DNA of 64,000 nt from Sphaerolaimus hirsutus (Eukaryota > Nematoda > Chromadorea > Monhysterida > Sphaerolaimidae). The notes below the pieces were generated by a model. It ran no database searches and was not told the origin of the DNA. It was given only the letters and a program-made list of their open reading frames with translations. Made by a program: the position numbers and the translations under genes. The stretch is from positions 23,139,832 through 23,203,831 of the forward strand of contig OZ038458.1 in assembly GCA_964036195.1 (NCBI GenBank), written 5' to 3'. This document shows, piece after piece, positions 1 to 64,000 of the stretch; the stretch's first letter is position 1, and the number at the start of each line of letters is the position of its first letter.

Positions 1-144
1 AAGGAAACAATAAGAGCTCATCTTTCAAGGAGCACTGGACAAGCTGTCACCAATTTTGTTGAGGGGCTGCTGCCTGATCGAGTGGCACATATGTTGTTCT
101 ACAGTAATCCTAACAATGTGGAGACATTGATAGGATTACTGTAG
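1..144 (+). CDS. 3' end of an unidentified ORF, cut by the window edge
   Basis: Frame 1 is open from base 1 for 47 codons to a TAG at 142-144; the start lies outside. The protein contains GLLPDRVAHMLF and NPNNVETLIGLL. An AATAAA follows at 317-322, which fits a terminal exon. After the stop, a one-base shift reads R-D-F-G, and the order NPNNVETL, LL, R-FG resembles the end of BEL/Pao-type gag proteins, so this may be a decayed retroelement and not a host gene. The product is not recognised with confidence. Confidence 0.3.
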   Translation, partial: KETIRAHLSRSTGQAVTNFVEGLLPDRVAHMLFYSNPNNVETLIGLL

Positions 145-2289
145 AGACTTTGGTGCTTTTTTGTGGTTTTTGTTGTGACTTTGTGTAATTAATTTTGAAG
201 GAACATGTCAGCATTTTTTGTATTATTGTTTTTTTTTGGTTGATTTATGTTCATATCAATTTTTTTATCAATTCTATCGACCATTCTATTATTATTCAAT
301 CAAAAATGATTTGTTGAATAAATTCACCACTTTCACCACTAAATTTCTTGTTCTTAAGTTCACGTTTACACAAGTTTAATTGTTATTTTAGAAGAGCTTA
401 GCTTGGCCTTGCCCTTAGCTATAGTTGGCACACAGCCAATATGAGACATAAATATCTGCATGTGTAATACAGCGCAGTCTGTGCAGTAAAGTGAAAATAT
501 AACACTATCTTTTCCCAACCAAAAACCCCAAATCACCAAACCACCAGTGCCACCACATTCAAAGTATTACTGTAGTGGCATCTAAGAAATCAAAAACCAC
601 TAGGGAGGGAGGGGCAAGCCACGCTCAGCTTGTGGTGTAGATGACAGTCTGCCAGCTGTTTCACACGATTACCACTGACACTTGAGAGTCTGGCCCAGAA
701 AATCTGCCCATTTTGGTACAGGGTGATTCATTTGTAGTTTTTTTTTGAAAGTGATGTTTGTTTAGTTTTTTATAGTCATTTCTTGATGGGTGAAGTTTTA
801 TTGAATTGAGATTTAGTCTAGTTATTTGAGTGATGACGTTTATGGCTCACCCTGCAAACACACTTGACAGCTTGTGTTCCCATCGCTTCATTTCCCCAGT
901 GTTTTTCTCCAATTTCAATGACTCATGAGTTTGGATTAACAAGAGATTTGTAAACTGAGAATTTGTCCTTCAGAAGTTTTTAACCCACTATACAAAACAA
1001 CTAAATTAGGTCAATAGTGCCCAAATTATGGTTGATGAAATAATTTACAATTTTCCCCCAATGACTAAAAACAAATGCACAAATTCAAGTGCCAGCTTCA
1101 CTATTGTGTTTATAAATTTTTGCTGCACTTCCATTTGCATAATCCCTAGCCAGGGTCATTTATCAATGTGGTTATAAGTGCTGCTAGAGATCAATGACAC
1201 AAATCGAAGCTAAAAATGCAGCACAAAATGGATCAAAAATAAGCTTCAGCCATATTTCAAGGCTGTTTTCGATGCCAAATTTGACGCACGATATCTCATA
1301 GATGAAAGATTTTTGGAGAATGGGTTTTACATGATTCAAAGAGGGTTTGGTCACAGAAATTGTGTTTTTGAATCATTTTTCATATTCAGTAAGCAGTTCA
1401 TATCATTGCTGGCTTCCTCTGCTGGGACATCAGTGTGTTTAAATGTACACATTCAAATTTACTTATGTACTTTTTACACCCATCCATGTTTATGTATCCA
1501 CATAGGTGCAAAATGTATTTACAAAATACAAATTGTAGCTGGTAGCAGCGCTGAATGCTGGTACAATGCATGGATGCACACGTTATTTTAGCTCACGCAT
1601 GCCCGCCGGTTGATAATTGTGATTGCAGTTCAGGTATATATGTATTCACTTACTGGGCCTGGTTCCAACTTGAAGCGAATTCAAATACAAAATTTTGGCA
1701 AAATAAGGTAACAAAAATTTTACGTCCAAAAGGACACATGGATCGTAAATACATATATATTGATGCATCAATATGTCAGTTTGTCAATAATGTTTTATTG
1801 TATCGCATTGAAACTGGGCCCAGCAGTTCCGCTTTTTATGTATGCGTGTATGTATTAATCATACAATACAGAAGTATGTAAATACATGCGTATCGAAGGT
1901 GCGCCTTGCAAACACTTTCCGTTTCTTTACAAAACTTATATTTAATAAAATAGCCGGTGTTATTTTTGCATTTTGCATCACCTCCACTCAAACAACATTC
2001 GCCGACCAGTAATTATTTATGCATTCATATGTCGCCGCCGCGTCAATAATAAATACAACCCCCGGTCCTAAATTCATAAACATGCGATATCTCATTTCCT
2101 ACCGGGTATTTTGTGCGTTCCAATCCCATGTAAATATCTACTTTTGTTCCCCGCCGCCACTAATCAAGGCGCATGGAGCCGGCCGCCACAACAATATTTA
2201 TGTGTACCCTTCATTTGTTCCGCCGCGCCGGCAAAAGGCAGCTAATTTTGAATTGACAAAACTGTTCGCATTGGGATTTGCAGTGTCGC
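145..2289. other. intergenic, no gene recognised
   Basis: AT-rich sequence after a possible poly(A) signal at 317-322. The ORFs around 1313-1881 and 2019-2309 are short, without recognisable domains and without credible splice partners. I see no RNA gene or clear repeat. Confidence 0.5.
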
Positions 2290-2638
2290 TACCGTATTTT
2301 CTCGAATAGAAGGGGGTTTTTGGGACCTTTTTGTAGATGGTAGGGACGTGGTTTGCTGTATTTTTACAAGTTTTGTTAATTATGCTATTTACAATGTGAA
2401 AAACAGCAGTCGCTATCAATCTTTCTACCGGAAATGAAGGTTTAACAATAATTTTAAAGCGTTGAGATGTTTGTAACCGGCTGTTCTAATTTGAACCACC
2501 TTTTTTATTGCTTTTTTTATTTTTTCAAAGGTTTCTAAAACATCAATTTCATTATATTGTGTCTTTTCAGAGGTTTCCTATGTGAAAAACCCGAGAAATT
2601 TTTTTCTAACGTGGACCATTATTAGAAAAATTACGGTA
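2290..2638. mobile_element. MITE-like element with TACCGTATTT ends
   Basis: Begins TACCGTATTTTCTCGAATAG and ends with the inverted TTACGGTA. The same ends recur at many places in the window (for example 4934-5058, 43812-44161, and around 23440-24066). Flanking TA dinucleotides would suit a Tc1/mariner-type TA duplication, but this is inference. Confidence 0.5.
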
Positions 2639-4933
2639 TTAGTGATTTTGATAACACCACTTTCGTGATTGCCTTCTGTGAACATTTCTGATAAGTTATA
2701 TTCGGTATATACGTAGATTTACAGGGCACATAACTCAAACCTTTCCCAGTGCCAATTGTGCACCGGAAGAACAGCGGAACCATGCATAAGGAACTTTGCA
2801 AAATGTGCTCCAATCACGAACATTTATTGGCAGTTCCGATGTATTTATATTTAATATTTTACAAGTTTTGATATTCTGCCAATTCCCATCAGAGTGTATA
2901 AATATAGCGGAAAATATCATACAAAATTTGCACAATTTCCGCCGACGAAAATCGGTGCCAGGCTCCAAAAAGTGCCTAATTTGGGCACGTTCTTTTTCCC
3001 AGTGCCAGGCAATCAAAAGCGCCCGCATCCCAACCTTTGTGCATGAAAAATGTGACAAACTAATGAATCTTGTAAAGTAAAAACTCGTCTGAACACGTTC
3101 ACATGCATTTCCTGGTGCCATAATACACAGAAATTCCCAGGCAAACCCAGGCAACCAGGAAACAATTCCACAAAAATCAAGCTACAAGAAAAGTTGCAAA
3201 TACAACCTTTTTATCATAAGTTTTCTTGTCACCTGTACATTTTCCTGTACATGAACATTTTAGATCCTGAAACTATTTCTTGTCACTTGACAAGACATGA
3301 AAGTATGGAATTGGATCCAGGAAGCTTGTTGCATCATACCACTTGATACCAAGTTTAGACTCAACTGAGCCAGCATACTACACACCATAGAAATGCATCC
3401 TAGCACATGACTGTGAGCACAGTGCAGTGTACTACATAAGCTATTCAATTGATAAGCCCCCAGCCCAATTCACAGTGGCACAAGAGCAGTCTGGCAGCTA
3501 GAGATGACCCCTTTGGGAGGCATAAAACCACATGAAATTCAAATGAAAAACTGCAGCTTCATCCCGATGGCAATTTTTCCACCATTTTTCAGCTTACCAC
3601 ATTTTGTGCACATACATATATCATGCAATGCCATTGGACATATTCACAGCATATCAAACATGCCAAATTTTAATGAGATGGCATCATGGCAAAGCACTGA
3701 AATCAGATGTCTTGCATGATGGCTTCCACCAATGAAACATACACTGATTAGAGCTTTTTAGTCCAGTTCACTAACTCCAGAAGGGTTCCATAATGTATGT
3801 ACAAAGATAAATACATAATGTACATACATGCATATGTATGCTAAATAAAATCTAACGTGTGCACTGTAGCATGCAAAAATGATAAAAGCCAATAGGCCCC
3901 CTGAAGGCAATATCTTTGTTTGATTTGGGCACTATTTTTATGTGCCTTAAAGGCAGTACAGCAAGAAATGCTGACCATAAATTTAGATGACCCAGCACGC
4001 ATGATTGCATAAGTACACAATCTTTTTGCTCCAAATGAGCAAATGATATTTATTTTGATTGCTTTTGTTGTACTGAGCATTTGCCACGATTTGTGATTTA
4101 GGTAGGCAATGATGATGGTTGCCTAAAGGACCTTCTATATTGGGACTGTAATAAACTTACTTTATGATGTAATCAGTAGAAAACTGCAATTCAACTTACT
4201 ATCAACCAGCTAAGTGGCAATATTCCACTTTAAGTTAAGTGCCACTTTATTGTAACTACATCTACATATTACCATTTCCCAGTAAATTTCGCCATGTTCC
4301 TTCATTTTGACTACTAGAAAGCCATCACTCAGTGAAGATAAACCTCTGACACCATGTAGCATTATTATCAGATAAAACATGACATAAACTTTTTTATCTC
4401 ACAACAGCCCATCCAATGTTTGATTGAGTGTTTACTGGACAGACAGAACGCTATACAATGAATTCTACCGTATTTTTATGAATAAGGTTAAGTGTTAAAT
4501 TTGCACCAAATTCACCCAAAGTGGGAGCAATGTAGTGATCTGATGATAATTTTTTTCACGTCTGTTCGTTTATTCAGATGGGATATGGTAGATTTCATTG
4601 TGAATTGTACCGTCGGTAGACAACAAGCGCGCACATGCATTAGGCTTATAAAGTTATTTTTCATGAAGCAAATCACATAAGCTGCATGATTTATAGCCGA
4701 GACTGCAGAAAAGCCTGGAGAATTATGGCTTAACCCTCACTTATACATATAGTGGTTAGCTTGAAGAAAATATGCCACTGCTGGGCGGCTGAAATAAGTG
4801 GAATTTCCGCTTTGGGATCTGGAGAGATTTATGTATACCAGCCAACTCTATGGCATGCTTTTATACTAACAATTTTCAATTCAACAAAGCGCCCTGTATG
4901 AATGCTAAACATGCATGTAAATATGGATGTAAA
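2639..4933. other. intergenic, no gene recognised
   Basis: Only short ORFs without recognisable features. At 4569-4596 it carries, in inverse orientation, a roughly 29-bp motif found again at 6489-6517 and 10108-10136. Confidence 0.5.
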
Positions 4934-5058
4934 TACCGTATTTATTTTAATAGAACGGCATACCTCCAATAAAAGGGCACCTCCAATAGAACGGCAGGTA
5001 GAAATTCGTTGGAAGAGTGACAATAGAACGGCGCTCTTCTATTAGCAGAAATACGGTA
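4934..5058. mobile_element. short MITE, TACCGTATTT ends and AATAGAACGGC arms
   Basis: Inverted ends TACCGTATTTATTTTAATAG and CTATTAGCAGAAATACGGTA surround repeated AATAGAACGGC units. A left half of the same family, with GAGCGCCGTT and CCTCCAATAGAAC in inverse order, lies at about 22775-22870. Confidence 0.6.
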
Positions 5059-5084
5059 TGTAGCCCCAGTTTGCTCGGCGTGAG

Positions 5085-5311
5085 GGGGCAGGCCTAATAT
5101 GCACATCTGCCCGTTACGCACATTTGCCCGTTTTTTTCATTTGACACTTTTTCAAGTGATTTTCAGATATAAGTGAAGTGAAAAAAAGTTGCGCAATGAC
5201 ATTAGTGAACTTTTTTCACTTTACTCATATCTGAAAATCACTTGAAAATGTGTCAAGTGAAAAAACGGGCAAATGTGCGTAACGGGCAGATGTGCGTATC
5301 AGTGCACCCCC
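5085..5311. mobile_element. palindromic MITE, family Q copy 1
   Basis: Ends GGGGCAGGCCT and GTGCACCCCC. The two arms (GCACATCTGCCCG, TTTTTCACTTGACAC, TTTTCAAGTGATTTTCAGAT and so on) are almost perfect inverse copies around a centre near AAAAAGTTGCGCAATGACAT. It is flanked on both sides by the 8-bp duplication GGCGTGAG (5077-5084 and 5312-5319), showing recent transposition. Two more copies lie at 10222 and 25323. Confidence 0.9.
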
Positions 5312-5552
5312 GGCGTGAGATGCACTTATCTGCAACCAAATGCAAAAGTGTCTGAAAAGCTTGCTTCGAAATTTCATGCAAGGCCGACCACATTATTGGG
5401 TTGACTGGCACTTTCCATGCAAAGTATGAGTTGGCCGAGTTTTCAAGCATCAGAATTACATGCTTTGCATTCAGTGGTGCATGCACGTGGAAAATTTGGT
5501 TATAGTGTCATTTTGAGTGTGTATTTACATAAACTACCTATTTTGTTTGAAA

Positions 5553-5797
5553 AGTATACTCCAGTGACTTGACACTCCGCATGCGCGGTTATTTATGTAT
5601 CATGTTGGAAGCGTGCCAATGATAATCAAGGTATCTTGTAATCGTTGTGAAAATGTGGAAAAAAATCATTGTCGTGAACGATTTAACGTAAGACAACGAT
5701 TTTCTTCATATGTTTATGAAAATCGCACGCGTTAAATATCATTGGCACGCTTCCAACGTGAAGCACGCGTGCAAGGTGTAAAGTCACTTGAGTATAC
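5553..5797. mobile_element. palindromic MITE, family Y
   Basis: Left AGTATACTCCAGTGACTT matches in inverse the right AAGTCACTTGAGTATAC. Inside, TGGAAGCGTGCCAATGAT and ATCATTGGCACGCTTCCA also pair. The right-end sequence ACGCGTGCAAGGTG recurs at 53121-53135, where another copy is interrupted by a larger element. Confidence 0.6.
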
Positions 5798-6089
5798 CAT
5801 AAGTGGGAAATTACGAGTGTAGTTACTCGAAATATCTCCCTCGGAAAACAATAGAAACCAACAATCAATCATGTGACTTCTCCACAAATATCAAATGCAT
5901 GTAGCACACAAATACAAAAGCACATGATATTTACACATCCCAGACCCATACATATGCCAAAATGGGAGTGAAAAGGCAATTTTGAATTGTGCAAAAGAAT
6001 AAATAGAAAACACATCAAGCCAGCCCAAAACCCATGGGATCTTTTCAGCGCTCAATTGACTTTTGGCTCGCTCTGCGGTTAAAACGGGA

Positions 6090-6256
6090 TCCCGATCCGA
6101 AACCCGAATCCCGATGATTTGCGGGATTCAGCGGTTCCGACCCCGATACCCCAGTACCGATCACGAAATCTTAAAATTCCAATACCGGTTCCGATTCCGA
6201 AAATTCAAAATATTGACCAATCCCGATCCCGAAAAGTCAATACCATTTGAACCCTA
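6090..6256. repeat. CCGAT-type array, right end of a hAT-like element (family M)
   Basis: A run of variants of ATCCCGATCCCGA and GGTTCCGA ends in ATTTGAACCCTA, the inverse of the TAGGGTTCAAA end used by family C. The left end was not found, so the element looks truncated. A related array lies in an RPS7 intron at 42785-43070. Confidence 0.45.
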
Positions 6257-7448
6257 CTCATGGCACAAAAGCTCATGCTTTTCTCTTCCAGTTTTCTGAG
6301 CATAAATATTTCCTTGAACATCCGAGTACCGGAAGTAATTTCTTGGCAGAAAAAATTAGGGCTGACAAACCTTGGACATTGGTGGGGAAGTGTTTTTTTC
6401 TGTTGAGCACATTTTTAAATATTGTGATAAGTGTTTGATAATTTTTCCAGTTGATTTTGATTACTTTCTGAAGTTTCACAACTCATGTTGAAATCTACCA
6501 TATCACATCTGAATAAAGAGCAAATTTAGTATTTTTTCTGATTATATGACAGAAATCATTCTCAGATGCGGTCATATCAGTACAAAAAACACAAGCTACA
6601 TCGAAAATAATTTCCCATCAATGCAAAAAATCAGCTATATATTATGCTATCCATCTATACATATTTAGCATTGACCAAATTCAAAAGCCCATATTTGACC
6701 AATAAAACATTGCCCATTGCTTTTTGGCACCGAACGCACAATGTGCATGCCAAACCGTAATTAACAGTCAATTTTAATTAATTATTTCTGCACAATCCAT
6801 TGTGATCTCTCAGTATTTGCGTGGCGCCACGAAAGGACATTCAAAGGGCGGCTAGTCTATAATTTTATCAGAAAATGTTGAACAATGCTGATTAGATGAT
6901 AAGTGGCGCGTTGTTCTGTCGCGCAAAATCGCGATATAAAATTGGTGGTGGAAGTTTTTTGGTTCATATTGCCGCATTTAATGCCTCATGTATTTTTCAA
7001 TTGAACGTATTTTTCCAGCTATTTTCATTTATATTTACATATTTCACTACGAAAATACATGATGTAAATATGAACAATAGCCAAGTAGTTTGCATCAGTC
7101 AGTTTGATAATTAGCCATTTTCACCCATCATTTTTTTGCCAATAAACAGTACCATTGTGTTCTATCTACAAATTACATGCATGAAATAGCCAAATTTTTC
7201 ATCTCAATAATTTTGCCAAACTTGTCACAATAAATATGGTTACTTGTAAGTTGTAACATCATGCAAATGTGTATTTACACGCTTGACAACTTGTCAATTG
7301 TCAATGTCAACGAAGCGTGTCAAAGGCCCGATTTTCTAGATGTATTTTGAGGATAATACGTGCAATTATCAACACAGGTAGTCAATTGCGTACGCACCTT
7401 AGTCTTGAGCTATAGGAGACATTATGCAACCATGCATAACAATACTGC
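6257..7448. other. intergenic, no gene recognised
   Basis: AT-rich, only short ORFs without domains. Contains the second copy of the recurrent motif GAAATCTACCATATC plus ATCTGAATAAA at 6489-6517. Confidence 0.5.
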
Positions 7449-7741
7449 GTGCCCAGGGGCTAAATTCATTTGCAAGGTACGTTTGGGCCCACATAGTACA
7501 CACACTAGTTGACATCAAAATTATGTCAACTAAATTCAGGTTATTTATGCGATTTCAACTTTCCTTTATGATAAAACATAGTTAATTTTATATTGCGACA
7601 CAATCTTCATTGTTTCTGTTAAGTGATTTAAAGAGATTTTGTGTTATTTAGTTGACATTCAGTTGACACGAATTTGCGATGTCAACTAGTGTGTGTGGGC
7701 CCATACGCACATTACATACAAAATGAATTTGAGCCCAGGTA
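7449..7741. mobile_element. palindromic MITE, family N (ACTAGTTGACA ends)
   Basis: GGGCCCACA and CACACACTAGTTGACA on the left pair with TGTCAACTAGTGTGTGTGGGCCC (given in two parts: TGTCAACTAGTG, TGTGTGGGCCC) on the right. An outer pair (GCCCAGGGGCTAAATTCAT against ATGAATTTGAGCCCAGG) extends the palindrome. Seven other copies or fragments are listed below. Confidence 0.7.
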
Positions 7742-10221
7742 TCGGATTGCATGATTTCTGCACAGTTGCGCGCAAAAAATCCCCTCTTTTGTTTGCACAA
7801 AAGTGCTCCCCGGATTTGTATTTCGTGATGCAATGATTCCGAGAAAATCGATGGCACGCGGCCAATTTTGCCACTTTGCAAACATGCGCACAATTTGTAC
7901 TTATGCATTCATTCATACAGAAAATAGTGTATGCAAATTTGCCAGTGTAATTGCTGTAGGGTGATTGTGCAAATGTCCAAAAACAGATAGGTAAATTTGT
8001 TCTGACAGGTATCTTGTTTCAACTCTATATTTTGTGCACAATGGCAGTGGAGTCATTGAAATTGATGAATCACTATGTCTATGTCTATGGTTGCATGTCC
8101 AAAAAACAGGTATTTTTGCATGCAAGTGGGCGTTTTCCGGTGTATTGCATTTTTAGTTGACAAGCCACTTTTCACGGTGATCATACAACAGCATGTAGAT
8201 TGTAGATAAAAAATTTGTCACTTAGAGGGCACTTCACGGTAATTTTTGTGTATTTACAATGTTAAATAGGTAGATAATTTTTAAAGTGTACTTATGTATA
8301 ATGTAAGTAGTGTTTTCTACATATTTTTGACAGTTTATTTTGCCTGCCTGCCACCTGTGCACTAGTTGTTAAAAGGTACAGACTCGGTAGAGTAAAAATT
8401 TATATATTTAGGTTTAGATATGTATATTTTATATGTTCTTTTAAAAGTTATGTAGGAACTAGAATTTTTTTTACATAATATAAATATTGAAATTAGATAC
8501 TAAAGGTTATTTCCGCATCAGAACTATGCACATTATTTTATTGTATGTAATTGATTGATAAATTTGTTTTAAAATGAGTTTACGACATGAATTATTTTAT
8601 ATTGAAGTAGTCGTTGGTCTCAAAATTAAGTTGTAAGTTCTAGAAATTTCAGCTCGACCATAAATGTTTAGTGTGAATAGACAGCCACATTTTCTAGCCA
8701 TTCTAAAAATCATCGACTTTCAATACGAAAATAACTCAACACAGAATTCAAAAAATTATAATTTTTATTTCCAACCCTAACACATAATTCCCGGCTGTCA
8801 CTACTGTGTTTGACTTGTCAAACCGCGAAATGCCCACATTGAATTTTCCCACAGTGGGTGGCGCGGATTTTTTATGCCAAAGCCATTAGATTTTGTGAAT
8901 TTTGGGTTTAGGTGACTTTTGGAAATGGAATATTGCCGCGTTGACGTAAATGGGTCAACGAGTTTTTAGTTAGTAAGGTGTTTTTAGCTGTTTTTGTGTG
9001 CGCCAAAAAAAAGTTAGCCCATTATGGGCTACAGAAACTTTTTACCAGACGCACTTGTTGCTAGGTTTTAGCCCAATTTTACTTTGCCCAATAAAATGAC
9101 CCGATTTTCTCCGAATTTTTACCGGCCGCCATATTCACTATTAAATATCAAATAGCACTCAAAATAGAATATATATATTTATATATAAACATTGTCGATT
9201 TCATTACACGTCAAAATTGTCATAGCGGAAAAATGATGATCTTTCACCAATCGACAAATCAACTTATCAAATTGAGCTTATCAAAAAGCGATTTTTCTAA
9301 ATTGGCTAAATAAAACTTCATCACACTTTAAAGGTCCCCATTCTGCCCAAAAGTAAAAATATAACATAAGAGTGAAATAATCCCTTTAAAGTGGCGTGTG
9401 TGTTTTTGAACAGCGGGTGGCACCTTCGAAATATATTTTTTCCGGCAGCAACATATGACACTAGATGCGGAATTTTCGTTGCCGAAAGTCGTCTCGCAAA
9501 TCTTTTTGTATAACAAAAAAGTGCTCAGTTTTTGGGCACTTTTTTTACTTTCGCTCGTCGTAGTTTTAGACAATTGTGTCATTAGTCATGGTGAAAAATT
9601 GGGATTTTGAAAAGCCCGTGTTTGACACAGTCACATTATTTTACAGGTTTTTTTGAGCGCACATTTTCGGGTTTCATTTATGTGATAATGTCCAAAAAAA
9701 TTATGTCAATATAACGTTTTGACATTGAAATATTTTGAAAACAATCCCGACATTTACTAACAATTCCGCATCCATTCTACAATATTTATTCCATTCAATT
9801 TAACTCTAAATTTGAACTTGACCATTGTGACATTTAATATCAAACTCCCGACGCTCCGATATCAAATCGAGTGCACTTTATGACTAAAATTTAATTGAAC
9901 ATTCACCACGCGGCGGCGCGCATCACATAAATATCAACCCATCTAGATTTTATATTACAAATATTAAACATCAAATGTGCGCAAACGTTTCGCAAGTGGC
10001 CCGTCCCAAAAATAGTCGGACACTGTTATATTTTCCACAGTAGTAAAATGGCCAATACAATAGTTATCGTGTGAGTATAGTCCACTGATTTATGGCACAC
10101 TTTACTGTGAAATCTACCGTATCCTATCTGAATAAAGATCCCAAATTTCATTTTTCCGCATCACATTACGTTGCTTTCGTCATCGGTCAATATGGTGCAC
10201 AACTTTTCACGTCACCTGATT
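7742..10221. other. intergenic, no gene recognised
   Basis: AT-rich DNA upstream of the Toll gene. No ORF with a recognisable domain on either strand. The third copy of the GAAATCTACCGTATC motif is at 10108-10136. Confidence 0.5.
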
Positions 10222-10448
10222 GGGGCAGGCCTGATACGCACATCTGCCCGATACGCACATTTGCCCGTTTTTTTCACTTGACACTTTTTCAAGTGATTTT
10301 CAGATATGAGTGAAGTGAAAAAAGTTCACTAATGTCATTGCGCAACTTTTTTCACTTTACTCATATCTGAAAATCACTTGAAAAAGTGTTAAGTGAAAAA
10401 AACGGGCAAATGTGCGTATCGGGCAGATGTGCGTATCAGTGCACCCCC
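10222..10448. mobile_element. palindromic MITE, family Q copy 2
   Basis: Same ends and arms as the copy at 5085, with perfect 8-bp duplication ACCTGATT (10214-10221 and 10449-10456). The left and right halves are nearly exact inverse copies, so a single strand could fold into a hairpin of about 100 bp. Confidence 0.92.
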
Positions 10449-10934
10449 ACCTGATTCATCAAAATACGGTAATATTCGTTGCAGTGTTCAATTTGATCAA
10501 CATATAGATACAGTAATGTAAAAATAGAAAATGTAAAATCGCGCGACAGTTCAAACATTTGCGCAGTCCGGGCGGCACATTTTTGTTTCAGCGCACGCAT
10601 TTTTATGCATGAGATACTAAGTATTTAATGCGAAGCGTCCATACTTTTAGGTGTTAATAATCGGTGGCAATTACATTTTTACAACCGGTTGACTTTTGGC
10701 TTGCGTGAATTGTTTGTATAATTGATTTCGAGTGAAATTGAGTGTTTTTGCTTGGCTGGCGCTAAACTAAAAATGTGTCACGCTTTCAGTTGGAAATAAT
10801 TTTGCACTGATTTTCCCTGAAGCGTAAGTAACTTGTTTTCACTCATGCAAAAAATTACATTTGGGTAGTGCAGGTAGGCAGTATACACCCGAGGTACCAG
10901 ATTCAAAAAGGCAGAAATTTTTTGATGCCTATTT

Positions 10935-11095
10935 AGAGAATTTAATGCCCATGTAAAATGCCCTGTAAAGTGTAAAATGTTATGCAAAATGTCAAAAGTC
11001 ATGTAAAATGTCATTTTTTGTTTGCTGCTCCTTTGACATTTTAACATGACTTTTGACATTTTTACAGGATATTTTACAGCGTCTGGAAGTGACCC
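10935..11095. mobile_element. palindromic MITE, family O (GTAAAATGTCATG type)
   Basis: Left TGTAAAATGCCCTGTAAAGTG and right TTTTACAGCGTCTGGAAGTG belong to a family whose better copies read CAGACCTTGTAAAATGT inward from both ends. Other copies: 13868-14085, 16115-16265, 21930-22082, 39880-40030, 62322-62512, and fragments at 26570 and 62060. Confidence 0.55.
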
Positions 11096-11440
11096 CAAGA
11101 CTAAATTGAATCTGACAGCATATAAAAATGTCAAATACCAATAAAATTGCGTCTGTCGGGCATGGTGTCGGGCTAACTGAATTCCACTCCGGCACCGATT
11201 TCACACATCGCCGCACTTAAAAGACACATTTCCATTTCCCTCACCAAATGATCGCAGCGTGACTCACAATTATTTTTTCATGCGACTTTACAGCCAAATT
11301 TTCACAAATTAAAATTTATTTCAATTTTCAGGCAAACTACAATATGTCCTGAAATTACCGGGACGGTACAAATAGCTGCTATACTGCCCAAAAAACGACA
11401 CTTGTGCAACTGTACAACTACCACGATAATCTCAGTCAAA

Positions 11441-14400
11441 ATGAAATTGGCATCTACGCTAATCATTCTGACACTACAGAACTTACATTCAATTTTGGCA
11501 ACTTGCCCAGAAAAGTGCCATTGCTTGCCGCATTCTAGTTCAGAGAGACTATTCAAAATCGACTGTGCATGGAGCGGTCTACTTTTGGACAATTTTGGCA
11601 CATTTCCAAGAGAATTGACAAAGCATTTAGAAGTCGACTGTGATGCAAGTAAAGATGGTGCTGTATTTGCTAGAGCTGATTTGAGGCCCGGCATTTTTGA
11701 GGGATTTACGAGATTAACTCATTTGAAGTGAGTGGTGGTGAATATTTTCAATTTGGTTTGACAAAAGTTTCTATTCAAGTACATTTTCACTCATAGATTC
11801 ATATTTTAGATATTTTGATGAGAAATTTTGACACCAAAAATATTCATACTTTTTGTCCACGTGTGATGCATCATGACAGACATAATCTCAAATTTTTCAA
11901 AAATGGTTCACCGAGGACTAATAACTTTGCAAATTTTCTTTTGCACACGCAGTCATTTAATATACAGCTGACATTTTTTTACAGTTTGCATTTGCAACCA
12001 TCAAAACAACACATCCCAATTCCCCACTTCCAGACTAGTCAACTGTCACGCTCAAAACGGGAAACTCGCCGCCAGCGTATTCCAAAATCTCCACAATCTC
12101 CGCTCGCTACACTTGGACACACTCGTTCCCCAGTCCGGAGAAAGTCCGCTCGCCATAAACGGAGACACTTTTGCGCGGCTGACCCAATTGGAGACACTTA
12201 CAGTAACCCGGAGCAGAGTGGAGAAATTGCCCAAAGCTAGCCTGTGCAATTTGCACGAGCTCAAAGTGCTCAATTTGTCCGGCAATGCGATCGATACTTT
12301 GGCGGATAATTTGGGCTTGAGCGGAGATTACGCGACGTGCGGCAAAAATCCGCTGGTTTTATTGGATGTTTCCAATAATAGATTGAGCAAGGTTGCCAAT
12401 GGAGACTTACCAGAGCTGGCCAGGTGGGTATTCGGGTTGTGGCATTTTTCCGAAAAAAGTCCCCCCCTTCGAATTAACCCCCTCAAAATTTGCTGGCGAA
12501 ACAATAAACCCCCATGTGGGTATTTCGAGGAAATACGGTATCATATTACTCGCCGCTTACTTTGTCACTTGAAATTGTCACCAGCAACCTTCCGACCAAT
12601 ACAACATTCCAACAAACCTAAATACAAATCTACTTCACAGCGTGCGCGCGCTCTACTTGAGTGGCAACCGAATTCACACGCTGGCCGCGGGCGCGTTCAA
12701 CAGCATGCCGAACGTGAACGAGCTGGACATGCACGACAACCAGTTGGCTTTGATCGACCATTTGCCCAGCAATTTGAGGTGTGTTTGGATTTGGGATGGG
12801 TTCTTCCTTTTAGGAAGATTTGAAAAATATATTCATGCAATTCAGTTCCAAACGTCCAAACGTTCAAAAAGTATAAAAAAGCAATAATCAAAAACCAAAC
12901 CCCAATGCCCTCCCATTAAAACCCTCCCAACCCCACAGAATGCTGAACCTGGCTCGGAACGCTCTGCGTCTAATCCACCCATCAGTGTCCAAGCTGGAGC
13001 ACCTGATCAACTTGGACATGTCCGGCAACGGCATCGACCACACCACGCCCTTTTACGTGCAAGCGAGCACTTTGGAGAAATTCGATTTGAGCGATAATGA
13101 CCTGAGAACGCTGCCCAGTGCGATGTTGGCTAATTTGACTGGTCGGTTTTGAGGGTTTGGTTTTTTTGGGTTTTTTTTTGTGGAGGATCTGATTTTGACA
13201 CGTGCAAAATGATGACAACATGGTTTCATTGGCCTTACGCACACTAGTTTTTAACCAAATTTTTAAAACTCATCAATCAGCTTTGAACACTTTTTGAGTT
13301 TACTGGAATGGGATGTCTGTGAACTGCAGCTGACGGGGATCAAAAATAAATCATTCCACTCAACTCAAAATGGTTGAAAGCTGATTATCAATTTCAATTT
13401 GATCAAGCTGAAACTAGAATAAAAAGAATATTTTAAAACTAGTCTGTGTAGGCACATTGGCACTTAATCAATCTCAAATTTCCTCAATACATAGTTAGAT
13501 GTAATAAAACAAAACAAAAACCCACTATCAGCCTCAGACACTTATCCCCAAAAGCCAACCCTCAAAACCCTCCACCCACACCCTCCCAGGCCTACAACAC
13601 CTATCTCTAACCTCCAACAACCTACACACGATCACCCCTGGAGCCTTCGCGTCCCAGTCCAAACTGTCCACCATCCGCATGGGCGACAACGAGCTGAGCG
13701 CCTTGGCCGGCGTCCAGATTCAGGGGGCGCATCGATTGCAGACATTGGATTTGAGTGGGAATAAGATCGCGCTTATTGATGAGTCCGTTTTTAAGGAGGT
13801 TCAGCAGTTGAGGGAGGTTCGTTTGAGGGTGTTTTTGGATGGTTTATGTGTGACTTTCTCGTAGGGGGCGGTCACGCACCATGTAAAGTAAAATGTGAAG
13901 CGTTAAATGTCATGTAAAATGTCAATCAAAATTTTAGAAATAAAAAGATTTTATTACTGAACTTTTGACATTTTGCATGACATTAACAAATTTAGATGAC
14001 ATTTCGCGCGACATTTGACAAAATTATGACATTATGGATGACATTTAACACTTGACTTCAAACTTTACAGAGTGCGGAACTGCCACACTATTTGATTTGA
14101 GACACATACTGCTTGTAATAAATTAATATTCCCAGAAAACACATCTTATAAACAATAACACAAAATAGTAAATTAAACTTAAATTTGCATTTTTCAATCA
14201 CCCCTTTTCACATGACAAATCTCCATACATAACAAACCATTAACACCCCCCCCCACAGCTCTCCCTACACCAAAACTCCCTCTCTGAACTGCCAATCAGC
14301 ATCAAAGCCTTGGCACATCTCACACACCTGGATCTATCAAACAATCGCATTTCACTTGTCCACAAGTTTTTATTGGACAAATTGCCAAGTGTTATGCACT

Positions 14401-17400
14401 TGAACTTGTCTGGCAATGCCTTGGGAGCTATAGAGAGATACATGTTTGAAGATATGGAACAGATTAATGTACTCGATTTGAGCCATAATAGGATTGTTGA
14501 TGTGGCTCTAGGGAGTTTGGATAGGTGGGTTTTGAAGGTGTCTTGCTACTTGACAGTTTACTTGACATTGTTTTGAATTACTTTCTATTTGACCATTAGA
14601 AATTTCTCTGAATCTGAAACACTCCACGCCAAATTTACATTTACATATATAGGCATATTTCAAGTAAAATATAGTGGAGAAAAATTCATTCAACCCCCCA
14701 AAAACTGCTCAGATGCCCACATCTAGTCAATGTCTATTTGCAAGGGAATGCAATAGAGAGTATAGACAATGTATTTGGCCAATTGCCAAGTATGCGTCTG
14801 CTCAATTTGGATATGAACAGAATTGCAGCCCTGGATTTGGCAGTGCTGCCAGATGAACTGAAAGTGTTGTATGCCAGGAATAATCATATGCTAAAGTGAG
14901 TTGGGAAATGATCGTTTTAAATTATTTAAGTAGGTATTTATGTGTAACTGCATGCAAACAATATCTATTGAAATTGAATGTCCAATCCATTTTCAACCAT
15001 AATAACCGCACACATCCATTTTCAATCATTAGTTGACAATAACATCGGGTGTCAACTGGGCCAGCTTTCTATTAAGGTTTTAGTTGACGGGTCACGGAAA
15101 GAAATTTAAATGAACATAGGTAAATACATTAAAATTTCAAATATCAGTTCCATTTGACATTCGATTTTCATGCGACCCGTCAACTAAAATCTGACTTGAC
15201 ATGGAAGCCAGTTGACACCATTGTGACTATTCTTCACACTTCACACTTCACACACAAAAAATCACATCACAATCACTTCACACAAACAACTTACAGGCTG
15301 TTGAGGACAGACACCAGCAAACGATTGGCATTGGAAACGCTCGATGTGAGTAACAACGCGCTAAAACAGCTACCCGAGAAACTTCTGCCGCGGCACATCG
15401 CCACTGCAAATTTCAGCCACAATCAGCTGGAAAATGTGACGGAAAATTGTTAGTTTTTTTAAATTTTGAGTTCGATTTTAAAAAGTGTTCAAAACGTTTT
15501 AAAAACCTATGGGCCCACACATACTAGTTGACTTCGGAAATTCATGTCAACTGAATGTCAACTAAATGACACGATTTTTTATAAAGCATCACACTTAACA
15601 GAAGCAATGTTTTCATGATGTAAAGATGTGTCAAGATGTAAAATTCACTATGCCCTATCACAAAGAAAAGTTGAAATTACACAATAAATTCAAATTTAGC
15701 TGAATTTAGTTGACAGGAATTTTGATGTCAACTAGTGCGCGCTATCTATGGCAATGACAAATACTTCCCACCACCACGCAGTGCTGCTAAACACGCCGTC
15801 CATTATCTCCCTCTCGCTGTCGCACAACAACCTGGGCACCTTGAACGCGTTCCGCATGCACCCCGACCGCTCCAACGAACGCTTGCCTACTGGCGCCGTG
15901 CCAACTAGATTGTATCTCAGCGGGAATCGTCAACTGAAGTGCTCGTGCGAACTCGACTGGCTCAAGGGGGCTCACGAAAATGTGGAAAATACGGGACTTT
16001 TCGTGGCCGACTACGAGCAGATTCAGTGCAGGGATGTGATTTCGGACGAGGTGCGTTTGGCATAGTGCCAGGAATTTATTTTTTGAGACCACTCAGACCA
16101 GTGGGTGGTCAGCAATACTGGGGGCACTCCCAGACACTGTAAAAGGTCAAATGTCATGCAAAGTGTCACAAGCCATGTAAAATGCGCTGGCAAACTTGGT
16201 TGCCGTTTTCCAGGGCGTTTTACATGACTTTTGACACTTTACATGACATTTTACACGGTGGCCCCTCGTGAAAACCCCAATTAGGGACCCCTTTAACTAA
16301 ATAAATATACCCCCTTTTCTCAGACGCACACCCTACACAAACTGGAACCCCGAAACCTCCTATGTGCCTACAAGGAAGTGTGCACAAAAAACTGCAAATG
16401 TTGCGACTACCCAAAATGTGACTGCATGAACGTGTGCCCTACCGGGTGTTCGTGTTTCGTGGACAAAAATTTCGATTCGAATATCGTCAGATGTACCGGT
16501 GTCAGTGAACAAATCGACCCATTTTTGCTGCCCAGTTACGCGACTGACATACATTTGGATGGGACACCGGTTGTGGAATTGAAAGCCAGGTTTGTGAGGT
16601 TTATGTGAGGCATCTGGGGACGATTTCACACGCTTTCAAGTGTGCAAGTTTTCAAGTCAAGTGACAGTTTTTTTTGTGGGAAGTTTCAAATTAGTCATCG
16701 AGTGTCCAAAAATAAGAAAAATTAATTGTATTTTTGGTTTGCATGGAACTTTCTCATTTTGCGTCTCATGCAACTCAACATTATACATGAAATAATACAA
16801 AATTGTGTAAAAATATCCAATGTGGGTGTCGAATAGTCATAAATACATATAAATAGAAATATATGAGATAATTAACAACACCAAAAATATCAAAACACCT
16901 AAACTCCCCCAAACCGCAGATTTTTCTTCAAGCGCTTCCGCCTACAAAAGCTGTACCTAAATAACACGGGACTAAAATACATCGCACCAGACGCATTTGT
17001 CGACTTGACCGGACTAAAATTACTCGATTTGAGTAATAATCAGTTGACAGAAATCAGGGGTGATGAGTTTAACAAAGTGCCCAATTTGAGGACGCTGCAT
17101 TTGAATGGAAATCAATTGACCACTGTGGGAGAAAAAGTGCCTGATGGTGAGTTAAAGATAGTAAAAATTACAAAATTTGTCAACTGGGATCGATTCCACA
17201 AGTGGAGAAGTTAAAAAATACAATTTATAAATGAGAAGTAAAAATTTAAATTTTAAAAGTAAAGAAAAGTGAATTTATAAGTAAGATGTGAAGTGGCTAA
17301 TAAAAAGTCAAATACGTTTTTAGCGTTTTCTTGTCACTTGCCTTGTGCGTGCCTTGCACTTCGTCTCCACTTGCGGAATGGACAATTGCTTTGAAACCTA

Positions 17401-20400
17401 CTTAGTAAGAGATAATAAAAAATGTAAAAATACCGTAAATTATGGCCATTTTCTCAATGAAATTTCACAAAAACATACCACTTCCAAACAAAATAACAAA
17501 ATCTTGAATTCCACCATAATTACGCCATACATCCCACCCTACGCAGCCCTCCCCGCCCTACAAACATTGACCCTACATTCAAACGCAATTTCCCATTTGC
17601 CGCCGGCCATAGCATCAAAATCGGACAAAATCAATGTTCTTACCCTGTCAAATAACTTGTGGCGGTGCGATTGCAACGACAAGTATTTAATACAACGTTG
17701 GCTACCTGCCAACAGAAACCTAGTGGTGGATTCGGACAGAGTTTTCTGCGTGGAAGATTTGGCACTGAGCCAAAATGGTGAAAACAATGATACGGGAACA
17801 GGGGAAATGCCCGGCGCATTGGCCATGTTGCCAGCGACTGATGGGAGATTAGTGAAGGTTGGTTGATGGTTGATGATTAATTTTTTTGTTGGCTAAGGTG
17901 CCTGACTGAGAAAATGTATATTTTAGTACTTTCACTGATAGCTGGGATTTATGCCATACACTGCATGGTGACATGTGAAGTGACAAGTAAAGTGCCAAAT
18001 GAAGTTGTAAGTTATTTAAGAAAAGTGACTATTCTTGTCACTAACTTGTCACTGGAACTTGTTATGCAAAATGTAAAATTTCACCAGGCACTTGACATTT
18101 TACATGACACTACGAATTAGTAAGAAATTTCACAGGGTGCGCGCCCCCAAAATTCTAACCCAAACACAAAATCCACACAACCAAATTCACACTCAACTCA
18201 ATCCAGTCAACTAAAAAGTCAACTTAATCCCCCAGGTGAACTTCTGGACGTTCAGGCGCGAGCTGAACGCCACCCTGTGCAGGCCCGTCACGGTGATCGA
18301 GCACCCCATCGACTCTAACTCTTGGCTGGCCACCACTGTGGGCGCGGCGGAGAGTGGAGAAATGGTTGGTTGGGTGAATGTGGGATGTGTGAAGAGTGAA
18401 TAGTTTATGAAGGCAGGGCCGTATCCAGGGGGCGGGGGGGGCTGCAGCCCCCCCCCCCTCCCGGGGCGAGACCAGAAAGTGACCGGAAAATGCGACGTTT
18501 TCAACGTCAGCGTCAAAAATTTTGCGCGCAAGCGCGCATTCTTCACCAGACATAAGGTATTGTCATCAGATTTGCTCCATGTGGCCGCAAATCGCTATAA
18601 ATACACTCAATGTTGAACTTTTCGCTGTTTTGTATGTATATTTACATACATGTACAGCATTCCATGGCGCTGGCGCCATTCAGCCACTATGTAGCTAAAA
18701 TTTTCGGGGGGGGGGGGCTGAGCCCCCCCCCTCGCCGGCCCCCGTAAACAAGCAGCCCCCCCCCGCTCAAAAATCCTGGATACTTCTCTGGTTTAATGTA
18801 TTTATTCACCGTATAGCATCTGAATGATATACAAATGCTTAAAAAAGTTGTGGTAAGATAAACCCTTAACACACGCTAGTTTTTTGCCGAAATTTCCAAC
18901 AATTCGAAAAGTAATAAATCAGCTTTGAACAAATTTGAGTTTACAGGAATGAGTCATTTTCAATCTACGTCAATTGTAGTTTACAGATACATCATCCTGG
19001 TAAACTAAAATGCGTTTAAAGCTGACTTACCAGTTTTCCAAGCTTTTGAAATCTCAGTAGTAAAGTCACTCATAGATAAAGTTCCCACTTTATTTACAAC
19101 TTTATTTCTGCCATTTTCAGATCTCAAACGACGACAAGTTGACCGGAAAGCGAAACACATTATTCTGGCCGATTGTGACCATTTTGGCATTCGCTACTGT
19201 GGGATTAATATCATTTGTTCTGTTTTTGACTGTGCGCAAAAGCAAACGGAACAGAGCGGATACAAGGTTGGATACTTTTAAATACCCATTGTAATTTTTT
19301 TATGGTTTAAATGGGATTGGTGGATTTGGAAGTGAAATGATATCGATGAAGGAAAAATATTTGGAATAGTGATTTTGGGTATTTTCGGGTTTTGTTATCA
19401 TAAACCGGAATTCAGGTTTCTCAGAATTTGGAACGGGAACATGGATACCGGACGTAAAAATCGTATCCTTAATTAAATATCGTAATTAAATGTTGACACC
19501 TTCAACTAATTCCTTAAATAAAACTTGATATCGATAAAGCAGCTTGTGAAGAATTGATTTTTCTCAATCCCTAGTATAATTTACCAGATCACATTTCAAC
19601 CCTCACTCACCCATTTTCAACCCCCCCCCCCCCCCCTGCAGCACATGTTCCCTGGCAGCAAGGCACCGTTCCCCAGTCTCCCTAAACTCCTCCCACGCGA
19701 CAACTTGCACCCCCACACCCCCTTTACTACCGGCGCACGACCTATTTGTGACATATTCCGCCGCTGATCAATGCAACGTGGAAGTCATCGCCGGAAAATT
19801 GGAAAATGAAGCGCCATATTACCAGGTGGCCCTTTTGCATAGACATTCGAGGGTCTATGAGTTTCATAGGATTCAGGTGGGTGGTCTTGTTTGAATTGGG
19901 AGGTTTTTGGGGGGGTTTGGGAGGGTTTTTCAGTGAAGTGTTTTGTGTAAGCATTTGCATCGGATGCACAAAATATATAAATTTCGTCTAATAAAAAGAT
20001 ACATAGTTCATAGGTCATTGATAACTGTTTCTCTCAACTTCTACATTTATACCCCTACATGAAAGAACATTAAAAACAAACGAGTAAAAATAGGGTATTT
20101 TGGAGATTAAGCAAAAAATGCAACCTTAATGGGAGATATGAGAAGACATGCCACAATAGTAATACTAAATAGAAAACAACAACAACAAAATAACCATTTA
20201 TTTCAGCACACACACACAAAAACATTCAACCCCACAAAAAAGACCCCCCTCCATTCACAGAACGAAACTCTCGAAGCAATGGACAGGGCTCTGTGCAACA
20301 TCCTCTATCTATCCCCTGCATTCCTCTCAAAAGATTGGCACCTTGCCCAAACAAAAGTGGCAGTCTCCCTACTCAGGGACCAACACAAACCCCTGGTGGT

Positions 20401-20659
20401 GATAACTTCACCAGAAGTGGATTTAAATCGAGATTTAGATGAGTCCCTGGCGAAATGCGTCAGGCAGTCGCATTTGATCAAAACTGCAGATCCCATGTTT
20501 TGGGATAGGTTAAAAATGGCCCTGCCACCCCCCAGGGCTAATAACGGGGGTGCGGGGGGTCTAGATGATAGTAATTGGAGCAGTGGCCCCCCTTCTACTA
20601 GCGTGGGCACTTATTCGTATGTTTATGGTGGCTCTATTAAGCCTAGTATGTTGGTGTGA
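11441..20659 (+). CDS. Toll-like receptor, multiple-cysteine-cluster type, complete (16 exons)
   Basis: Single-pass membrane receptor of the Toll family, for innate immunity and/or development; ligand not predictable. Exons: 11441-11727, 12034-12423, 12641-12778, 12939-13141, 13590-13816, 14259-14524, 14713-14895, 15297-15448, 15782-16050, 16324-16589, 16920-17146, 17547-17857, 18236-18364, 19121-19266, 19642-19876, 20261-20659. All junctions are GT-AG, phases agree, total 3828 nt (1275 aa). Signal peptide about residues 1-20, then CPEKCHC. A long LRR block with LDLSNN-type repeats runs to about 650; LRRCT (LKCSCELDWLKG) about 660-705; a cysteine-rich LRRNT (CTKNCKCCDYPKCDC) about 724-760; a second LRR block to about 920; second LRRCT (WRCDCND) about 925-970; TM about 1030-1052; TIR about 1096-1255. 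TIR box 1 is HDLFVTYSAAD, SPAFLSKDW and the FW box (about 1223) are present, but the box-2 RDxxPG loop is not visible. ATG 11441 was chosen because the signal peptide starts there. Confidence 0.93.
13240..13455. mobile_element. palindromic MITE, family P, in Toll intron 4
   Basis: ACGCACACTAGTTTTTAACC on the left pairs with TTTTAAAACTAGTCTGTGT on the right; inner CAGCTTTGAACACTTTTTGA pairs with TGGTTGAAAGCTGAT. Related pieces with CAGCTTTGAAC and GAGTTTACCGGAATG occur at 18860-19050, 25615-25715 and 55720-55910. Confidence 0.55.
13868..14085. mobile_element. palindromic MITE, family O, in Toll intron 5
   Basis: Left TGTAAAGTAAAATGTGAAG and right TTACAGAGTGCGGAACTG enclose repeats of ATGTCATGTAAAATGTC and their inverse TTGACATTTTGCATGACAT. 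Lies wholly inside the intron between Toll exons 5 and 6. Confidence 0.6.
15509..15741. mobile_element. palindromic MITE, family N, in Toll intron 8
   Basis: GGGCCCACACATACTAGTTG on the left, GATGTCAACTAGTGCGCGC on the right, with ATGTCAACTGAATGTCAAC repeated inside near both ends. Same family as 7449-7741. Confidence 0.65.
16115..16265. mobile_element. palindromic MITE, family O, in Toll intron 9
   Basis: GGCACTCCCAGACACTGTAA on the left is inverse to TTTACACGGTGGCCCCTCG on the right, with ATGTCATGCAAAGTGTCA and TGACACTTTACATGACAT between. Very short loop, so the element is nearly one inverted repeat. Confidence 0.65.
17185..17395. mobile_element. MITE, family R, in Toll intron 11
   Basis: ATTCCACAAGTGGAGAAGT on the left and CTCCACTTGCGGAAT on the right are inverted; the interior alternates AGAAGTAAAAATTTAAA-type units. 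A second copy with the same ends lies at 35428-35585. Confidence 0.55.
18414..18790. mobile_element. hAT-like MITE, family D, in Toll intron 13
   Basis: Starts CAGGGCCGTATCCAGG, ends CCTGGATACTTCTCTG. Interior has the family landmarks: long G then C runs, GCGCGCAAGCGCGCA, a TATGTATATTTACATACAT palindrome and GGCGC/CCATGGCGC units. No clean target duplication is visible here. Confidence 0.75.
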
Positions 20660-21349
20660 CGCTTTTTTCCTATGAATATTTGACATGCAAATTTTTGGAT
20701 GGATGTGCATAATTTATTGGACCATAAATATGATATTTAGTGGGTTATTCTTTCACGTTGTTTTTTTTGAGAATTTTTCTCGCAATTAAATTTATTGTCA
20801 TTTGAATAGAGATTTGTGGAGATTAATAGCAGCGGGTAAGAACACTACATTACATTTTATAAGACATCATACTTAATATTTTTCGCATTTTTTCCCCATT
20901 TATAAATGGCTGTTTTTCCGCACACAACGAATGTGTACAGTGGGCATTTGCAACGAAAATAATTTTCTTTGATAGCATTCATTTTTCATAACTTTTTAGA
21001 TTTTTCCAGCATTTGTCACATTTCACGCATAAGTATTTTGCCACTGAATTGCCATTTTCATGACAAAAATAATTAGGAAAATTCTGACAATTTTTCCAGT
21101 ATTTCCAGGGATGTTGTGAGCTTGAGCAACTTTTGCTTTACATCTGTTTTAAGTGACTTTTTAGGATTAAAAATTTATTGGATACACTTTTCAAGCCTAA
21201 CTTTTTATAATTTGATACATTTTTCCTAATTATGTTGTATTTTTTCCTAAAAAATTTATCCGGTGACTTTGGAGTTTTGAAAATGTAATAAGTTAGTAAT
21301 AAAATCAAACAATATTCTAATCATAAATAGCATTATATTCGTTAAAGGA
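20660..21349. other. Toll 3' flank, no gene
   Basis: Probable 3' untranslated region and intergenic DNA between the convergent Toll and KDM1A-like genes. AT-rich; no ORF with recognisable content, and in particular no missing KDM1A exons. Confidence 0.5.
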
Positions 21350-21462
21350 TCCACACACTAGTTGACATCAAAATTCGTGTCAACAAAATTCAAACAAATT
21401 TTGGTTGATTATGTGATTTCAACTTTCAACTTTGCATTGTCAACTAGTGTCAGTGGACCCAA
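21350..21462. mobile_element. short MITE, family N
   Basis: GATCCACACACTAGTTGACA on the left and TTGTCAACTAGTGTCAGTGG on the right around a short AT-rich core. A reduced copy of the family at 7449-7741. Confidence 0.6.
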
Positions 21463-21929
21463 AAATATATATGTGTATTTCTTTTCTTCTTCATAAAAAA
21501 TAATATAAATACGCACAAGATTTGAGTCAATTTGAGACAATCGCAGTAGCTCACTGAATGCTCATGATATTATTTATATTAGCGCGTTTTTAAAATACGG
21601 TATACATTGATTATGATTCGCCCTTAATCGCTCGAATAATTTGTGCAGTGTCGTCGGTAAAAATAAAGACAAACCTAAAATTATTGGAGATGAATGTGTG
21701 AAATATAAAGCTAAAAAAATGAAAATGTGATTGTGAAAATGAAAATGTGTAAAAATTGATTAAAAACATATGCGGCAAAGGCAAAGTTTGAATTAAGTTG
21801 AGCGCAGATGTGGAAACTGTATAGTCAATGAAGGCGCTGGGACTAAATACGCATCAAACAAGCAAGCGAAATATCAATATTAACATTGTAAACATGTACG
21901 CATAATTAATTAGCAGCTGCACACCAGGG

Positions 21930-22082
21930 AGCAGTACCAGACCCAGTAAAATGTAAAATAGCATGCAAAATGCCATGCAACACACGCATGCCATTTTACA
22001 GAGCATTTCACATGACTTTTGGCACTCGCATGGCATTTGACAATTTACAAAGCATTTTACAAGGTCTGGGATGGGCACCAGA
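21930..22082. mobile_element. palindromic MITE, family O
   Basis: CAGTACCAGACCCAGTAAAA on the left against TTTACAAGGTCTGGGATGGG on the right, with ATGCCATGCAA and TTTTACAGAGCATTTCACAT inverted arms. The ORF across it on the minus strand is an artefact of the repeat. Confidence 0.6.
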
Positions 22083-22130
22083 GCACACTTTATATTTACA
22101 ACAAGCCCAACGAATTTAGTCCCATCCGGG

Positions 22131-22536
22131 CAGGGCCGTATCCAGGGGGGGGCGGGGGGGGGCTGCAGCCCCCCCCTTCCCGGCGCGAGACCACAAAGTG
22201 ACCGAAAAATGCGACTTTTTCAACGTCATTGTAAAAAATTTTGCGCGCAAGCACGCATTCTTCACCAGACATAAGGTATTATCATCAGATTTGCTCCATG
22301 TGGCAGCAGATCGTTATAATTACACTCAATGTTGTGCTTTTTGCTGTTTTGTATGTATATTTACATACATATACAGCGTTCCATGGCACTGGCGCCTACG
22401 CCAATGGCGCCAGCGCCATGGCGCCATTCCGCCACTATGTAGCTAAATTTTAGGGGGGGGGGCTGAGCCCCCCCGCTCGCCGGCCTCCGTAAACAAGCAG
22501 CCCCCCCACCGCTCAAAAATCCTGGATACGTCCCTG
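22131..22536. mobile_element. hAT-like MITE, family D, with perfect 8-bp duplication
   Basis: CAGGGCCGTATCCAGG to CCTGGATACGTCCCTG, 406 bp, flanked by CATCCGGG (22123-22130 and 22537-22544). It sits directly downstream of the last KDM1A-like exon, so transcripts that fail to splice at 22582 would read into it. Confidence 0.93.
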
Positions 22537-22582
22537 CATCCGGGTGCAGTCCCACTTCTAGTCCCATTGCAAACCCACTCAC

Positions 22583-25500
22583 CGGCAACGTGACACCCAG
22601 CATCTAATCCGCTGCCTTCCTGCCAGTGTCCAGCGGGATGCAAATCGTCAGCTGGCGCCCCAGTGGTCATTTCCAAACGGGCGAGGAGCCAGTCGATTAG
22701 TGACCGGTCTGATGAGTTTATGTAGACGTCTCTGTAGGGCGGGGGGGGGGGTATTTTGAGGGTGAGGGTAGGGTTTACAGTATTTATTCTAACAGAAGAG
22801 CGCCGTTATACTTTTTTCGACGACTTTTTTACCTGTCGTTCTATTGGAGGTGCCGTTCTATTGGAGGTTGTCCTTCAATTAATTCCGCCAATTTTTTCAC
22901 AAATTTTTCATTTCAACAAAGTTCTATTTTTTATGAAACATGGGTTGGTTTAGCCCATTCTCACCTTCAAACACTGATTTTAAAGGTGAAATGATCAAAA
23001 AAAGTAGGAAAATTAGCGATTTTGAGCAAAAATTGGGGTCACTGGCGATTGGGGGGGGGGGGGAAACCCCACCCCCAACCCCCATGCGATTCCCCCCCCA
23101 TTTCGACAGAGCAATCCAAAAAGCACAATATTCTACAAAAATCCAGGAACCAACGGCGGCGTATGCGCCCTCAATTCCTTCAACTGATCGGCGTATTCCT
23201 TCCTCACAGCGTTGGCTTTCTCATAAGCCTTGCAAGCGTGCTGTAAATCGCGTTTTCTCGCTCTGAGCAGAAACTCCCGCTGTGCGATTTCAGCGGCGCT
23301 TTGATCGGACTGCAGGGTCGATTTTGTGTCATTGTCGTTGAGAGTTTTGTCGTAACTCTGGCGCAAGTCGGCCACTCGGTCGCGCATCATGCATAGCTGT
23401 ATTTTTTGCGTGAATTATTTATTTGACACAAATGCGTAGGTGAATGCCGTATTTCATCGAAATACCCCCTTGAATCAACCCCCCTCGAAATACCCCCATT
23501 TTCGAGCTGAGGAATGAATAAACCCCATTCGAAATACCCCCATTTTCGAGCTGAGGAAAGAAAAAAAACCCTCGAAATACCCCTGTGCAGGGCCGTATCC
23601 AGGGGGGGGCGGGGGGGGCTGCAGCCCCCCCCCCCTCCCGGGGCGAGACCAGAAAGTGACCGGAAAATGCGACTTTTTCAACTTCAGCGTAAAAAATTTT
23701 GCGCGCGAGCGCGCATTCTTCACCAGACATACGGTTATAACCATCAGATTTGCTCCATGTGACCGCAAATCATTATAAATACACTGAATGTTGTGCTTTT
23801 TGCTGTTCTGTATGTATATTTACATACAACTACAGCGTTCCATGGCGCTGACGCCAACGCCAATGGCGCCATGGCGTGGCGCCTACTTATTGCGCCAGCG
23901 CCATGGCGTCATTCCGCCACTATGTACCTAAAATTTTAGGGGGGGGGGGGCTCAGCCCCCCCCCCTCGCCGGCCTCCGTAAACAAGCAGCCCCCCCCGCT
24001 CCAAAATCCTGGATACGTCCATGCCCCTGTGTAAAAACACCTAGTGGTTTTTTCGAGAAATACGGTATAAGAAGTTCCAAAATTAATTCCGAATGAAAAT
24101 TATTACTGGTAATGACAAAAGCTTCAGTTTCTGACTGGGGGAGGGGGGTTATTCAAGATGCGAGTTTTTCAAAAGGAATTTTCAGCAAATTGTAAAGATT
24201 CATGCTGATTGATTTATTCAGGGACGTATCCAGGATTTTTGAGCGGGGGGGCTGCTTGTTTACGGGGGCCGGCGAACGGGGCGGGCTCAGCCCCCCCCCC
24301 CCTAAATTTTTTACCTATATAGGGACGGAAAAGCGTTTTGGCGCTAGCGCCATACAAAATCGCCACGCCATGGCGCTATTGCCGTTGGCGCCAGCGCTAG
24401 GAACCGCTTTTTATGTATGTAAATATGTATACATATACAGCGAAATTAGCAAAAATCTGTTCATTTTTAAGGATATTGGTTTACAGGGGCCGATCCGCTG
24501 AAAATACAATGCATAGGGAAGTAATTGCGCGCTTGCGCGCAAAATTTTTTTAAGAAACATCGAAAAATATATGGGAAAAGTTGCCTTTTCCGGGACTTTT
24601 TTTTCTCACCCCGGGAAGGGGGGGGGCGCAGCCCCTCCCCTTCCCGGGGTGAGACCAGAAAAGTCCCGAAAAATGCGATTTTGGGATGGAATTTGGAAGG
24701 TACCCATAAAAATTTTTACGCGCAAGCGCGCAATCTTCCATTGCACATAAGGTTTTTTCAGCGGATCGACCTCTGCACATGCATATCGCTGAAAATTCCA
24801 TCTAGGTGTGCCCGCCGCTGAGTTATATGCATATTTAAATACATACACAGCGGCTCTTGGCGCCAGCGCCAACGCCAACGCCAATGGTGCCATGGCGTGG
24901 CGCCTACGAATGGCGCCGGCCCCATGGCGCCATTCCGTTACTATGTAGGAACAACCCCCCCCCCCCCCGTTCGCGGGGCTCCGTAAACAAACAGCCCCCC
25001 CCTGCTCAAAAATCCTGGATACGTCCCTGGATATAATTATGCTTCAACCTATTTATGTAATTACGGTATATCGTCCAAATACTAGTTTGATTTTTACGTC
25101 TCACACACCTGATCGATGCATTTCAACAAACGTTTCTCCATCTTCTCGATAGTTTCCCAGTACTCCAATTTGCGACGTTTCACGCGCAGTTCCTTTTGTC
25201 TGAAAATGAAAAATACGTATGCAGTTTTTTTGAATAAAAGAATCACCCAGCAGCTGTGGACATCCGACACCCCTGGACATCATACCTCCATTGACATTTG
25301 CATGTGCGCAATTAGCATAAATGGGGGTGCACTGATACGCACATCGGCTATTTTTCACTGTTTTTTTTCACTTGACACATTTTCAAGTGATTTTCACATA
25401 TGAGTGAAGTGGAAAAAGTCCGCTAATGTCATTGCACAACTTTTTTTCACTTTACTCATATCTGAAAATCACTTGAAAAAGTGTCAAGTGAAAAAAACGG

Positions 25501-28500
25501 GCAAATGTGCGTAACGGGCAGATGTGCGTATCAGGCCTGCCCCGCATAAATCACCCCTGAGCATCCGAGCACATGCACTGCGTTTGCACATCACCAGCCG
25601 GCGCCAATTTTTACCCTTGCGCATTCCGGTAAACTTCAAATGCGTTCAAAGCTGATTTAAAACCGGATTTTTTCCCGGAATTTTGCAAGAAAACTAGTGT
25701 GCACAGGCAGTATAGTTGGATATTCACATCAAACTGTCAAAAAAAGCACCCAAAAATAAAATTCAAGGACGCAACTGTAGCAAAACAAAACCAGCACAAA
25801 ACCGAACCTTAACAACGTATCAACCACCTGCGCCAGCGACAAAGGTCTGCCGTCGACCTCTGTCACTGCCATGCTCGAATGCAGATAAGCTGACGCCTGG
25901 AGCAATTTGTCTACTTCACGCTCGATCACTTTTTGCTTTTTGATGTCTACCTGTGTTTTGATAAGAAGAAAGGTGTAATTAAGTATAATAACCAGAATAA
26001 TGGGGAGAATTAATTTGTTGAGGGCATAAATGTTGCCCCCCCCGCCCCCCCTGGCTACGTCATTGACCCTGATTAAAAAGAATAAAAATCAATTGAAAAA
26101 TCAAGTGCTAGCTATCAATCCCCAACAACATTCTGCATCAAACAAAACATACAAAACTAATAATTGTATAATTCTCCAAAAAAAAACCTGAAAAACACCC
26201 CCCCCCCAAAAAAAACAACAACAACAACACACACACACAAAAAAACCCAACCATTTTCCCAGCCACATCAAACAGGGGCGTTCTTAACTTGACCCGTTTC
26301 AGTTCCAATTCGAACTGCCTGGCCAAGGTGGTGATGGGGTTGCCAGCCAAACCCCGCACTATGGAAGCGCCCAGATCCACGGGCGTGCTGTTGGGACGCT
26401 TCACTGTGGCCAGGCGACCCCCTGGGTGAAGTAGTGTGAAGCGTGAGTTGTGAAGGGTGAAGTGTGAAGGGTGAAGTGAAAGATGGTGAACAGGGGTCAT
26501 CAATGGGGGGATCAACCCAAATCGGCCAGTTAAATATCTATTCAGAGGCAGAGGTTTTGCTACTATCCCCTGGTGACAGTCCCAGACCTTGTAAAATACC
26601 CTGTAAAATGTCATGTAACGACCGAGTATCAGGTATTGAAATTTTTGTATTTGGCCCAGTTCACATCAGGTGTTGTCGGATGTCAACTGAGCCGACTGTT
26701 TTGCATTGATTTTAGTTAATGGTCTGCGAAACCATATTCAAATGAAGGGTGTGCTTCTAAAAGTACCGATCTACAAAAAATTGATTTTGAGATAATCGCG
26801 ATTGAAAGTTTGGAGTATGCAATACCCATACATGGGTATTGGGTAGGGTTCAAACGATATATCGTATCCAGGGACGTAGCCAGGATTTTTGAGCGGGGGG
26901 GGCGGATTGTATACGGACCCCGTCGAACGGGGGGGGGCGGCGCCCCCCCCCCCTAAAATTTTGCCTCTGCAGATGGGGAATGGCGCCATGGCGCTGGCGC
27001 CATTCGTAGGCGTGACGCCATGGCGCCGCTGGCGCTGGCATTGGCGCCAAAACAGCTGTATACGTCTGTATCTTACAGGCATATACAGCGACAAGGACGG
27101 AATTTAGGGAGTTTTTACTGGCTTTGAGGCCGCGGATACTGGTCAAATGAAAATATATGTCGTGTGACGGTAAAATGCGCGCTTGCGCGCAAAATTTTTG
27201 TAAAACTGTGATAAAAGCGTCTTCTGGAAGTGCCATTTTTGGCACATTTTTTGGCCCGGCCCGGGAAGGGGGGGGGGCGGCCGCCCCCCCCGCCCCCCCC
27301 CTGGCTACGTCCTTGATCGTATCGAATATCGAATATCGGATATCGACCATTTTTTAATATCGAATATCGAATATCGATATCGAAAATTTTGAAAAAATAT
27401 CGAATATCGAATATCGATATCGAAAATTTTGAAAAAATATCGAATATCGAATATCGATATCGAATATCGACCATTTTTTCGATATATCGAACCCGTATTG
27501 TGTCCCCAAATTTACTTTTCATTTTCATTTTGAGATGTTTATGGTTGATCTGATGTGCTTATAGTATTGTATTTGATGAGTAAAAGTACAGTATTTATAA
27601 TGTCATTGTTGTTGCAGTGTAAAATTTGAAGCCAGAAAACGCTGATATACTTTTTTGCAACATGCCCTTAAGCAATTAGGTTAGGATGAACTGTAATATC
27701 TACCAATTGTTATTTGTCTGATATACTTTGATTCATCATGTTTTTCTTCTTTTTTCTACCATTGAGTGATGTAAAGCTTGTTAAAATCACTTGCACCATT
27801 CAAATTTCAGTAAAGAGATGATTAACCATGTGTGCAACCACATGAAAATACAATATGCCACTTGAAATATGCCTTGCTATACCAAAAGCATATCGCAATA
27901 TCGAATATCGAAATATCGAATATCGAATATCGACCATTTTTCAATATCGAATATCGAATATCGATATCGAGGTTCCATATCGTATCGATATCGAATATCG
28001 AGTTTCAGAAAAAAATATCGAATATCGATATCGAAAATTTTGAAAAAATATCGAATATCGAATATCGATATCGAAAAGTCATATCGTTTGAACCCTAGTA
28101 TTGGGTATGGGTATTTCGGCCATATTGTTGGGTATCCACATGCATGGGTATAATCATTCATTATATTTACACATAACACTAGCTATATAAAATTTAGTGA
28201 ATTGTATTTTTGTAGTACAGTACATTTCAAAGGAACAAATTGGTAATAGCATGTAGATCGGTATTTTTTAAAGCACAAAATCAGAAAGCTGTAGATCGGT
28301 ACTTTTACCCATAATAAAAAAGCACAAAATGAGTTATTGCGCAACCGGACACCGATCTGACATCAGTACTTTTAGAAGCACAAAAAAAGTGCAGATCGGT
28401 ACATTTAAAAGTAGGGTTGGCCGATGTTTTTTTTTAAACGTTTTTTATTAAAAAAAAACGTTTTTTTTTTAAAAAAAACATGACGTCCGAAATGTTTTTT

Positions 28501-31500
28501 TTTTAAAAAAACATGACGTCCGAAATGTTTTTTTTTAAAAAAAAACATCGACCGAAATTTTTAGTACTAAGCACTAGGTATTTTGCAAAATTTTTGCGCG
28601 CAAGCGCGCAATTTCACACACAAATTGACATTGGTGGTTGTTTTCATTGGTTTTGTGGCATCTTTAGTATCAAAGTATCCATTTATATATGCTACCATGG
28701 GTTAATAAGCCGTCATATGTTGCTGTAGTATATAATATTGAGGTAATGTGCTTCCATGTACCTCCACAGTGTGTAACTTCACTCCCAAAGTAACAACCTC
28801 GTTTTATAACCTTGTTTGATCACTATTCTGTGCCAAACTTTACCTGAAGTCACGAACATTCGACTATAAGGCGATATATGAACGATATTTCGACGAAAAA
28901 TGGATATTTTTGACACAAATCACCACTTATAATGCTATCCCATGGCTCCACATACATTATATGGTCATATAAAACATCACAGGGTATTGCCACTGTCTGA
29001 TATACCAATATATGTTGACACAAGATCATATCTGGGAGCTTTTAAAAAAAAACGTTTTTTATTAAAAAAAAACGTTTTTTTTTAAAAAAAAACGTTTTTT
29101 TTAAAAAAAAAACATCGAGTTAAAAAAAAACGTTTTTTTTCCAACCCTATTTAAAAGAACAATTTTTAAAAAAAGTGTGTAGATCGGTACTTTTAAAAAC
29201 ACAAAAGCTGAAAAGGCTTGTAGATCGGTACTTTTAAAATTTCAAAAACTGTATTTTGCGATTTTTTTTGCTTTTTTCGACCCCCCATATCTCAAAATTG
29301 AATTTCGCACCCCCCACATATTATATATATTTTTGAAGCGCATTTTTATGGGGACCCCAGAAATGGTCCTAACTCAAATTTGAAAAATTTGTAGATCGGT
29401 ACTTTTAGAAGCACACCCTTCAAATGCACATGGCAATATTGATTCCTTCTCTACATTGTCGCATGCGCACTCGAAAATCATCACGCGACCTAAACTGAAC
29501 AAAATAAATTTGACACCGAAACAAGTTGACATCCAGTGTGTGTGTGTGGCAATAGTTCAGCATATTTTCCAACGCAATTTCACTACTAAAAGGAGCAAAT
29601 AATGGGTTCGTTCCTCCAATCATTGTCGCTGAGATTGTCACTAATAATAGCAGTCCACCCATATCCTCTAATAAAGCCCCCCCCCCAAAAAAAGCACCTG
29701 GTCTGGCCCTGGGCTCGAACACGCGCACGTCGCAGCCCCACATTTTGAGCTGCCTGGCGGCCACCAAGCCCGACACGCCCGCGCCCACCACGATCACCGA
29801 CAGCGTTCGATCGGCTGTGCAAAAGGGAATTTGCAAAAATAAAATTTGCAATTTTTGGAATATTGAGCCAGGGTTCTCAAGCCGAGAGTGCGACTTTTAT
29901 CGGGAGAAAGTTGTAGTATGATCAGTGTCGAGATTTGGACAGTTGGCAGTTGTTAAGCCATCACGATAAATTATTGATGTGCGCAAATATTTAAGCATTT
30001 GGGTAATTTTAAATAACGCGAAGTTACATTCACTTTTAATATCTTTATCGTTCTTAAATGATTTTGAACAACGCTCAAAAAACATTTGTTTTCTTCTTCC
30101 CCGCCTGCAAACCCGCCTTAAAAGCACTAAAAAGTGAATACAAACAAACGGGGCAGTTGCCTCGTCGCAGCCTGCAGAAATATGCCGAAATTGATGTAAC
30201 CAAATCGCTCCAGAAACCCATGCAAACGACAGATTAGTCGCGCCTCCTCTGTATTGAGGCAAAATTGATTTTAAAAAGATTTTTGAATTTTTATATCACC
30301 TTTATTTTCAAATTACTCACTGTTGTATGGTTCTGGGATCACTTTCAGCACAAAGTCAACAGTGAGCTCTTCCTGTGAATTTTCCATCCATAATTGAATC
30401 TGCAAATATTTGGATACTATTTATATTGATATATTTTTGCGAAGTTCTTCGACAAAAAATAATTGATATTCAAGGAAAATATGATATTTCGGTTTGATAT
30501 TCTATTTATTTGAGTTCCTAATTTTCGACATAAAATGCTCGATATTCTGAACAAATGATGTTTTGATTGCAACTAGTAATGGAAACAAAAAATGGCACCA
30601 TCCAGAAAAATGGCGCCACGGCGCATTCTGACAGAATGGCGCAATTTCATCACTGGTTGCAACCGAAACTATTTTTTTACTATCAACATTCAAACCATCA
30701 TAACGTTACCACCCCACCCCCCCCCAAAAAAACGCTCACAATTTTATTCCTCAAATACAAGAAAAGTTTCTTTGTGGCATCGGCACCCATTTCAATGTCA
30801 GGGAAACAAGTCAGTTCTTGTCTGGTTAAAGAGTCGGGCGGCAGCCGTGAATGCTTCGCTGCAGCTTTTAGGGCTGGAATTTTTTAAAATTCATTTTTGG
30901 GCGACTTTGTTGAATGTTAAATCATTTGTTGGAGATTTTGATGAATGTTTTTGAAGGCCGACATAGGGATGGCAGCAGTTTTTTCCAACTTTTTTTCAAA
31001 TTCAAACGTTTAAAAACGCACGGATCGAAACCGTTTTCTAAAAAAACGCAGCAAACCTTTTTGGCATTTTGCAAATTTTCTGCGTGCAAGCGCCCAATTT
31101 CACATGTACATTACCATTGATGGTGGATTTCATTGGTTTTGAGGCATTTTTAGTCTAAAAATGTCCTCCCACTGAAACATCACTGTCAATGTACATGGTC
31201 CGGCTGAAAAGTCCCCGGGAAGTGCTCGCAATTCGCGCTAGGGGTAAGCTACGGTCATAAAATATTTGACAGGTTTAGACGTCAGGTGTTTTAAGTTTTC
31301 ACCTAAAATTTTACCCCTCTAGCTCCACCCACTGCGGAACTGGGGGTTACAATTTCGGTCATTTTGTACTGATGTACAAATGGTGCTCTAGCTCAATGCT
31401 GCTTTAAGTTGTGATCATGAAACTTTGGCTAGTGTAAGCCACCAGTGTTGGCAATGTGCCAGCACTAACCAACATTACATATGACATCATAAGCCTAGTT

Positions 31501-34318
31501 CATATTGTCATTACTGTCACTACTCTCACTACCAAATTCATCATTCTGCCTCTCCTTCTCAAAAAGTGGTTAATACAGGATGCATTTTGCATGCACACTG
31601 CTGTTGAACACAGGTAATGTGTCCACTACAGATTAGTAATGAAACATAGGGAAATTTTAAACACGTAACTCACTTACTGCACATTTCAAAACAACATTAA
31701 AATCACTGCATTACAACATGATCTCAGATGATCACCAAAAACATCCATCACAGTTCCCACGTTTTTTGCACATCACCCTGATCTGCATATTAATTTTACC
31801 TTAAAAGCAATGATGTTGAAAAAAGTGTTGAATATTATCAGCACATTACCAACACTGGTGGCTTACACTAGGCAAAGTTTCATGATCACAACTTAAAGCA
31901 GCATTGAGCAAGAGCACCATTTGTACATGGTCGGGCTGAAAAGTCCCCGGGCAGTGCTCGCCATTCGCGCTAGGGGTAAGCTACGGTTATAAAATTTTAA
32001 CACGTTAATATATAAGGTGTTTTGAGTTTTCACCCAAAATTTCACCCCTCTAGCTCCACCCACTGCGAAACTGTGGGGGTTACAATTTCGGTCATTTTAT
32101 ACTGATGTACAAATGGTGCTCTAGCTCAACCCTGCTTTAAGTTGTGATCATGAAACTTTGGCTGGTGTAAGCCACCAGTGTTGGCAATGTGCCAGCACTT
32201 ACCAACATTAGCTATGATATCATAAGCCTAGTCCATATTGCCATTACTGTCACTACTCTCACTACCAAATTCATCATTCTGCCTCTTCGGTTGGTCAATG
32301 GGCCTCCACACGCTAGTTGACATCTCATTTCAGAGTCAACTCAGAGTCAACTAGTGTTTCAGTTGACGCAATCACTCACCACTTGACTTTTTTAAAAGAG
32401 CATACGCGTTAACCCATATTTTTGGCATTTAGCTCATGTATTTCATTGAAAAAGTCAACTGGAAAAATCCATTCTCAGAAACGAGTTGACCCTGCTTTCT
32501 ACGATGCAGTTTGTGTGATTTAAAGATTGTTATGTGATAGACCATAATTAATCTGATTTTTTGACACCTAATTATCATATATTGTGTGAAGCATAACCAA
32601 ATGAAAAATTATTTGCATGTTCCATATTCAAAAAAATTTTATTGTTTACATGTGTGAATGCTTGTTAATTAGATAGTTGTTTCATGTACTATAAATGTCT
32701 GTGAATTTTTCTGTACTAATTATCATTCGTAATAAATTTTTTTATTGATTATCATTTTATCATTTTACTAATTATCATTTCGTGACACAAATATCTGTAC
32801 TGCCCAAATTTACTAGTTGACATTATCATTACTGTGTACGGGGTCAACTAGAGTCAACTGAAAAAAATTTCAGTTGACTCTGAGTTGACATTTTACATGC
32901 GAAAAATGCGATGTCAACTAGCATGTGGAGGCCCAATACAGGTTAATACTAGGGTTGGAAAAAAAACGTTTTTTTTTTAACTCGATGTTTTTTTTTTTAA
33001 AAACGTTTTTTTTAAAAGCTCCCAGATATGACCTAGTGTCAACATATATAGGTATATCAGACACTGGCAATACTCTGTGATGTTAAATATGACCATATAA
33101 TGGCTGTGGAGCCATGGGATAGCATTATAAGTGGTGATTTGTGTCAAAAATATCCATTTTTCGTCGACATATCGTTTGTATATCGCCTTATAGTCAAATG
33201 TTCGTGACTTCAGGTAAAGTTTGGCACGGAATGGTGATAAAACAAGGTTATAAAAGGAGGTTGTTACTTTGGGAGTGAAGTTACACACTGTGGAGGTACA
33301 TGGAAGCACATTACCTCAATATTATATATTACAGCAACATATGTCGGCTTATTCACCCATGGTAGCACATAGAAATGGATGTTTTGATACTAAAAATGCA
33401 ACAAAACCAATGAAAACAACCACCAATGTCAATTTGTGTGTGAAATTGCGCGCTTGCGCGCAAAAATTTTGCAAAATACCTAGTGCTTAGTACTAAAAAT
33501 TTCGGCTGATGTTTTTTTAAAAAAAAAAACATTTTGGACGTCATGTTTTTTTTTATAAAAAAACAAAACGTTTAAAAAAAACATCGGCCAACCCTAGTTA
33601 ATACAGGAGGCGTTTTTTATGCACACTGCTGTTGAACACAGGTAATGTGTCCACTACAGATTAGTAATGAAACACAAATGAAATTTAATTGACATAATAA
33701 TTTACTGCACATTTCAAAACAACATTAAAATCACTGCAATACAACATGATCTCAGATGATAACCAAAAACATCCATCACAGTTCCCACGTTTCTTGCACA
33801 TCACCCTGATCTGCATATTAATTTTACCTTAATAGCGATGATGTTGATGAAAGTGTTGAATAATATCATCACATTGCCAACACTGGTGGCTTACACTAGC
33901 CAAAGTTTCATGATCACAACTTAAAGCAGCGTTGAGCTAGAGCACCATTTGTACATCAGTACAAAATGACCGAAATCGTAAAATTTTATGACAGTAGCTT
34001 ACCCCGAATGGCGAGTACTGCCCGGGGACTTTTCAGCCGGACCATGTACAAATTAGCCTTCTCTCATCTTTTTTAAGCTCTATTCCATGCCAAACTTCAC
34101 TTGAATCACAGCGTGGGAAAAAAACGGATTCCATCAAAAACGGAAGAAAAAAATTCCCACACCCCTAACAAGCGCAAAAACTACACAACCTTAAAAAACC
34201 TACACAACTCATCCTCGTCAGCGGTGAAAATCTCCACATTTTCCGGCATGGTCATCATGGCGTGCGCGATGGCCGTCACCGGGCTGGGCAGCGAGCCGCC
34301 CGACGGCACCGACGACAT
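22583..34318 (-). CDS. KDM1A: KDM1A/LSD1-type lysine demethylase, N-terminal two thirds only (10 exons)
   Basis: Family role: FAD-dependent demethylation of histone H3K4me1/2 in a nuclear CoREST-type complex. Exons, transcript order: 34318-34204, 30858-30740, 30399-30321, 30248-30150, 29814-29698, 26421-26252, 25950-25808, 25199-25109, 23396-23155, 22731-22583; 1324 nt, about 441 aa, phases agree. The SWIRM domain (about 47-130) is shown by LPPDSLTRQELTCFPDI, LQ/IQLWMEN, PYN, and LERFGYINFGIF. FAD Rossmann motif VIVVGAGVSGLVAARQL is at about 144-160, then GGRLATV and VDLGASIVRGLAGNP. Exons 7-9 form the helical tower, and exon 10 (DVYINSSDRSLIDWLLARLE) re-enters the oxidase fold. The second half of the oxidase domain, which would hold the substrate pocket lysine and the second FAD motif, is not found anywhere lower in the window. 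The last donor (GTGAGT, 22582) points to missing exons. The acceptor of exon 2 could also be six bases earlier. Large introns are full of nested elements. Confidence 0.85.
23588..24023. mobile_element. hAT-like MITE, family D, with perfect 8-bp duplication
   Basis: CAGGGCCGTATCCAGG to CCTGGATACGTCCATG, flanked by CCCCTGTG (23580-23587 and 24024-24031). It is inserted in an older TACCGTATTT-type element whose halves lie at about 23446-23579 (CCGTATTTCATCGAAATACC) and 24032-24066 (TCGAGAAATACGGTA). Confidence 0.93.
24219..25029. mobile_element. long family D element, two inverted halves
   Basis: CAGGGACGTATCCAGG to CCTGGATACGTCCCTG, 811 bp. Flanks GATTTATT and GATATAAT agree at six of eight positions. 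The centre (about 24600-24660) is a GGGAAGGGGGG/CCCCTTCCC palindrome, and the halves carry the same GCGCGC and GGCGCCA landmarks in inverse order, about twice the normal length. Confidence 0.75.
25323..25543. mobile_element. palindromic MITE, family Q copy 3, in KDM1A intron
   Basis: Inverse orientation relative to the copies at 5085 and 10222: starts GGGGGTGCACTGATACGCAC, ends CAGGCCTGCCCC. Perfect duplication GCATAAAT (25315-25322 and 25544-25551). Confidence 0.92.
26028..26068. repeat. right-end fragment of a family D element
   Basis: C/G runs followed by CCTGGCTACGTCATTG, matching the right end of the intact copy at 26869-27315. No left end. Confidence 0.5.
26844..28097. mobile_element. 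hAT-like element, family C (TATCG arrays), interrupted by a family D copy
   Basis: Starts TAGGGTTCAAACGATATA, ends CGTTTGAACCCTA, perfect duplication GTATTGGG (26836-26843 and 28098-28105). Just inside both ends are arrays built from ATATCGAATATCG and GAAAATTTTGAAAAA units (27316-27490 and 27893-28080); between them is a unique core with TGATTAACCATG and CACATGAAAATAC. The left terminal repeat is split by the element at 26869-27315. Confidence 0.93.
26869..27315. mobile_element. hAT-like MITE, family D, nested in the family C terminal repeat
   Basis: CAGGGACGTAGCCAGG to CCTGGCTACGTCCTTG, flanked by ATCGTATC on both sides (26861-26868 and 27316-27323). The target lies 17-24 bp inside the family C terminus. 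Confidence 0.93.
28412..29149. mobile_element. hAT-like element, family B (AAACGTTTTTT arrays)
   Basis: TAGGGTTGGCCGATG to CCAACCCTA, duplication TTTAAAAG on both sides (28404-28411 and 29150-29157). Terminal arrays of poly-A/T separated by ACG or CGT flank a roughly 480-bp core (28555-29040) containing GCGCGCAAGCGCGCAATTTC and TTCATTGGTTTTGTGGCAT. Same core, inverted, as 32950-33596. Confidence 0.94.
29158..29690. other. KDM1A intron: repeated GTAGATCGGTACTTTT motif
   Basis: GTAGATCGGTACTTTTA(A/G)A is repeated at intervals from about 28250 to 29410, once more as GTACCGATCTAC at 26762-26773 in inverse. This outlines another inverted element into which families C and B inserted. No coding content. 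Confidence 0.45.
30964..31193. mobile_element. left part of a family F element (same core type as B and E)
   Basis: Begins TAGGGATGGCAGCAGTTTTTT followed by AAACG/AAAACGCA array units, then the core shared with families B and E (GCGTGCAAGCGCCCAATTTC, TTTCATTGGTTTTGAGGCAT). Interrupted at 31194 by a TA-target element; the core resumes at 34047 with CAAATTAGCCTTCTC. The right terminus was not found. Confidence 0.65.
32300..32933. mobile_element. family N element nested in G
   Basis: GGGCCTCCACACGCTAGTTGA on the left and ATGTCAACTAGCATGTGGAGG on the right; GAGTCAACT repeats lie near both ends. Core is AT-rich without coding potential. Confidence 0.65.
32950..33596. mobile_element. hAT-like element, family B, inverted copy nested in G
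   Basis: TAGGGTTGG to GGCCAACCCTA, duplication GTTAATAC on both sides (32942-32949 and 33597-33604). Core is the inverse complement of 28412-29149, including GAAATTGCGCGCTTGCGCGC. Confidence 0.94.
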
Positions 34319-34379
34319 TTTTGGTGTTTTTAGGGTTTGTGAATGCGATTTGGGTTGTTTTATAAGCTGTAGGTTGTTG

Positions 34380-35840
34380 GAGGGATTTTAGGTAGTTTTT
34401 TTAAATGTCTGTTGAAAATTTATGCGAAATGGGCTTTTACTACTTGTGTAGGTAATGGGCTGTTTCGATTATGCAAAAATTGCATGCAAAAATGAATGGC
34501 TTTTGTAGATTTTTTTTCTGACGGAATGGTGTTAAGAACGCCGGAACGCGGTTAAGTGCACCTGAAAAGCTGCCATCGGCGCCTATTCTTCTGGCAGCTT
34601 CCACTTGGGGACTTTCATTCTAAAAGTTCACATATCCAGATTTTTCAAAATCGCATTTTAAAGTTTGGCGCTGGGCCGGCAGCGCCATGTTTGGGCGACA
34701 AAGCTTGCCCTGCACTTTTCAGATATCTCGGACATTTGTCTACAATTTTTGTGTCCCTAAATTATGTCGGCTGGCAAATATTTTGGGAGTTATGTCATAT
34801 TTTGTAAACCACCCAAAATAAGGAGTAAATTTGAAAATTTGAACTTGAAATGTAAGTAACTTCCTAACGGTGCATCGCAGGGCAAAACCAATTACACCAC
34901 TGAAAATCCCTTTTCGAAAAGTACCCAAACCTAAATTTTCAGATCTTTTTTTAAACCGATACTCGTTTTATAGAGCAAAATATTTTTGGAAATTCACCTA
35001 TGAACTTTTGGAAATGAAACTTTATTTTGTATGGGAATTCCAGCCGGCTCTTCGCGAGCGATCCGGAGCACGCGTGAACTTTTGGAAATGAAACTATTTT
35101 TTGGACTTGTGAACTTATGAAATGAAACTGCTGTGGTCTGGGATGGATATGTGAATTTTCGACGTGAAACTTCTGTTTTTCATAGGGGATTTTAGATGGA
35201 TATGTGAACTTTCGATATGAAAATTGTTTCTAAAAGATTTTTTTCTAAAATGTGAAAAACTATACGTGGAGGTCAAATCCACGCTTAACTCGATTTTTCT
35301 GGATTTGGCGCTTGTGAACTTTTGGAACGGAAGTCCCCACTTGCGGATTTATTTGATCTTGTTCAAAACTTTCCAAACCAACCGAAGTGTACCGACTTTC
35401 ATGTGATATAGCGATACTGGAGCCAATTCCGTAAGTGGAGAAGTAAAAAACGACGCAATTTAGAAGTGAAATGGAAGTAAACTTAAAGGTTCAATTGCAT
35501 TTTCACTTCACACATCTAAATTTACTTTTATTTCAACTTTTCACTTTCAATCAGTCTTTACTTCTCCACTTGTGGAATTGAATCGGCGCGCAGTGACGTT
35601 GCAGCTACTTTGAAACGTTGCAAAATGGAAGCATCGTATTTTCATTTTTTTATCCATTCATTGACTGAATATTCATGGAACAATCGTTATTATATAGGCT
35701 AATAAATACCTCTGAAATACGTATTATCAATGTGGCATGCAAAACAGAAACTAAACCTTTCACATTTTTTAGAAAAAAGACATGAATATTTTCAGTGCAG
35801 CGTGCCACCTTGTTTAACCTAATTAAGATTCAAATAATTA
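34380..35840. other. region between KDM1A start and the L52-like stop
   Basis: No ORF with recognisable content. 34800-35420 has repeated phrases of the type GTGAACTTTTGGAAATGAAAC. A family R element with CCGTAAGTGGAGAAGT and CTTCTCCACTTGTGGAATTG ends lies at 35428-35585. The KDM1A promoter should be just above 34318. Confidence 0.4.
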
Positions 35841-35850
35841 AATTAACTAA

Positions 35851-38800
35851 TTAATTCCGTCTCACGAATCTATCAATATCGATATCACCCTTCTGTTTTG
35901 GCAATGATTTTCTGTGGTCCAATTTTTGTCGTTTATCCTGCTGCAGTTCAGCTTCAACTAATTGTTCAGCCTCGCGTATTTCGTCGAGATACTTCACAAC
36001 GGTTTTCTGCAAACAAATTGTTTGTTATTGATATAGCGCACTAGGGTTGGGAATTTCAAAATTTTCGGTTCCGGTTCTCGGTTCCAAAAGATTTCGGTTC
36101 GCTTATCGGTTCTCGGTTCCTGAAAATTTTCGGTTCCGGTTCTCGGTTCGGTTCTCAAGCTCGGTTCCGGTTCTCGGTTCCAAAATAGTCCTCGGTTTCA
36201 AAATAGTGCTAGGTTCTCGGTTCGGTTCGGTTCGGGTTAGGGTGTCAAATTTCCGTTTCCGTTTTCCGTTTCCGCCTTTCCGCAGGAAAATTTTTTACCT
36301 TTCCGTTTTCCGTTTTCCGGCAGCCGAAAATTTTTTACCTTTCCGTTTTCCGTTTTCCGGCAGCCAAAAAATTTTTACCTTTCCGTTTTCCGTTTTCCGG
36401 CAGCTGAAAATTTTTTACCTTTCCGTTTCCGTTTTTCCGGCCCATTTTTCCGTTTTCCGGCTGAAAAATTTTTACCTTTCCGTTTCCGTTTTACCAGGCC
36501 ATTTTTCCATTTTCTGGCTCGATTTTCAGTTTTCTGGCATTTTTCCATTGTTTTTCCAATCTGTATTTATCTTCAATTGGCTCATCCCATTGTGTTGTTT
36601 TTGTCTCTTGGAGCAGCATTGACAACTGGGATTTCAGGGTCAGTGAAACAGGTGCTGTGAACCCAATTGGGTCATATGCTGACACCAATAATTTATTCAA
36701 GTTTTGTCTGGTTGGTGTTGTGATGCTGTCAATTTGCAATTTTGGTGTTGATGTTGCCAGCATGTCCATTTGGTGATTTTTTCATGCCCATTACTGCAAC
36801 AATTTTATTCACCTTTGGACTCCTGTCATTTTCTGCTATTTCATTCATGACTGATCTGGAGTTTGACAGCCATTCCCTCATGTTCATAGAACATTGGTTA
36901 AATAAAGCTTTGACTTTGTAATATAGTTCTAAAGCTTCAACTTCATTCGTGACACTCATGATGAAGTTATCAACGTAAATGTTGTTTATTATCATCGCCA
37001 ACTGGTTTCGTTCCCCTTCATTTTCTCCATATTCATTCATGTTGTTTATTGTCACGTTTAAATGGTGTTTTATGACTGCTCCCAAAATTGCTGGGCTGCA
37101 GACAGGTCCAAACAGTATGCGATTAAAACAAAGTACTATTAAGTTATTTTCAGTTACTGGTTTTGAGGCATCTTTCAGCCAGAAAAATCATGTGTAGTCT
37201 CTAGCTTGGTCATGCAATCCTATTTGCAAAAATGCCTTTTCAATATTGGCAATTAATGCTAGATTGCCTGCCCTGAACCTCAGGAGTAGGCCCAGTGCTA
37301 ATGGTGTTGTAATTGGTCCTCTAAAAAGGCACTCGTTGAAACTGGGCTTACCTGCCAACCCATTGTACACAATTCTGCATGATGTCGATTTGCCCTGCAT
37401 GATTACTGGCTGGTGTGGCAGGTAATGAATCCCCTTGTTGTCTGTTTTGTCGTCACAGATCTCAATTATTCCCTTTTCTAGTTGGTTGTCCAAAACTTTC
37501 CGGTATTGTTTGAATAAGTTTGGATCTTTGTTGAATCTTCTTATCAGTGATTTAAACTGCACCAAGGCTTCTGCTTTTCCCGTGGGCAGGTCACTGATAC
37601 TCTCTTTATACGGCCAGTCAATATAGTATCAGTTGTTGTTGTTGTTGAATTTTATGCTATTTATTATCATCTCCTCTGCAATGTTGTCATCAGTTGCATA
37701 GGGGTCATCAGTGATTCCCACTGCTTCTAGACTGTGAAATTGTCGTAGTGTTTCCTTTCCTATGGCCACTATGGCTACTTTTTGATGATATTTTGTTGGT
37801 TCAGTTAAGCTTGAACTACAAGTGAAGTTACAGGCATGATCCATAGTTGCAGAATGTACAGCTACCACAATCAGAGCCAAACAGGCAAACCTGCATGCAG
37901 GTTTTCCTTCTGCAAATTTGTCTATTACTGTGCTAATTTCACTTTATTTTTTTCCGTTTCCGTGAAAATTTTGCTTTCCGTTTTCCGTTTTCCGGCATTT
38001 CATTTTTCCGTTTTCCGTTTTCCGGCCGACAATTTTTTTTTACCTTTCCGTTTTCCGTTTTCCGCTGAGTGAAATTTTTTACCTTTCCGTTTTCCGTTTT
38101 CCGGCAGAAATTTTTTTTTTACCTTTCCGTTTTCCGTTTTCCGTAAAGTTGAAAAAATTTACCTTTCCGTTTTCCGTTTTCCGTAAAGTTGGAAAAATTT
38201 ACCTTTCCGTTTTCCGTAAAAAAAAATTTTTGACACCCTAGTTCGGGTCGGTTCGGGTTCCCAACCCTATAGCGCACTTCCTCCATTTTGATGGAGGGGG
38301 TTATTCGAGGGGAGTTATCATTTCGCGAGAATTTTTCTGAACCACCTTTTTTGTGAGATACGCAGACGTTGATATTCAGCCATAATAGATATGTAAAAAT
38401 GAGGGTCTGCAGACATCTACATAGCTGACGTAACTCAGTTTTTTTGTTAACGTATTCTCCATTACACAGATCACAATCTACATTTACATTCTCCTTACAC
38501 AATTTCGGTACGGGTATTTCAAGGGGGGGGGGGTATTATTTCACAATTTAGCTCACACCTGGAGGTATTACGAGGGGATCAATTCAAGAGAGTATAAATG
38601 CACGTTATTGTAAAATGTCGTTGAACCTCGTTTAAGAAAAAACAACTCACAGCTAATTTTAACTGATGTTTGCCCAATTTTATCTGATATTCATTCAATG
38701 GTGGAGGACGCGACTTGTCTGCGTGTATATAGTAAATTGTGGACAGTAAGTAAAATTCAAGTGAAAAGTTTCACACAAATGAACATGAATGTAATTTTAA

Positions 38801-39334
38801 TTCACATATTTCACATTTAATATTTCACATATGCATATTCGGTGAGAAAAACAAGGATTTACCGAAATTACCAAACAAACAGGAAATATTACTACTATTG
38901 ATATAAATAAGGCAAAAACTTGATGTAAACAACGAATCGATCAAATTTGACTAGGAGTTTCTACTTATGAACTTTTGGAAAGCTTATGACTTGTCACACG
39001 CTGGAACTATTGAGACGAGACGTTCTAAAAAACACTAACGAAGTAATCATACACCGAATAAATACACAAAAATACGTACCTTTGAGTGAAAAATCGGGAC
39101 CCTCAGCCAATGGATGCACAGCTGGACCAATTCGCTCCCTAAAAGTTACAAAAACCTCTTTAAATTCAAATTTTGGTAAAAAAATATTCAACAAGGAAAC
39201 TTACGGTCGATCCCACCAATGATGTTTGGTGTTTTTTGTTGATATTTTACGCCGGCCACGCGTAAATCTTCTTTAGTTGCCAAATATCGCACGCTGGCAC
39301 ACCGCAAACAAGTGGGAAAGCGTCGCAAAAGCAT
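35851..39334 (-). CDS. mRpL52: probable mitochondrial ribosomal protein L52 (4 exons, phase problem)
   Basis: Candidate component of the mitochondrial large ribosomal subunit. Exons, transcript order: 39334-39205, 39138-39080, 38718-38651, 36006-35851. The C-terminal exons join in frame: IGPAVHPLAEGPDFSLK, DKSRPPPLNEYQIKLGKHQL, KTVVKYLDEIREAEQ, ending DIDRFVRRN. The order GP...PD(F/W)S...RPxP, then a charged helix and a PKxKG tail matches the known L52 family. Exon 1 starts MLLRRFPTCLRCASVRYLAT, a good mitochondrial targeting peptide, but it ends in phase 1 while exon 2 needs phase 2; the four exons total 413 nt. Either there is a base error or frameshift in exon 1, or a different donor is used (GTAAAA inside exon 1 joining an AG nine bases further into exon 2 would be in phase). 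Intron 3 holds two nested elements and a BEL/Pao fragment. Divergent from RPS7. Confidence 0.6.
36238..38240. mobile_element. element of family K (TTTTCCG arrays) carrying a retrotransposon fragment
   Basis: TAGGGTGTCAAATTTCCG to TTTTTGACACCCTA, duplication GTTCGGGT on both sides (36230-36237 and 38241-38248). Both arms are arrays of CCGTTTTCCGGCAGC and TTTTTTACCTTT units in the same orientation (about 36245-36545 and 37945-38225). The middle 1.3 kb is BEL/Pao polymerase sequence. The related copy at 44960-45490 has the arrays and the GCATGCAGGTT junction but not this middle. Confidence 0.93.
36560..37880 (-). pseudogene. BEL/Pao retrotransposon polymerase fragment, broken
   Basis: Minus-strand reading frames show parts of a BEL/Pao reverse transcriptase: HYLPHQPVI, CRIVYNGLAG, LLLRFR, IEKAFLQIGL, then a YVD-type box and YDPIGFTAPV, in the usual order. 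The frames are interrupted by stops and shifts at about 37190-37085 and about 36770. The first catalytic aspartate position reads N (NIEKAF) and the YVDD box reads YVDN, so it cannot be active. No LTR, protease or integrase is seen; the fragment begins and ends inside family K arrays. Confidence 0.8.
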
Positions 39335-39735
39335 TTCATGGGCGAGTTTAATGTCGAGATTTTGTAATTTGGAACAGTGCCAAAATTTCTTTTTTGCGTT
39401 TTTTATTTTCAGAGGCGCAGCAAAAATTTTCGGTCAATTTTCTCCTGACTAACCGCCTAATTAAATGTCGGTTATTGTTTTTAGGTCGAATTAAGAAAAT
39501 TTAAGGGCAGAGTAGGCGGAGTTATTAGGAACATTTCCCGGATGACAGAAACGAAAAAACTGTTCGGAAAAAGAAAGTCGGTGTCGTTTTCGCGTGATAA
39601 TAGTCTCTAAAGGCGAATATCTTAGCCGGTTTTCATCTTTTCATCACCCGTTTACGCATCAAAGTACCACAAACAATTTCTTCATATCACTTCGCAGGTG
39701 TTTTTGTTATATTTTAGCCTGAAAAACTAGTAAAA
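39335..39735. promoter_or_regulatory. divergent promoter region, L52-like gene and RPS7
   Basis: About 400 bp separate the two start codons, which point away from each other. Both products are ribosomal proteins (mitochondrial and cytosolic), so a shared bidirectional promoter is likely. I see no TATA box; both 5' untranslated regions must lie in this stretch. Inference from geometry only. Confidence 0.55.
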
Positions 39736-42700
39736 ATGGTTGCGCGCGGACGCACGAAGTGCATGAAAAAGGGGGAAAATGCCGTTATTGACGATTTAGA
39801 GCAGCAGGTTTCCCAGGTATTGCAAATTTAAATGCATTTTTTGATTTATAAGTTACTGGAGGCACTCCCATAAATATTCCCTCCCAGACCTTGTAAAATG
39901 TAAAATGTCATGGAAAGTGTCAAATGTCGTGTAAAATGTCGTGCAAAATTCCGAACGGTTTGTCATTTCAGAGGTCATTTTACATGAATTTTGCATGACA
40001 TTCGACACTTTACAGGGTGCGGGAGTTGCATCTGGTGTTGTGTACCTAATTTTTTCGTACGCAGGCCATGATCGATTTGGAAAACAACAGCGATATCAAA
40101 GAGCAGCTGCGCCCGCTGTACTTCATCAAGGCGAAAGTAGGTTCATGTTTTTTTGCTCTCTGGATACCTGTAAACTGAAACAGCGTTTCCGAATAGCATT
40201 AACTGGCACCATGACAAGAGTCAGGGATCTCCAAGATTTTGCCCTCGCAGGGGTTTGATAAATCTCCCCTCTGGAGGGATAGATAGCAAAAAGTCTCTAG
40301 AAATAGGTCGAAATGGCCAGCAAAAGATAAAAAGTAGCTCAAATTAGCATTGTGTACATATCTAGGCAAAATGACGATTATGAAGTTGAAAAATGATGAA
40401 AATGTGAATTTTCCCTTTTTTATATTCTTTAATTCGTTTCGCATTCACCCAGTACATGCCACTAGGGTTCAAACAATATGACTTTTCGATATCGATATTT
40501 TTTCAAAATTTTCGATATCGGTATTCGATATTTTTTTCTGAAACTCGATATTCGATATCGATACGATATGGAACCTCGATATCGATATTCGATATTCCAT
40601 ATTGAAAAATGGTCGATATTCAATATTCGATATTCGATATTGCGATATGATTTTGGTATAGCAAGGCATATTTCAAGTGGCATATTGTATTTTCATGTGG
40701 TTGCACACATGTTTTATCATCTCTTTACTGAAATTTGAATGGTACAAGTGATTTTAACAAACTTTGCATCACTCAATGGTAGAAAATAGAAGAAAAACAT
40801 GATAAATCAAAGTGCATCAGACAAATAACAATTGGTAGATATTACAGTTCATCCTAACCTAATTGCTTAAGGGCATGTTGCAAAAAAAAGTATATCAGCA
40901 TTTTCTGGCTTCAAATTTAGCACTCCAACAACAATGACATTATAAATACTGTACTTTTACTCATCAAATACAATACTATACGCACATCAGATCAACCATA
41001 AACATCTCAATATGAAAATGAAAAGTAAATTTGGGGACACAATACAGGTTCGATATATCGAAAAAATGGTCGATATTTGATATCGATATTCGATATTTTT
41101 TCAAATTTTTTGATATCAATATTCGATATTTTTTCAAAATTTTCGATATCGATATTCGATATTAAAAAATGGTCGATATCCGATATTCGATACGATATAT
41201 CGTTTGAACCCTACATGCCACCATCGATAATTTAACCATTCCAAATCTGCCACTGCCAAGCCAGTCAAATGACAGGTCAATTTTCCATTTGCAGGAGTTC
41301 CAAGTGGGCTCCAGGAGCGCGGTGGTGGTGTGGGTGCCGGTGCCGCTGATCAAACAGTATCGTTTGGTGCAGCAGCGACTCACGCGCGAGCTGGAGAAGA
41401 AGTTCAGCGGGAAGCACGTCATTTTTCTCGCCTGGGTTGGTTCGGCAAACGATTCATCAGTGTTCATTTACTAATTGGCTTAGGTCCAAGTGACACTTGT
41501 AACTCCTTCCAGAGAATGAGCGCGTCACCAAAACACTCAGACCTAAGCCTAAGCCTAAGCAGAGCCTAAAATAGTGTGAAAATATTACAAATTTTATGAA
41601 AGCATATCCAAACCAAATAAATGCAAAGTACAAGCCGTATCCAAATCAATAATCCCAATCGAATTTTTGGCACATTATCAAAAAAAGATCGCATAAAGAA
41701 TGCCGATGAATTGAAACACGGTTGGTTCTTGCCAGAAATTCGCGCAGTTGCTGAAGTTGCAACAGAAAATTTGTTATTAAATGTTACTTTTTGCAGTCGT
41801 TTCTGTACCAAAATTTTTGCCCAAACTTTTGTCTAAATTTTTGTAAATTTCCAAACTCTGGGACATTTAACGTCCGTCTGTAGGTTGCCAGTTTAAGTGG
41901 AAACGTGATTTTATACATGTTTTGACGTCCAATTCATTGATATTTGTTTAAAAAGTGTGTAATAATCGCGTAATTTGTGCAGCGCCGCATCTTGCCTAAG
42001 CCGATGCGCGGAAAGAGCCGCCGCGTGGAGAAACAAAAGCGCCCCAGATCGTGAGTTTGTGACACTTTGAAAAACTATAGTATTTAAAACTATACCCCAT
42101 GTAAAACTGTTCCAATTTTTTTATTTTGTGTTAGTTTAGTGAATGGGTGTTTAAAAATCTTATCGGAATTGATCATCGAAATTTCGGCATCGTAAAATTT
42201 TAAACAATCGAAGGACATCGATGAATAGTTTGTAGGTTTAAAATGGCTAAAAATAGGTATATAACCACGTATATAGCCGGAAAGCACGATTTTGAAGGTG
42301 AAAAACTATAAATGGGTGCGAAAATTTGAGTGAGCTTGAGCGAAAATTGGGGCAAAATTTTCAAAAACAACTCCAGATAGATAGATAGCTGAGCGAAATT
42401 TTTTGTCTCGAGATAAATAGATATCTGAGCGGCCTCCGGGATGGATAGATAGCTGGCCGATTTGGGGGGGGGCAGCCCCCCTAGGAGACCCCTGATACCT
42501 TCCCTCACATTTAAACCTAATAAAAACCTACCCCCCCCCCCAATTCAGACGCACGTTGACATCGGTGCACGAGGCGATGTTGTCCGACTTGGTGTACCCG
42601 GCCGAGATCGTCGGCAAGCGCACCCGCATAAAGCTGGATGGAAAGCGCCTGGTCAAGATTCATTTGGTTCGTTTTGTTGTTGCTTTTGTGCTGCGCACGC

Positions 42701-43224
42701 GCACGCTTTTAGTTGACGCCGGATGTGAACTAGTTGACGATTCATTTCACGTTTTAGTTGATGGGTGCAGCGATTCTGAAAACTAAAAAATCCCGATCCC
42801 GATCAAACTCGATCCCAACAAAAAAATGTCTATAATCCCGATCCCAGAAAAAATTGCCGAATGACTTTTTTCGACCAAGAAATATGAACGGAAACCTCCT
42901 GTGTGCATTTTGTGCCACTTTTTGACATCCAAGCGTGTTTTAGACATTTTTTGTGGAAAATAGAGAACAACCTTTAATATCAGAACTTGTCGAAAACACC
43001 GATCCCGATTCCCGAAACTAAAAAAAATCCCGAACCGGGAAAGGCTAAAAAACGCAATTCCGATCCAGTTTTAAACCCGGCACAAATAGCACTTCAAACA
43101 TTTCCAGGACAAAGCGCAAATGACCAACGTGGAGCACAAAACCGACACTTTCGTCGGCATTTACAAAAAGCTCACCGGCAAGGATGTCAATTTCGAATTC
43201 CCGGAATCGATTTTTGAAAAGTGA
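39736..43224 (+). CDS. RPS7: 40S ribosomal protein S7 (eS7), complete (6 exons)
   Basis: Structural protein of the small cytosolic ribosomal subunit. Exons 39736-39816, 40065-40136, 41295-41435, 41983-42050, 42549-42666, 43108-43224; 597 nt, 198 aa plus stop, all phases agree. Recognised by [73 protein letters not shown] and [14 protein letters not shown] in family order. Length is close to the usual 190-195 aa. The N-terminus ([13 protein letters not shown]) and the C-terminal SIFEK differ from insect and vertebrate versions; the residue before RRILPKP is W. Introns contain MITEs of families O (39880-40030), C (40463-41213) and M (42785-43070) plus a family S end. Confidence 0.97.
39880..40030. 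mobile_element. palindromic MITE, family O, in RPS7 intron 1
   Basis: CCCAGACCTTGTAAAATGTA on the left and TTTACAGGGTGCGGGAGT on the right, with AAATGTCATGGAAAGTGTCA against TGCATGACATTCGACACTT. Ends about 35 bp before exon 2. Confidence 0.65.
40463..41213. mobile_element. hAT-like element, family C (TATCG arrays), in RPS7 intron 2
   Basis: TAGGGTTCAAACAATATG to TCGTTTGAACCCTA, duplication CATGCCAC on both sides (40455-40462 and 41214-41221). Arrays of CGATATTCGATAT at both ends and a core that is the inverse complement of the one at 27500-27890. Intact, 751 bp. Confidence 0.94.
42250..42494. mobile_element. family S element, right end with AGATAGATAG units, RPS7 intron 4
   Basis: Ends CTAGGAGACCCCTG, the inverse of the CAGGGGTCTCC start of the intact copy at 56050-56569. 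ATAGATAGCTGAGCG and ATAGATAGCTGGCCG units precede it. The left end was not located. Confidence 0.55.
42785..43070. repeat. CCGATCCCG arrays, family M, RPS7 intron 5
   Basis: AATCCCGATCCCGATCAAA and ATCCCGATCCCAGAAAA at the left and CCGATCCCGATTCCCGAAAC and AATTCCGATCCAG at the right bracket a unique core (about 42850-42985). No convincing target duplication found. Confidence 0.45.
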
Positions 43225-44314
43225 AAAATATGTTTATGGGTATTTGTTGGGGATTTCTGGGAGTTTGATCGATTGATTGTCTATTAGAAATGTTTGTTTT
43301 GTTGTTTCGTTGATTTGTCGGATTTGAAATTTGAGACAGGCCTAATAAAGTCTGCGGAAAAATGCGTCCAGTTTGATGTTGCTTTCATGATGTCACCCAC
43401 TTTACAATGAACCTGGTTAAAAAGAACAACATTTTTTGAAGCCGCTCCGTTCTCTTTGAATAAGCCCACATGGTCAAAGTTTATCTAGGATTTTCGGCGC
43501 TATTCCACGCCTCTACCAAGTGAAATTTTTATATTTATCTATATTTAATTTTTTTGTTTAATGTGAGCTGCGGGGGGGGGGGGGATTATTTAACCAGAAA
43601 CGGTAATCGAAAATTTATGTCAGTACCGACAATCGTCACCAAATTGTAGAGTGGGTTGCATCTTGATTAGGTTTGGAACGTTGTATCGAATGTCGAATGT
43701 CTATCATATTCCAAGGATTGAAGCCATCGAGATACCCATTTATTTTTGGTATCTAGAACTTTGTTGCATCTATACGAGATGGATATCGAAACTGTCGAAG
43801 AAGAGCATAATTACCGTAAATCCTAGAATAAGATCCCCCTTGAATAACTCCCCCTGTTGGCCGAGTGAAGAAAATAAAGCCCCCCCCCCCCTTGAATAAC
43901 TTCTCCTCAGTGATGGGTGGACAAGATGTAGCAAAAATAATAAAAAAACATCCATGAAATCAGGCCGAGTAAAGCTATGCCTGGATTGATTCATCGAATG
44001 CAAATGCAGTGCCTCAAATAAAAAATAAAACTATATTAGCTAATGGCAGCGGCAGCATATACACAATGTATTTTAAAGGAAAAGACGACTCCCTCCTTGA
44101 ATAACTCCGCCACAAAAACTCAAAATTACCTCCCTGGGGCTTTATTCGAGGATATACGGTATCCGCCAATCAAAGTCATAGTTCCAACCCGAATTTTCAT
44201 TGGATGTTGTCTTTTGTGGTTGTCTCTCCAGTGCTGCATGCAAATCTATCCTATTTGTCTGTGTTTTGTCGCTTTTTTCATTTATATTTTATTTGTTTTC
44301 CAGGGGGAGGTAGC
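43225..44314. other. RPS7 to LPCAT intergenic region with a TACCGTA-type element
   Basis: 43812-44161 is bounded by TTACCGTAAATCC and GAGGATATACGGTA, with CTTGAATAACTCCCCC and its inverse inside. This is the CCGTATTT/CGAATA family seen across the window. The LPCAT promoter and 5' untranslated region must lie between this element and 44315. Confidence 0.5.
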
Positions 44315-47300
44315 ATGATGGAAGGGGATTTATGTGAAGAAAGTCCGTTTGAAAATTCTGTCAGTTTGAGCAAGTTGCAGATGCTACAGGTATGTGAAAA
44401 TACTTTATTGCTGCAGGGCTGCAGCCCCCCCCCCGTTCCCGGGGTGAGACCAAAAAATACTGGGGAATGCAACTTTTCCTACAACTTTTTCACGCTATTT
44501 TAAAAAATTTCGCACTCGAGCGCGCATTTTACTCTACGTAAGCAGTATTATCACCTTATTGTTCCCTGTAGCTGCAGAACATCTTAAATACATTCAACGG
44601 CATGGTTTTTCGCTGCATTTATATGTATATTTGCATACATATACAGCGTTTCATGGCACCAGCGCCAACGCCAATGGCGCCAGCGCCATTCCGGCACTCT
44701 GTAGGTAAAATGTTAGAGGGGGGGCTGAGCCCCCCCCCCGTTCGCGGAGCTCCGTAAACAAGCAGCCCCCCGCTCAAAAATCCTGGATACGTCCCTGGTA
44801 GGGGTCGTGTAGATTTTTTAGGTTTCGTTTGGAAAATAGTACCGACAACTGAAATTCGTTTTTAAATGTCTGTACAGCACGCTCAAATTATATGCAAATC
44901 GGCATGTGTGTACACCTGACTAGTGGGTGTACTTTTCTGCCTTTTCATGTAGCCATGGCCAGGGTGTCAACTTTCCGTTTTCCGCTTTCCGCAGGCAAAT
45001 TTTTTTCCATTTCCGTTTTCCGGCTGCTAAATTTTTTTTCCGTTTCCGTTTTTCCGGCTCATTTTCCGTTTTCCGGCTAAAATTTCAGTTTTTCCGCCTT
45101 TTTGCCATTTTCCGGCTCAATTGTCTGTTTTTCCAACTTTTTTCCATTTTCTGACTCAATTCTCTGTTTTCAGTTTCAGCCAAACTGGTAAACATGCATG
45201 CAGGTTCTCAATTTTGTGAATTGTTTCTATTTCTAGCAAGAGTTCTGCAAATTTTTTGATTTCTGGATAAATTTCTGCCATTTTTTTTTCCGTTTCCAGC
45301 AAAATTTCAGCAAATTTTTTTCCGTTTCCAGCATAATTTCAGCAAATTTTTCCGTTTCCGTTTTCCGGCCTTTCATTTTTCCGTTTTCCGTTTTCCGGCA
45401 GGTGCAAATTTTTTTCCATTTCCGTTTTCCGGCAAGTGTAAATTTTTTTCCGTTTCCGTTTTCCGCCAAAAAGTTTTTGTTGACACCCTAGATGGCACTT
45501 TATTATGGAGCTTTATCACGTAATTTTTGTCGGCAGTGAACACTGAAAGTGTAGTTTTTGGGGCCCTGTGAACACTGCTTGAACAAAAATATTGAGGTTC
45601 ATAGCTTATTTATCACAGTATTGTCGCTATGGCCCCACACACGCTAGTTGACAGCGACACCAAATGTCAACTGGTTCCGTTCCTAAATCAAAGATTGCGT
45701 TTGAACGTCGTTCGTCCACTCGTCCACAAGCTTTTAATCGGGATCGGCACCAGTTGACATTTGGTGTCGATGTGTGGGCCCGTTCACACTTCACTCTTCT
45801 CACCTACCCGCAGGTTTTCATAATGACGTTGACCATTGTGCCACTGCGTTTGCTGTGCTGTGGCGTTCTAATGTGTATAACGGTTTTCGTGGCTTATGTG
45901 GCAGGTTTGGTGGCACCGAAAGATAACGATGCACCAAGATCCACTTTGGAGAGGTTTGTGCATGGCGTAAATTGGGGGTGGCATTTTAGGGGGGGGGGGT
46001 CCACCGGACTTTCGTGTTCTCCTGTCTGTTGTATATATGCTTAAAATACTGATCTTTCAGTCAAAATCACCTTTTTATGGACCCCCTTATCTCTTGACTG
46101 GGGGATTATTCGAGCAAACAAAAATTTGAAGAATTAGTAGAACCACATAATTTAAAAACGTCGCTTTTTGACAAAAATCATTAAAAAGGTTTTTTTACCA
46201 TCCCTACCAACCTCACGCATTTCCCCACCCCTCCACAGAGTAGCACTAGACCTGTGTACCCAAATGATTCTGCTGGCGCACCTAATTCTGGGTCTGCGCG
46301 TCACAACTTTGGGCACACCGGCCGCTGCGCACCAGGCACCCATTTGGGTTATGGCCCCACACACATCCTTTTTTGATGTGTTACCGTGTACAACTTTGCG
46401 CCCTACGCCCTCGGTGGTGGCCAAAAGTGAAGCTCTCAGGACACCTGTGTTGGGTGGTTGGTTTTTTGCATTGTTTTTGTGGATGATTGCGATTATGTGT
46501 GTTGACATAGGGTAAATCTGGGGTCTCGAATGGGCGGGGTAGGTTTGGGGGACGGTTACCCCCCATAACCGCCCAGCTATCTATCTATCTATCTATTGCG
46601 GAGGCAAAATGGTGGGCTACTACCCCCAGCCACCCCCCCCCCCCCCCAGTCGGTCAGCTATCTACCTGTCTGGAGCGATTTTTGATAAACTATACCCCAA
46701 TTGTTGCTTATGATCGCTATTTTTCATACCTTTTTATAGATTTTCACCTCCAAAATCACTAGTTAATGCGTCTAACTGCCTATTTTCTACACCCTGAAAA
46801 AACCTATCCAAGCCTAGAAAAAGACAATCTAGGAGACCCCTGGGGTAAATACGGAAACACATTCACTTGGTCCCACCCCCTCCCCCCCCCCACATGCAGT
46901 GTGGCTGCGGCTGACCCGTTTCATCGCGGTGGCGCGCGACAGCGAGGGCGCCCGCCGCGACGCCAGGCTACAGCTGCAACAACGCGCCCAGCTGCTCGCC
47001 ACGCAACGGGCCGACGGCAGCTGGCCGCAGGTGAGTGCACGCGCCTGTTGGTTGGCAGACTGCCAGAAGTGGGGATGATAGGGCGCAGGCGTTTCAATTG
47101 GGGGAGCTGGGGGTAAGGTAACCCCCCCCCCCCTGATGAGAATTAGGTAACGGCGTGATGGCGCTTGTTGGTTGGCGCCTTGTTTTGGCGTAATCAATGG
47201 CGTCAATACCGCAAGCGCCATTTTTGGTAGATCACCGTGGCGCTAGGCGCCATTTTTCTGTGATCCAAAACATTCTATCCAACACAATTACCCCCCACAT

Positions 47301-47729
47301 TACCCCCCAGGTGCTAATATTCCCCGAAGCGACGTGTCACAATCGCAAGTCGCTGTTGCAATTCTACACGGGTGCCTTCGTGCCCGGCGTGCCCGTGCAG
47401 CCCGTGTGCGTTCATTGGCCCCGAGATAACTGGTCCGATTTTGTGTCCTATGTGTTTGAGGGGCCTGGATCGTTGGTGGGGGGGGGGTTGTTTGGGGGTG
47501 ATGTTGATTTTTGGTAGTCGGGTAGATGTGGAGTTTTGCGTATGTAAAATAATGTTCGTAAAATTGTAACTGCTCATTGACCCTACGCACACTAGTTGAC
47601 AAGGACACCAAATGTCAACTGGTTCCTATCGCAACAGTTGGAATACAGTTGCCATTTGGCGTCGTTGTCAACTAGTGCGTGTAGGGCCAATAGCCCCTAT
47701 CAACGGATACAAATATATATATATATTTA

Positions 47730-47772
<43 letters not shown>

Positions 47773-50700
47773 ACAACGTTTTTTTAAACGCACGCATCGA
47801 AACCGCCTGCCACAAGTATTGCCACTTGTCTATTTATCGGCGTTTGTTGACTCGTAAACACAGTTGAGAACTTTGTTGTTGTTGTTGTTGTTGTTTGTTG
47901 TTGAAAGTTGTTTAACGTTTTTTACTAAAAAAACGGGTCGTTGAAAAAAAACACCCATTTTTCCCATCCCTATGTATAAATTGTCTTCTGTGCGGCCAGA
48001 ATAGAAGAATCATCTATTTTTACTGCGATATCATTTACTGAAACGTCTCTTTTCAGCTGGATGCTATTTTGGCTGCAGCTTTGCAAACTCTGGCATCCGC
48101 CTGTGGTGGTCGAGTTTTTGCCAGTTTATAATCCGACTGAAATGGAGAGGGGTGAGTTGAACATTGTCCTGTTGTAAACTTGCTTACCGTATTTCCTCGA
48201 AATACACCCAGCGGGTTTATTATTTCACCATAAAATTTCGAAGGGGGGTTTAATTCGAGCGGGGCCTATTCGACTACACAAAGAAGTGTATGTGTAGATA
48301 CGATGCAAATTGGCAACAATCAATGCATCATGTACAGTCAGGGGTTTGGGGGAACCCCCCCCCCCCAACGGCCCAGCTATCTGGGGGGTATTTCCAGGGG
48401 TGCTCTATTAAGTGATATAGTACGAGGAAATATGGCTTTTAGATGTTGAATTTGATGTGTAATTTTCACCTAACAGTTGTGGGCATTTTTCACGAAACTG
48501 TTGCAAGGACGTATCCAGGGGGGGGGCGGGGGTGGCTGCAGCCCCCCCCCCCCTCCCCGGGGTGAGACCCAAAAAGTCCCGGAAAATCCTATATATTTTC
48601 AGATGTTGCTTAAAAATTTTGCGCGCAAGCGCGCAATTTCTTCCCCATGCATTGTATTTTCAACGGATCGACCCCTGCGAACCAATATCCTCGGAAATAA
48701 ACACATTTTTGCGAATTTCGCTGCATATGTATGCATTTGTACTAGGGATGGAAAAAAGCGCTTTTTTTAACGGCCCCGCTTTTTTTCAAAAAAGCGCTTT
48801 TTTCGCTTTTTTTCAAAAATTGTCAAGGCGTTACCTAAAAAGCTTCCAAATATGGTCCTGAGTCAATATATACAGGTATATCAGACAAGTGACAGTACTT
48901 GTGATGATATATAACCATACAATGGCTATTTAATCATCTGATAGCATTATAAGTGCTGATTTCTGCCAAAAAAATTCCAATTTTATGTCGAATAATTATG
49001 TATATTGCCGTTTTTTAATGTTTCTTGACTGCAAGTGAAGTGAGGCATGGAATAGTGCTTAAATTTGGCTATAAAAGATGGCTAATATAAATATGACAGT
49101 GATGTTTCACACTGTAGAAAAGTGGAAGCACATTGGCTGGATATTATTTACAACACTTACATATCTCCTCAACTTATTATTACATAATACCATGCAGGAA
49201 TAGGAGCAATGCCACTAAAATGCTACAAAACCAATAAAAACAACCACCAATTTGGCAATTTGCATGTGACATTATGCAGTGAAATACCTAGTGCATGAGT
49301 ACTAAAAATTTTGCCAGCGCTTTTTTTGAAAAAAAACGCGCTGGGACCCTTGCGCTTGTTTTTAAAAAAACGGCGTTTTTTATTAAAAAAAGCGCTTGAA
49401 AAAAAGCGTTTGCCATCCTAATTTGTACATACATATAAAGCGGCTTCTGGCGCTGGCGCCAACGCCAATAGCACCATGGCTTGGCGCCGTTGTATGGTGC
49501 TAGCGCCAAAACGCCTTTCCGTCCCTTCATAGGGAAAAAAATTAGGGGGGGGGGGCTGAGCCCCCCCCGTTCGCTGGCCCCCGTAAACAAGCAGCCCCCC
49601 CGCTCAAAAATCCTGGATACGTCCCTGAACTGTTGGATCGATCCGTCTATTCGTAATTCAATGTCTTTTTAATATGTTCCATTTCGATAGTTTATATGAA
49701 AAAGTTCTGGATATACGATATCCGATCCGTTAAATATTTCGTTACTCGTGGCAGATATCGATATTCGATATTCCGGAAAACATTTTTGATATCGATTTTT
49801 AAATATGAAAGTATTTGGTGTTTGGAAACGTTTCTATGCAATGCTAAACGATCGATAAACGTCTCCCAGGAAATCCCGCCCTCTATGCGGAAAACGTGCG
49901 TAAACTTATGGCGAAAACGCTGAACGTTAAACTGAGTCCATACAGTTACAGCGATGTGCCTTACGTTTGTTATAACGAAAAAAGACCAAATTTGGAATAT
50001 GTGCACAAACTTTTTGATGCTGTGAGGTGAGCTTTCATGTTTTCATTCATATATTGTGTTTTTATCATTTTTGTGCGTCTATATCTTTTGTATTTAAATG
50101 CTGCGTGGTTTCAGCACTAAATCTGGCTACTAGTAAAAATGAATCCAAACCTCTTATCAGGGCATGCGTGGGGTGGGAAGGGGCAGGTCCAAACTAAAGA
50201 TTTTACACTGTATTTGGGCCATAATTTTGATGATCGACATTGTTGGATAAAGAAAAAACGCCCGACGTCCAGTACCAAGACGTTTGATAAATAATTTTCG
50301 TAAATTGAATATTTATGTGGTTGACGTTCATTTTCCATTTATATTTATGTGCCACTAGTTTATGGCGCACCGCACACTGAAATTTTGAGTTCGAACGTTT
50401 TTGCACGCTGAAATCAAAATCTAAAGAACACAACGTTTTTGAAGCCTAAAAACTTCGACTCACATGCAAATTGCGCGAAATATTACAAATTATGAAGTTT
50501 TTACGCTTCAAAAACGTTGTGTTCTTTAGATTTTGATTTCAGCGTTTATAATTCAGCGTGCAAAAACGTTCGAACGCTGAACGCAAAATTTCAGTGTGCG
50601 GTGCGGCTATGACCACGCAAATATCGCACCCCCGAATCATCGATCGTACATACGAAACGTTTTTTATCACACTCAGAGATCCGTACACAGCGGAAGAAAA

Positions 50701-53700
50701 TGATCTGGCTTCAATAATGCAACGAGCATATTCAGACGATTTTTTGGCATCTCGCCAATTTCGGCTTGGCCGCCGGGATTTTTCACAATTTTTTAATTCA
50801 GATTCTAAATTAAGTTCAAATGATGAATTCATTCGCAAACTATTCAATGTGTTCGACATTGGGTGTAAAAATGAAATTGATATTAGAGAATATCTAATTG
50901 TCAGATATGGCGGGCCGCCCGCGACCGAATTTTTCGAAACCGCTTTCACGGTATGTTTATATGTTGGAATGGGTAATGATCTATCTGTACGATAAATTTT
51001 TGTCAAACACTTGTTCAAACCTGTTTAAGTACAGACAAGGACCTATCCCTGGGTTAGAGCAGGGAAATGCTTAAATTAGTTTCGCGTTAAATTTGTTAGG
51101 TTGGCATAAAATTTTTCCATTCTACATTAGGTATTTTCGGCGAATCGATTCCATCACTCTTTAAGTGAATTTTTTGTGGGGCTCAGTGGGCCCGGGCGGC
51201 TCAAGAAACAGCCCCCACGGTCAAAAACCCTGGATAAATACGTCTATGAGTACAGGTGATTTACTCCTGATTAAAGAAAAACGAGGTAAATGGTTTAATT
51301 ACCGGTAAATTTTCACATTACAGCGAATTTTACCATAATATTATTGTGATGGATAGAGTCATCTGATAAATCGTGCGCTATAAAAGCGATAAATATAAAA
51401 GGCAGAGAAAAAAATGTCTGGGTTTTTTATTCAGATTGATATGGTCAATACAACGTAAAGAACCTTCGTGGTGGAAAAAATCGTTTTTTCTATCCTCAAT
51501 TTAAAACGAAAAGTTCTACCCAGAATTTTTTATATTAAAAGACTATCTTTTATCTATCACATAAAAATAGTGTCTGGAAAAAAACATCTCTGTATCCAGG
51601 CACTGGCACAAACGAACGATATAGACAAAGCTTCGATATCAGTTCATGAGGCACTAATGATAATTCGACTGCCTTGTTCATTGACTGTAAATATGGCTGA
51701 AAAATTGTGCACATTGGCAGCTGGTAGCACGGACACTGTTTTATTTGGTTGGTTTTCTGGGTGGTTTTTTTTGGGGTGGGGGGGGGGGGGTTTAAAGGCA
51801 ATTTGTATTTACCGTATTTCCTCGAGTTACCCCCTGGGGTTTTTTTCAGAGTGAAAATTTTGAGAGAAAAACGTGAAAAATGCAACAATAACCACCATTA
51901 ATAAGTTTTTACGGCCTTATATAAGGATGTAGATGGTATAAACGATGTTCTAACGTAACACAGCAAGTGTTTTTGAACGACTCAGGCTCTCTGTGCATGT
52001 TTACCCGCTGTGCATGTAGACCCTTATTTTCACACATAATCGCTCATTTTCATACCATTTTATACATTTTCACCTTCAAAATCACTAGTTCATGTGTTTT
52101 ATTGTCTATTTTCTTGTAGTATATGTGCTTACATACCCATTTTTAGTAATTTTTCACCTACTTTTAGCGATTTTTCTACCTTTTTTCCTCATTATGAAAT
52201 AGCCTATACAATGAACCCCCACGAACCCCCAAACCCCCCAAAATATTTTTCTAGCTATCTATCCCTCCAGAGGAGCGATTAGCCATCTATCCAACCCCCT
52301 GGAGGGTCAAAGTCTTGAAAACTCCTGACATGCACAGCGGGTAAACATGCACAGAGGCACAGGCCCGTTTTGAACGTCTGTTATGCATTTTCCGGACCAC
52401 AAATTCATAGTGCCCATTTTGAGGGGGGGGGGGGGGGGGTATTTCGAGGAAATACGGTATTTCACAATGCCACCTATACTCTGCGGACCGCAGACTATGC
52501 ATTTTTCTGAAGGAAACAAACACTATCTTGACGTCATCGTTAACAAAATAAAAAATGTTCCAAAAAAGGAGTTAACGTTTGCGGAAAAAACATTCGTCGC
52601 TTGTACGCGACTCCGCCTTTTCTATAAAAAAGTATCCTGCTCGCGAGTTGTCAACCAAGACATTAGTAATTTTGGACGCATACTTTGCGGTCAGCCGAGA
52701 ATACCTATTTTTCTCCCCTCTACACCTTGAAAGGCAATGTGAAAAAGCCTTGAACCGCGCGAACCCTCCGCCACACCGAGTTGTTAAAAGTACTGAACTT
52801 TTTCAAAGTATGCATATGCATAAAGTATTCTGTTTTTACTCACCCCCGAGTACAGAAAGCGTAAAGTAATTTTTTTACTTTTACTCACGCGTAAATGAGA
52901 GTAAAGTTTTTTTGCCAGAGAGCGTAGCGAGTATTTTTTGCTCAGGATAGCGGTGGATAGCATGCAATGTTTGTGGAAATACAAAAATTCTTGTTGTGAA
53001 TAGGTAGGCAGGTTGACATCAAACGTTATAAAAGCAATGGATTTTGTAACTATTAATTAAAGTCACATGTGTCGTTGTCAGATGGTAATTAAACTATGGT
53101 GGGCACACTTCTAGCGTGAACCACGCGTGCGAGGTGAAAAGCAGAGTTGCGAAAGTGTATTTACACTTACCCTCAATACCCGGGTAAATGGGTATTTATA
53201 TTTACACTTGCACTTACACTTTCATAAAATACCCGTACACTTTTTTACATGTTCCTGGGCAAAATACCCGGGTACAGAAAGTATTTTTTCTTTCAGATGG
53301 CCCTGTTTTATGCTTTTGAGAAAGCAAAAAAACAGGCTCATGTACAAAAAATAATTGCACAGTGCACATATGCAGTTATGTATTGAATGTAGAAAATATG
53401 GCAAATGTGCAAACTAGCACTAGGGATGGCCAGCGCTTTTTTAGCGCTTTTTAAAAAAAAAAAGCGCTGGCAAAATTTTTTGTACCTATGCACTAGGTAT
53501 TTTTGAGCGTCATTACTTCTATTCCTGCATGCTTTCATATAATTAAAAGCTGTGATGAGTTAGTGTAATATAAAATATCCAGCCAATGTGCTTCCACATA
53601 CTTCTACAGTGGGAAACATCAGTGTCAATGTATTAGCCTTCTCTTATAACCTTATTTAAGCATTATTTCATCCCTAACTTCACTTGAACTCATGACCATT

Positions 53701-54644
53701 TGACAAATAGCAATTGACATAACGAGTCAACATAAAAAAGTGGATTTTTGGCATAAAACCCCACTTATAATGCTGTCCCATGGCTCCACAGCCATTCTAT
53801 GGCACTATATCATCACAAGTACTGCCACTTGTAAGATATACCTGTATATATTGACTTAAAACCATATTTAGGAGCTTTCTAGGAAATGTCTTGATATTTT
53901 TTGATAAAGGCGAAAAAGCGCTTTTTTTAAAAAAGCGGGGGCGTTAAAAAAGCGCTTTTTATCCATCCTTAACTAGCACTATCTCTGACTTTTGAACAGT
54001 ACTCATGGTATTCTACAGTTTCATCATACCTTTGTAAAAAGGACAAGATCAATTTAAATTCACCAGCTGGACACAAAGTCAACTGGCTTTTGCATTGATA
54101 TTTGCTGCATGTACATTCTTGCATTTAAACAGTGTGTATCACATTGCTTAATCAGTAGAATATCAACACTGAAAAAGTGCCATTATTAGGCAACTTCATA
54201 CCACTAAATTTGTTACAGTCTGAAATGTTTCATAATTGGCAGTAAAATGTGAAATAATGAATGAAAATGATAGACAAATTGATCTAAAGGTGAAAACAGT
54301 GGTGTTTTCTAATGCTCAACAGTGAGAGCTATTTCTAAAAAAATTTACACTTACACTTTTTTACACTTTCCTGGGTATTTTAAAAATACCTTACACTGTT
54401 GGTATCCATACTTAAAATTTGGAATGTGTATTTACGCTTACACTTACAATTTCCAAAAATACCAGTATTTTAACAACTCTGGTGAAAAGTCACTGGTATA
54501 CTTGTTGTGTATATTTACATCACATCACAATTAATTGTGTGTTTCCCTTTGGAAATTACAGGTGAACTGATGTTTGCACTGTCAAAGGCTCACTACAAAC
54601 CAGAGTTCTATTGTGCGAAGTCAATTTGTGCTATTGAGGATTGA
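44315..54644 (+). CDS. LPCAT-type lysophospholipid acyltransferase with EF-hand region, complete (10 exons)
   Basis: Family role: acyl-CoA dependent reacylation of lysophosphatidylcholine (and related lipids) at the ER or lipid-droplet membrane. Exons 44315-44389, 45814-45953, 46239-46456, 46900-47030, 47311-47471, 48057-48151, 49870-50026, 50677-50950, 51600-51747, 54562-54644; 1482 nt, 493 aa, phases agree. The N-terminal SPFENSVSLSKLQ resembles the LPCAT1/2 start; membrane helix LLCCGVLMCITVFVAYVAGL about 37-57. Acyltransferase motif I is PHTSFFD (H113, D118). Motif III is PEATCHNR (about 193-200), with Ala where the family has Gly. EGPG, VVVEFLPVYNPTE and NPALYAENVRKLM follow the family order. 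The C-terminal part (FDIGCKNEIDIRE and later TNDIDKASISVHE) aligns with the two EF-hands but both loops lack the usual calcium ligands. ATG 44318 is an alternative start. Introns hold many transposable elements. Confidence 0.9.
44414..44797. mobile_element. family D element, left end damaged, LPCAT intron 1
   Basis: Right end CCTGGATACGTCCCTG is intact; the left begins CAGGGCTGCAGC, lacking the CGTATCC part. Interior GGTGAGACC, CATTTATATGTATATTTGCA and GGCGCCAGCGCC landmarks are present. It starts 24 bp after the exon 1 donor. Confidence 0.65.
44960..45490. mobile_element. family K element (TTTTCCG arrays) without cargo, LPCAT intron 1
   Basis: CAGGGTGTCAACTTTCCG to TTGACACCCTA, 531 bp. Arrays of CCGTTTTCCGGC and ATTTTTTTCCGTTTCCG units on both sides of a short middle with GCCAAACTGGTAAAC and GCATGCAGGTT. 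No clean 8-bp duplication. It is the cargo-free counterpart of 36238-38240. Confidence 0.75.
45630..45783. mobile_element. family N element, LPCAT intron 1
   Basis: GGCCCCACACACGCTAGTTG at the left and GATGTGTGGGCCCG at the right; ACACCAAATGTCAACTGGTT pairs with CCAGTTGACATTTGGTGT. Confidence 0.65.
46518..46842. mobile_element. family S element with perfect 8-bp duplication, LPCAT intron 3
   Basis: CTGGGGTCTCGAATGG to CTAGGAGACCCCTG, flanked by GGGTAAAT (46510-46517 and 46843-46850). Contains CAGCTATCTATCTATCTAT and a long C run. It ends about 57 bp before exon 4. Confidence 0.88.
47580..47692. mobile_element. short family N element, LPCAT intron 5
   Basis: CCCTACGCACACTAGTTGAC at the left and GTCAACTAGTGCGTGTAGGG at the right; ACACCAAATGTCAACTGG is matched by an imperfect inverse GTTGCCATTTGGCGTCGT. 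Confidence 0.65.
47711..47769. repeat. AT-rich microsatellite
   Basis: (AT)n with an internal TTTA stretch. It is followed to 47972 by a family F right end (AAACGCACGCATCGAAACCG, then CCCATCCCTA). Confidence 0.9.
48504..49627. mobile_element. family D element interrupted by a family E element, LPCAT intron 6
   Basis: CAAGGACGTATCCAGG to CCTGGATACGTCCCTG, flanked by AACTGTTG (48496-48503 and 49628-49635). The 48743-49420 segment is a later insertion; removing it leaves a normal family D element of about 440 bp. Confidence 0.93.
48743..49420. mobile_element. hAT-like element, family E (AAAGCGCTTT arrays), nested in D
   Basis: TAGGGATGGAAAAAAGCGC to GTTTGCCATCCTA, duplication ATTTGTAC on both sides (48735-48742 and 49421-49428). 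AAAAAGCGCTTTTTT-type units at both ends; core with ATAGCATTATAAGTGCTGAT, similar to the family B core. Confidence 0.94.
50365..50607. mobile_element. palindromic MITE with about 90-bp arms, LPCAT intron 7
   Basis: GCGCACCGCACACTGAAATTT on the left, AAATTTCAGTGTGCGGTGCG on the right, and a long inner pair (ATCAAAATCTAAAGAACACA, AACGTTTTTGAAGC) around a short loop. TATG flanks both sides (50361-50364 and 50608-50611). It ends 69 bp before exon 8. Confidence 0.7.
51969..52381. mobile_element. inverted element interrupted by a family S relative, LPCAT intron 9
   Basis: CTCTGTGCATGTTTACCCGC at the left matches in inverse GCGGGTAAACATGCACAGAG at the right. Between them is family S type sequence with AGCTATCTATCCCTCC units. 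The ORFs at 52383-52869 beyond it have no recognisable domain. Confidence 0.5.
53142..54481. mobile_element. hAT-like element, family Z (TTTACACTT arrays), interrupted by family E
   Basis: CAGAGTTGCGAAAGTGTA to TTTTAACAACTCTG, duplication GTGAAAAG on both sides (53134-53141 and 54482-54489). Arrays of TTTACACTTACACTT and ATACCCGGGTA near both ends. It lies inside the right part of a family Y MITE and carries the element 53421-53971. Confidence 0.93.
53421..53971. mobile_element. hAT-like element, family E, nested in Z
   Basis: TAGGGATGGCCAGCGC to TTTTTATCCATCCTTA, duplication ACTAGCAC on both sides (53413-53420 and 53972-53979). Core is the inverse of 48743-49420. Confidence 0.93.
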
Positions 54645-55117
54645 AATTTTTTTAAACTTTTTCGGACACTGAATTTCCCCAATGTTTTTTTTCATTTTCA
54701 GGTTTTTTATTGGATTCGTTTTTTTTTGTTCAGCCAAAAAGTGCCGTTTTTTCTGATGAGCTATTGTACATAAAGTTTGTGAATAATAGGGGCTTAATCT
54801 TTTGCCTTCTCACATTTGCATCATAGTCTTTCTTTCTATTTCACTGTGTTTTTGTTATCAGCCAAACCTTTTACCTGAATTTCACCAAACTGATGAACAT
54901 TTGCTATTCAAAATCGCAGGTTTTTTTGCTTTCATTTTTAAGCTTTTTTTATTTTGCGTTAGCTCACCGAATCTTAACAAAACCGCATCGGTTCAATTTC
55001 TTAGTTTTATGCATCGCCTATTATCCATCCACTTTATTTTCAGAATATAATATCTTTATGAATGCCAGTTTTTGCCGAATTAATGTCGAAATGTTGTAAA
55101 TACATATTTATTGTATT
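54645..55117. other. LPCAT 3' flank
   Basis: T-rich sequence after the LPCAT stop codon at 54642-54644, probably the 3' untranslated region. No second gene recognised. Confidence 0.5.
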
Positions 55118-55535
55118 CAAGGACGTATCCAGGGGGGGCGAGGGGGGCTGCAGCCCCCCCCCCCTTCCTGGGGTGATACCTGAAAAGTCCCGGAAAATGC
55201 AACTTTTCCAATATATTTTTAGATGTTGCTTAAAAATTTTGCGCGCAAGCGCGCAATTTCTTCCCCATACATTGTGTTTTCAGCGGATCGGTCCCTGTAA
55301 ACAAATATCCTTCGAAATGAACACATCTTTGCGACTTTCGCTGTACATGTATGCATATTTACATACATATAAAACGGTTCCTGGCGCTGGCGCCAACGCC
55401 ATGGCGTGGCGCCTTTGTATGGCGCTAGCGCCAAAATGTCTTTCCGTCCCTATATAGGGAAACATCCCCCCCGTTCGCCGGCCCCCGTAAACAAGCAGCC
55501 CCCCCCCCCGCTCAAAAATCCTGCATACGTCCCTG
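55118..55535. mobile_element. family D element with perfect 8-bp duplication
   Basis: CAAGGACGTATCCAGG to CCTGCATACGTCCCTG, flanked by ATTGTATT (55110-55117 and 55536-55543). Typical 418-bp size and landmarks. Confidence 0.93.
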
Positions 55536-56049
55536 ATTGTATTTGATATTTTTGTCTGAGTTATATCAATATAATTAGGTATTATGTGTATCCAGAATGC
55601 ATAAAGGTAATAAAATAAGAAAAAAAACCCTGATTGTTGATTTTTTATTTTCCATGACTGTCAGGAATTTTCCCACCATCTGCCAAGTCCCAAACTTTAT
55701 TAGAATTCATAGTGCTGCACACGGTGTCCCACCCAAATTTCGGAAAATTTAGAAAACTAGTACATCAGCTTTGAACCCTTTTTAGTTAACCGGAATGGTC
55801 ATATTTAAACTTCCGTCAACATAAGTTGACGGACATCTCATTCCGGCAAACTCAAATGCATCTAAAGCTGGTGCATACGTTATCAATTGTTTTTCTAATT
55901 TTATTAGGTAATTATGTTATATTTAGGCAATTACCTATATCTGGAAACAAATGCTGCGGGTTGAAGTATGTACGCGTCGTTTATGAACTCCTTCCTACAC
56001 AAGTTCGGCAGTCAGTTTTCGATTTCCTTTCTGACGCCCTGTGTGGGGG

Positions 56050-56569
56050 CAGGGGTCTCCTAGGGGGGGGGGGGGGGGGCTGCCCCCCCCCAAATCGGCA
56101 GCTATCTATCTATCCCGGAGGCCGCTCAGCTATCTATCTATCCCGAGGCAATATTTTTGGCTACTACCCCAAAAGACCCCCCCCCCCAAATCGCTCAGCT
56201 ATCTATCTATCTGGAGTGATTTTTGAGAAATTTTGCCCCAATTTTCCAATGTTTCCAATTTTCCAATTTTGCCCCAATGTTCGCACCTTTTTATAGTTTT
56301 TCACCTTCAAAATCGTGCTTTCCGGCTATATACATGGTTATATACCTATTTTTAGCCATTTGGTACTTACTTTTGGCTACTTTTAAATGATTATTAGCGA
56401 TTTTTTTTCCTTTCCGCCTTCTTAACCTTGAAAAAGCCTATATATTGTGCCCCCGCCAGCCCCCCCCCCCCCAGCCCCCCCAGAAAAATTTTCCAGCTAT
56501 CTATCCCTCCGGAGGAGCGATTTGCTATCTATCCAGCCCCCGCGAGGGCCAAAATCCTGGAGACCCCTG
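56050..56569. mobile_element. intact family S element with perfect 8-bp duplication
   Basis: CAGGGGTCTCCTAGGG to CCTGGAGACCCCTG, 520 bp, flanked by TGTGGGGG (56042-56049 and 56570-56577). Arms hold CAGCTATCTATCTATCCCGG units and their inverse; the middle is AT-rich with a CTATATACATGGTTATAT palindrome. Confidence 0.92.
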
Positions 56570-56582
56570 TGTGGGGGGGGGG

Positions 56583-57355
56583 TAGGGTTCAAACGATATA
56601 TCGTATCGAATATCGGATATCGACCATTTTTTGATGTCGAATATCGATATCGAAAATTTTGAAAAAATATCGAATATCGATATCGAAAATTTTGAAAAAA
56701 TATTAAATATGGAGTATCGATATCGAAAATTTTGAAAAAATATCGAAAATCGATATCGAATATCGACCATTTTTTCGATATATCGAACCTATATTGTGTC
56801 CCTAAAAAGGTATCATTTTCATTTTGAGATATTTATGATTGATCTGATGTGCTTGATCTGATCTGAGAATTGTATTAGATGAGTAAAAGTACAGTACTTA
56901 TAATGTCATTTTTGTTGGAGTGCTAAATTTGAAGCCAGAAAATGCTGATATTCTATTTTTTGCAACATGCCCTTAAGCAATCAGGTGAACAGTTATCAGT
57001 ATGAACTGTAATATCTACCAATTGTTATTTGTCTGATACACATTGATTCATCATGTTTTTTTCTACATGTTCTACTTTTGAGTGATGTAAACCTTGTTTA
57101 AATCACTTGTACCATTCACATTTAACTAAAGAGATGATTAACCATGCGTGCAACCACATGAAAATACAATATGTCACTTGAAATATGCCTTGCTATACCA
57201 AAAGCAAATCGCAATATCGAAAATATCGAAATATCGAATATCGACCATTTTTTTAATATCGATATCGAGGTTCCACATCGTATCGATATCGAAAATCGAG
57301 TTTCAGAAAAAATTATCGAATATCGATATTGAAAAGTCATATCGTTTGAACCCTA
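56583..57355. mobile_element. hAT-like element, family C (TATCG arrays)
   Basis: TAGGGTTCAAACGATATA to CGTTTGAACCCTA with eight G on both sides (56575-56582 and 57356-57363). Same arrays and core as 26844-28097. It inserted in the G run next to the family S element. Confidence 0.92.
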
Positions 57356-57469
57356 GGGGGGGGGGGGTTACAAAGCTTATCTTTGGGGTAAGATTGAGTC
57401 GCGCGCGGGTGAGCATTTTTGCGTGCGGTTTAGAAACCTTTAGGCAGGCGCGTGTGGGCGAGGCCACAG

Positions 57470-57945
57470 CATAGTTGTTAAAACGTATTTACTTTTACTC
57501 GATAAATACGTATACTTGAGTACAGAGTAAATACGTTTACGTTTCCTCCGAAAAAAAGTTCCTTTACTCGCTTTTACGTATACTTTTTGAAAGTACGCGA
57601 GTACAGAAAACGTATTTTAGATAGTCTTTTATGTCGATTTTTAAAGGCATAGAAGGAAAAAATTGAGAGAATTTGCTAAAAACATTGGAAAAATGGTCGA
57701 AAATGAACATATAAGCACACATCGAGGAAAGATTTGCTTAAAATAAGCAAAAAGTTATGAAATTTGTTTGATTTTGAGTTAAAATTGGAGAGTCATTTCT
57801 CAAAAATACTCACTTTTACGTTTTGCGGATGGAAAAGTACGTTTACTCACGTTTACTCATGAGTAAAAGCAAAAAATTGTACTTTACGTTTTCTGTACAC
57901 AAGTGGTGAGTAAAAAAAACAACTTTATGTTTACATATAAACTCA
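57470..57945. mobile_element. element with TTTACTTTTACTC arrays, Z-like
   Basis: TAGTTGTTAAAACGTATTTA at the left and GAGTAAAAAAAACAACTT at the right; units of ACGTTTACTCACGTTTACTC and AGTACAGAAAACGTA near both ends. Design matches family Z but no clear target duplication. A partial relative lies at about 52788-52935. Confidence 0.5.
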
Positions 57946-58640
57946 GCGGACATTTCACCCTACAAAATCGGAGAGTTAGAATTCGCTCGTGAATAGAGCG
58001 AACAACGAAACTTGTGTCCCACGCGGACGCTAGAAATTGAAAAAGAAAATCATATTAAAAGAAAAATGGACGTTTCGCTGCGTTCGTGCGTGCCACGCCC
58101 TTGTTATCTACATTTTCAACGTTGCTCGTAAAGAATTTGACCGTTCAAACTACCGTTTTACTGTTCAAACTACCGTTTTTGTTTTTATTTTATTTTTCAT
58201 TCGTTGGCTCCGTTCCAACAGGAGAGAACTTGGCAGCCAGCCAAAATTTCGAAATCCGCTATTAATATGATTAAATTAGGCTCACAATAGCTATATAACC
58301 ATGTATAAAAACAAAAATAGCGATTATGAAGGTGGAAATTGTCAAAGCGAAGCAAATTTTAATGATTTTAGCTAACTTTCAGTTTTCACTCTCATTTGTA
58401 TAATACGCAACTGGAAACTGGGATAAGGGCCAAGTTTTCATGCTTGACCCGATCTATTCCAATGGTTAAAATATTGCGTCACAATACCTAATGCCGTCAT
58501 GCACCCTCCACTGGAGAGATTGACGCAAATGTTTGTAGGGCGATACGTCTGCCAACTTTACTTTGAAAAACGTTCAGTACTTTTAACAATTGTGGGCCAC
58601 AGCTGCACATAGATCCATGCACACGCAGAAATAATCAAGT
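57946..58640. other. intergenic, no gene recognised
   Basis: Contains one ORF of about 77 codons (58037-58270) rich in hydrophobic residues near its end, but without a recognisable family or splice context. I do not call it a gene. Confidence 0.4.
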
Positions 58641-58644
58641 GCAC

Positions 58645-58912
58645 ATTGGCCCCACACACGCTAGTTGACGCCAAAATTAGCGTCAACTCAGAGTCAACTG
58701 GTCAAAAATTCAATTGACTCTGAGCCATTTACAATATGTATCCAAAAAATCCCCTTCTTTCATTATACATCAATCGACTACTCAATATTTCTTAATCAAC
58801 ACAGGTAAAAAATTAAAAATAGTTATACTTTTGACATGAAAACAGTTGACTCTGAGTTGACTCAATCTACTTCTAAAAAGTAGCGTCAACCACCGTGTGG
58901 AGCGCCATTGCG
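58645..58912. mobile_element. family N element
   Basis: GGCCCCACACACGCTAGTTG at the left and GTCAACCACCGTGTGGAGCG at the right, GAGTCAACTG and CAGTTGACTCTGAGTTGACT inside. Confidence 0.6.
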
Positions 58913-59084
58913 GCACCTCCCTAACTCGATCGACTTGCGTCCCAATTCATTTGATTGCATAAATAATGCAAGCAAGCGCGCATTAATCCAATATTCCCGC
59001 GGACCTTTTCAGCGAATTAACAGTATTAATGGTTTCTCTTGGATATGCATATGCCGCGTGAACGAATTCACCCGCGGTAGTGAC

Positions 59085-60018
59085 TAGTGATGTTAAAGGC
59101 ACCGGGAAAAATGGCACCGCACCGCACCGGCACCTTTGCCAACGCATGAAAAGGGCACCTGGCACCCTGGGGCACCGGCCAGAAAATGGCACCGCACCGC
59201 ACCGGCACCGGTGCCTTTTGGAAAAAATGGCACCGGCACCGAAGGGCACCGGCGGGTTGCCGGTGCTAGCACCGAAAGGCACCGCACCGGGCAGGAATTT
59301 CTGAAGTAAATATCGGGCAGTTTCTCAGTGGTCTCACCTTTGGAAGTGCATATTTCCATGAATTTTCAACCGATTTTGATGGTTGAGCACTTAAAATGAT
59401 CAGAATGATGTGGCAATCACTTTTATGAAGCAATTACAATGATTACAAATGAAAGATAAAATATTTAATTCACTACAATGTCCATAGCCACTATTGTCTA
59501 CTGATTGGAGTCGTTGCTGTACAGAGAATGGAACTATCTCTGTCGTAAACTGACAACAAATTTTGAACAAAAAAGAAAAGATACATAAATATAAAAATGA
59601 TTTAAAATTCAACAAATTTTTAGATTCGCTCATCAGATCACGTATCGGGTATAATGGATTTCACAGTAGGTATATTTATTTGATGGGAGGTTTACAAAAT
59701 AGGCAAAAACGGTTGGGTAAATATATCGCTGTTTTTTGAAATATGAATAAGCACATACTATGGACAAAATTGCACAGCAAATGAAGCCTTGGCCGGTGCC
59801 TTTCCCGGTGCCTTTTACTTTGCCATGGTGCTAGCACCTTTGGCACCGGCAAAAAAATGGCACCGCACCGCACCGGCACCGGTGCTATTCTGAAAAAAAT
59901 GGCACCGGCACCGGCATGGCACCCCTGAAGATTGCAATGGCACCGCACCAGCACCGGTGCTGGTGCCCTTCGGTGCCCAGCACCGGGGCACCGGTGCCCC
60001 GGTGCCTTTACATCACTA
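59085..60018. mobile_element. hAT-like element, family L (GGCACC arrays)
   Basis: TAGTGATGTTAAAGGCACCG to GGTGCCTTTACATCACTA, 934 bp, duplication GTAGTGAC on both sides (59077-59084 and 60019-60026). Arrays of GGCACCGCACCGGCACC-type units (59095-59290 and 59788-60010) bracket a roughly 500-bp AT-rich core with no transposase ORF. Confidence 0.94.
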
Positions 60019-60275
60019 GTAGTGACTGAGTGGCGCCACAATTTTGGCGCTGACGCCAAGATTTCCATGGCGCTACCACGTATTTCAGTGATTGGGTTCC
60101 GGTGTGCTTCTGCTTTCACGGCTAAATACTAAACATTCAGTACCGTATTTCCTCAAAGTACCCCACCCTCAAAATTTCCACTCTGAAAGAATACCCCCCC
60201 CCCTAGGAAGTAATGCGAAGAAATATTCGAGCCCCCCCCAAATCCGCCAGCGCCAGCTATTTATCTAAACACCTT

Positions 60276-61754
60276 CCCGATCAAGTCCGGCCCCCTAGTT
60301 TTATATTCACTTCGCATGCCCTACCTTCTGTTGTGGGAGGGGTGGAAAGCTAATATTTGTGGGGTATATAGGTGCAACCCCCCATTATCCCTCATAATAA
60401 ATGGGGCAGCGGCGATTCACTATAGAGGGGTTCGCCGTACATGTGAAAAAATTTGCCCCATTTTCACTGTCCCGCACAGGTCCGGCCCCCAGTTTATTTC
60501 TTACACTACGGCTTGAAAAAGGGGCATTAGGCACCAATAACACCACATAAAAGTGACGCTAAGCACTAATGACCTTCTCAAATGGCGCGAGTGCCATGGC
60601 GCTATTCCATCACTAATCCCAACACCTCAATATTTATTCCCTATCCCAAACCATAAATTTTAAAAGGCACTTTTCGCTTTTATTTTGTGACAAACTTGAC
60701 GCGCTGGTTTAGAGTGTTTTATAGAGGGATGTTTAAGGTGTCAAGTTGCATAAAGAACTATACCCCAAAAATGCCTCCATTTGGAAATTTACTTGGGGTT
60801 AATTTAAAATTGAAAATTTTGACAATTTTTGTTCCTGTGATGGCGTAATTTTGACATCATAAAGTTCACCCCAAGTAAATTTTCTAATGGAGGCGTTTTT
60901 GAGGTAAAGTTTATTACGCAGCTTGGAACCTTACACCCCCCTCTTAAAATCATTGTAAACCAGCGTGTGAAGTGTGTAAAAAAATAAAAGCAAAAAATGC
61001 ATTTCAAAATTTGCAAAAATTATTTTTCTTATCTGCTGCTTAGGGGGTGGGTGTTTGTGGAATGTTAGTGACGGAATGGCGCCATGGCACTGGCGCCATT
61101 TGAGGTAGCCAAGCGGTGTCGCTCCATCGCACCTATTTCCTGTGGCGTTATTGGCGCCTGACGCCCCTTTTTCATGCCGTAGCGTAAGAAATAAACTGGG
61201 GGGCGGACCTGTGCGGGACAGTGAAAACGCCACGAAATTTTTTCACACATAAACACCTGTTTACCTCGGTCCGCATCTTTGCGATTTTTTTATTAAAATT
61301 TTTGTTGCTCCCCCCACCTAACTTTACAGCGAATTTCACCCTATACAAAGAGTAGCCCAAAGAGTCGCCTACATGCCCATTGGGGCACCCCCCATTGTAA
61401 CGCCATGTGGGATGTGTAAACGGCCCACATGGCGTTACAATGGGGGGTGCCCCAATGGGCATGTAGGCGACTCTTTGGGCTACTCTTTGTATAGGGTGAA
61501 ATTCGCTGTAAAGTTAGGTGGGGGGAGCAACAAAAATTTAATAAAAAAATCGCAAAGGTGCGGACCGAGGTAAACAGGTGTTTACGACGACCCCCTCTAT
61601 AGTGAGTCGCATCTGCTCCATTTATTCATGAGGGGTAGTGGGGGGTTGCACCTATATATTCCACAAGTATTAGCTTTCCACCCCTCCCACAACCAGAGAT
61701 AGGGAATGTGAAGTGAAAATAAAAACAGGGAGCCGGACTTGATCGGGAGGGTGT
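60276..61754. mobile_element. large fold-back element with nested palindromes
   Basis: Ends ACCTTCCCGATCAAGTCCGG and CCGGACTTGATCGGGAGGGT are inverse with one mismatch. Further inward pairs link 60340-60440 with 61585-61680, and 60425-60510 with 61180-61260. The element is inserted in family S type sequence (ATTTATCT and TTATCTATCTCGG at its edges). No ORF of note. Confidence 0.7.
61250..61585. repeat. near-perfect palindrome, about 160-bp arms, 12-bp spacer
   Basis: Left arm 61250-61411 and right arm 61424-61585 are inverse copies with only one or two differences (for example CCGCATCTTTGCG against CGCAAAGGTGCGG). The spacer is 61412-61423 (ATGTGTAAACGG). Confidence 0.93.
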
Positions 61755-62280
61755 TTATCTATCTCGGAGGCCGCTCAGCTATATATCTATCCCGAGGCAA
61801 ATGTTTAGGCTATTACCCCCTGAACTCCCCTCCCCCAAATCGCACAGATACCTACCTATCTGGAGTGATTTTTGAGAACTTTTGTCCCAATTTTCGCTCA
61901 AAATCGTTAATTTTAATACCATTTATTGTGTTTCTCGTTCAAAATCGTGGCTTTTGCCTAATAACGTGTTTATAAACCTATTTTCGGCCTATTTTGGCAA
62001 CTTTAAACCTGTTTTGAGCGATTTTTTTCTTTTCTGCTTTCTATGAATGTTTGTTTGACATTTGACGTTTTACAGAGCCTGGTAGTGACCCCTGCCCTGG
62101 CTGATTATTTAAAATGTTTAGAAGGAACAATCAGCGCAATTTCTTTGGCGCCTCTCCAAGGTGCCTGGCGTTGTATTTTTAATGTGCCATGGTGTCAAAG
62201 GAAATTGTTTCTAAACCTCTAGTTTCCATCACTATAAAACTGGTGCATTTTATGTTTGAGTTGTGTTGCGGTTGCAGCAT

Positions 62281-62712
62281 TGGCGTCCCACACACTAAAT
62301 AGCTGGCACCTGTGTCAACTGGGGGCAGTCCCAAGCCCTGTAAAGTGTAAAGTAAAGTGTCTAATGTAAAGTCAAATGCAAAGTAAAGTGTCAATCAAAA
62401 CAAAAAAGAAAAGATTTTATCACTGAACTTTGCATGACAATTGACAGTTTACTTTGCATTTGACTTTACATTTGACACTTTTTTTTACACTTTACAGGGC
62501 TTGGGACTGCCACCTGTTCTGTGTCAACTCAAATTTCGGCTGCACGTGTCACACAGCGATCTCCAAATGCACATGCGGCAATGTTGAAAATAAATATAAC
62601 GGCAAGTGCATTGGAAGATCGCTGTGCGACACGTGAACCCGGAATCTGAGTTGACACAGATCAGTTGACACCTAGTGTGTCAGGCGATTTGTCAACTAGT
62701 GTGTGGCCGCCA
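62281..62712. mobile_element. family N element carrying a family O element
   Basis: GCGTCCCACACACTAAATAG at the left and TTTGTCAACTAGTGTGTGGC at the right. Inside, 62322-62512 is a family O palindrome (GGCAGTCCCAAGCCCTGTAA against TTACAGGGCTTGGGACTGCC). Confidence 0.65.
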
Positions 62713-63078
62713 TTATGGCGGTTTGCCTCGCAAAACACCTGGGACCAAGCTCCGCATTTTGTTTTTGCACGGGTATTTGTTTTCCTTGTTTCTGTGACCT
62801 TCTGGTTGCTGTTGAAAAATGCTTATTTCTCAGAATTTACCAAAGTTTCCAAGAGAAACTGTTGAGTTATTTACCTACTTTTCAAACATCTAAAACTCAA
62901 TAAAATATGTTTTGAGAGAAAATTTCTGCGATAGCCTCAACCCATGCAAAGCATAGACTCGAGACAACCAAAATTTCAAATAGCTCTGACATACCGTATT
63001 TCTTCGAAATACCCCCAGGTCTGGGCGAGCTTATGACCCCCGTCGAAACGCCCCCACCGGAAATGAGTGTAAAGAGAA

Positions 63079-63729
63079 TGTAATTGAGGCCTTTACTTCT
63101 AAAAGTCGACAAGTCCACAAAATGTGATTTTGAGTAAATCGCATTTTGTTTCTGATCCAATTCCAGGCCCGTGGTGTGTGTCCAATTTGCCTCTCTCATG
63201 CTTTCCATTAAGTTCCATATGTTGACAATAAAGTGTCAAATTTTCAGCCCCTGCTCTCAACGTATATGTGAAAAATGGGGTGTCCATAAATTTCCATTCG
63301 GTCAGAGCAAAACTGTTGTTTTTTTTGGGAAATGGACTTGTCGCCTTCTTGCACTAGAGAACATTTTTGTTCCCGGCGACGACGAAGCTGCCTTATGAGC
63401 AATTTATGGACTTGTCGACTTTTAGAAGTAGCTGTCCATGACGGACATATCACATTTCTTGCTATTTTTCCCATAAAAAAGGATGCGGAGGATGGACTTG
63501 TCGACTTTAAGCCCAAAACTAAGTGGACTTGTCGACTTCTTGCCCAAATTTTTTGCATTTTTCCCAAAAAATGTCAAATTTGGCACTTTACCATATGGGC
63601 ATTTGAGGCCAAAAAATTTATGGAAAATGATGAAAAATGTGCGGAAGTAGCCCCAAATGACGTTTCCGGGCCTAACTCGAAATTTTCATATTTTGGACTT
63701 GTCGACTTTTAGAAGTAGACGCCTCAATT
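63079..63729. mobile_element. inverted element, family X (TGGACTTGTCGACTT units)
   Basis: AATTGAGGCCTTTACTTCTA at the left and TAGAAGTAGACGCCTCAATT at the right. The inner motif TGGACTTGTCGACTT occurs once inverted at the left end and at about 63329 (variant), 63409, 63495, 63531 and 63695. ORFs across it simply translate the repeat. Confidence 0.65.
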
Positions 63730-64000
63730 GCCAAAAAAACTCAATTTTTAAGTCATACATTTACGATTGTAAAACATTCATATTTTACTTAAGAATTTAA
63801 TTTATTGCAGTGGAATGCTAAAAGAGCTCCATCAAAATTTAAATAGCTACCTAGCCATCATTTCCCCAGATGGAAGTTCATGGCCTTTCAAATGGTGGAC
63901 ATAATGTCTAGCGACGTTTTGCTCTACATGTTTTGTCCAGTTAGATTTGAATACTTATGTCTCAAATTTTCATGGATTTCATTGGACGGATTCCATTTAA

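Follow-up and report, generated by a model that had tools for sequence, protein, structure and literature searches.

Array-bearing elements in the window

The elements described here are of hAT type and for the most part non-autonomous, and each end holds a field of a short word spaced by A/T tracts. A first-pass annotation of the window (the whole 64-kb stretch of Sphaerolaimus hirsutus DNA analysed) had described 11 elements with 8-bp duplications and TAGGG or similar ends. In all 11 the start base it gave was right, identical 8-mers flank the element and the terminal inverted repeats (TIRs) match. A twelfth array element, absent from that annotation, lies at 57470-58594, and identical flanking 8-mers are found in 12/12 window elements checked when the target site duplications (TSDs) are compared. 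hAT elements are defined by short TIRs starting C/T-A-R-N-G. The ends seen, in part through a bracket scan that demanded [TC]A..G and would miss other ends, are TAGGG, CAGAG, TAGTG and TAACG; CATAG at 57470 deviates from this definition at base 3.

The TATCG family (clan A) is found at 26844-28097 (TSD GTATTGGG, TIR TAGGGTTCAAACGATAT), with a TATCGA array at both ends and a nested CAGGGACGTA-type element at 26869-27315. Without the nested element, 44 TATCGA/TCGATA motifs stand in the remaining 799 bp. The family is also found at 40463-41213 (TSD CATGCCAC; 29 TATCGA motifs) and at 56583-57355, where 31 TATCGA motifs are bounded by a low-complexity TSD (GGGGGGGG) and a TIR. A single clan A end at 6080-6256 (inner limit approximate) has the TIR TAGGGTTCAAA, read from 6256, and ATCCCG/ATCCCGATCCCG words; its second end was not found in the window, where its TSD octamer is present only once. 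The element at 40463-41213 sits between exons, read by eye, of the eS7 gene. A protein search with eS7 gave 4,561 proteins at E 0.001, and the 120 matches listed come from several animal phyla and a few plants.

Clan F contains the AACGTT and AGCGCT families. AACGTT elements lie at 28412-29149 (TSD TTTAAAAG), with an array at both ends, and at 32950-33596 (TSD GTTAATAC). AGCGCT elements lie at 48743-49420 (TSD ATTTGTAC), enclosed by a CAGGGACGTA-type element at 48504-49627, and at 53421-53971 (TSD ACTAGCAC), nested in the element at 53142-54481. The interior of 28412-29149 aligns with the AGCGCT family at 69% over 528 columns (E 5e-49). The stretch 30964-34167, considered as a third AACGTT element for its interior homology, was left out of the count because its TSD was not found.

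The TTTTCCG family (clan G) is found at 36238-38240 on the + strand (TSD GTTCGGGT), with arrays on the same strand at both ends (TTTCCG 44 times on + and 0 on -). Its interior contains a BEL/Pao retrotransposon fragment, with a Peptidase_A17 match (E 3e-7) in 36494-36781. A second TTTTCCG element, at 44960-45490 on the + strand, has TTTCCG 25 times on + and 0 on -, and no exact TSD (GCCATGGC / GATGGCAC). The first of these is itself nested in the GGTTCC element (clan E) at 36042-38269 (TSD TAGCGCAC; 19 GGTTC, all on one strand), which is one continuous array, because 217 bp remain once the nested element is removed.

Clan B is represented on the + strand by the TTTACACTT (GTGTA) family at 53142-54481 (TSD GTGAAAAG), whose arrays are somewhat degraded, with exact GTGTA in 11/16 cores and GCGTA in one. 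The twelfth element (57470-58594, + strand, TSD GGCCACAG), with TTTACTC/ACGTTTAC words, is also of clan B; its second array lies elsewhere than at the right end, and its end aligns with a 6-kb element of contig C3. The GGCACC family (clan C) is found at 59085-60018 (TSD GTAGTGAC), with arrays at both ends and 27 motifs.

Specificity of the arrays

Sixteen exact-TSD brackets were found in the window, whereas 20 local dinucleotide shuffles of it gave none. With 20 more loci added, the brackets rose to 63 in 262 kb of genome, and a shuffle gave at most one (0-1). Loci L009-L035, 27 in all, were picked around hAT matches and are not a random sample. hAT elements prefer nTnnnnAn as target, and 20/56 distinct TSDs fit this pattern against a background of 9.7% (p 1.2e-7). 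A Mutator-type TSD is about 9 bp, which is not what is seen here, where TSDs are 8 bp; the P superfamily, marked by a transposase with a THAP domain, also has an 8-bp TSD.

As first annotated, the motifs are family-specific: the table of motifs by elements is near diagonal, with 29-44 TATCGA in each TATCG element and a density of 0.40 per kb in the DNA that lies in none of the listed elements. Off-diagonal counts are small (GGTTC 4 per TATCG element; AACGTT 2 in 57470-58594), and exact units are few (3-6) in the AACGTT and AGCGCT elements. A word repeated at least four times in both arms occurs in 44/50 array-type brackets, against 3.1% of 5,000 random segments. Among families with 8-bp TSDs and no arrays, this sharing score was reached by 0/9 CAGGGACGTA-type and 0/4 CAGGGGT-type brackets. 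When left and right ends of genome copies were compared, the dominant word was found at both in 41/44 rows of the within-clan table, and arrays adjoin both TIRs even in two clan A elements as short as 139 and 421 bp. In 10/10 TTTCCG copies the words of the two ends share one strand; in clan B they are mostly, not wholly, one-stranded (e.g. 7/0 and 6/2). Microsatellites expanding independently of the elements, which the first-pass annotation had named among the outcomes that would undo its reading, are not what is found. Identity with ordinary microsatellite or satellite DNA was rejected, the words being concentrated inside elements and shared by both arms. An AACGTT-family end had no match in a scan of a genome contig collection, nor did a TATCG end or a GCGTA arm in scans of a viral contig collection.

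Transposase sequences in array elements

A profile search of the genome reported 28 hAT dimerisation-domain matches, 26 of them inside array elements (18 with an exact TSD, four with one mismatch and four without a verified TSD). By clan these are A 4, B 4, D 7 and G 11; the remaining two matches are in L030 and L032. Because the matches fall in array elements, the hAT assignment is backed by transposase sequence in four of the seven TIR clans. PF05699 is matched by four C-terminal pieces (clans B, G, D and G) at E 4.4e-18 to 2.9e-7, and the clan A dimerisation-domain matches have E 2.5e-9 to 5.7e-7. None of the 28 lies in the 64-kb window, in clans C, E or F, or in the GTGTA and GCGTA families of clan B. 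The hAT identity first proposed is thus borne out by transposase sequence in genome copies of TATCG and TTTTCCG and in the ACGTA and TACG members of clan B, and such sequence is also found in a further clan, TTCGAA; for AACGTT/AGCGCT, GGTTCC, GGCACC and TTTACACTT, it is the TSD and TIR that point to hAT. Two loci were discounted as evidence for further clans: at L022 the match sits in a TTTTCCG element, of which only one TTTTCCG end was found, inside a GGCACC element, and at L012 it sits in an ACGTA clan B element nested in one of clan E.

One array element of 6,006 bp, G000:C3:40743-46748 (TSD CCTTGGCG), is possibly an autonomous member. It matches the hAT C-terminus (E 4.9e-17), and two exons joined by eye give a marginal zf-BED match (E 4.8e-4; 20.5 bits against a cut-off of 20.6). 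The joined exons match the solved Hermes transposase at E 4.6e-12. When they were used in a large protein search, 0/7,995 scored candidates reached E 0.001.

Word recoding on a conserved scaffold

Families with a common TIR differ in their array word, and in clan B the arms of the sister families GTGTA, GCGTA and ACGTA align base for base on the scaffold CAGAGTTG..AAA..GTATTTAC..TTACCC. Between GTGTA and GCGTA the same single-base change is found in 15/16 homologous units, while the spacers are 90-93% identical. The second step, GCGTA to ACGTA, is likewise found in 15/16 homologous units, with spacers 88% identical. At one clan B site no switch is seen in the GCGTA family. With neutral rates set generously, a rough binomial puts the probability of such switching by chance at about 1e-15 or less. 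Two GCGTA copies differ in 0/80 core columns against 15/206 spacer columns (p 0.014); between GCGTA and ACGTA, with all five core columns counted, core and spacer divergence are weakly different (p 0.063). Three further GTGTA arms, with spacer identity of at least 80% and not used in defining the sites, hold 16 GTGTA (two of them at the site that never switches) and 0 GCATA. Two L023 arms, left out of this count at 51% spacer identity, have one GCATA each.

Looser word changes between sister families are found in four more clans, A, C, E and F, the series being ATATCG-ATCCCG-GTCCCG, AACGTT-AGCGCT, GGCACC-GGCGCC and GGTTCC-GGGTAT-like. Site-by-site recoding is suggested in these series. The earlier proposal, in which motif replacement drove the families apart, is therefore well supported and gains in sharpness, with replacement site by site in clan B and looser in the other four.

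Core constraint between copies of a family is seen in TTTCCG (p 0.0012), GCGCCA (1.4e-5), GCGTA and ACGTA, the alignments other than those of clan B being uncertain because of the repeated arrays. In GCGTA and ACGTA, 260-column arms reach non-homologous interior, so clan B was judged from the base-for-base arm alignment. Constraint was not seen in GGCACC (p 1) or AACGTT (p 0.85), and in TATCG (core 0.059 against spacer 0.043, p 0.066) and TTCGAA (p 0.015) the core is the less conserved part. The missing constraint in young copies fits neutral decay after insertion and is not itself evidence of selection.

Comparison with known systems

Some fish hAT MITEs have TAGGG ends and palindromic word arrays, which would make the design a widespread one. 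Passages on Hermes, a hAT element of the house fly, describe subterminal repeats bound by BED fingers, with few, precisely placed words (PMC10368747). On that description Hermes resembles the elements here in its hAT transposase (the sequence match given above), in having short words inside the TIRs in an A/T-rich context, and in that the words of its two ends are mostly on one strand, as are those of TTTCCG. It differs in that its words are fewer and exactly placed, whereas here each family has a dense field of its own, and the word is recoded from one sister family to the next. In maize Ac/Ds, multiple AAACGG hexamers in about 200 bp of each end bind Ac transposase, three are needed, and they probably confer specificity; non-autonomous derivatives have a common TIR and the hexamers (PMC3260210). 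The multiple words per end are a likeness, but the passages on Ac/Ds describe a single hexamer family-wide and do not mention sister families that form a series of recoded words (PMC3260210).

The VANDAL elements of Arabidopsis have family-specific arrays of short motifs that evolve together and are unlike between related elements, with C-type and T-type motifs one base apart; in the parts of these accounts that concern the arrays, the binding protein is the anti-silencing protein VANC, and gain and loss of tandem repeats are described (PMC5735166, PMC10398659). In contrast, the elements here are hAT, their arrays adjoin both TIRs, and single bases are recoded while spacers are conserved. The protein side of the same idea is provided by hAT-derived CGG-binding proteins: hAT N-terminal DNA-binding domains recognise diverse words (CGG, CGC, GCGC, AT-rich), and the motifs of all four hAT-encoded domains had matches in the subterminal parts of the element model that each came from, although for the DNA the relevant passages describe neither families of arrays nor a word that changes in steps (PMC8097297). 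The foldback elements Tetris and Galileo, the latter of the P superfamily, have tandem repeats inside their TIRs, for which extra transposase sites were proposed; in the passages on them, they differ in that the units, at about 220 bp in Tetris, and the TIRs are long and that no word recoding is described (PMC4079207).

The first-pass annotation knew of no described group built in this way. This is right in part, since there are published accounts of subterminal repeat fields in the hAT elements Ac and Hermes, of hAT DNA-binding motifs in their diversity and of motif arrays in VANDAL elements. What appears new is the coordinated site-by-site recoding of the word, which did not figure in the papers that the literature searches listed.

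Interpretation of the arrays

The arrays are probably fields bound by transposase and recoded one site at a time as its specificity changes, a reading of their role that fits the literature above. Each element's own hAT transposase would recognise the words through its BED finger and DNA-binding domain. Once the specificity of a transposase lineage has shifted, copies with more matching words would be mobilised more, and the whole field would be recoded site by site, cutting the new family off from the old transposase. Words on one strand at both ends, as in TTTCCG, would make the left and right ends differ, as in Hermes. That Ac and Hermes use far fewer words than the fields here counts against transposase binding. 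We lean, by a small degree, towards a fuller account in which hAT families have been preserved in the middle of a change of word: one or two bases altered while TIR and spacers stay fixed as a scaffold, in nearly every unit and at both ends, because the transposase DNA-binding domain changed and selection recoded 15 or more sites singly.

The arrays could instead be ordinary tandem repeats carried by the elements, with slippage, unequal exchange and conversion replacing one variant by another through homogenisation and the words playing no role in recognition. Tandem repeats do occur inside other elements, Tetris being described in these terms (PMC4079207), and the number of 33-40 bp higher-order units differs among TATCG copies and among TTTTCCG arrays. 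Homogenisation would take the spacers along, but those of clan B remain orthologous at each position even as the words change by a single base; the concentration of words in elements and their agreement at both ends also argue against this account, which appears quite unlikely. It is unlikely, too, that the arrays are targets of some other element-encoded protein, such as a VANC-like anti-silencing factor coevolving with its motif. VANC is described as binding short tandem-repeat motifs that differ between related VANDALs (PMC5735166, PMC10398659), and the fields here are larger than the described needs of Ac or Hermes; against this, the fields adjoin both TIRs even in the clan A elements of 139 and 421 bp, as expected for end recognition.

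The word changes could also be purely mutational, with parallel C-to-T decay, driven by methylation, taking GCGTA to GTGTA, AGCGCT to AACGTT and GGCGCC to GGCACC. The steps are indeed transitions, and CpG decay could yield GTGTA and GGCACC. TTTCCG, however, decays about equally both ways in the arms of ten copies (TTTCTG 36, TTTCCA 37), a symmetry that disfavours decay as the source of the word change; GCATA is absent from the three GTGTA arms, and both GCGTA-ACGTA and AGCGCT-AACGTT alter bases outside CpG. We hold this explanation to be very improbable. Evasion of host silencing, whether this acts through small RNAs or through a DNA-binding repressor of the host, with the transposase merely tolerating the change, finds a parallel in the escape from RdDM proposed in passages on VANDAL arrays (PMC10398659). 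By our reasoning, escape from small RNAs would not be expected to spare the spacers, which form the bulk of the aligned arm columns, and the coherent change sits in the word, so that this last account is scarcely credible.

How specifically a transposase recognises its own DNA sets which non-autonomous copies move and at what point a family splits off as a lineage. Sister families that show one and the same base change at about 15 homologous sites, between conserved spacers, amount to a natural experiment on how multi-site recognition shifts when the protein and all its sites have to change together. The word fields would predict the binding words of hAT DNA-binding domains, which are described as often domesticated as transcription factors (PMC8097297), and TIR clan together with word offers a route to classifying hAT MITE families. 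If transposase binding is the correct reading of the fields, they would record repeated transposon speciation through lock-and-key change, with several series in one genome.

Inventory of Array-Bearing Elements

The window (G000:C14:23139832-23203831 of the 348.5-Mb assembly) contains 16 brackets, defined as an exact 8-bp target-site duplication (TSD) enclosing a pair of hAT-type terminal inverted repeats (TIRs), versus none in each of 20 local dinucleotide shuffles. The first-pass annotation had listed 11 elements in 26844-60018 with 8-bp duplications and TAGGG-like ends. Each of the 11 begins and ends as it stated, between two copies of the same 8-bp flank and with TIRs that match. The genome sample consists of the window and 20 loci, each about 10 kb long (262,019 bp in all), plus seven shorter loci, and is not random because the loci were chosen around hAT matches. 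The 63 brackets of these 262 kb comprise 50 with array-type TIRs, a residual class left when nine CAGGGACGTA-type and four CAGGGGT-type brackets are taken out; three of the 50 come from two tandem copies in locus L023. Among 56 distinct TSDs, 20 conform to nTnnnnAn, the hAT preference (p 1.2e-7).

Just inside the TIRs lie arrays of a short word. Counts of words by element in the window are nearly diagonal, which bears out the proposal that each family has its own array: TATCGA occurs 44, 29 and 31 times in the three elements of its family, TTTCCG 44 and 25 times in its two, GGCACC 27 times in its one, AGCGCT four and five times and AACGTT six and three times in two elements each. Elsewhere, beyond the listed elements, their densities are 0.08 to 0.91 per kb. 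The counted words occupy the outer thirds of most elements. Exceptions are the GGTTCC element, which is a single 217-bp array, the right third of 57470-58594, which holds no counted word, and one TTTCCG mid-element in each TTTTCCG element. TTTTCCG arrays are also present at 44960-45490, where an exact TSD is absent. The TTTTCCG element at 36238-38240 carries a broken BEL/Pao retrotransposon fragment between its arrays (Peptidase_A17, E 3e-7), and the TATCG element at 40463-41213 lies, as read by eye, between two exons of an eS7 ribosomal protein gene, a gene that marks the genome as that of an animal.

The two ends of an element share their word. A 6-mer common to both 250-bp arms, at least four times in each, is found in 44 of the 50 array-type brackets versus 3.1% of 5,000 random segments, and in none of the 13 CAGGGACGTA-type and CAGGGGT-type brackets. 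The six array-type failures are 26844, in which one arm is filled by a nested element; 32950; another element, of 139 bp; L018:3490; L027:1162; and L014:6764-7134, in which no clear array was seen. In the within-clan table the two ends of 41 of 44 elements both carry the dominant word (by our count), the other three being L030:398, 57470 and the mixed L027:1162. In 10/10 copies the TTTCCG words of the two ends are all on one strand; these arrays, at any rate, are therefore not extended TIRs. In clan B most words, though not all, share a strand, and GGCACC is found on both strands. Most Hermes words likewise seem, on our own reading of the text consulted, to lie on one strand (PMC10368747).

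Several other repeats accompany these elements. The CAGGGACGTA-type family (22131-22536, 23588-24023, 26869-27315, 48504-49627, 55118-55535) also has 8-bp TSDs and has no common word arrays; one copy hosts an array element and another sits within one. At six places (7486-7705, 15508-15737, 32299-32935, 45630-45780, 47578-47694, 58650-58890) short repeats whose ends resemble CACTAGTTGAC...GTCAACTAGTG have AGTTGAC repeated near both ends and no clear 8-bp duplication by eye; the same array design may exist outside hAT. Related short repeats at 16126-16260 and 39881-40026 have abundant TGTAAAATGTCA words at both ends. A repeat of 17-bp AACGGGCAAATGTGCGT units occurs at 5085-5311, 10222-10448 and 25323-25543, two of its copies lying near the ends of bracket 5197-10337 (TIR 14/14, TTGCGCAA). 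One more family, at L013:2973-4136 and L019:5195-6025, has CAACGATGG ends, each accompanied by AAACTC words.

Transposases and Clan Assignment

Elements were grouped by common TIR into clans A to G. The genome contains at least 28 matches to PF05699, the hAT C-terminal dimerisation domain, none of them inside the window; the surroundings of all 28 were examined. Array elements enclose 26: four in clan A (TATCGA), four in clan B, seven in clan D (TTCGAA) and 11 in clan G (TTTCCG). An exact TSD surrounds 18 of these and a one-mismatch TSD four (L013, L017 twice, L018); the four without a verified TSD (L016, L019, L022, L025) are either flanked by arrays left and right or accompanied by one clan end, the L019 match being assigned from one end only. 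Two matches, in L030 and L032, lie outside any recognised array element. Four C-terminal pieces match PF05699 with E-values of 4.4e-18 to 2.9e-7. C-terminal domain identity is 53% between the TAGGG clans A and G, 60% between two clan B domains and 27-45% in the other eight pairs.

One array-bearing element stands out, a 6,006-bp copy with TSD CCTTGGCG and clan B ends on another contig (C3:40743-46748). Its exon pieces include a hAT C-terminus and a marginal BED finger scoring at cut-off, and the joined exons match the solved Hermes transposase (E 4.6e-12), with no match in a large protein set. Judged by sequence, this element is possibly autonomous. By the same kind of evidence the array elements are hAT elements, as first proposed; for clans C (GGCACC/GGCGCC), E (GGTTCC) and F (AACGTT/AGCGCT) the assignment rests on TIR and TSD, because no transposase was found there in the window and sampled loci.

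Exchange of Words on a Fixed Scaffold

The clearest case of word change on a fixed scaffold is clan B, in which the GTGTA, GCGTA and ACGTA arms align base for base. From the GTGTA arm of L018 to the GCGTA arm of L014 or L027, the same T-to-C change is found in 15/16 cores (the five-base words), with spacer identity of 93% or 90%; from the L014 arm to the ACGTA arm of L012, G becomes A in 15/16 cores, with spacer identity of 88%. In the GCGTA family the sixteenth site retains TACAC. Fisher tests that compare divergence between cores and spacers, with each of the five core columns counted, give p of 0.004 and 0.045 in two GTGTA-GCGTA comparisons, 0.063 for GCGTA-ACGTA and 3e-6 for GTGTA-ACGTA. 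Within families, two GCGTA copies differ in 0/80 core versus 15/206 spacer columns (p 0.014), and the ACGTA copies of L012 and L025 in 1/74 versus 17/207 (p 0.05). A rough binomial gives about 1e-15 or less for 15/16 identical changes under neutrality, a figure that measures coherence across units and not discovery, because the families were named by word.

A loose search returned 12 and 43 candidates for the two sets of clan B arms, P and Q; the spacers of 11 and 10 of them, respectively, match those of the reference at 80% identity or more. Most of these 21 arms hold a single state, with single exceptions; decay of the L012:8748 arm is too advanced for its state to be called. The window's own GTGTA copy has exact cores at 11/16 sites and one GCGTA.

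Looser switches in clans A, C, E and F extend the picture, and the earlier claim that families diverged by motif replacement is well supported. The TAGGGTTCAAAC ends of clan A accompany three different words, TATCGA (in six tabulated copies), ATCCCG (L018:6419-6839) and GTCCCG (L026:6237-6375), and spacers are alignable in part. Clan C combines TAGTGATG ends with GGCACC in three copies and GGCGCC in five; clan E has GGTTCC and GGGTAT words, with one bracketed copy of each. In clan F the interiors of the AACGTT and AGCGCT families are 69-75% identical, and an alignment read by eye places ACGT or ATG words of one opposite GCGC words of the other. A degraded relative at 30964-34167, with a homologous interior, AAACGG-like words and no TSD found, is interrupted by an insert containing the 32950 element. 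In L018, from 9446, one end combines a clan E-like TIR (TAGGGTTGGGA) with a TATCG array of clan A and may be a TIR/array hybrid.

Possible Readers of the Arrays

Homogenisation could replace words throughout an array, but it should carry spacers along with them, and the clan B spacers were not carried; we therefore disfavour it. Methylation decay as the source of the word changes is disfavoured as well: TTTCCG decay is symmetric (36 versus 37), whereas the counted GTGTA arms hold no GCATA. Selection on each word by some reader therefore remains. Core constraint was not seen in young copies, as expected if selection acts only on the lineage that goes on transposing.

The first-pass annotation knew of no group built in this way. 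Fields of subterminal words, the diversity of hAT words and the coevolving motif arrays of VANDALs are in print already; no paper on hAT families whose words change together, site by site, was found among the listed titles and opening abstracts of the open-licence literature.

The main rival for the reader is an anti-silencing protein of the VANC type (described in PMC5735166 and PMC10398659), which may read the arrays. A transposase is suggested by Ac and Hermes, whose hAT transposases recognise subterminal words (PMC3260210, PMC10368747), and by hAT DNA-binding domains, whose words are diverse (CGG, CGC, GCGC and AT-rich among them) and are matched in the subterminal parts of the elements that encode them (PMC8097297). 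From these parallels we infer, as the first-pass annotation had proposed, that the arrays are probably transposase-binding fields; they would have been recoded following changes in transposase specificity.
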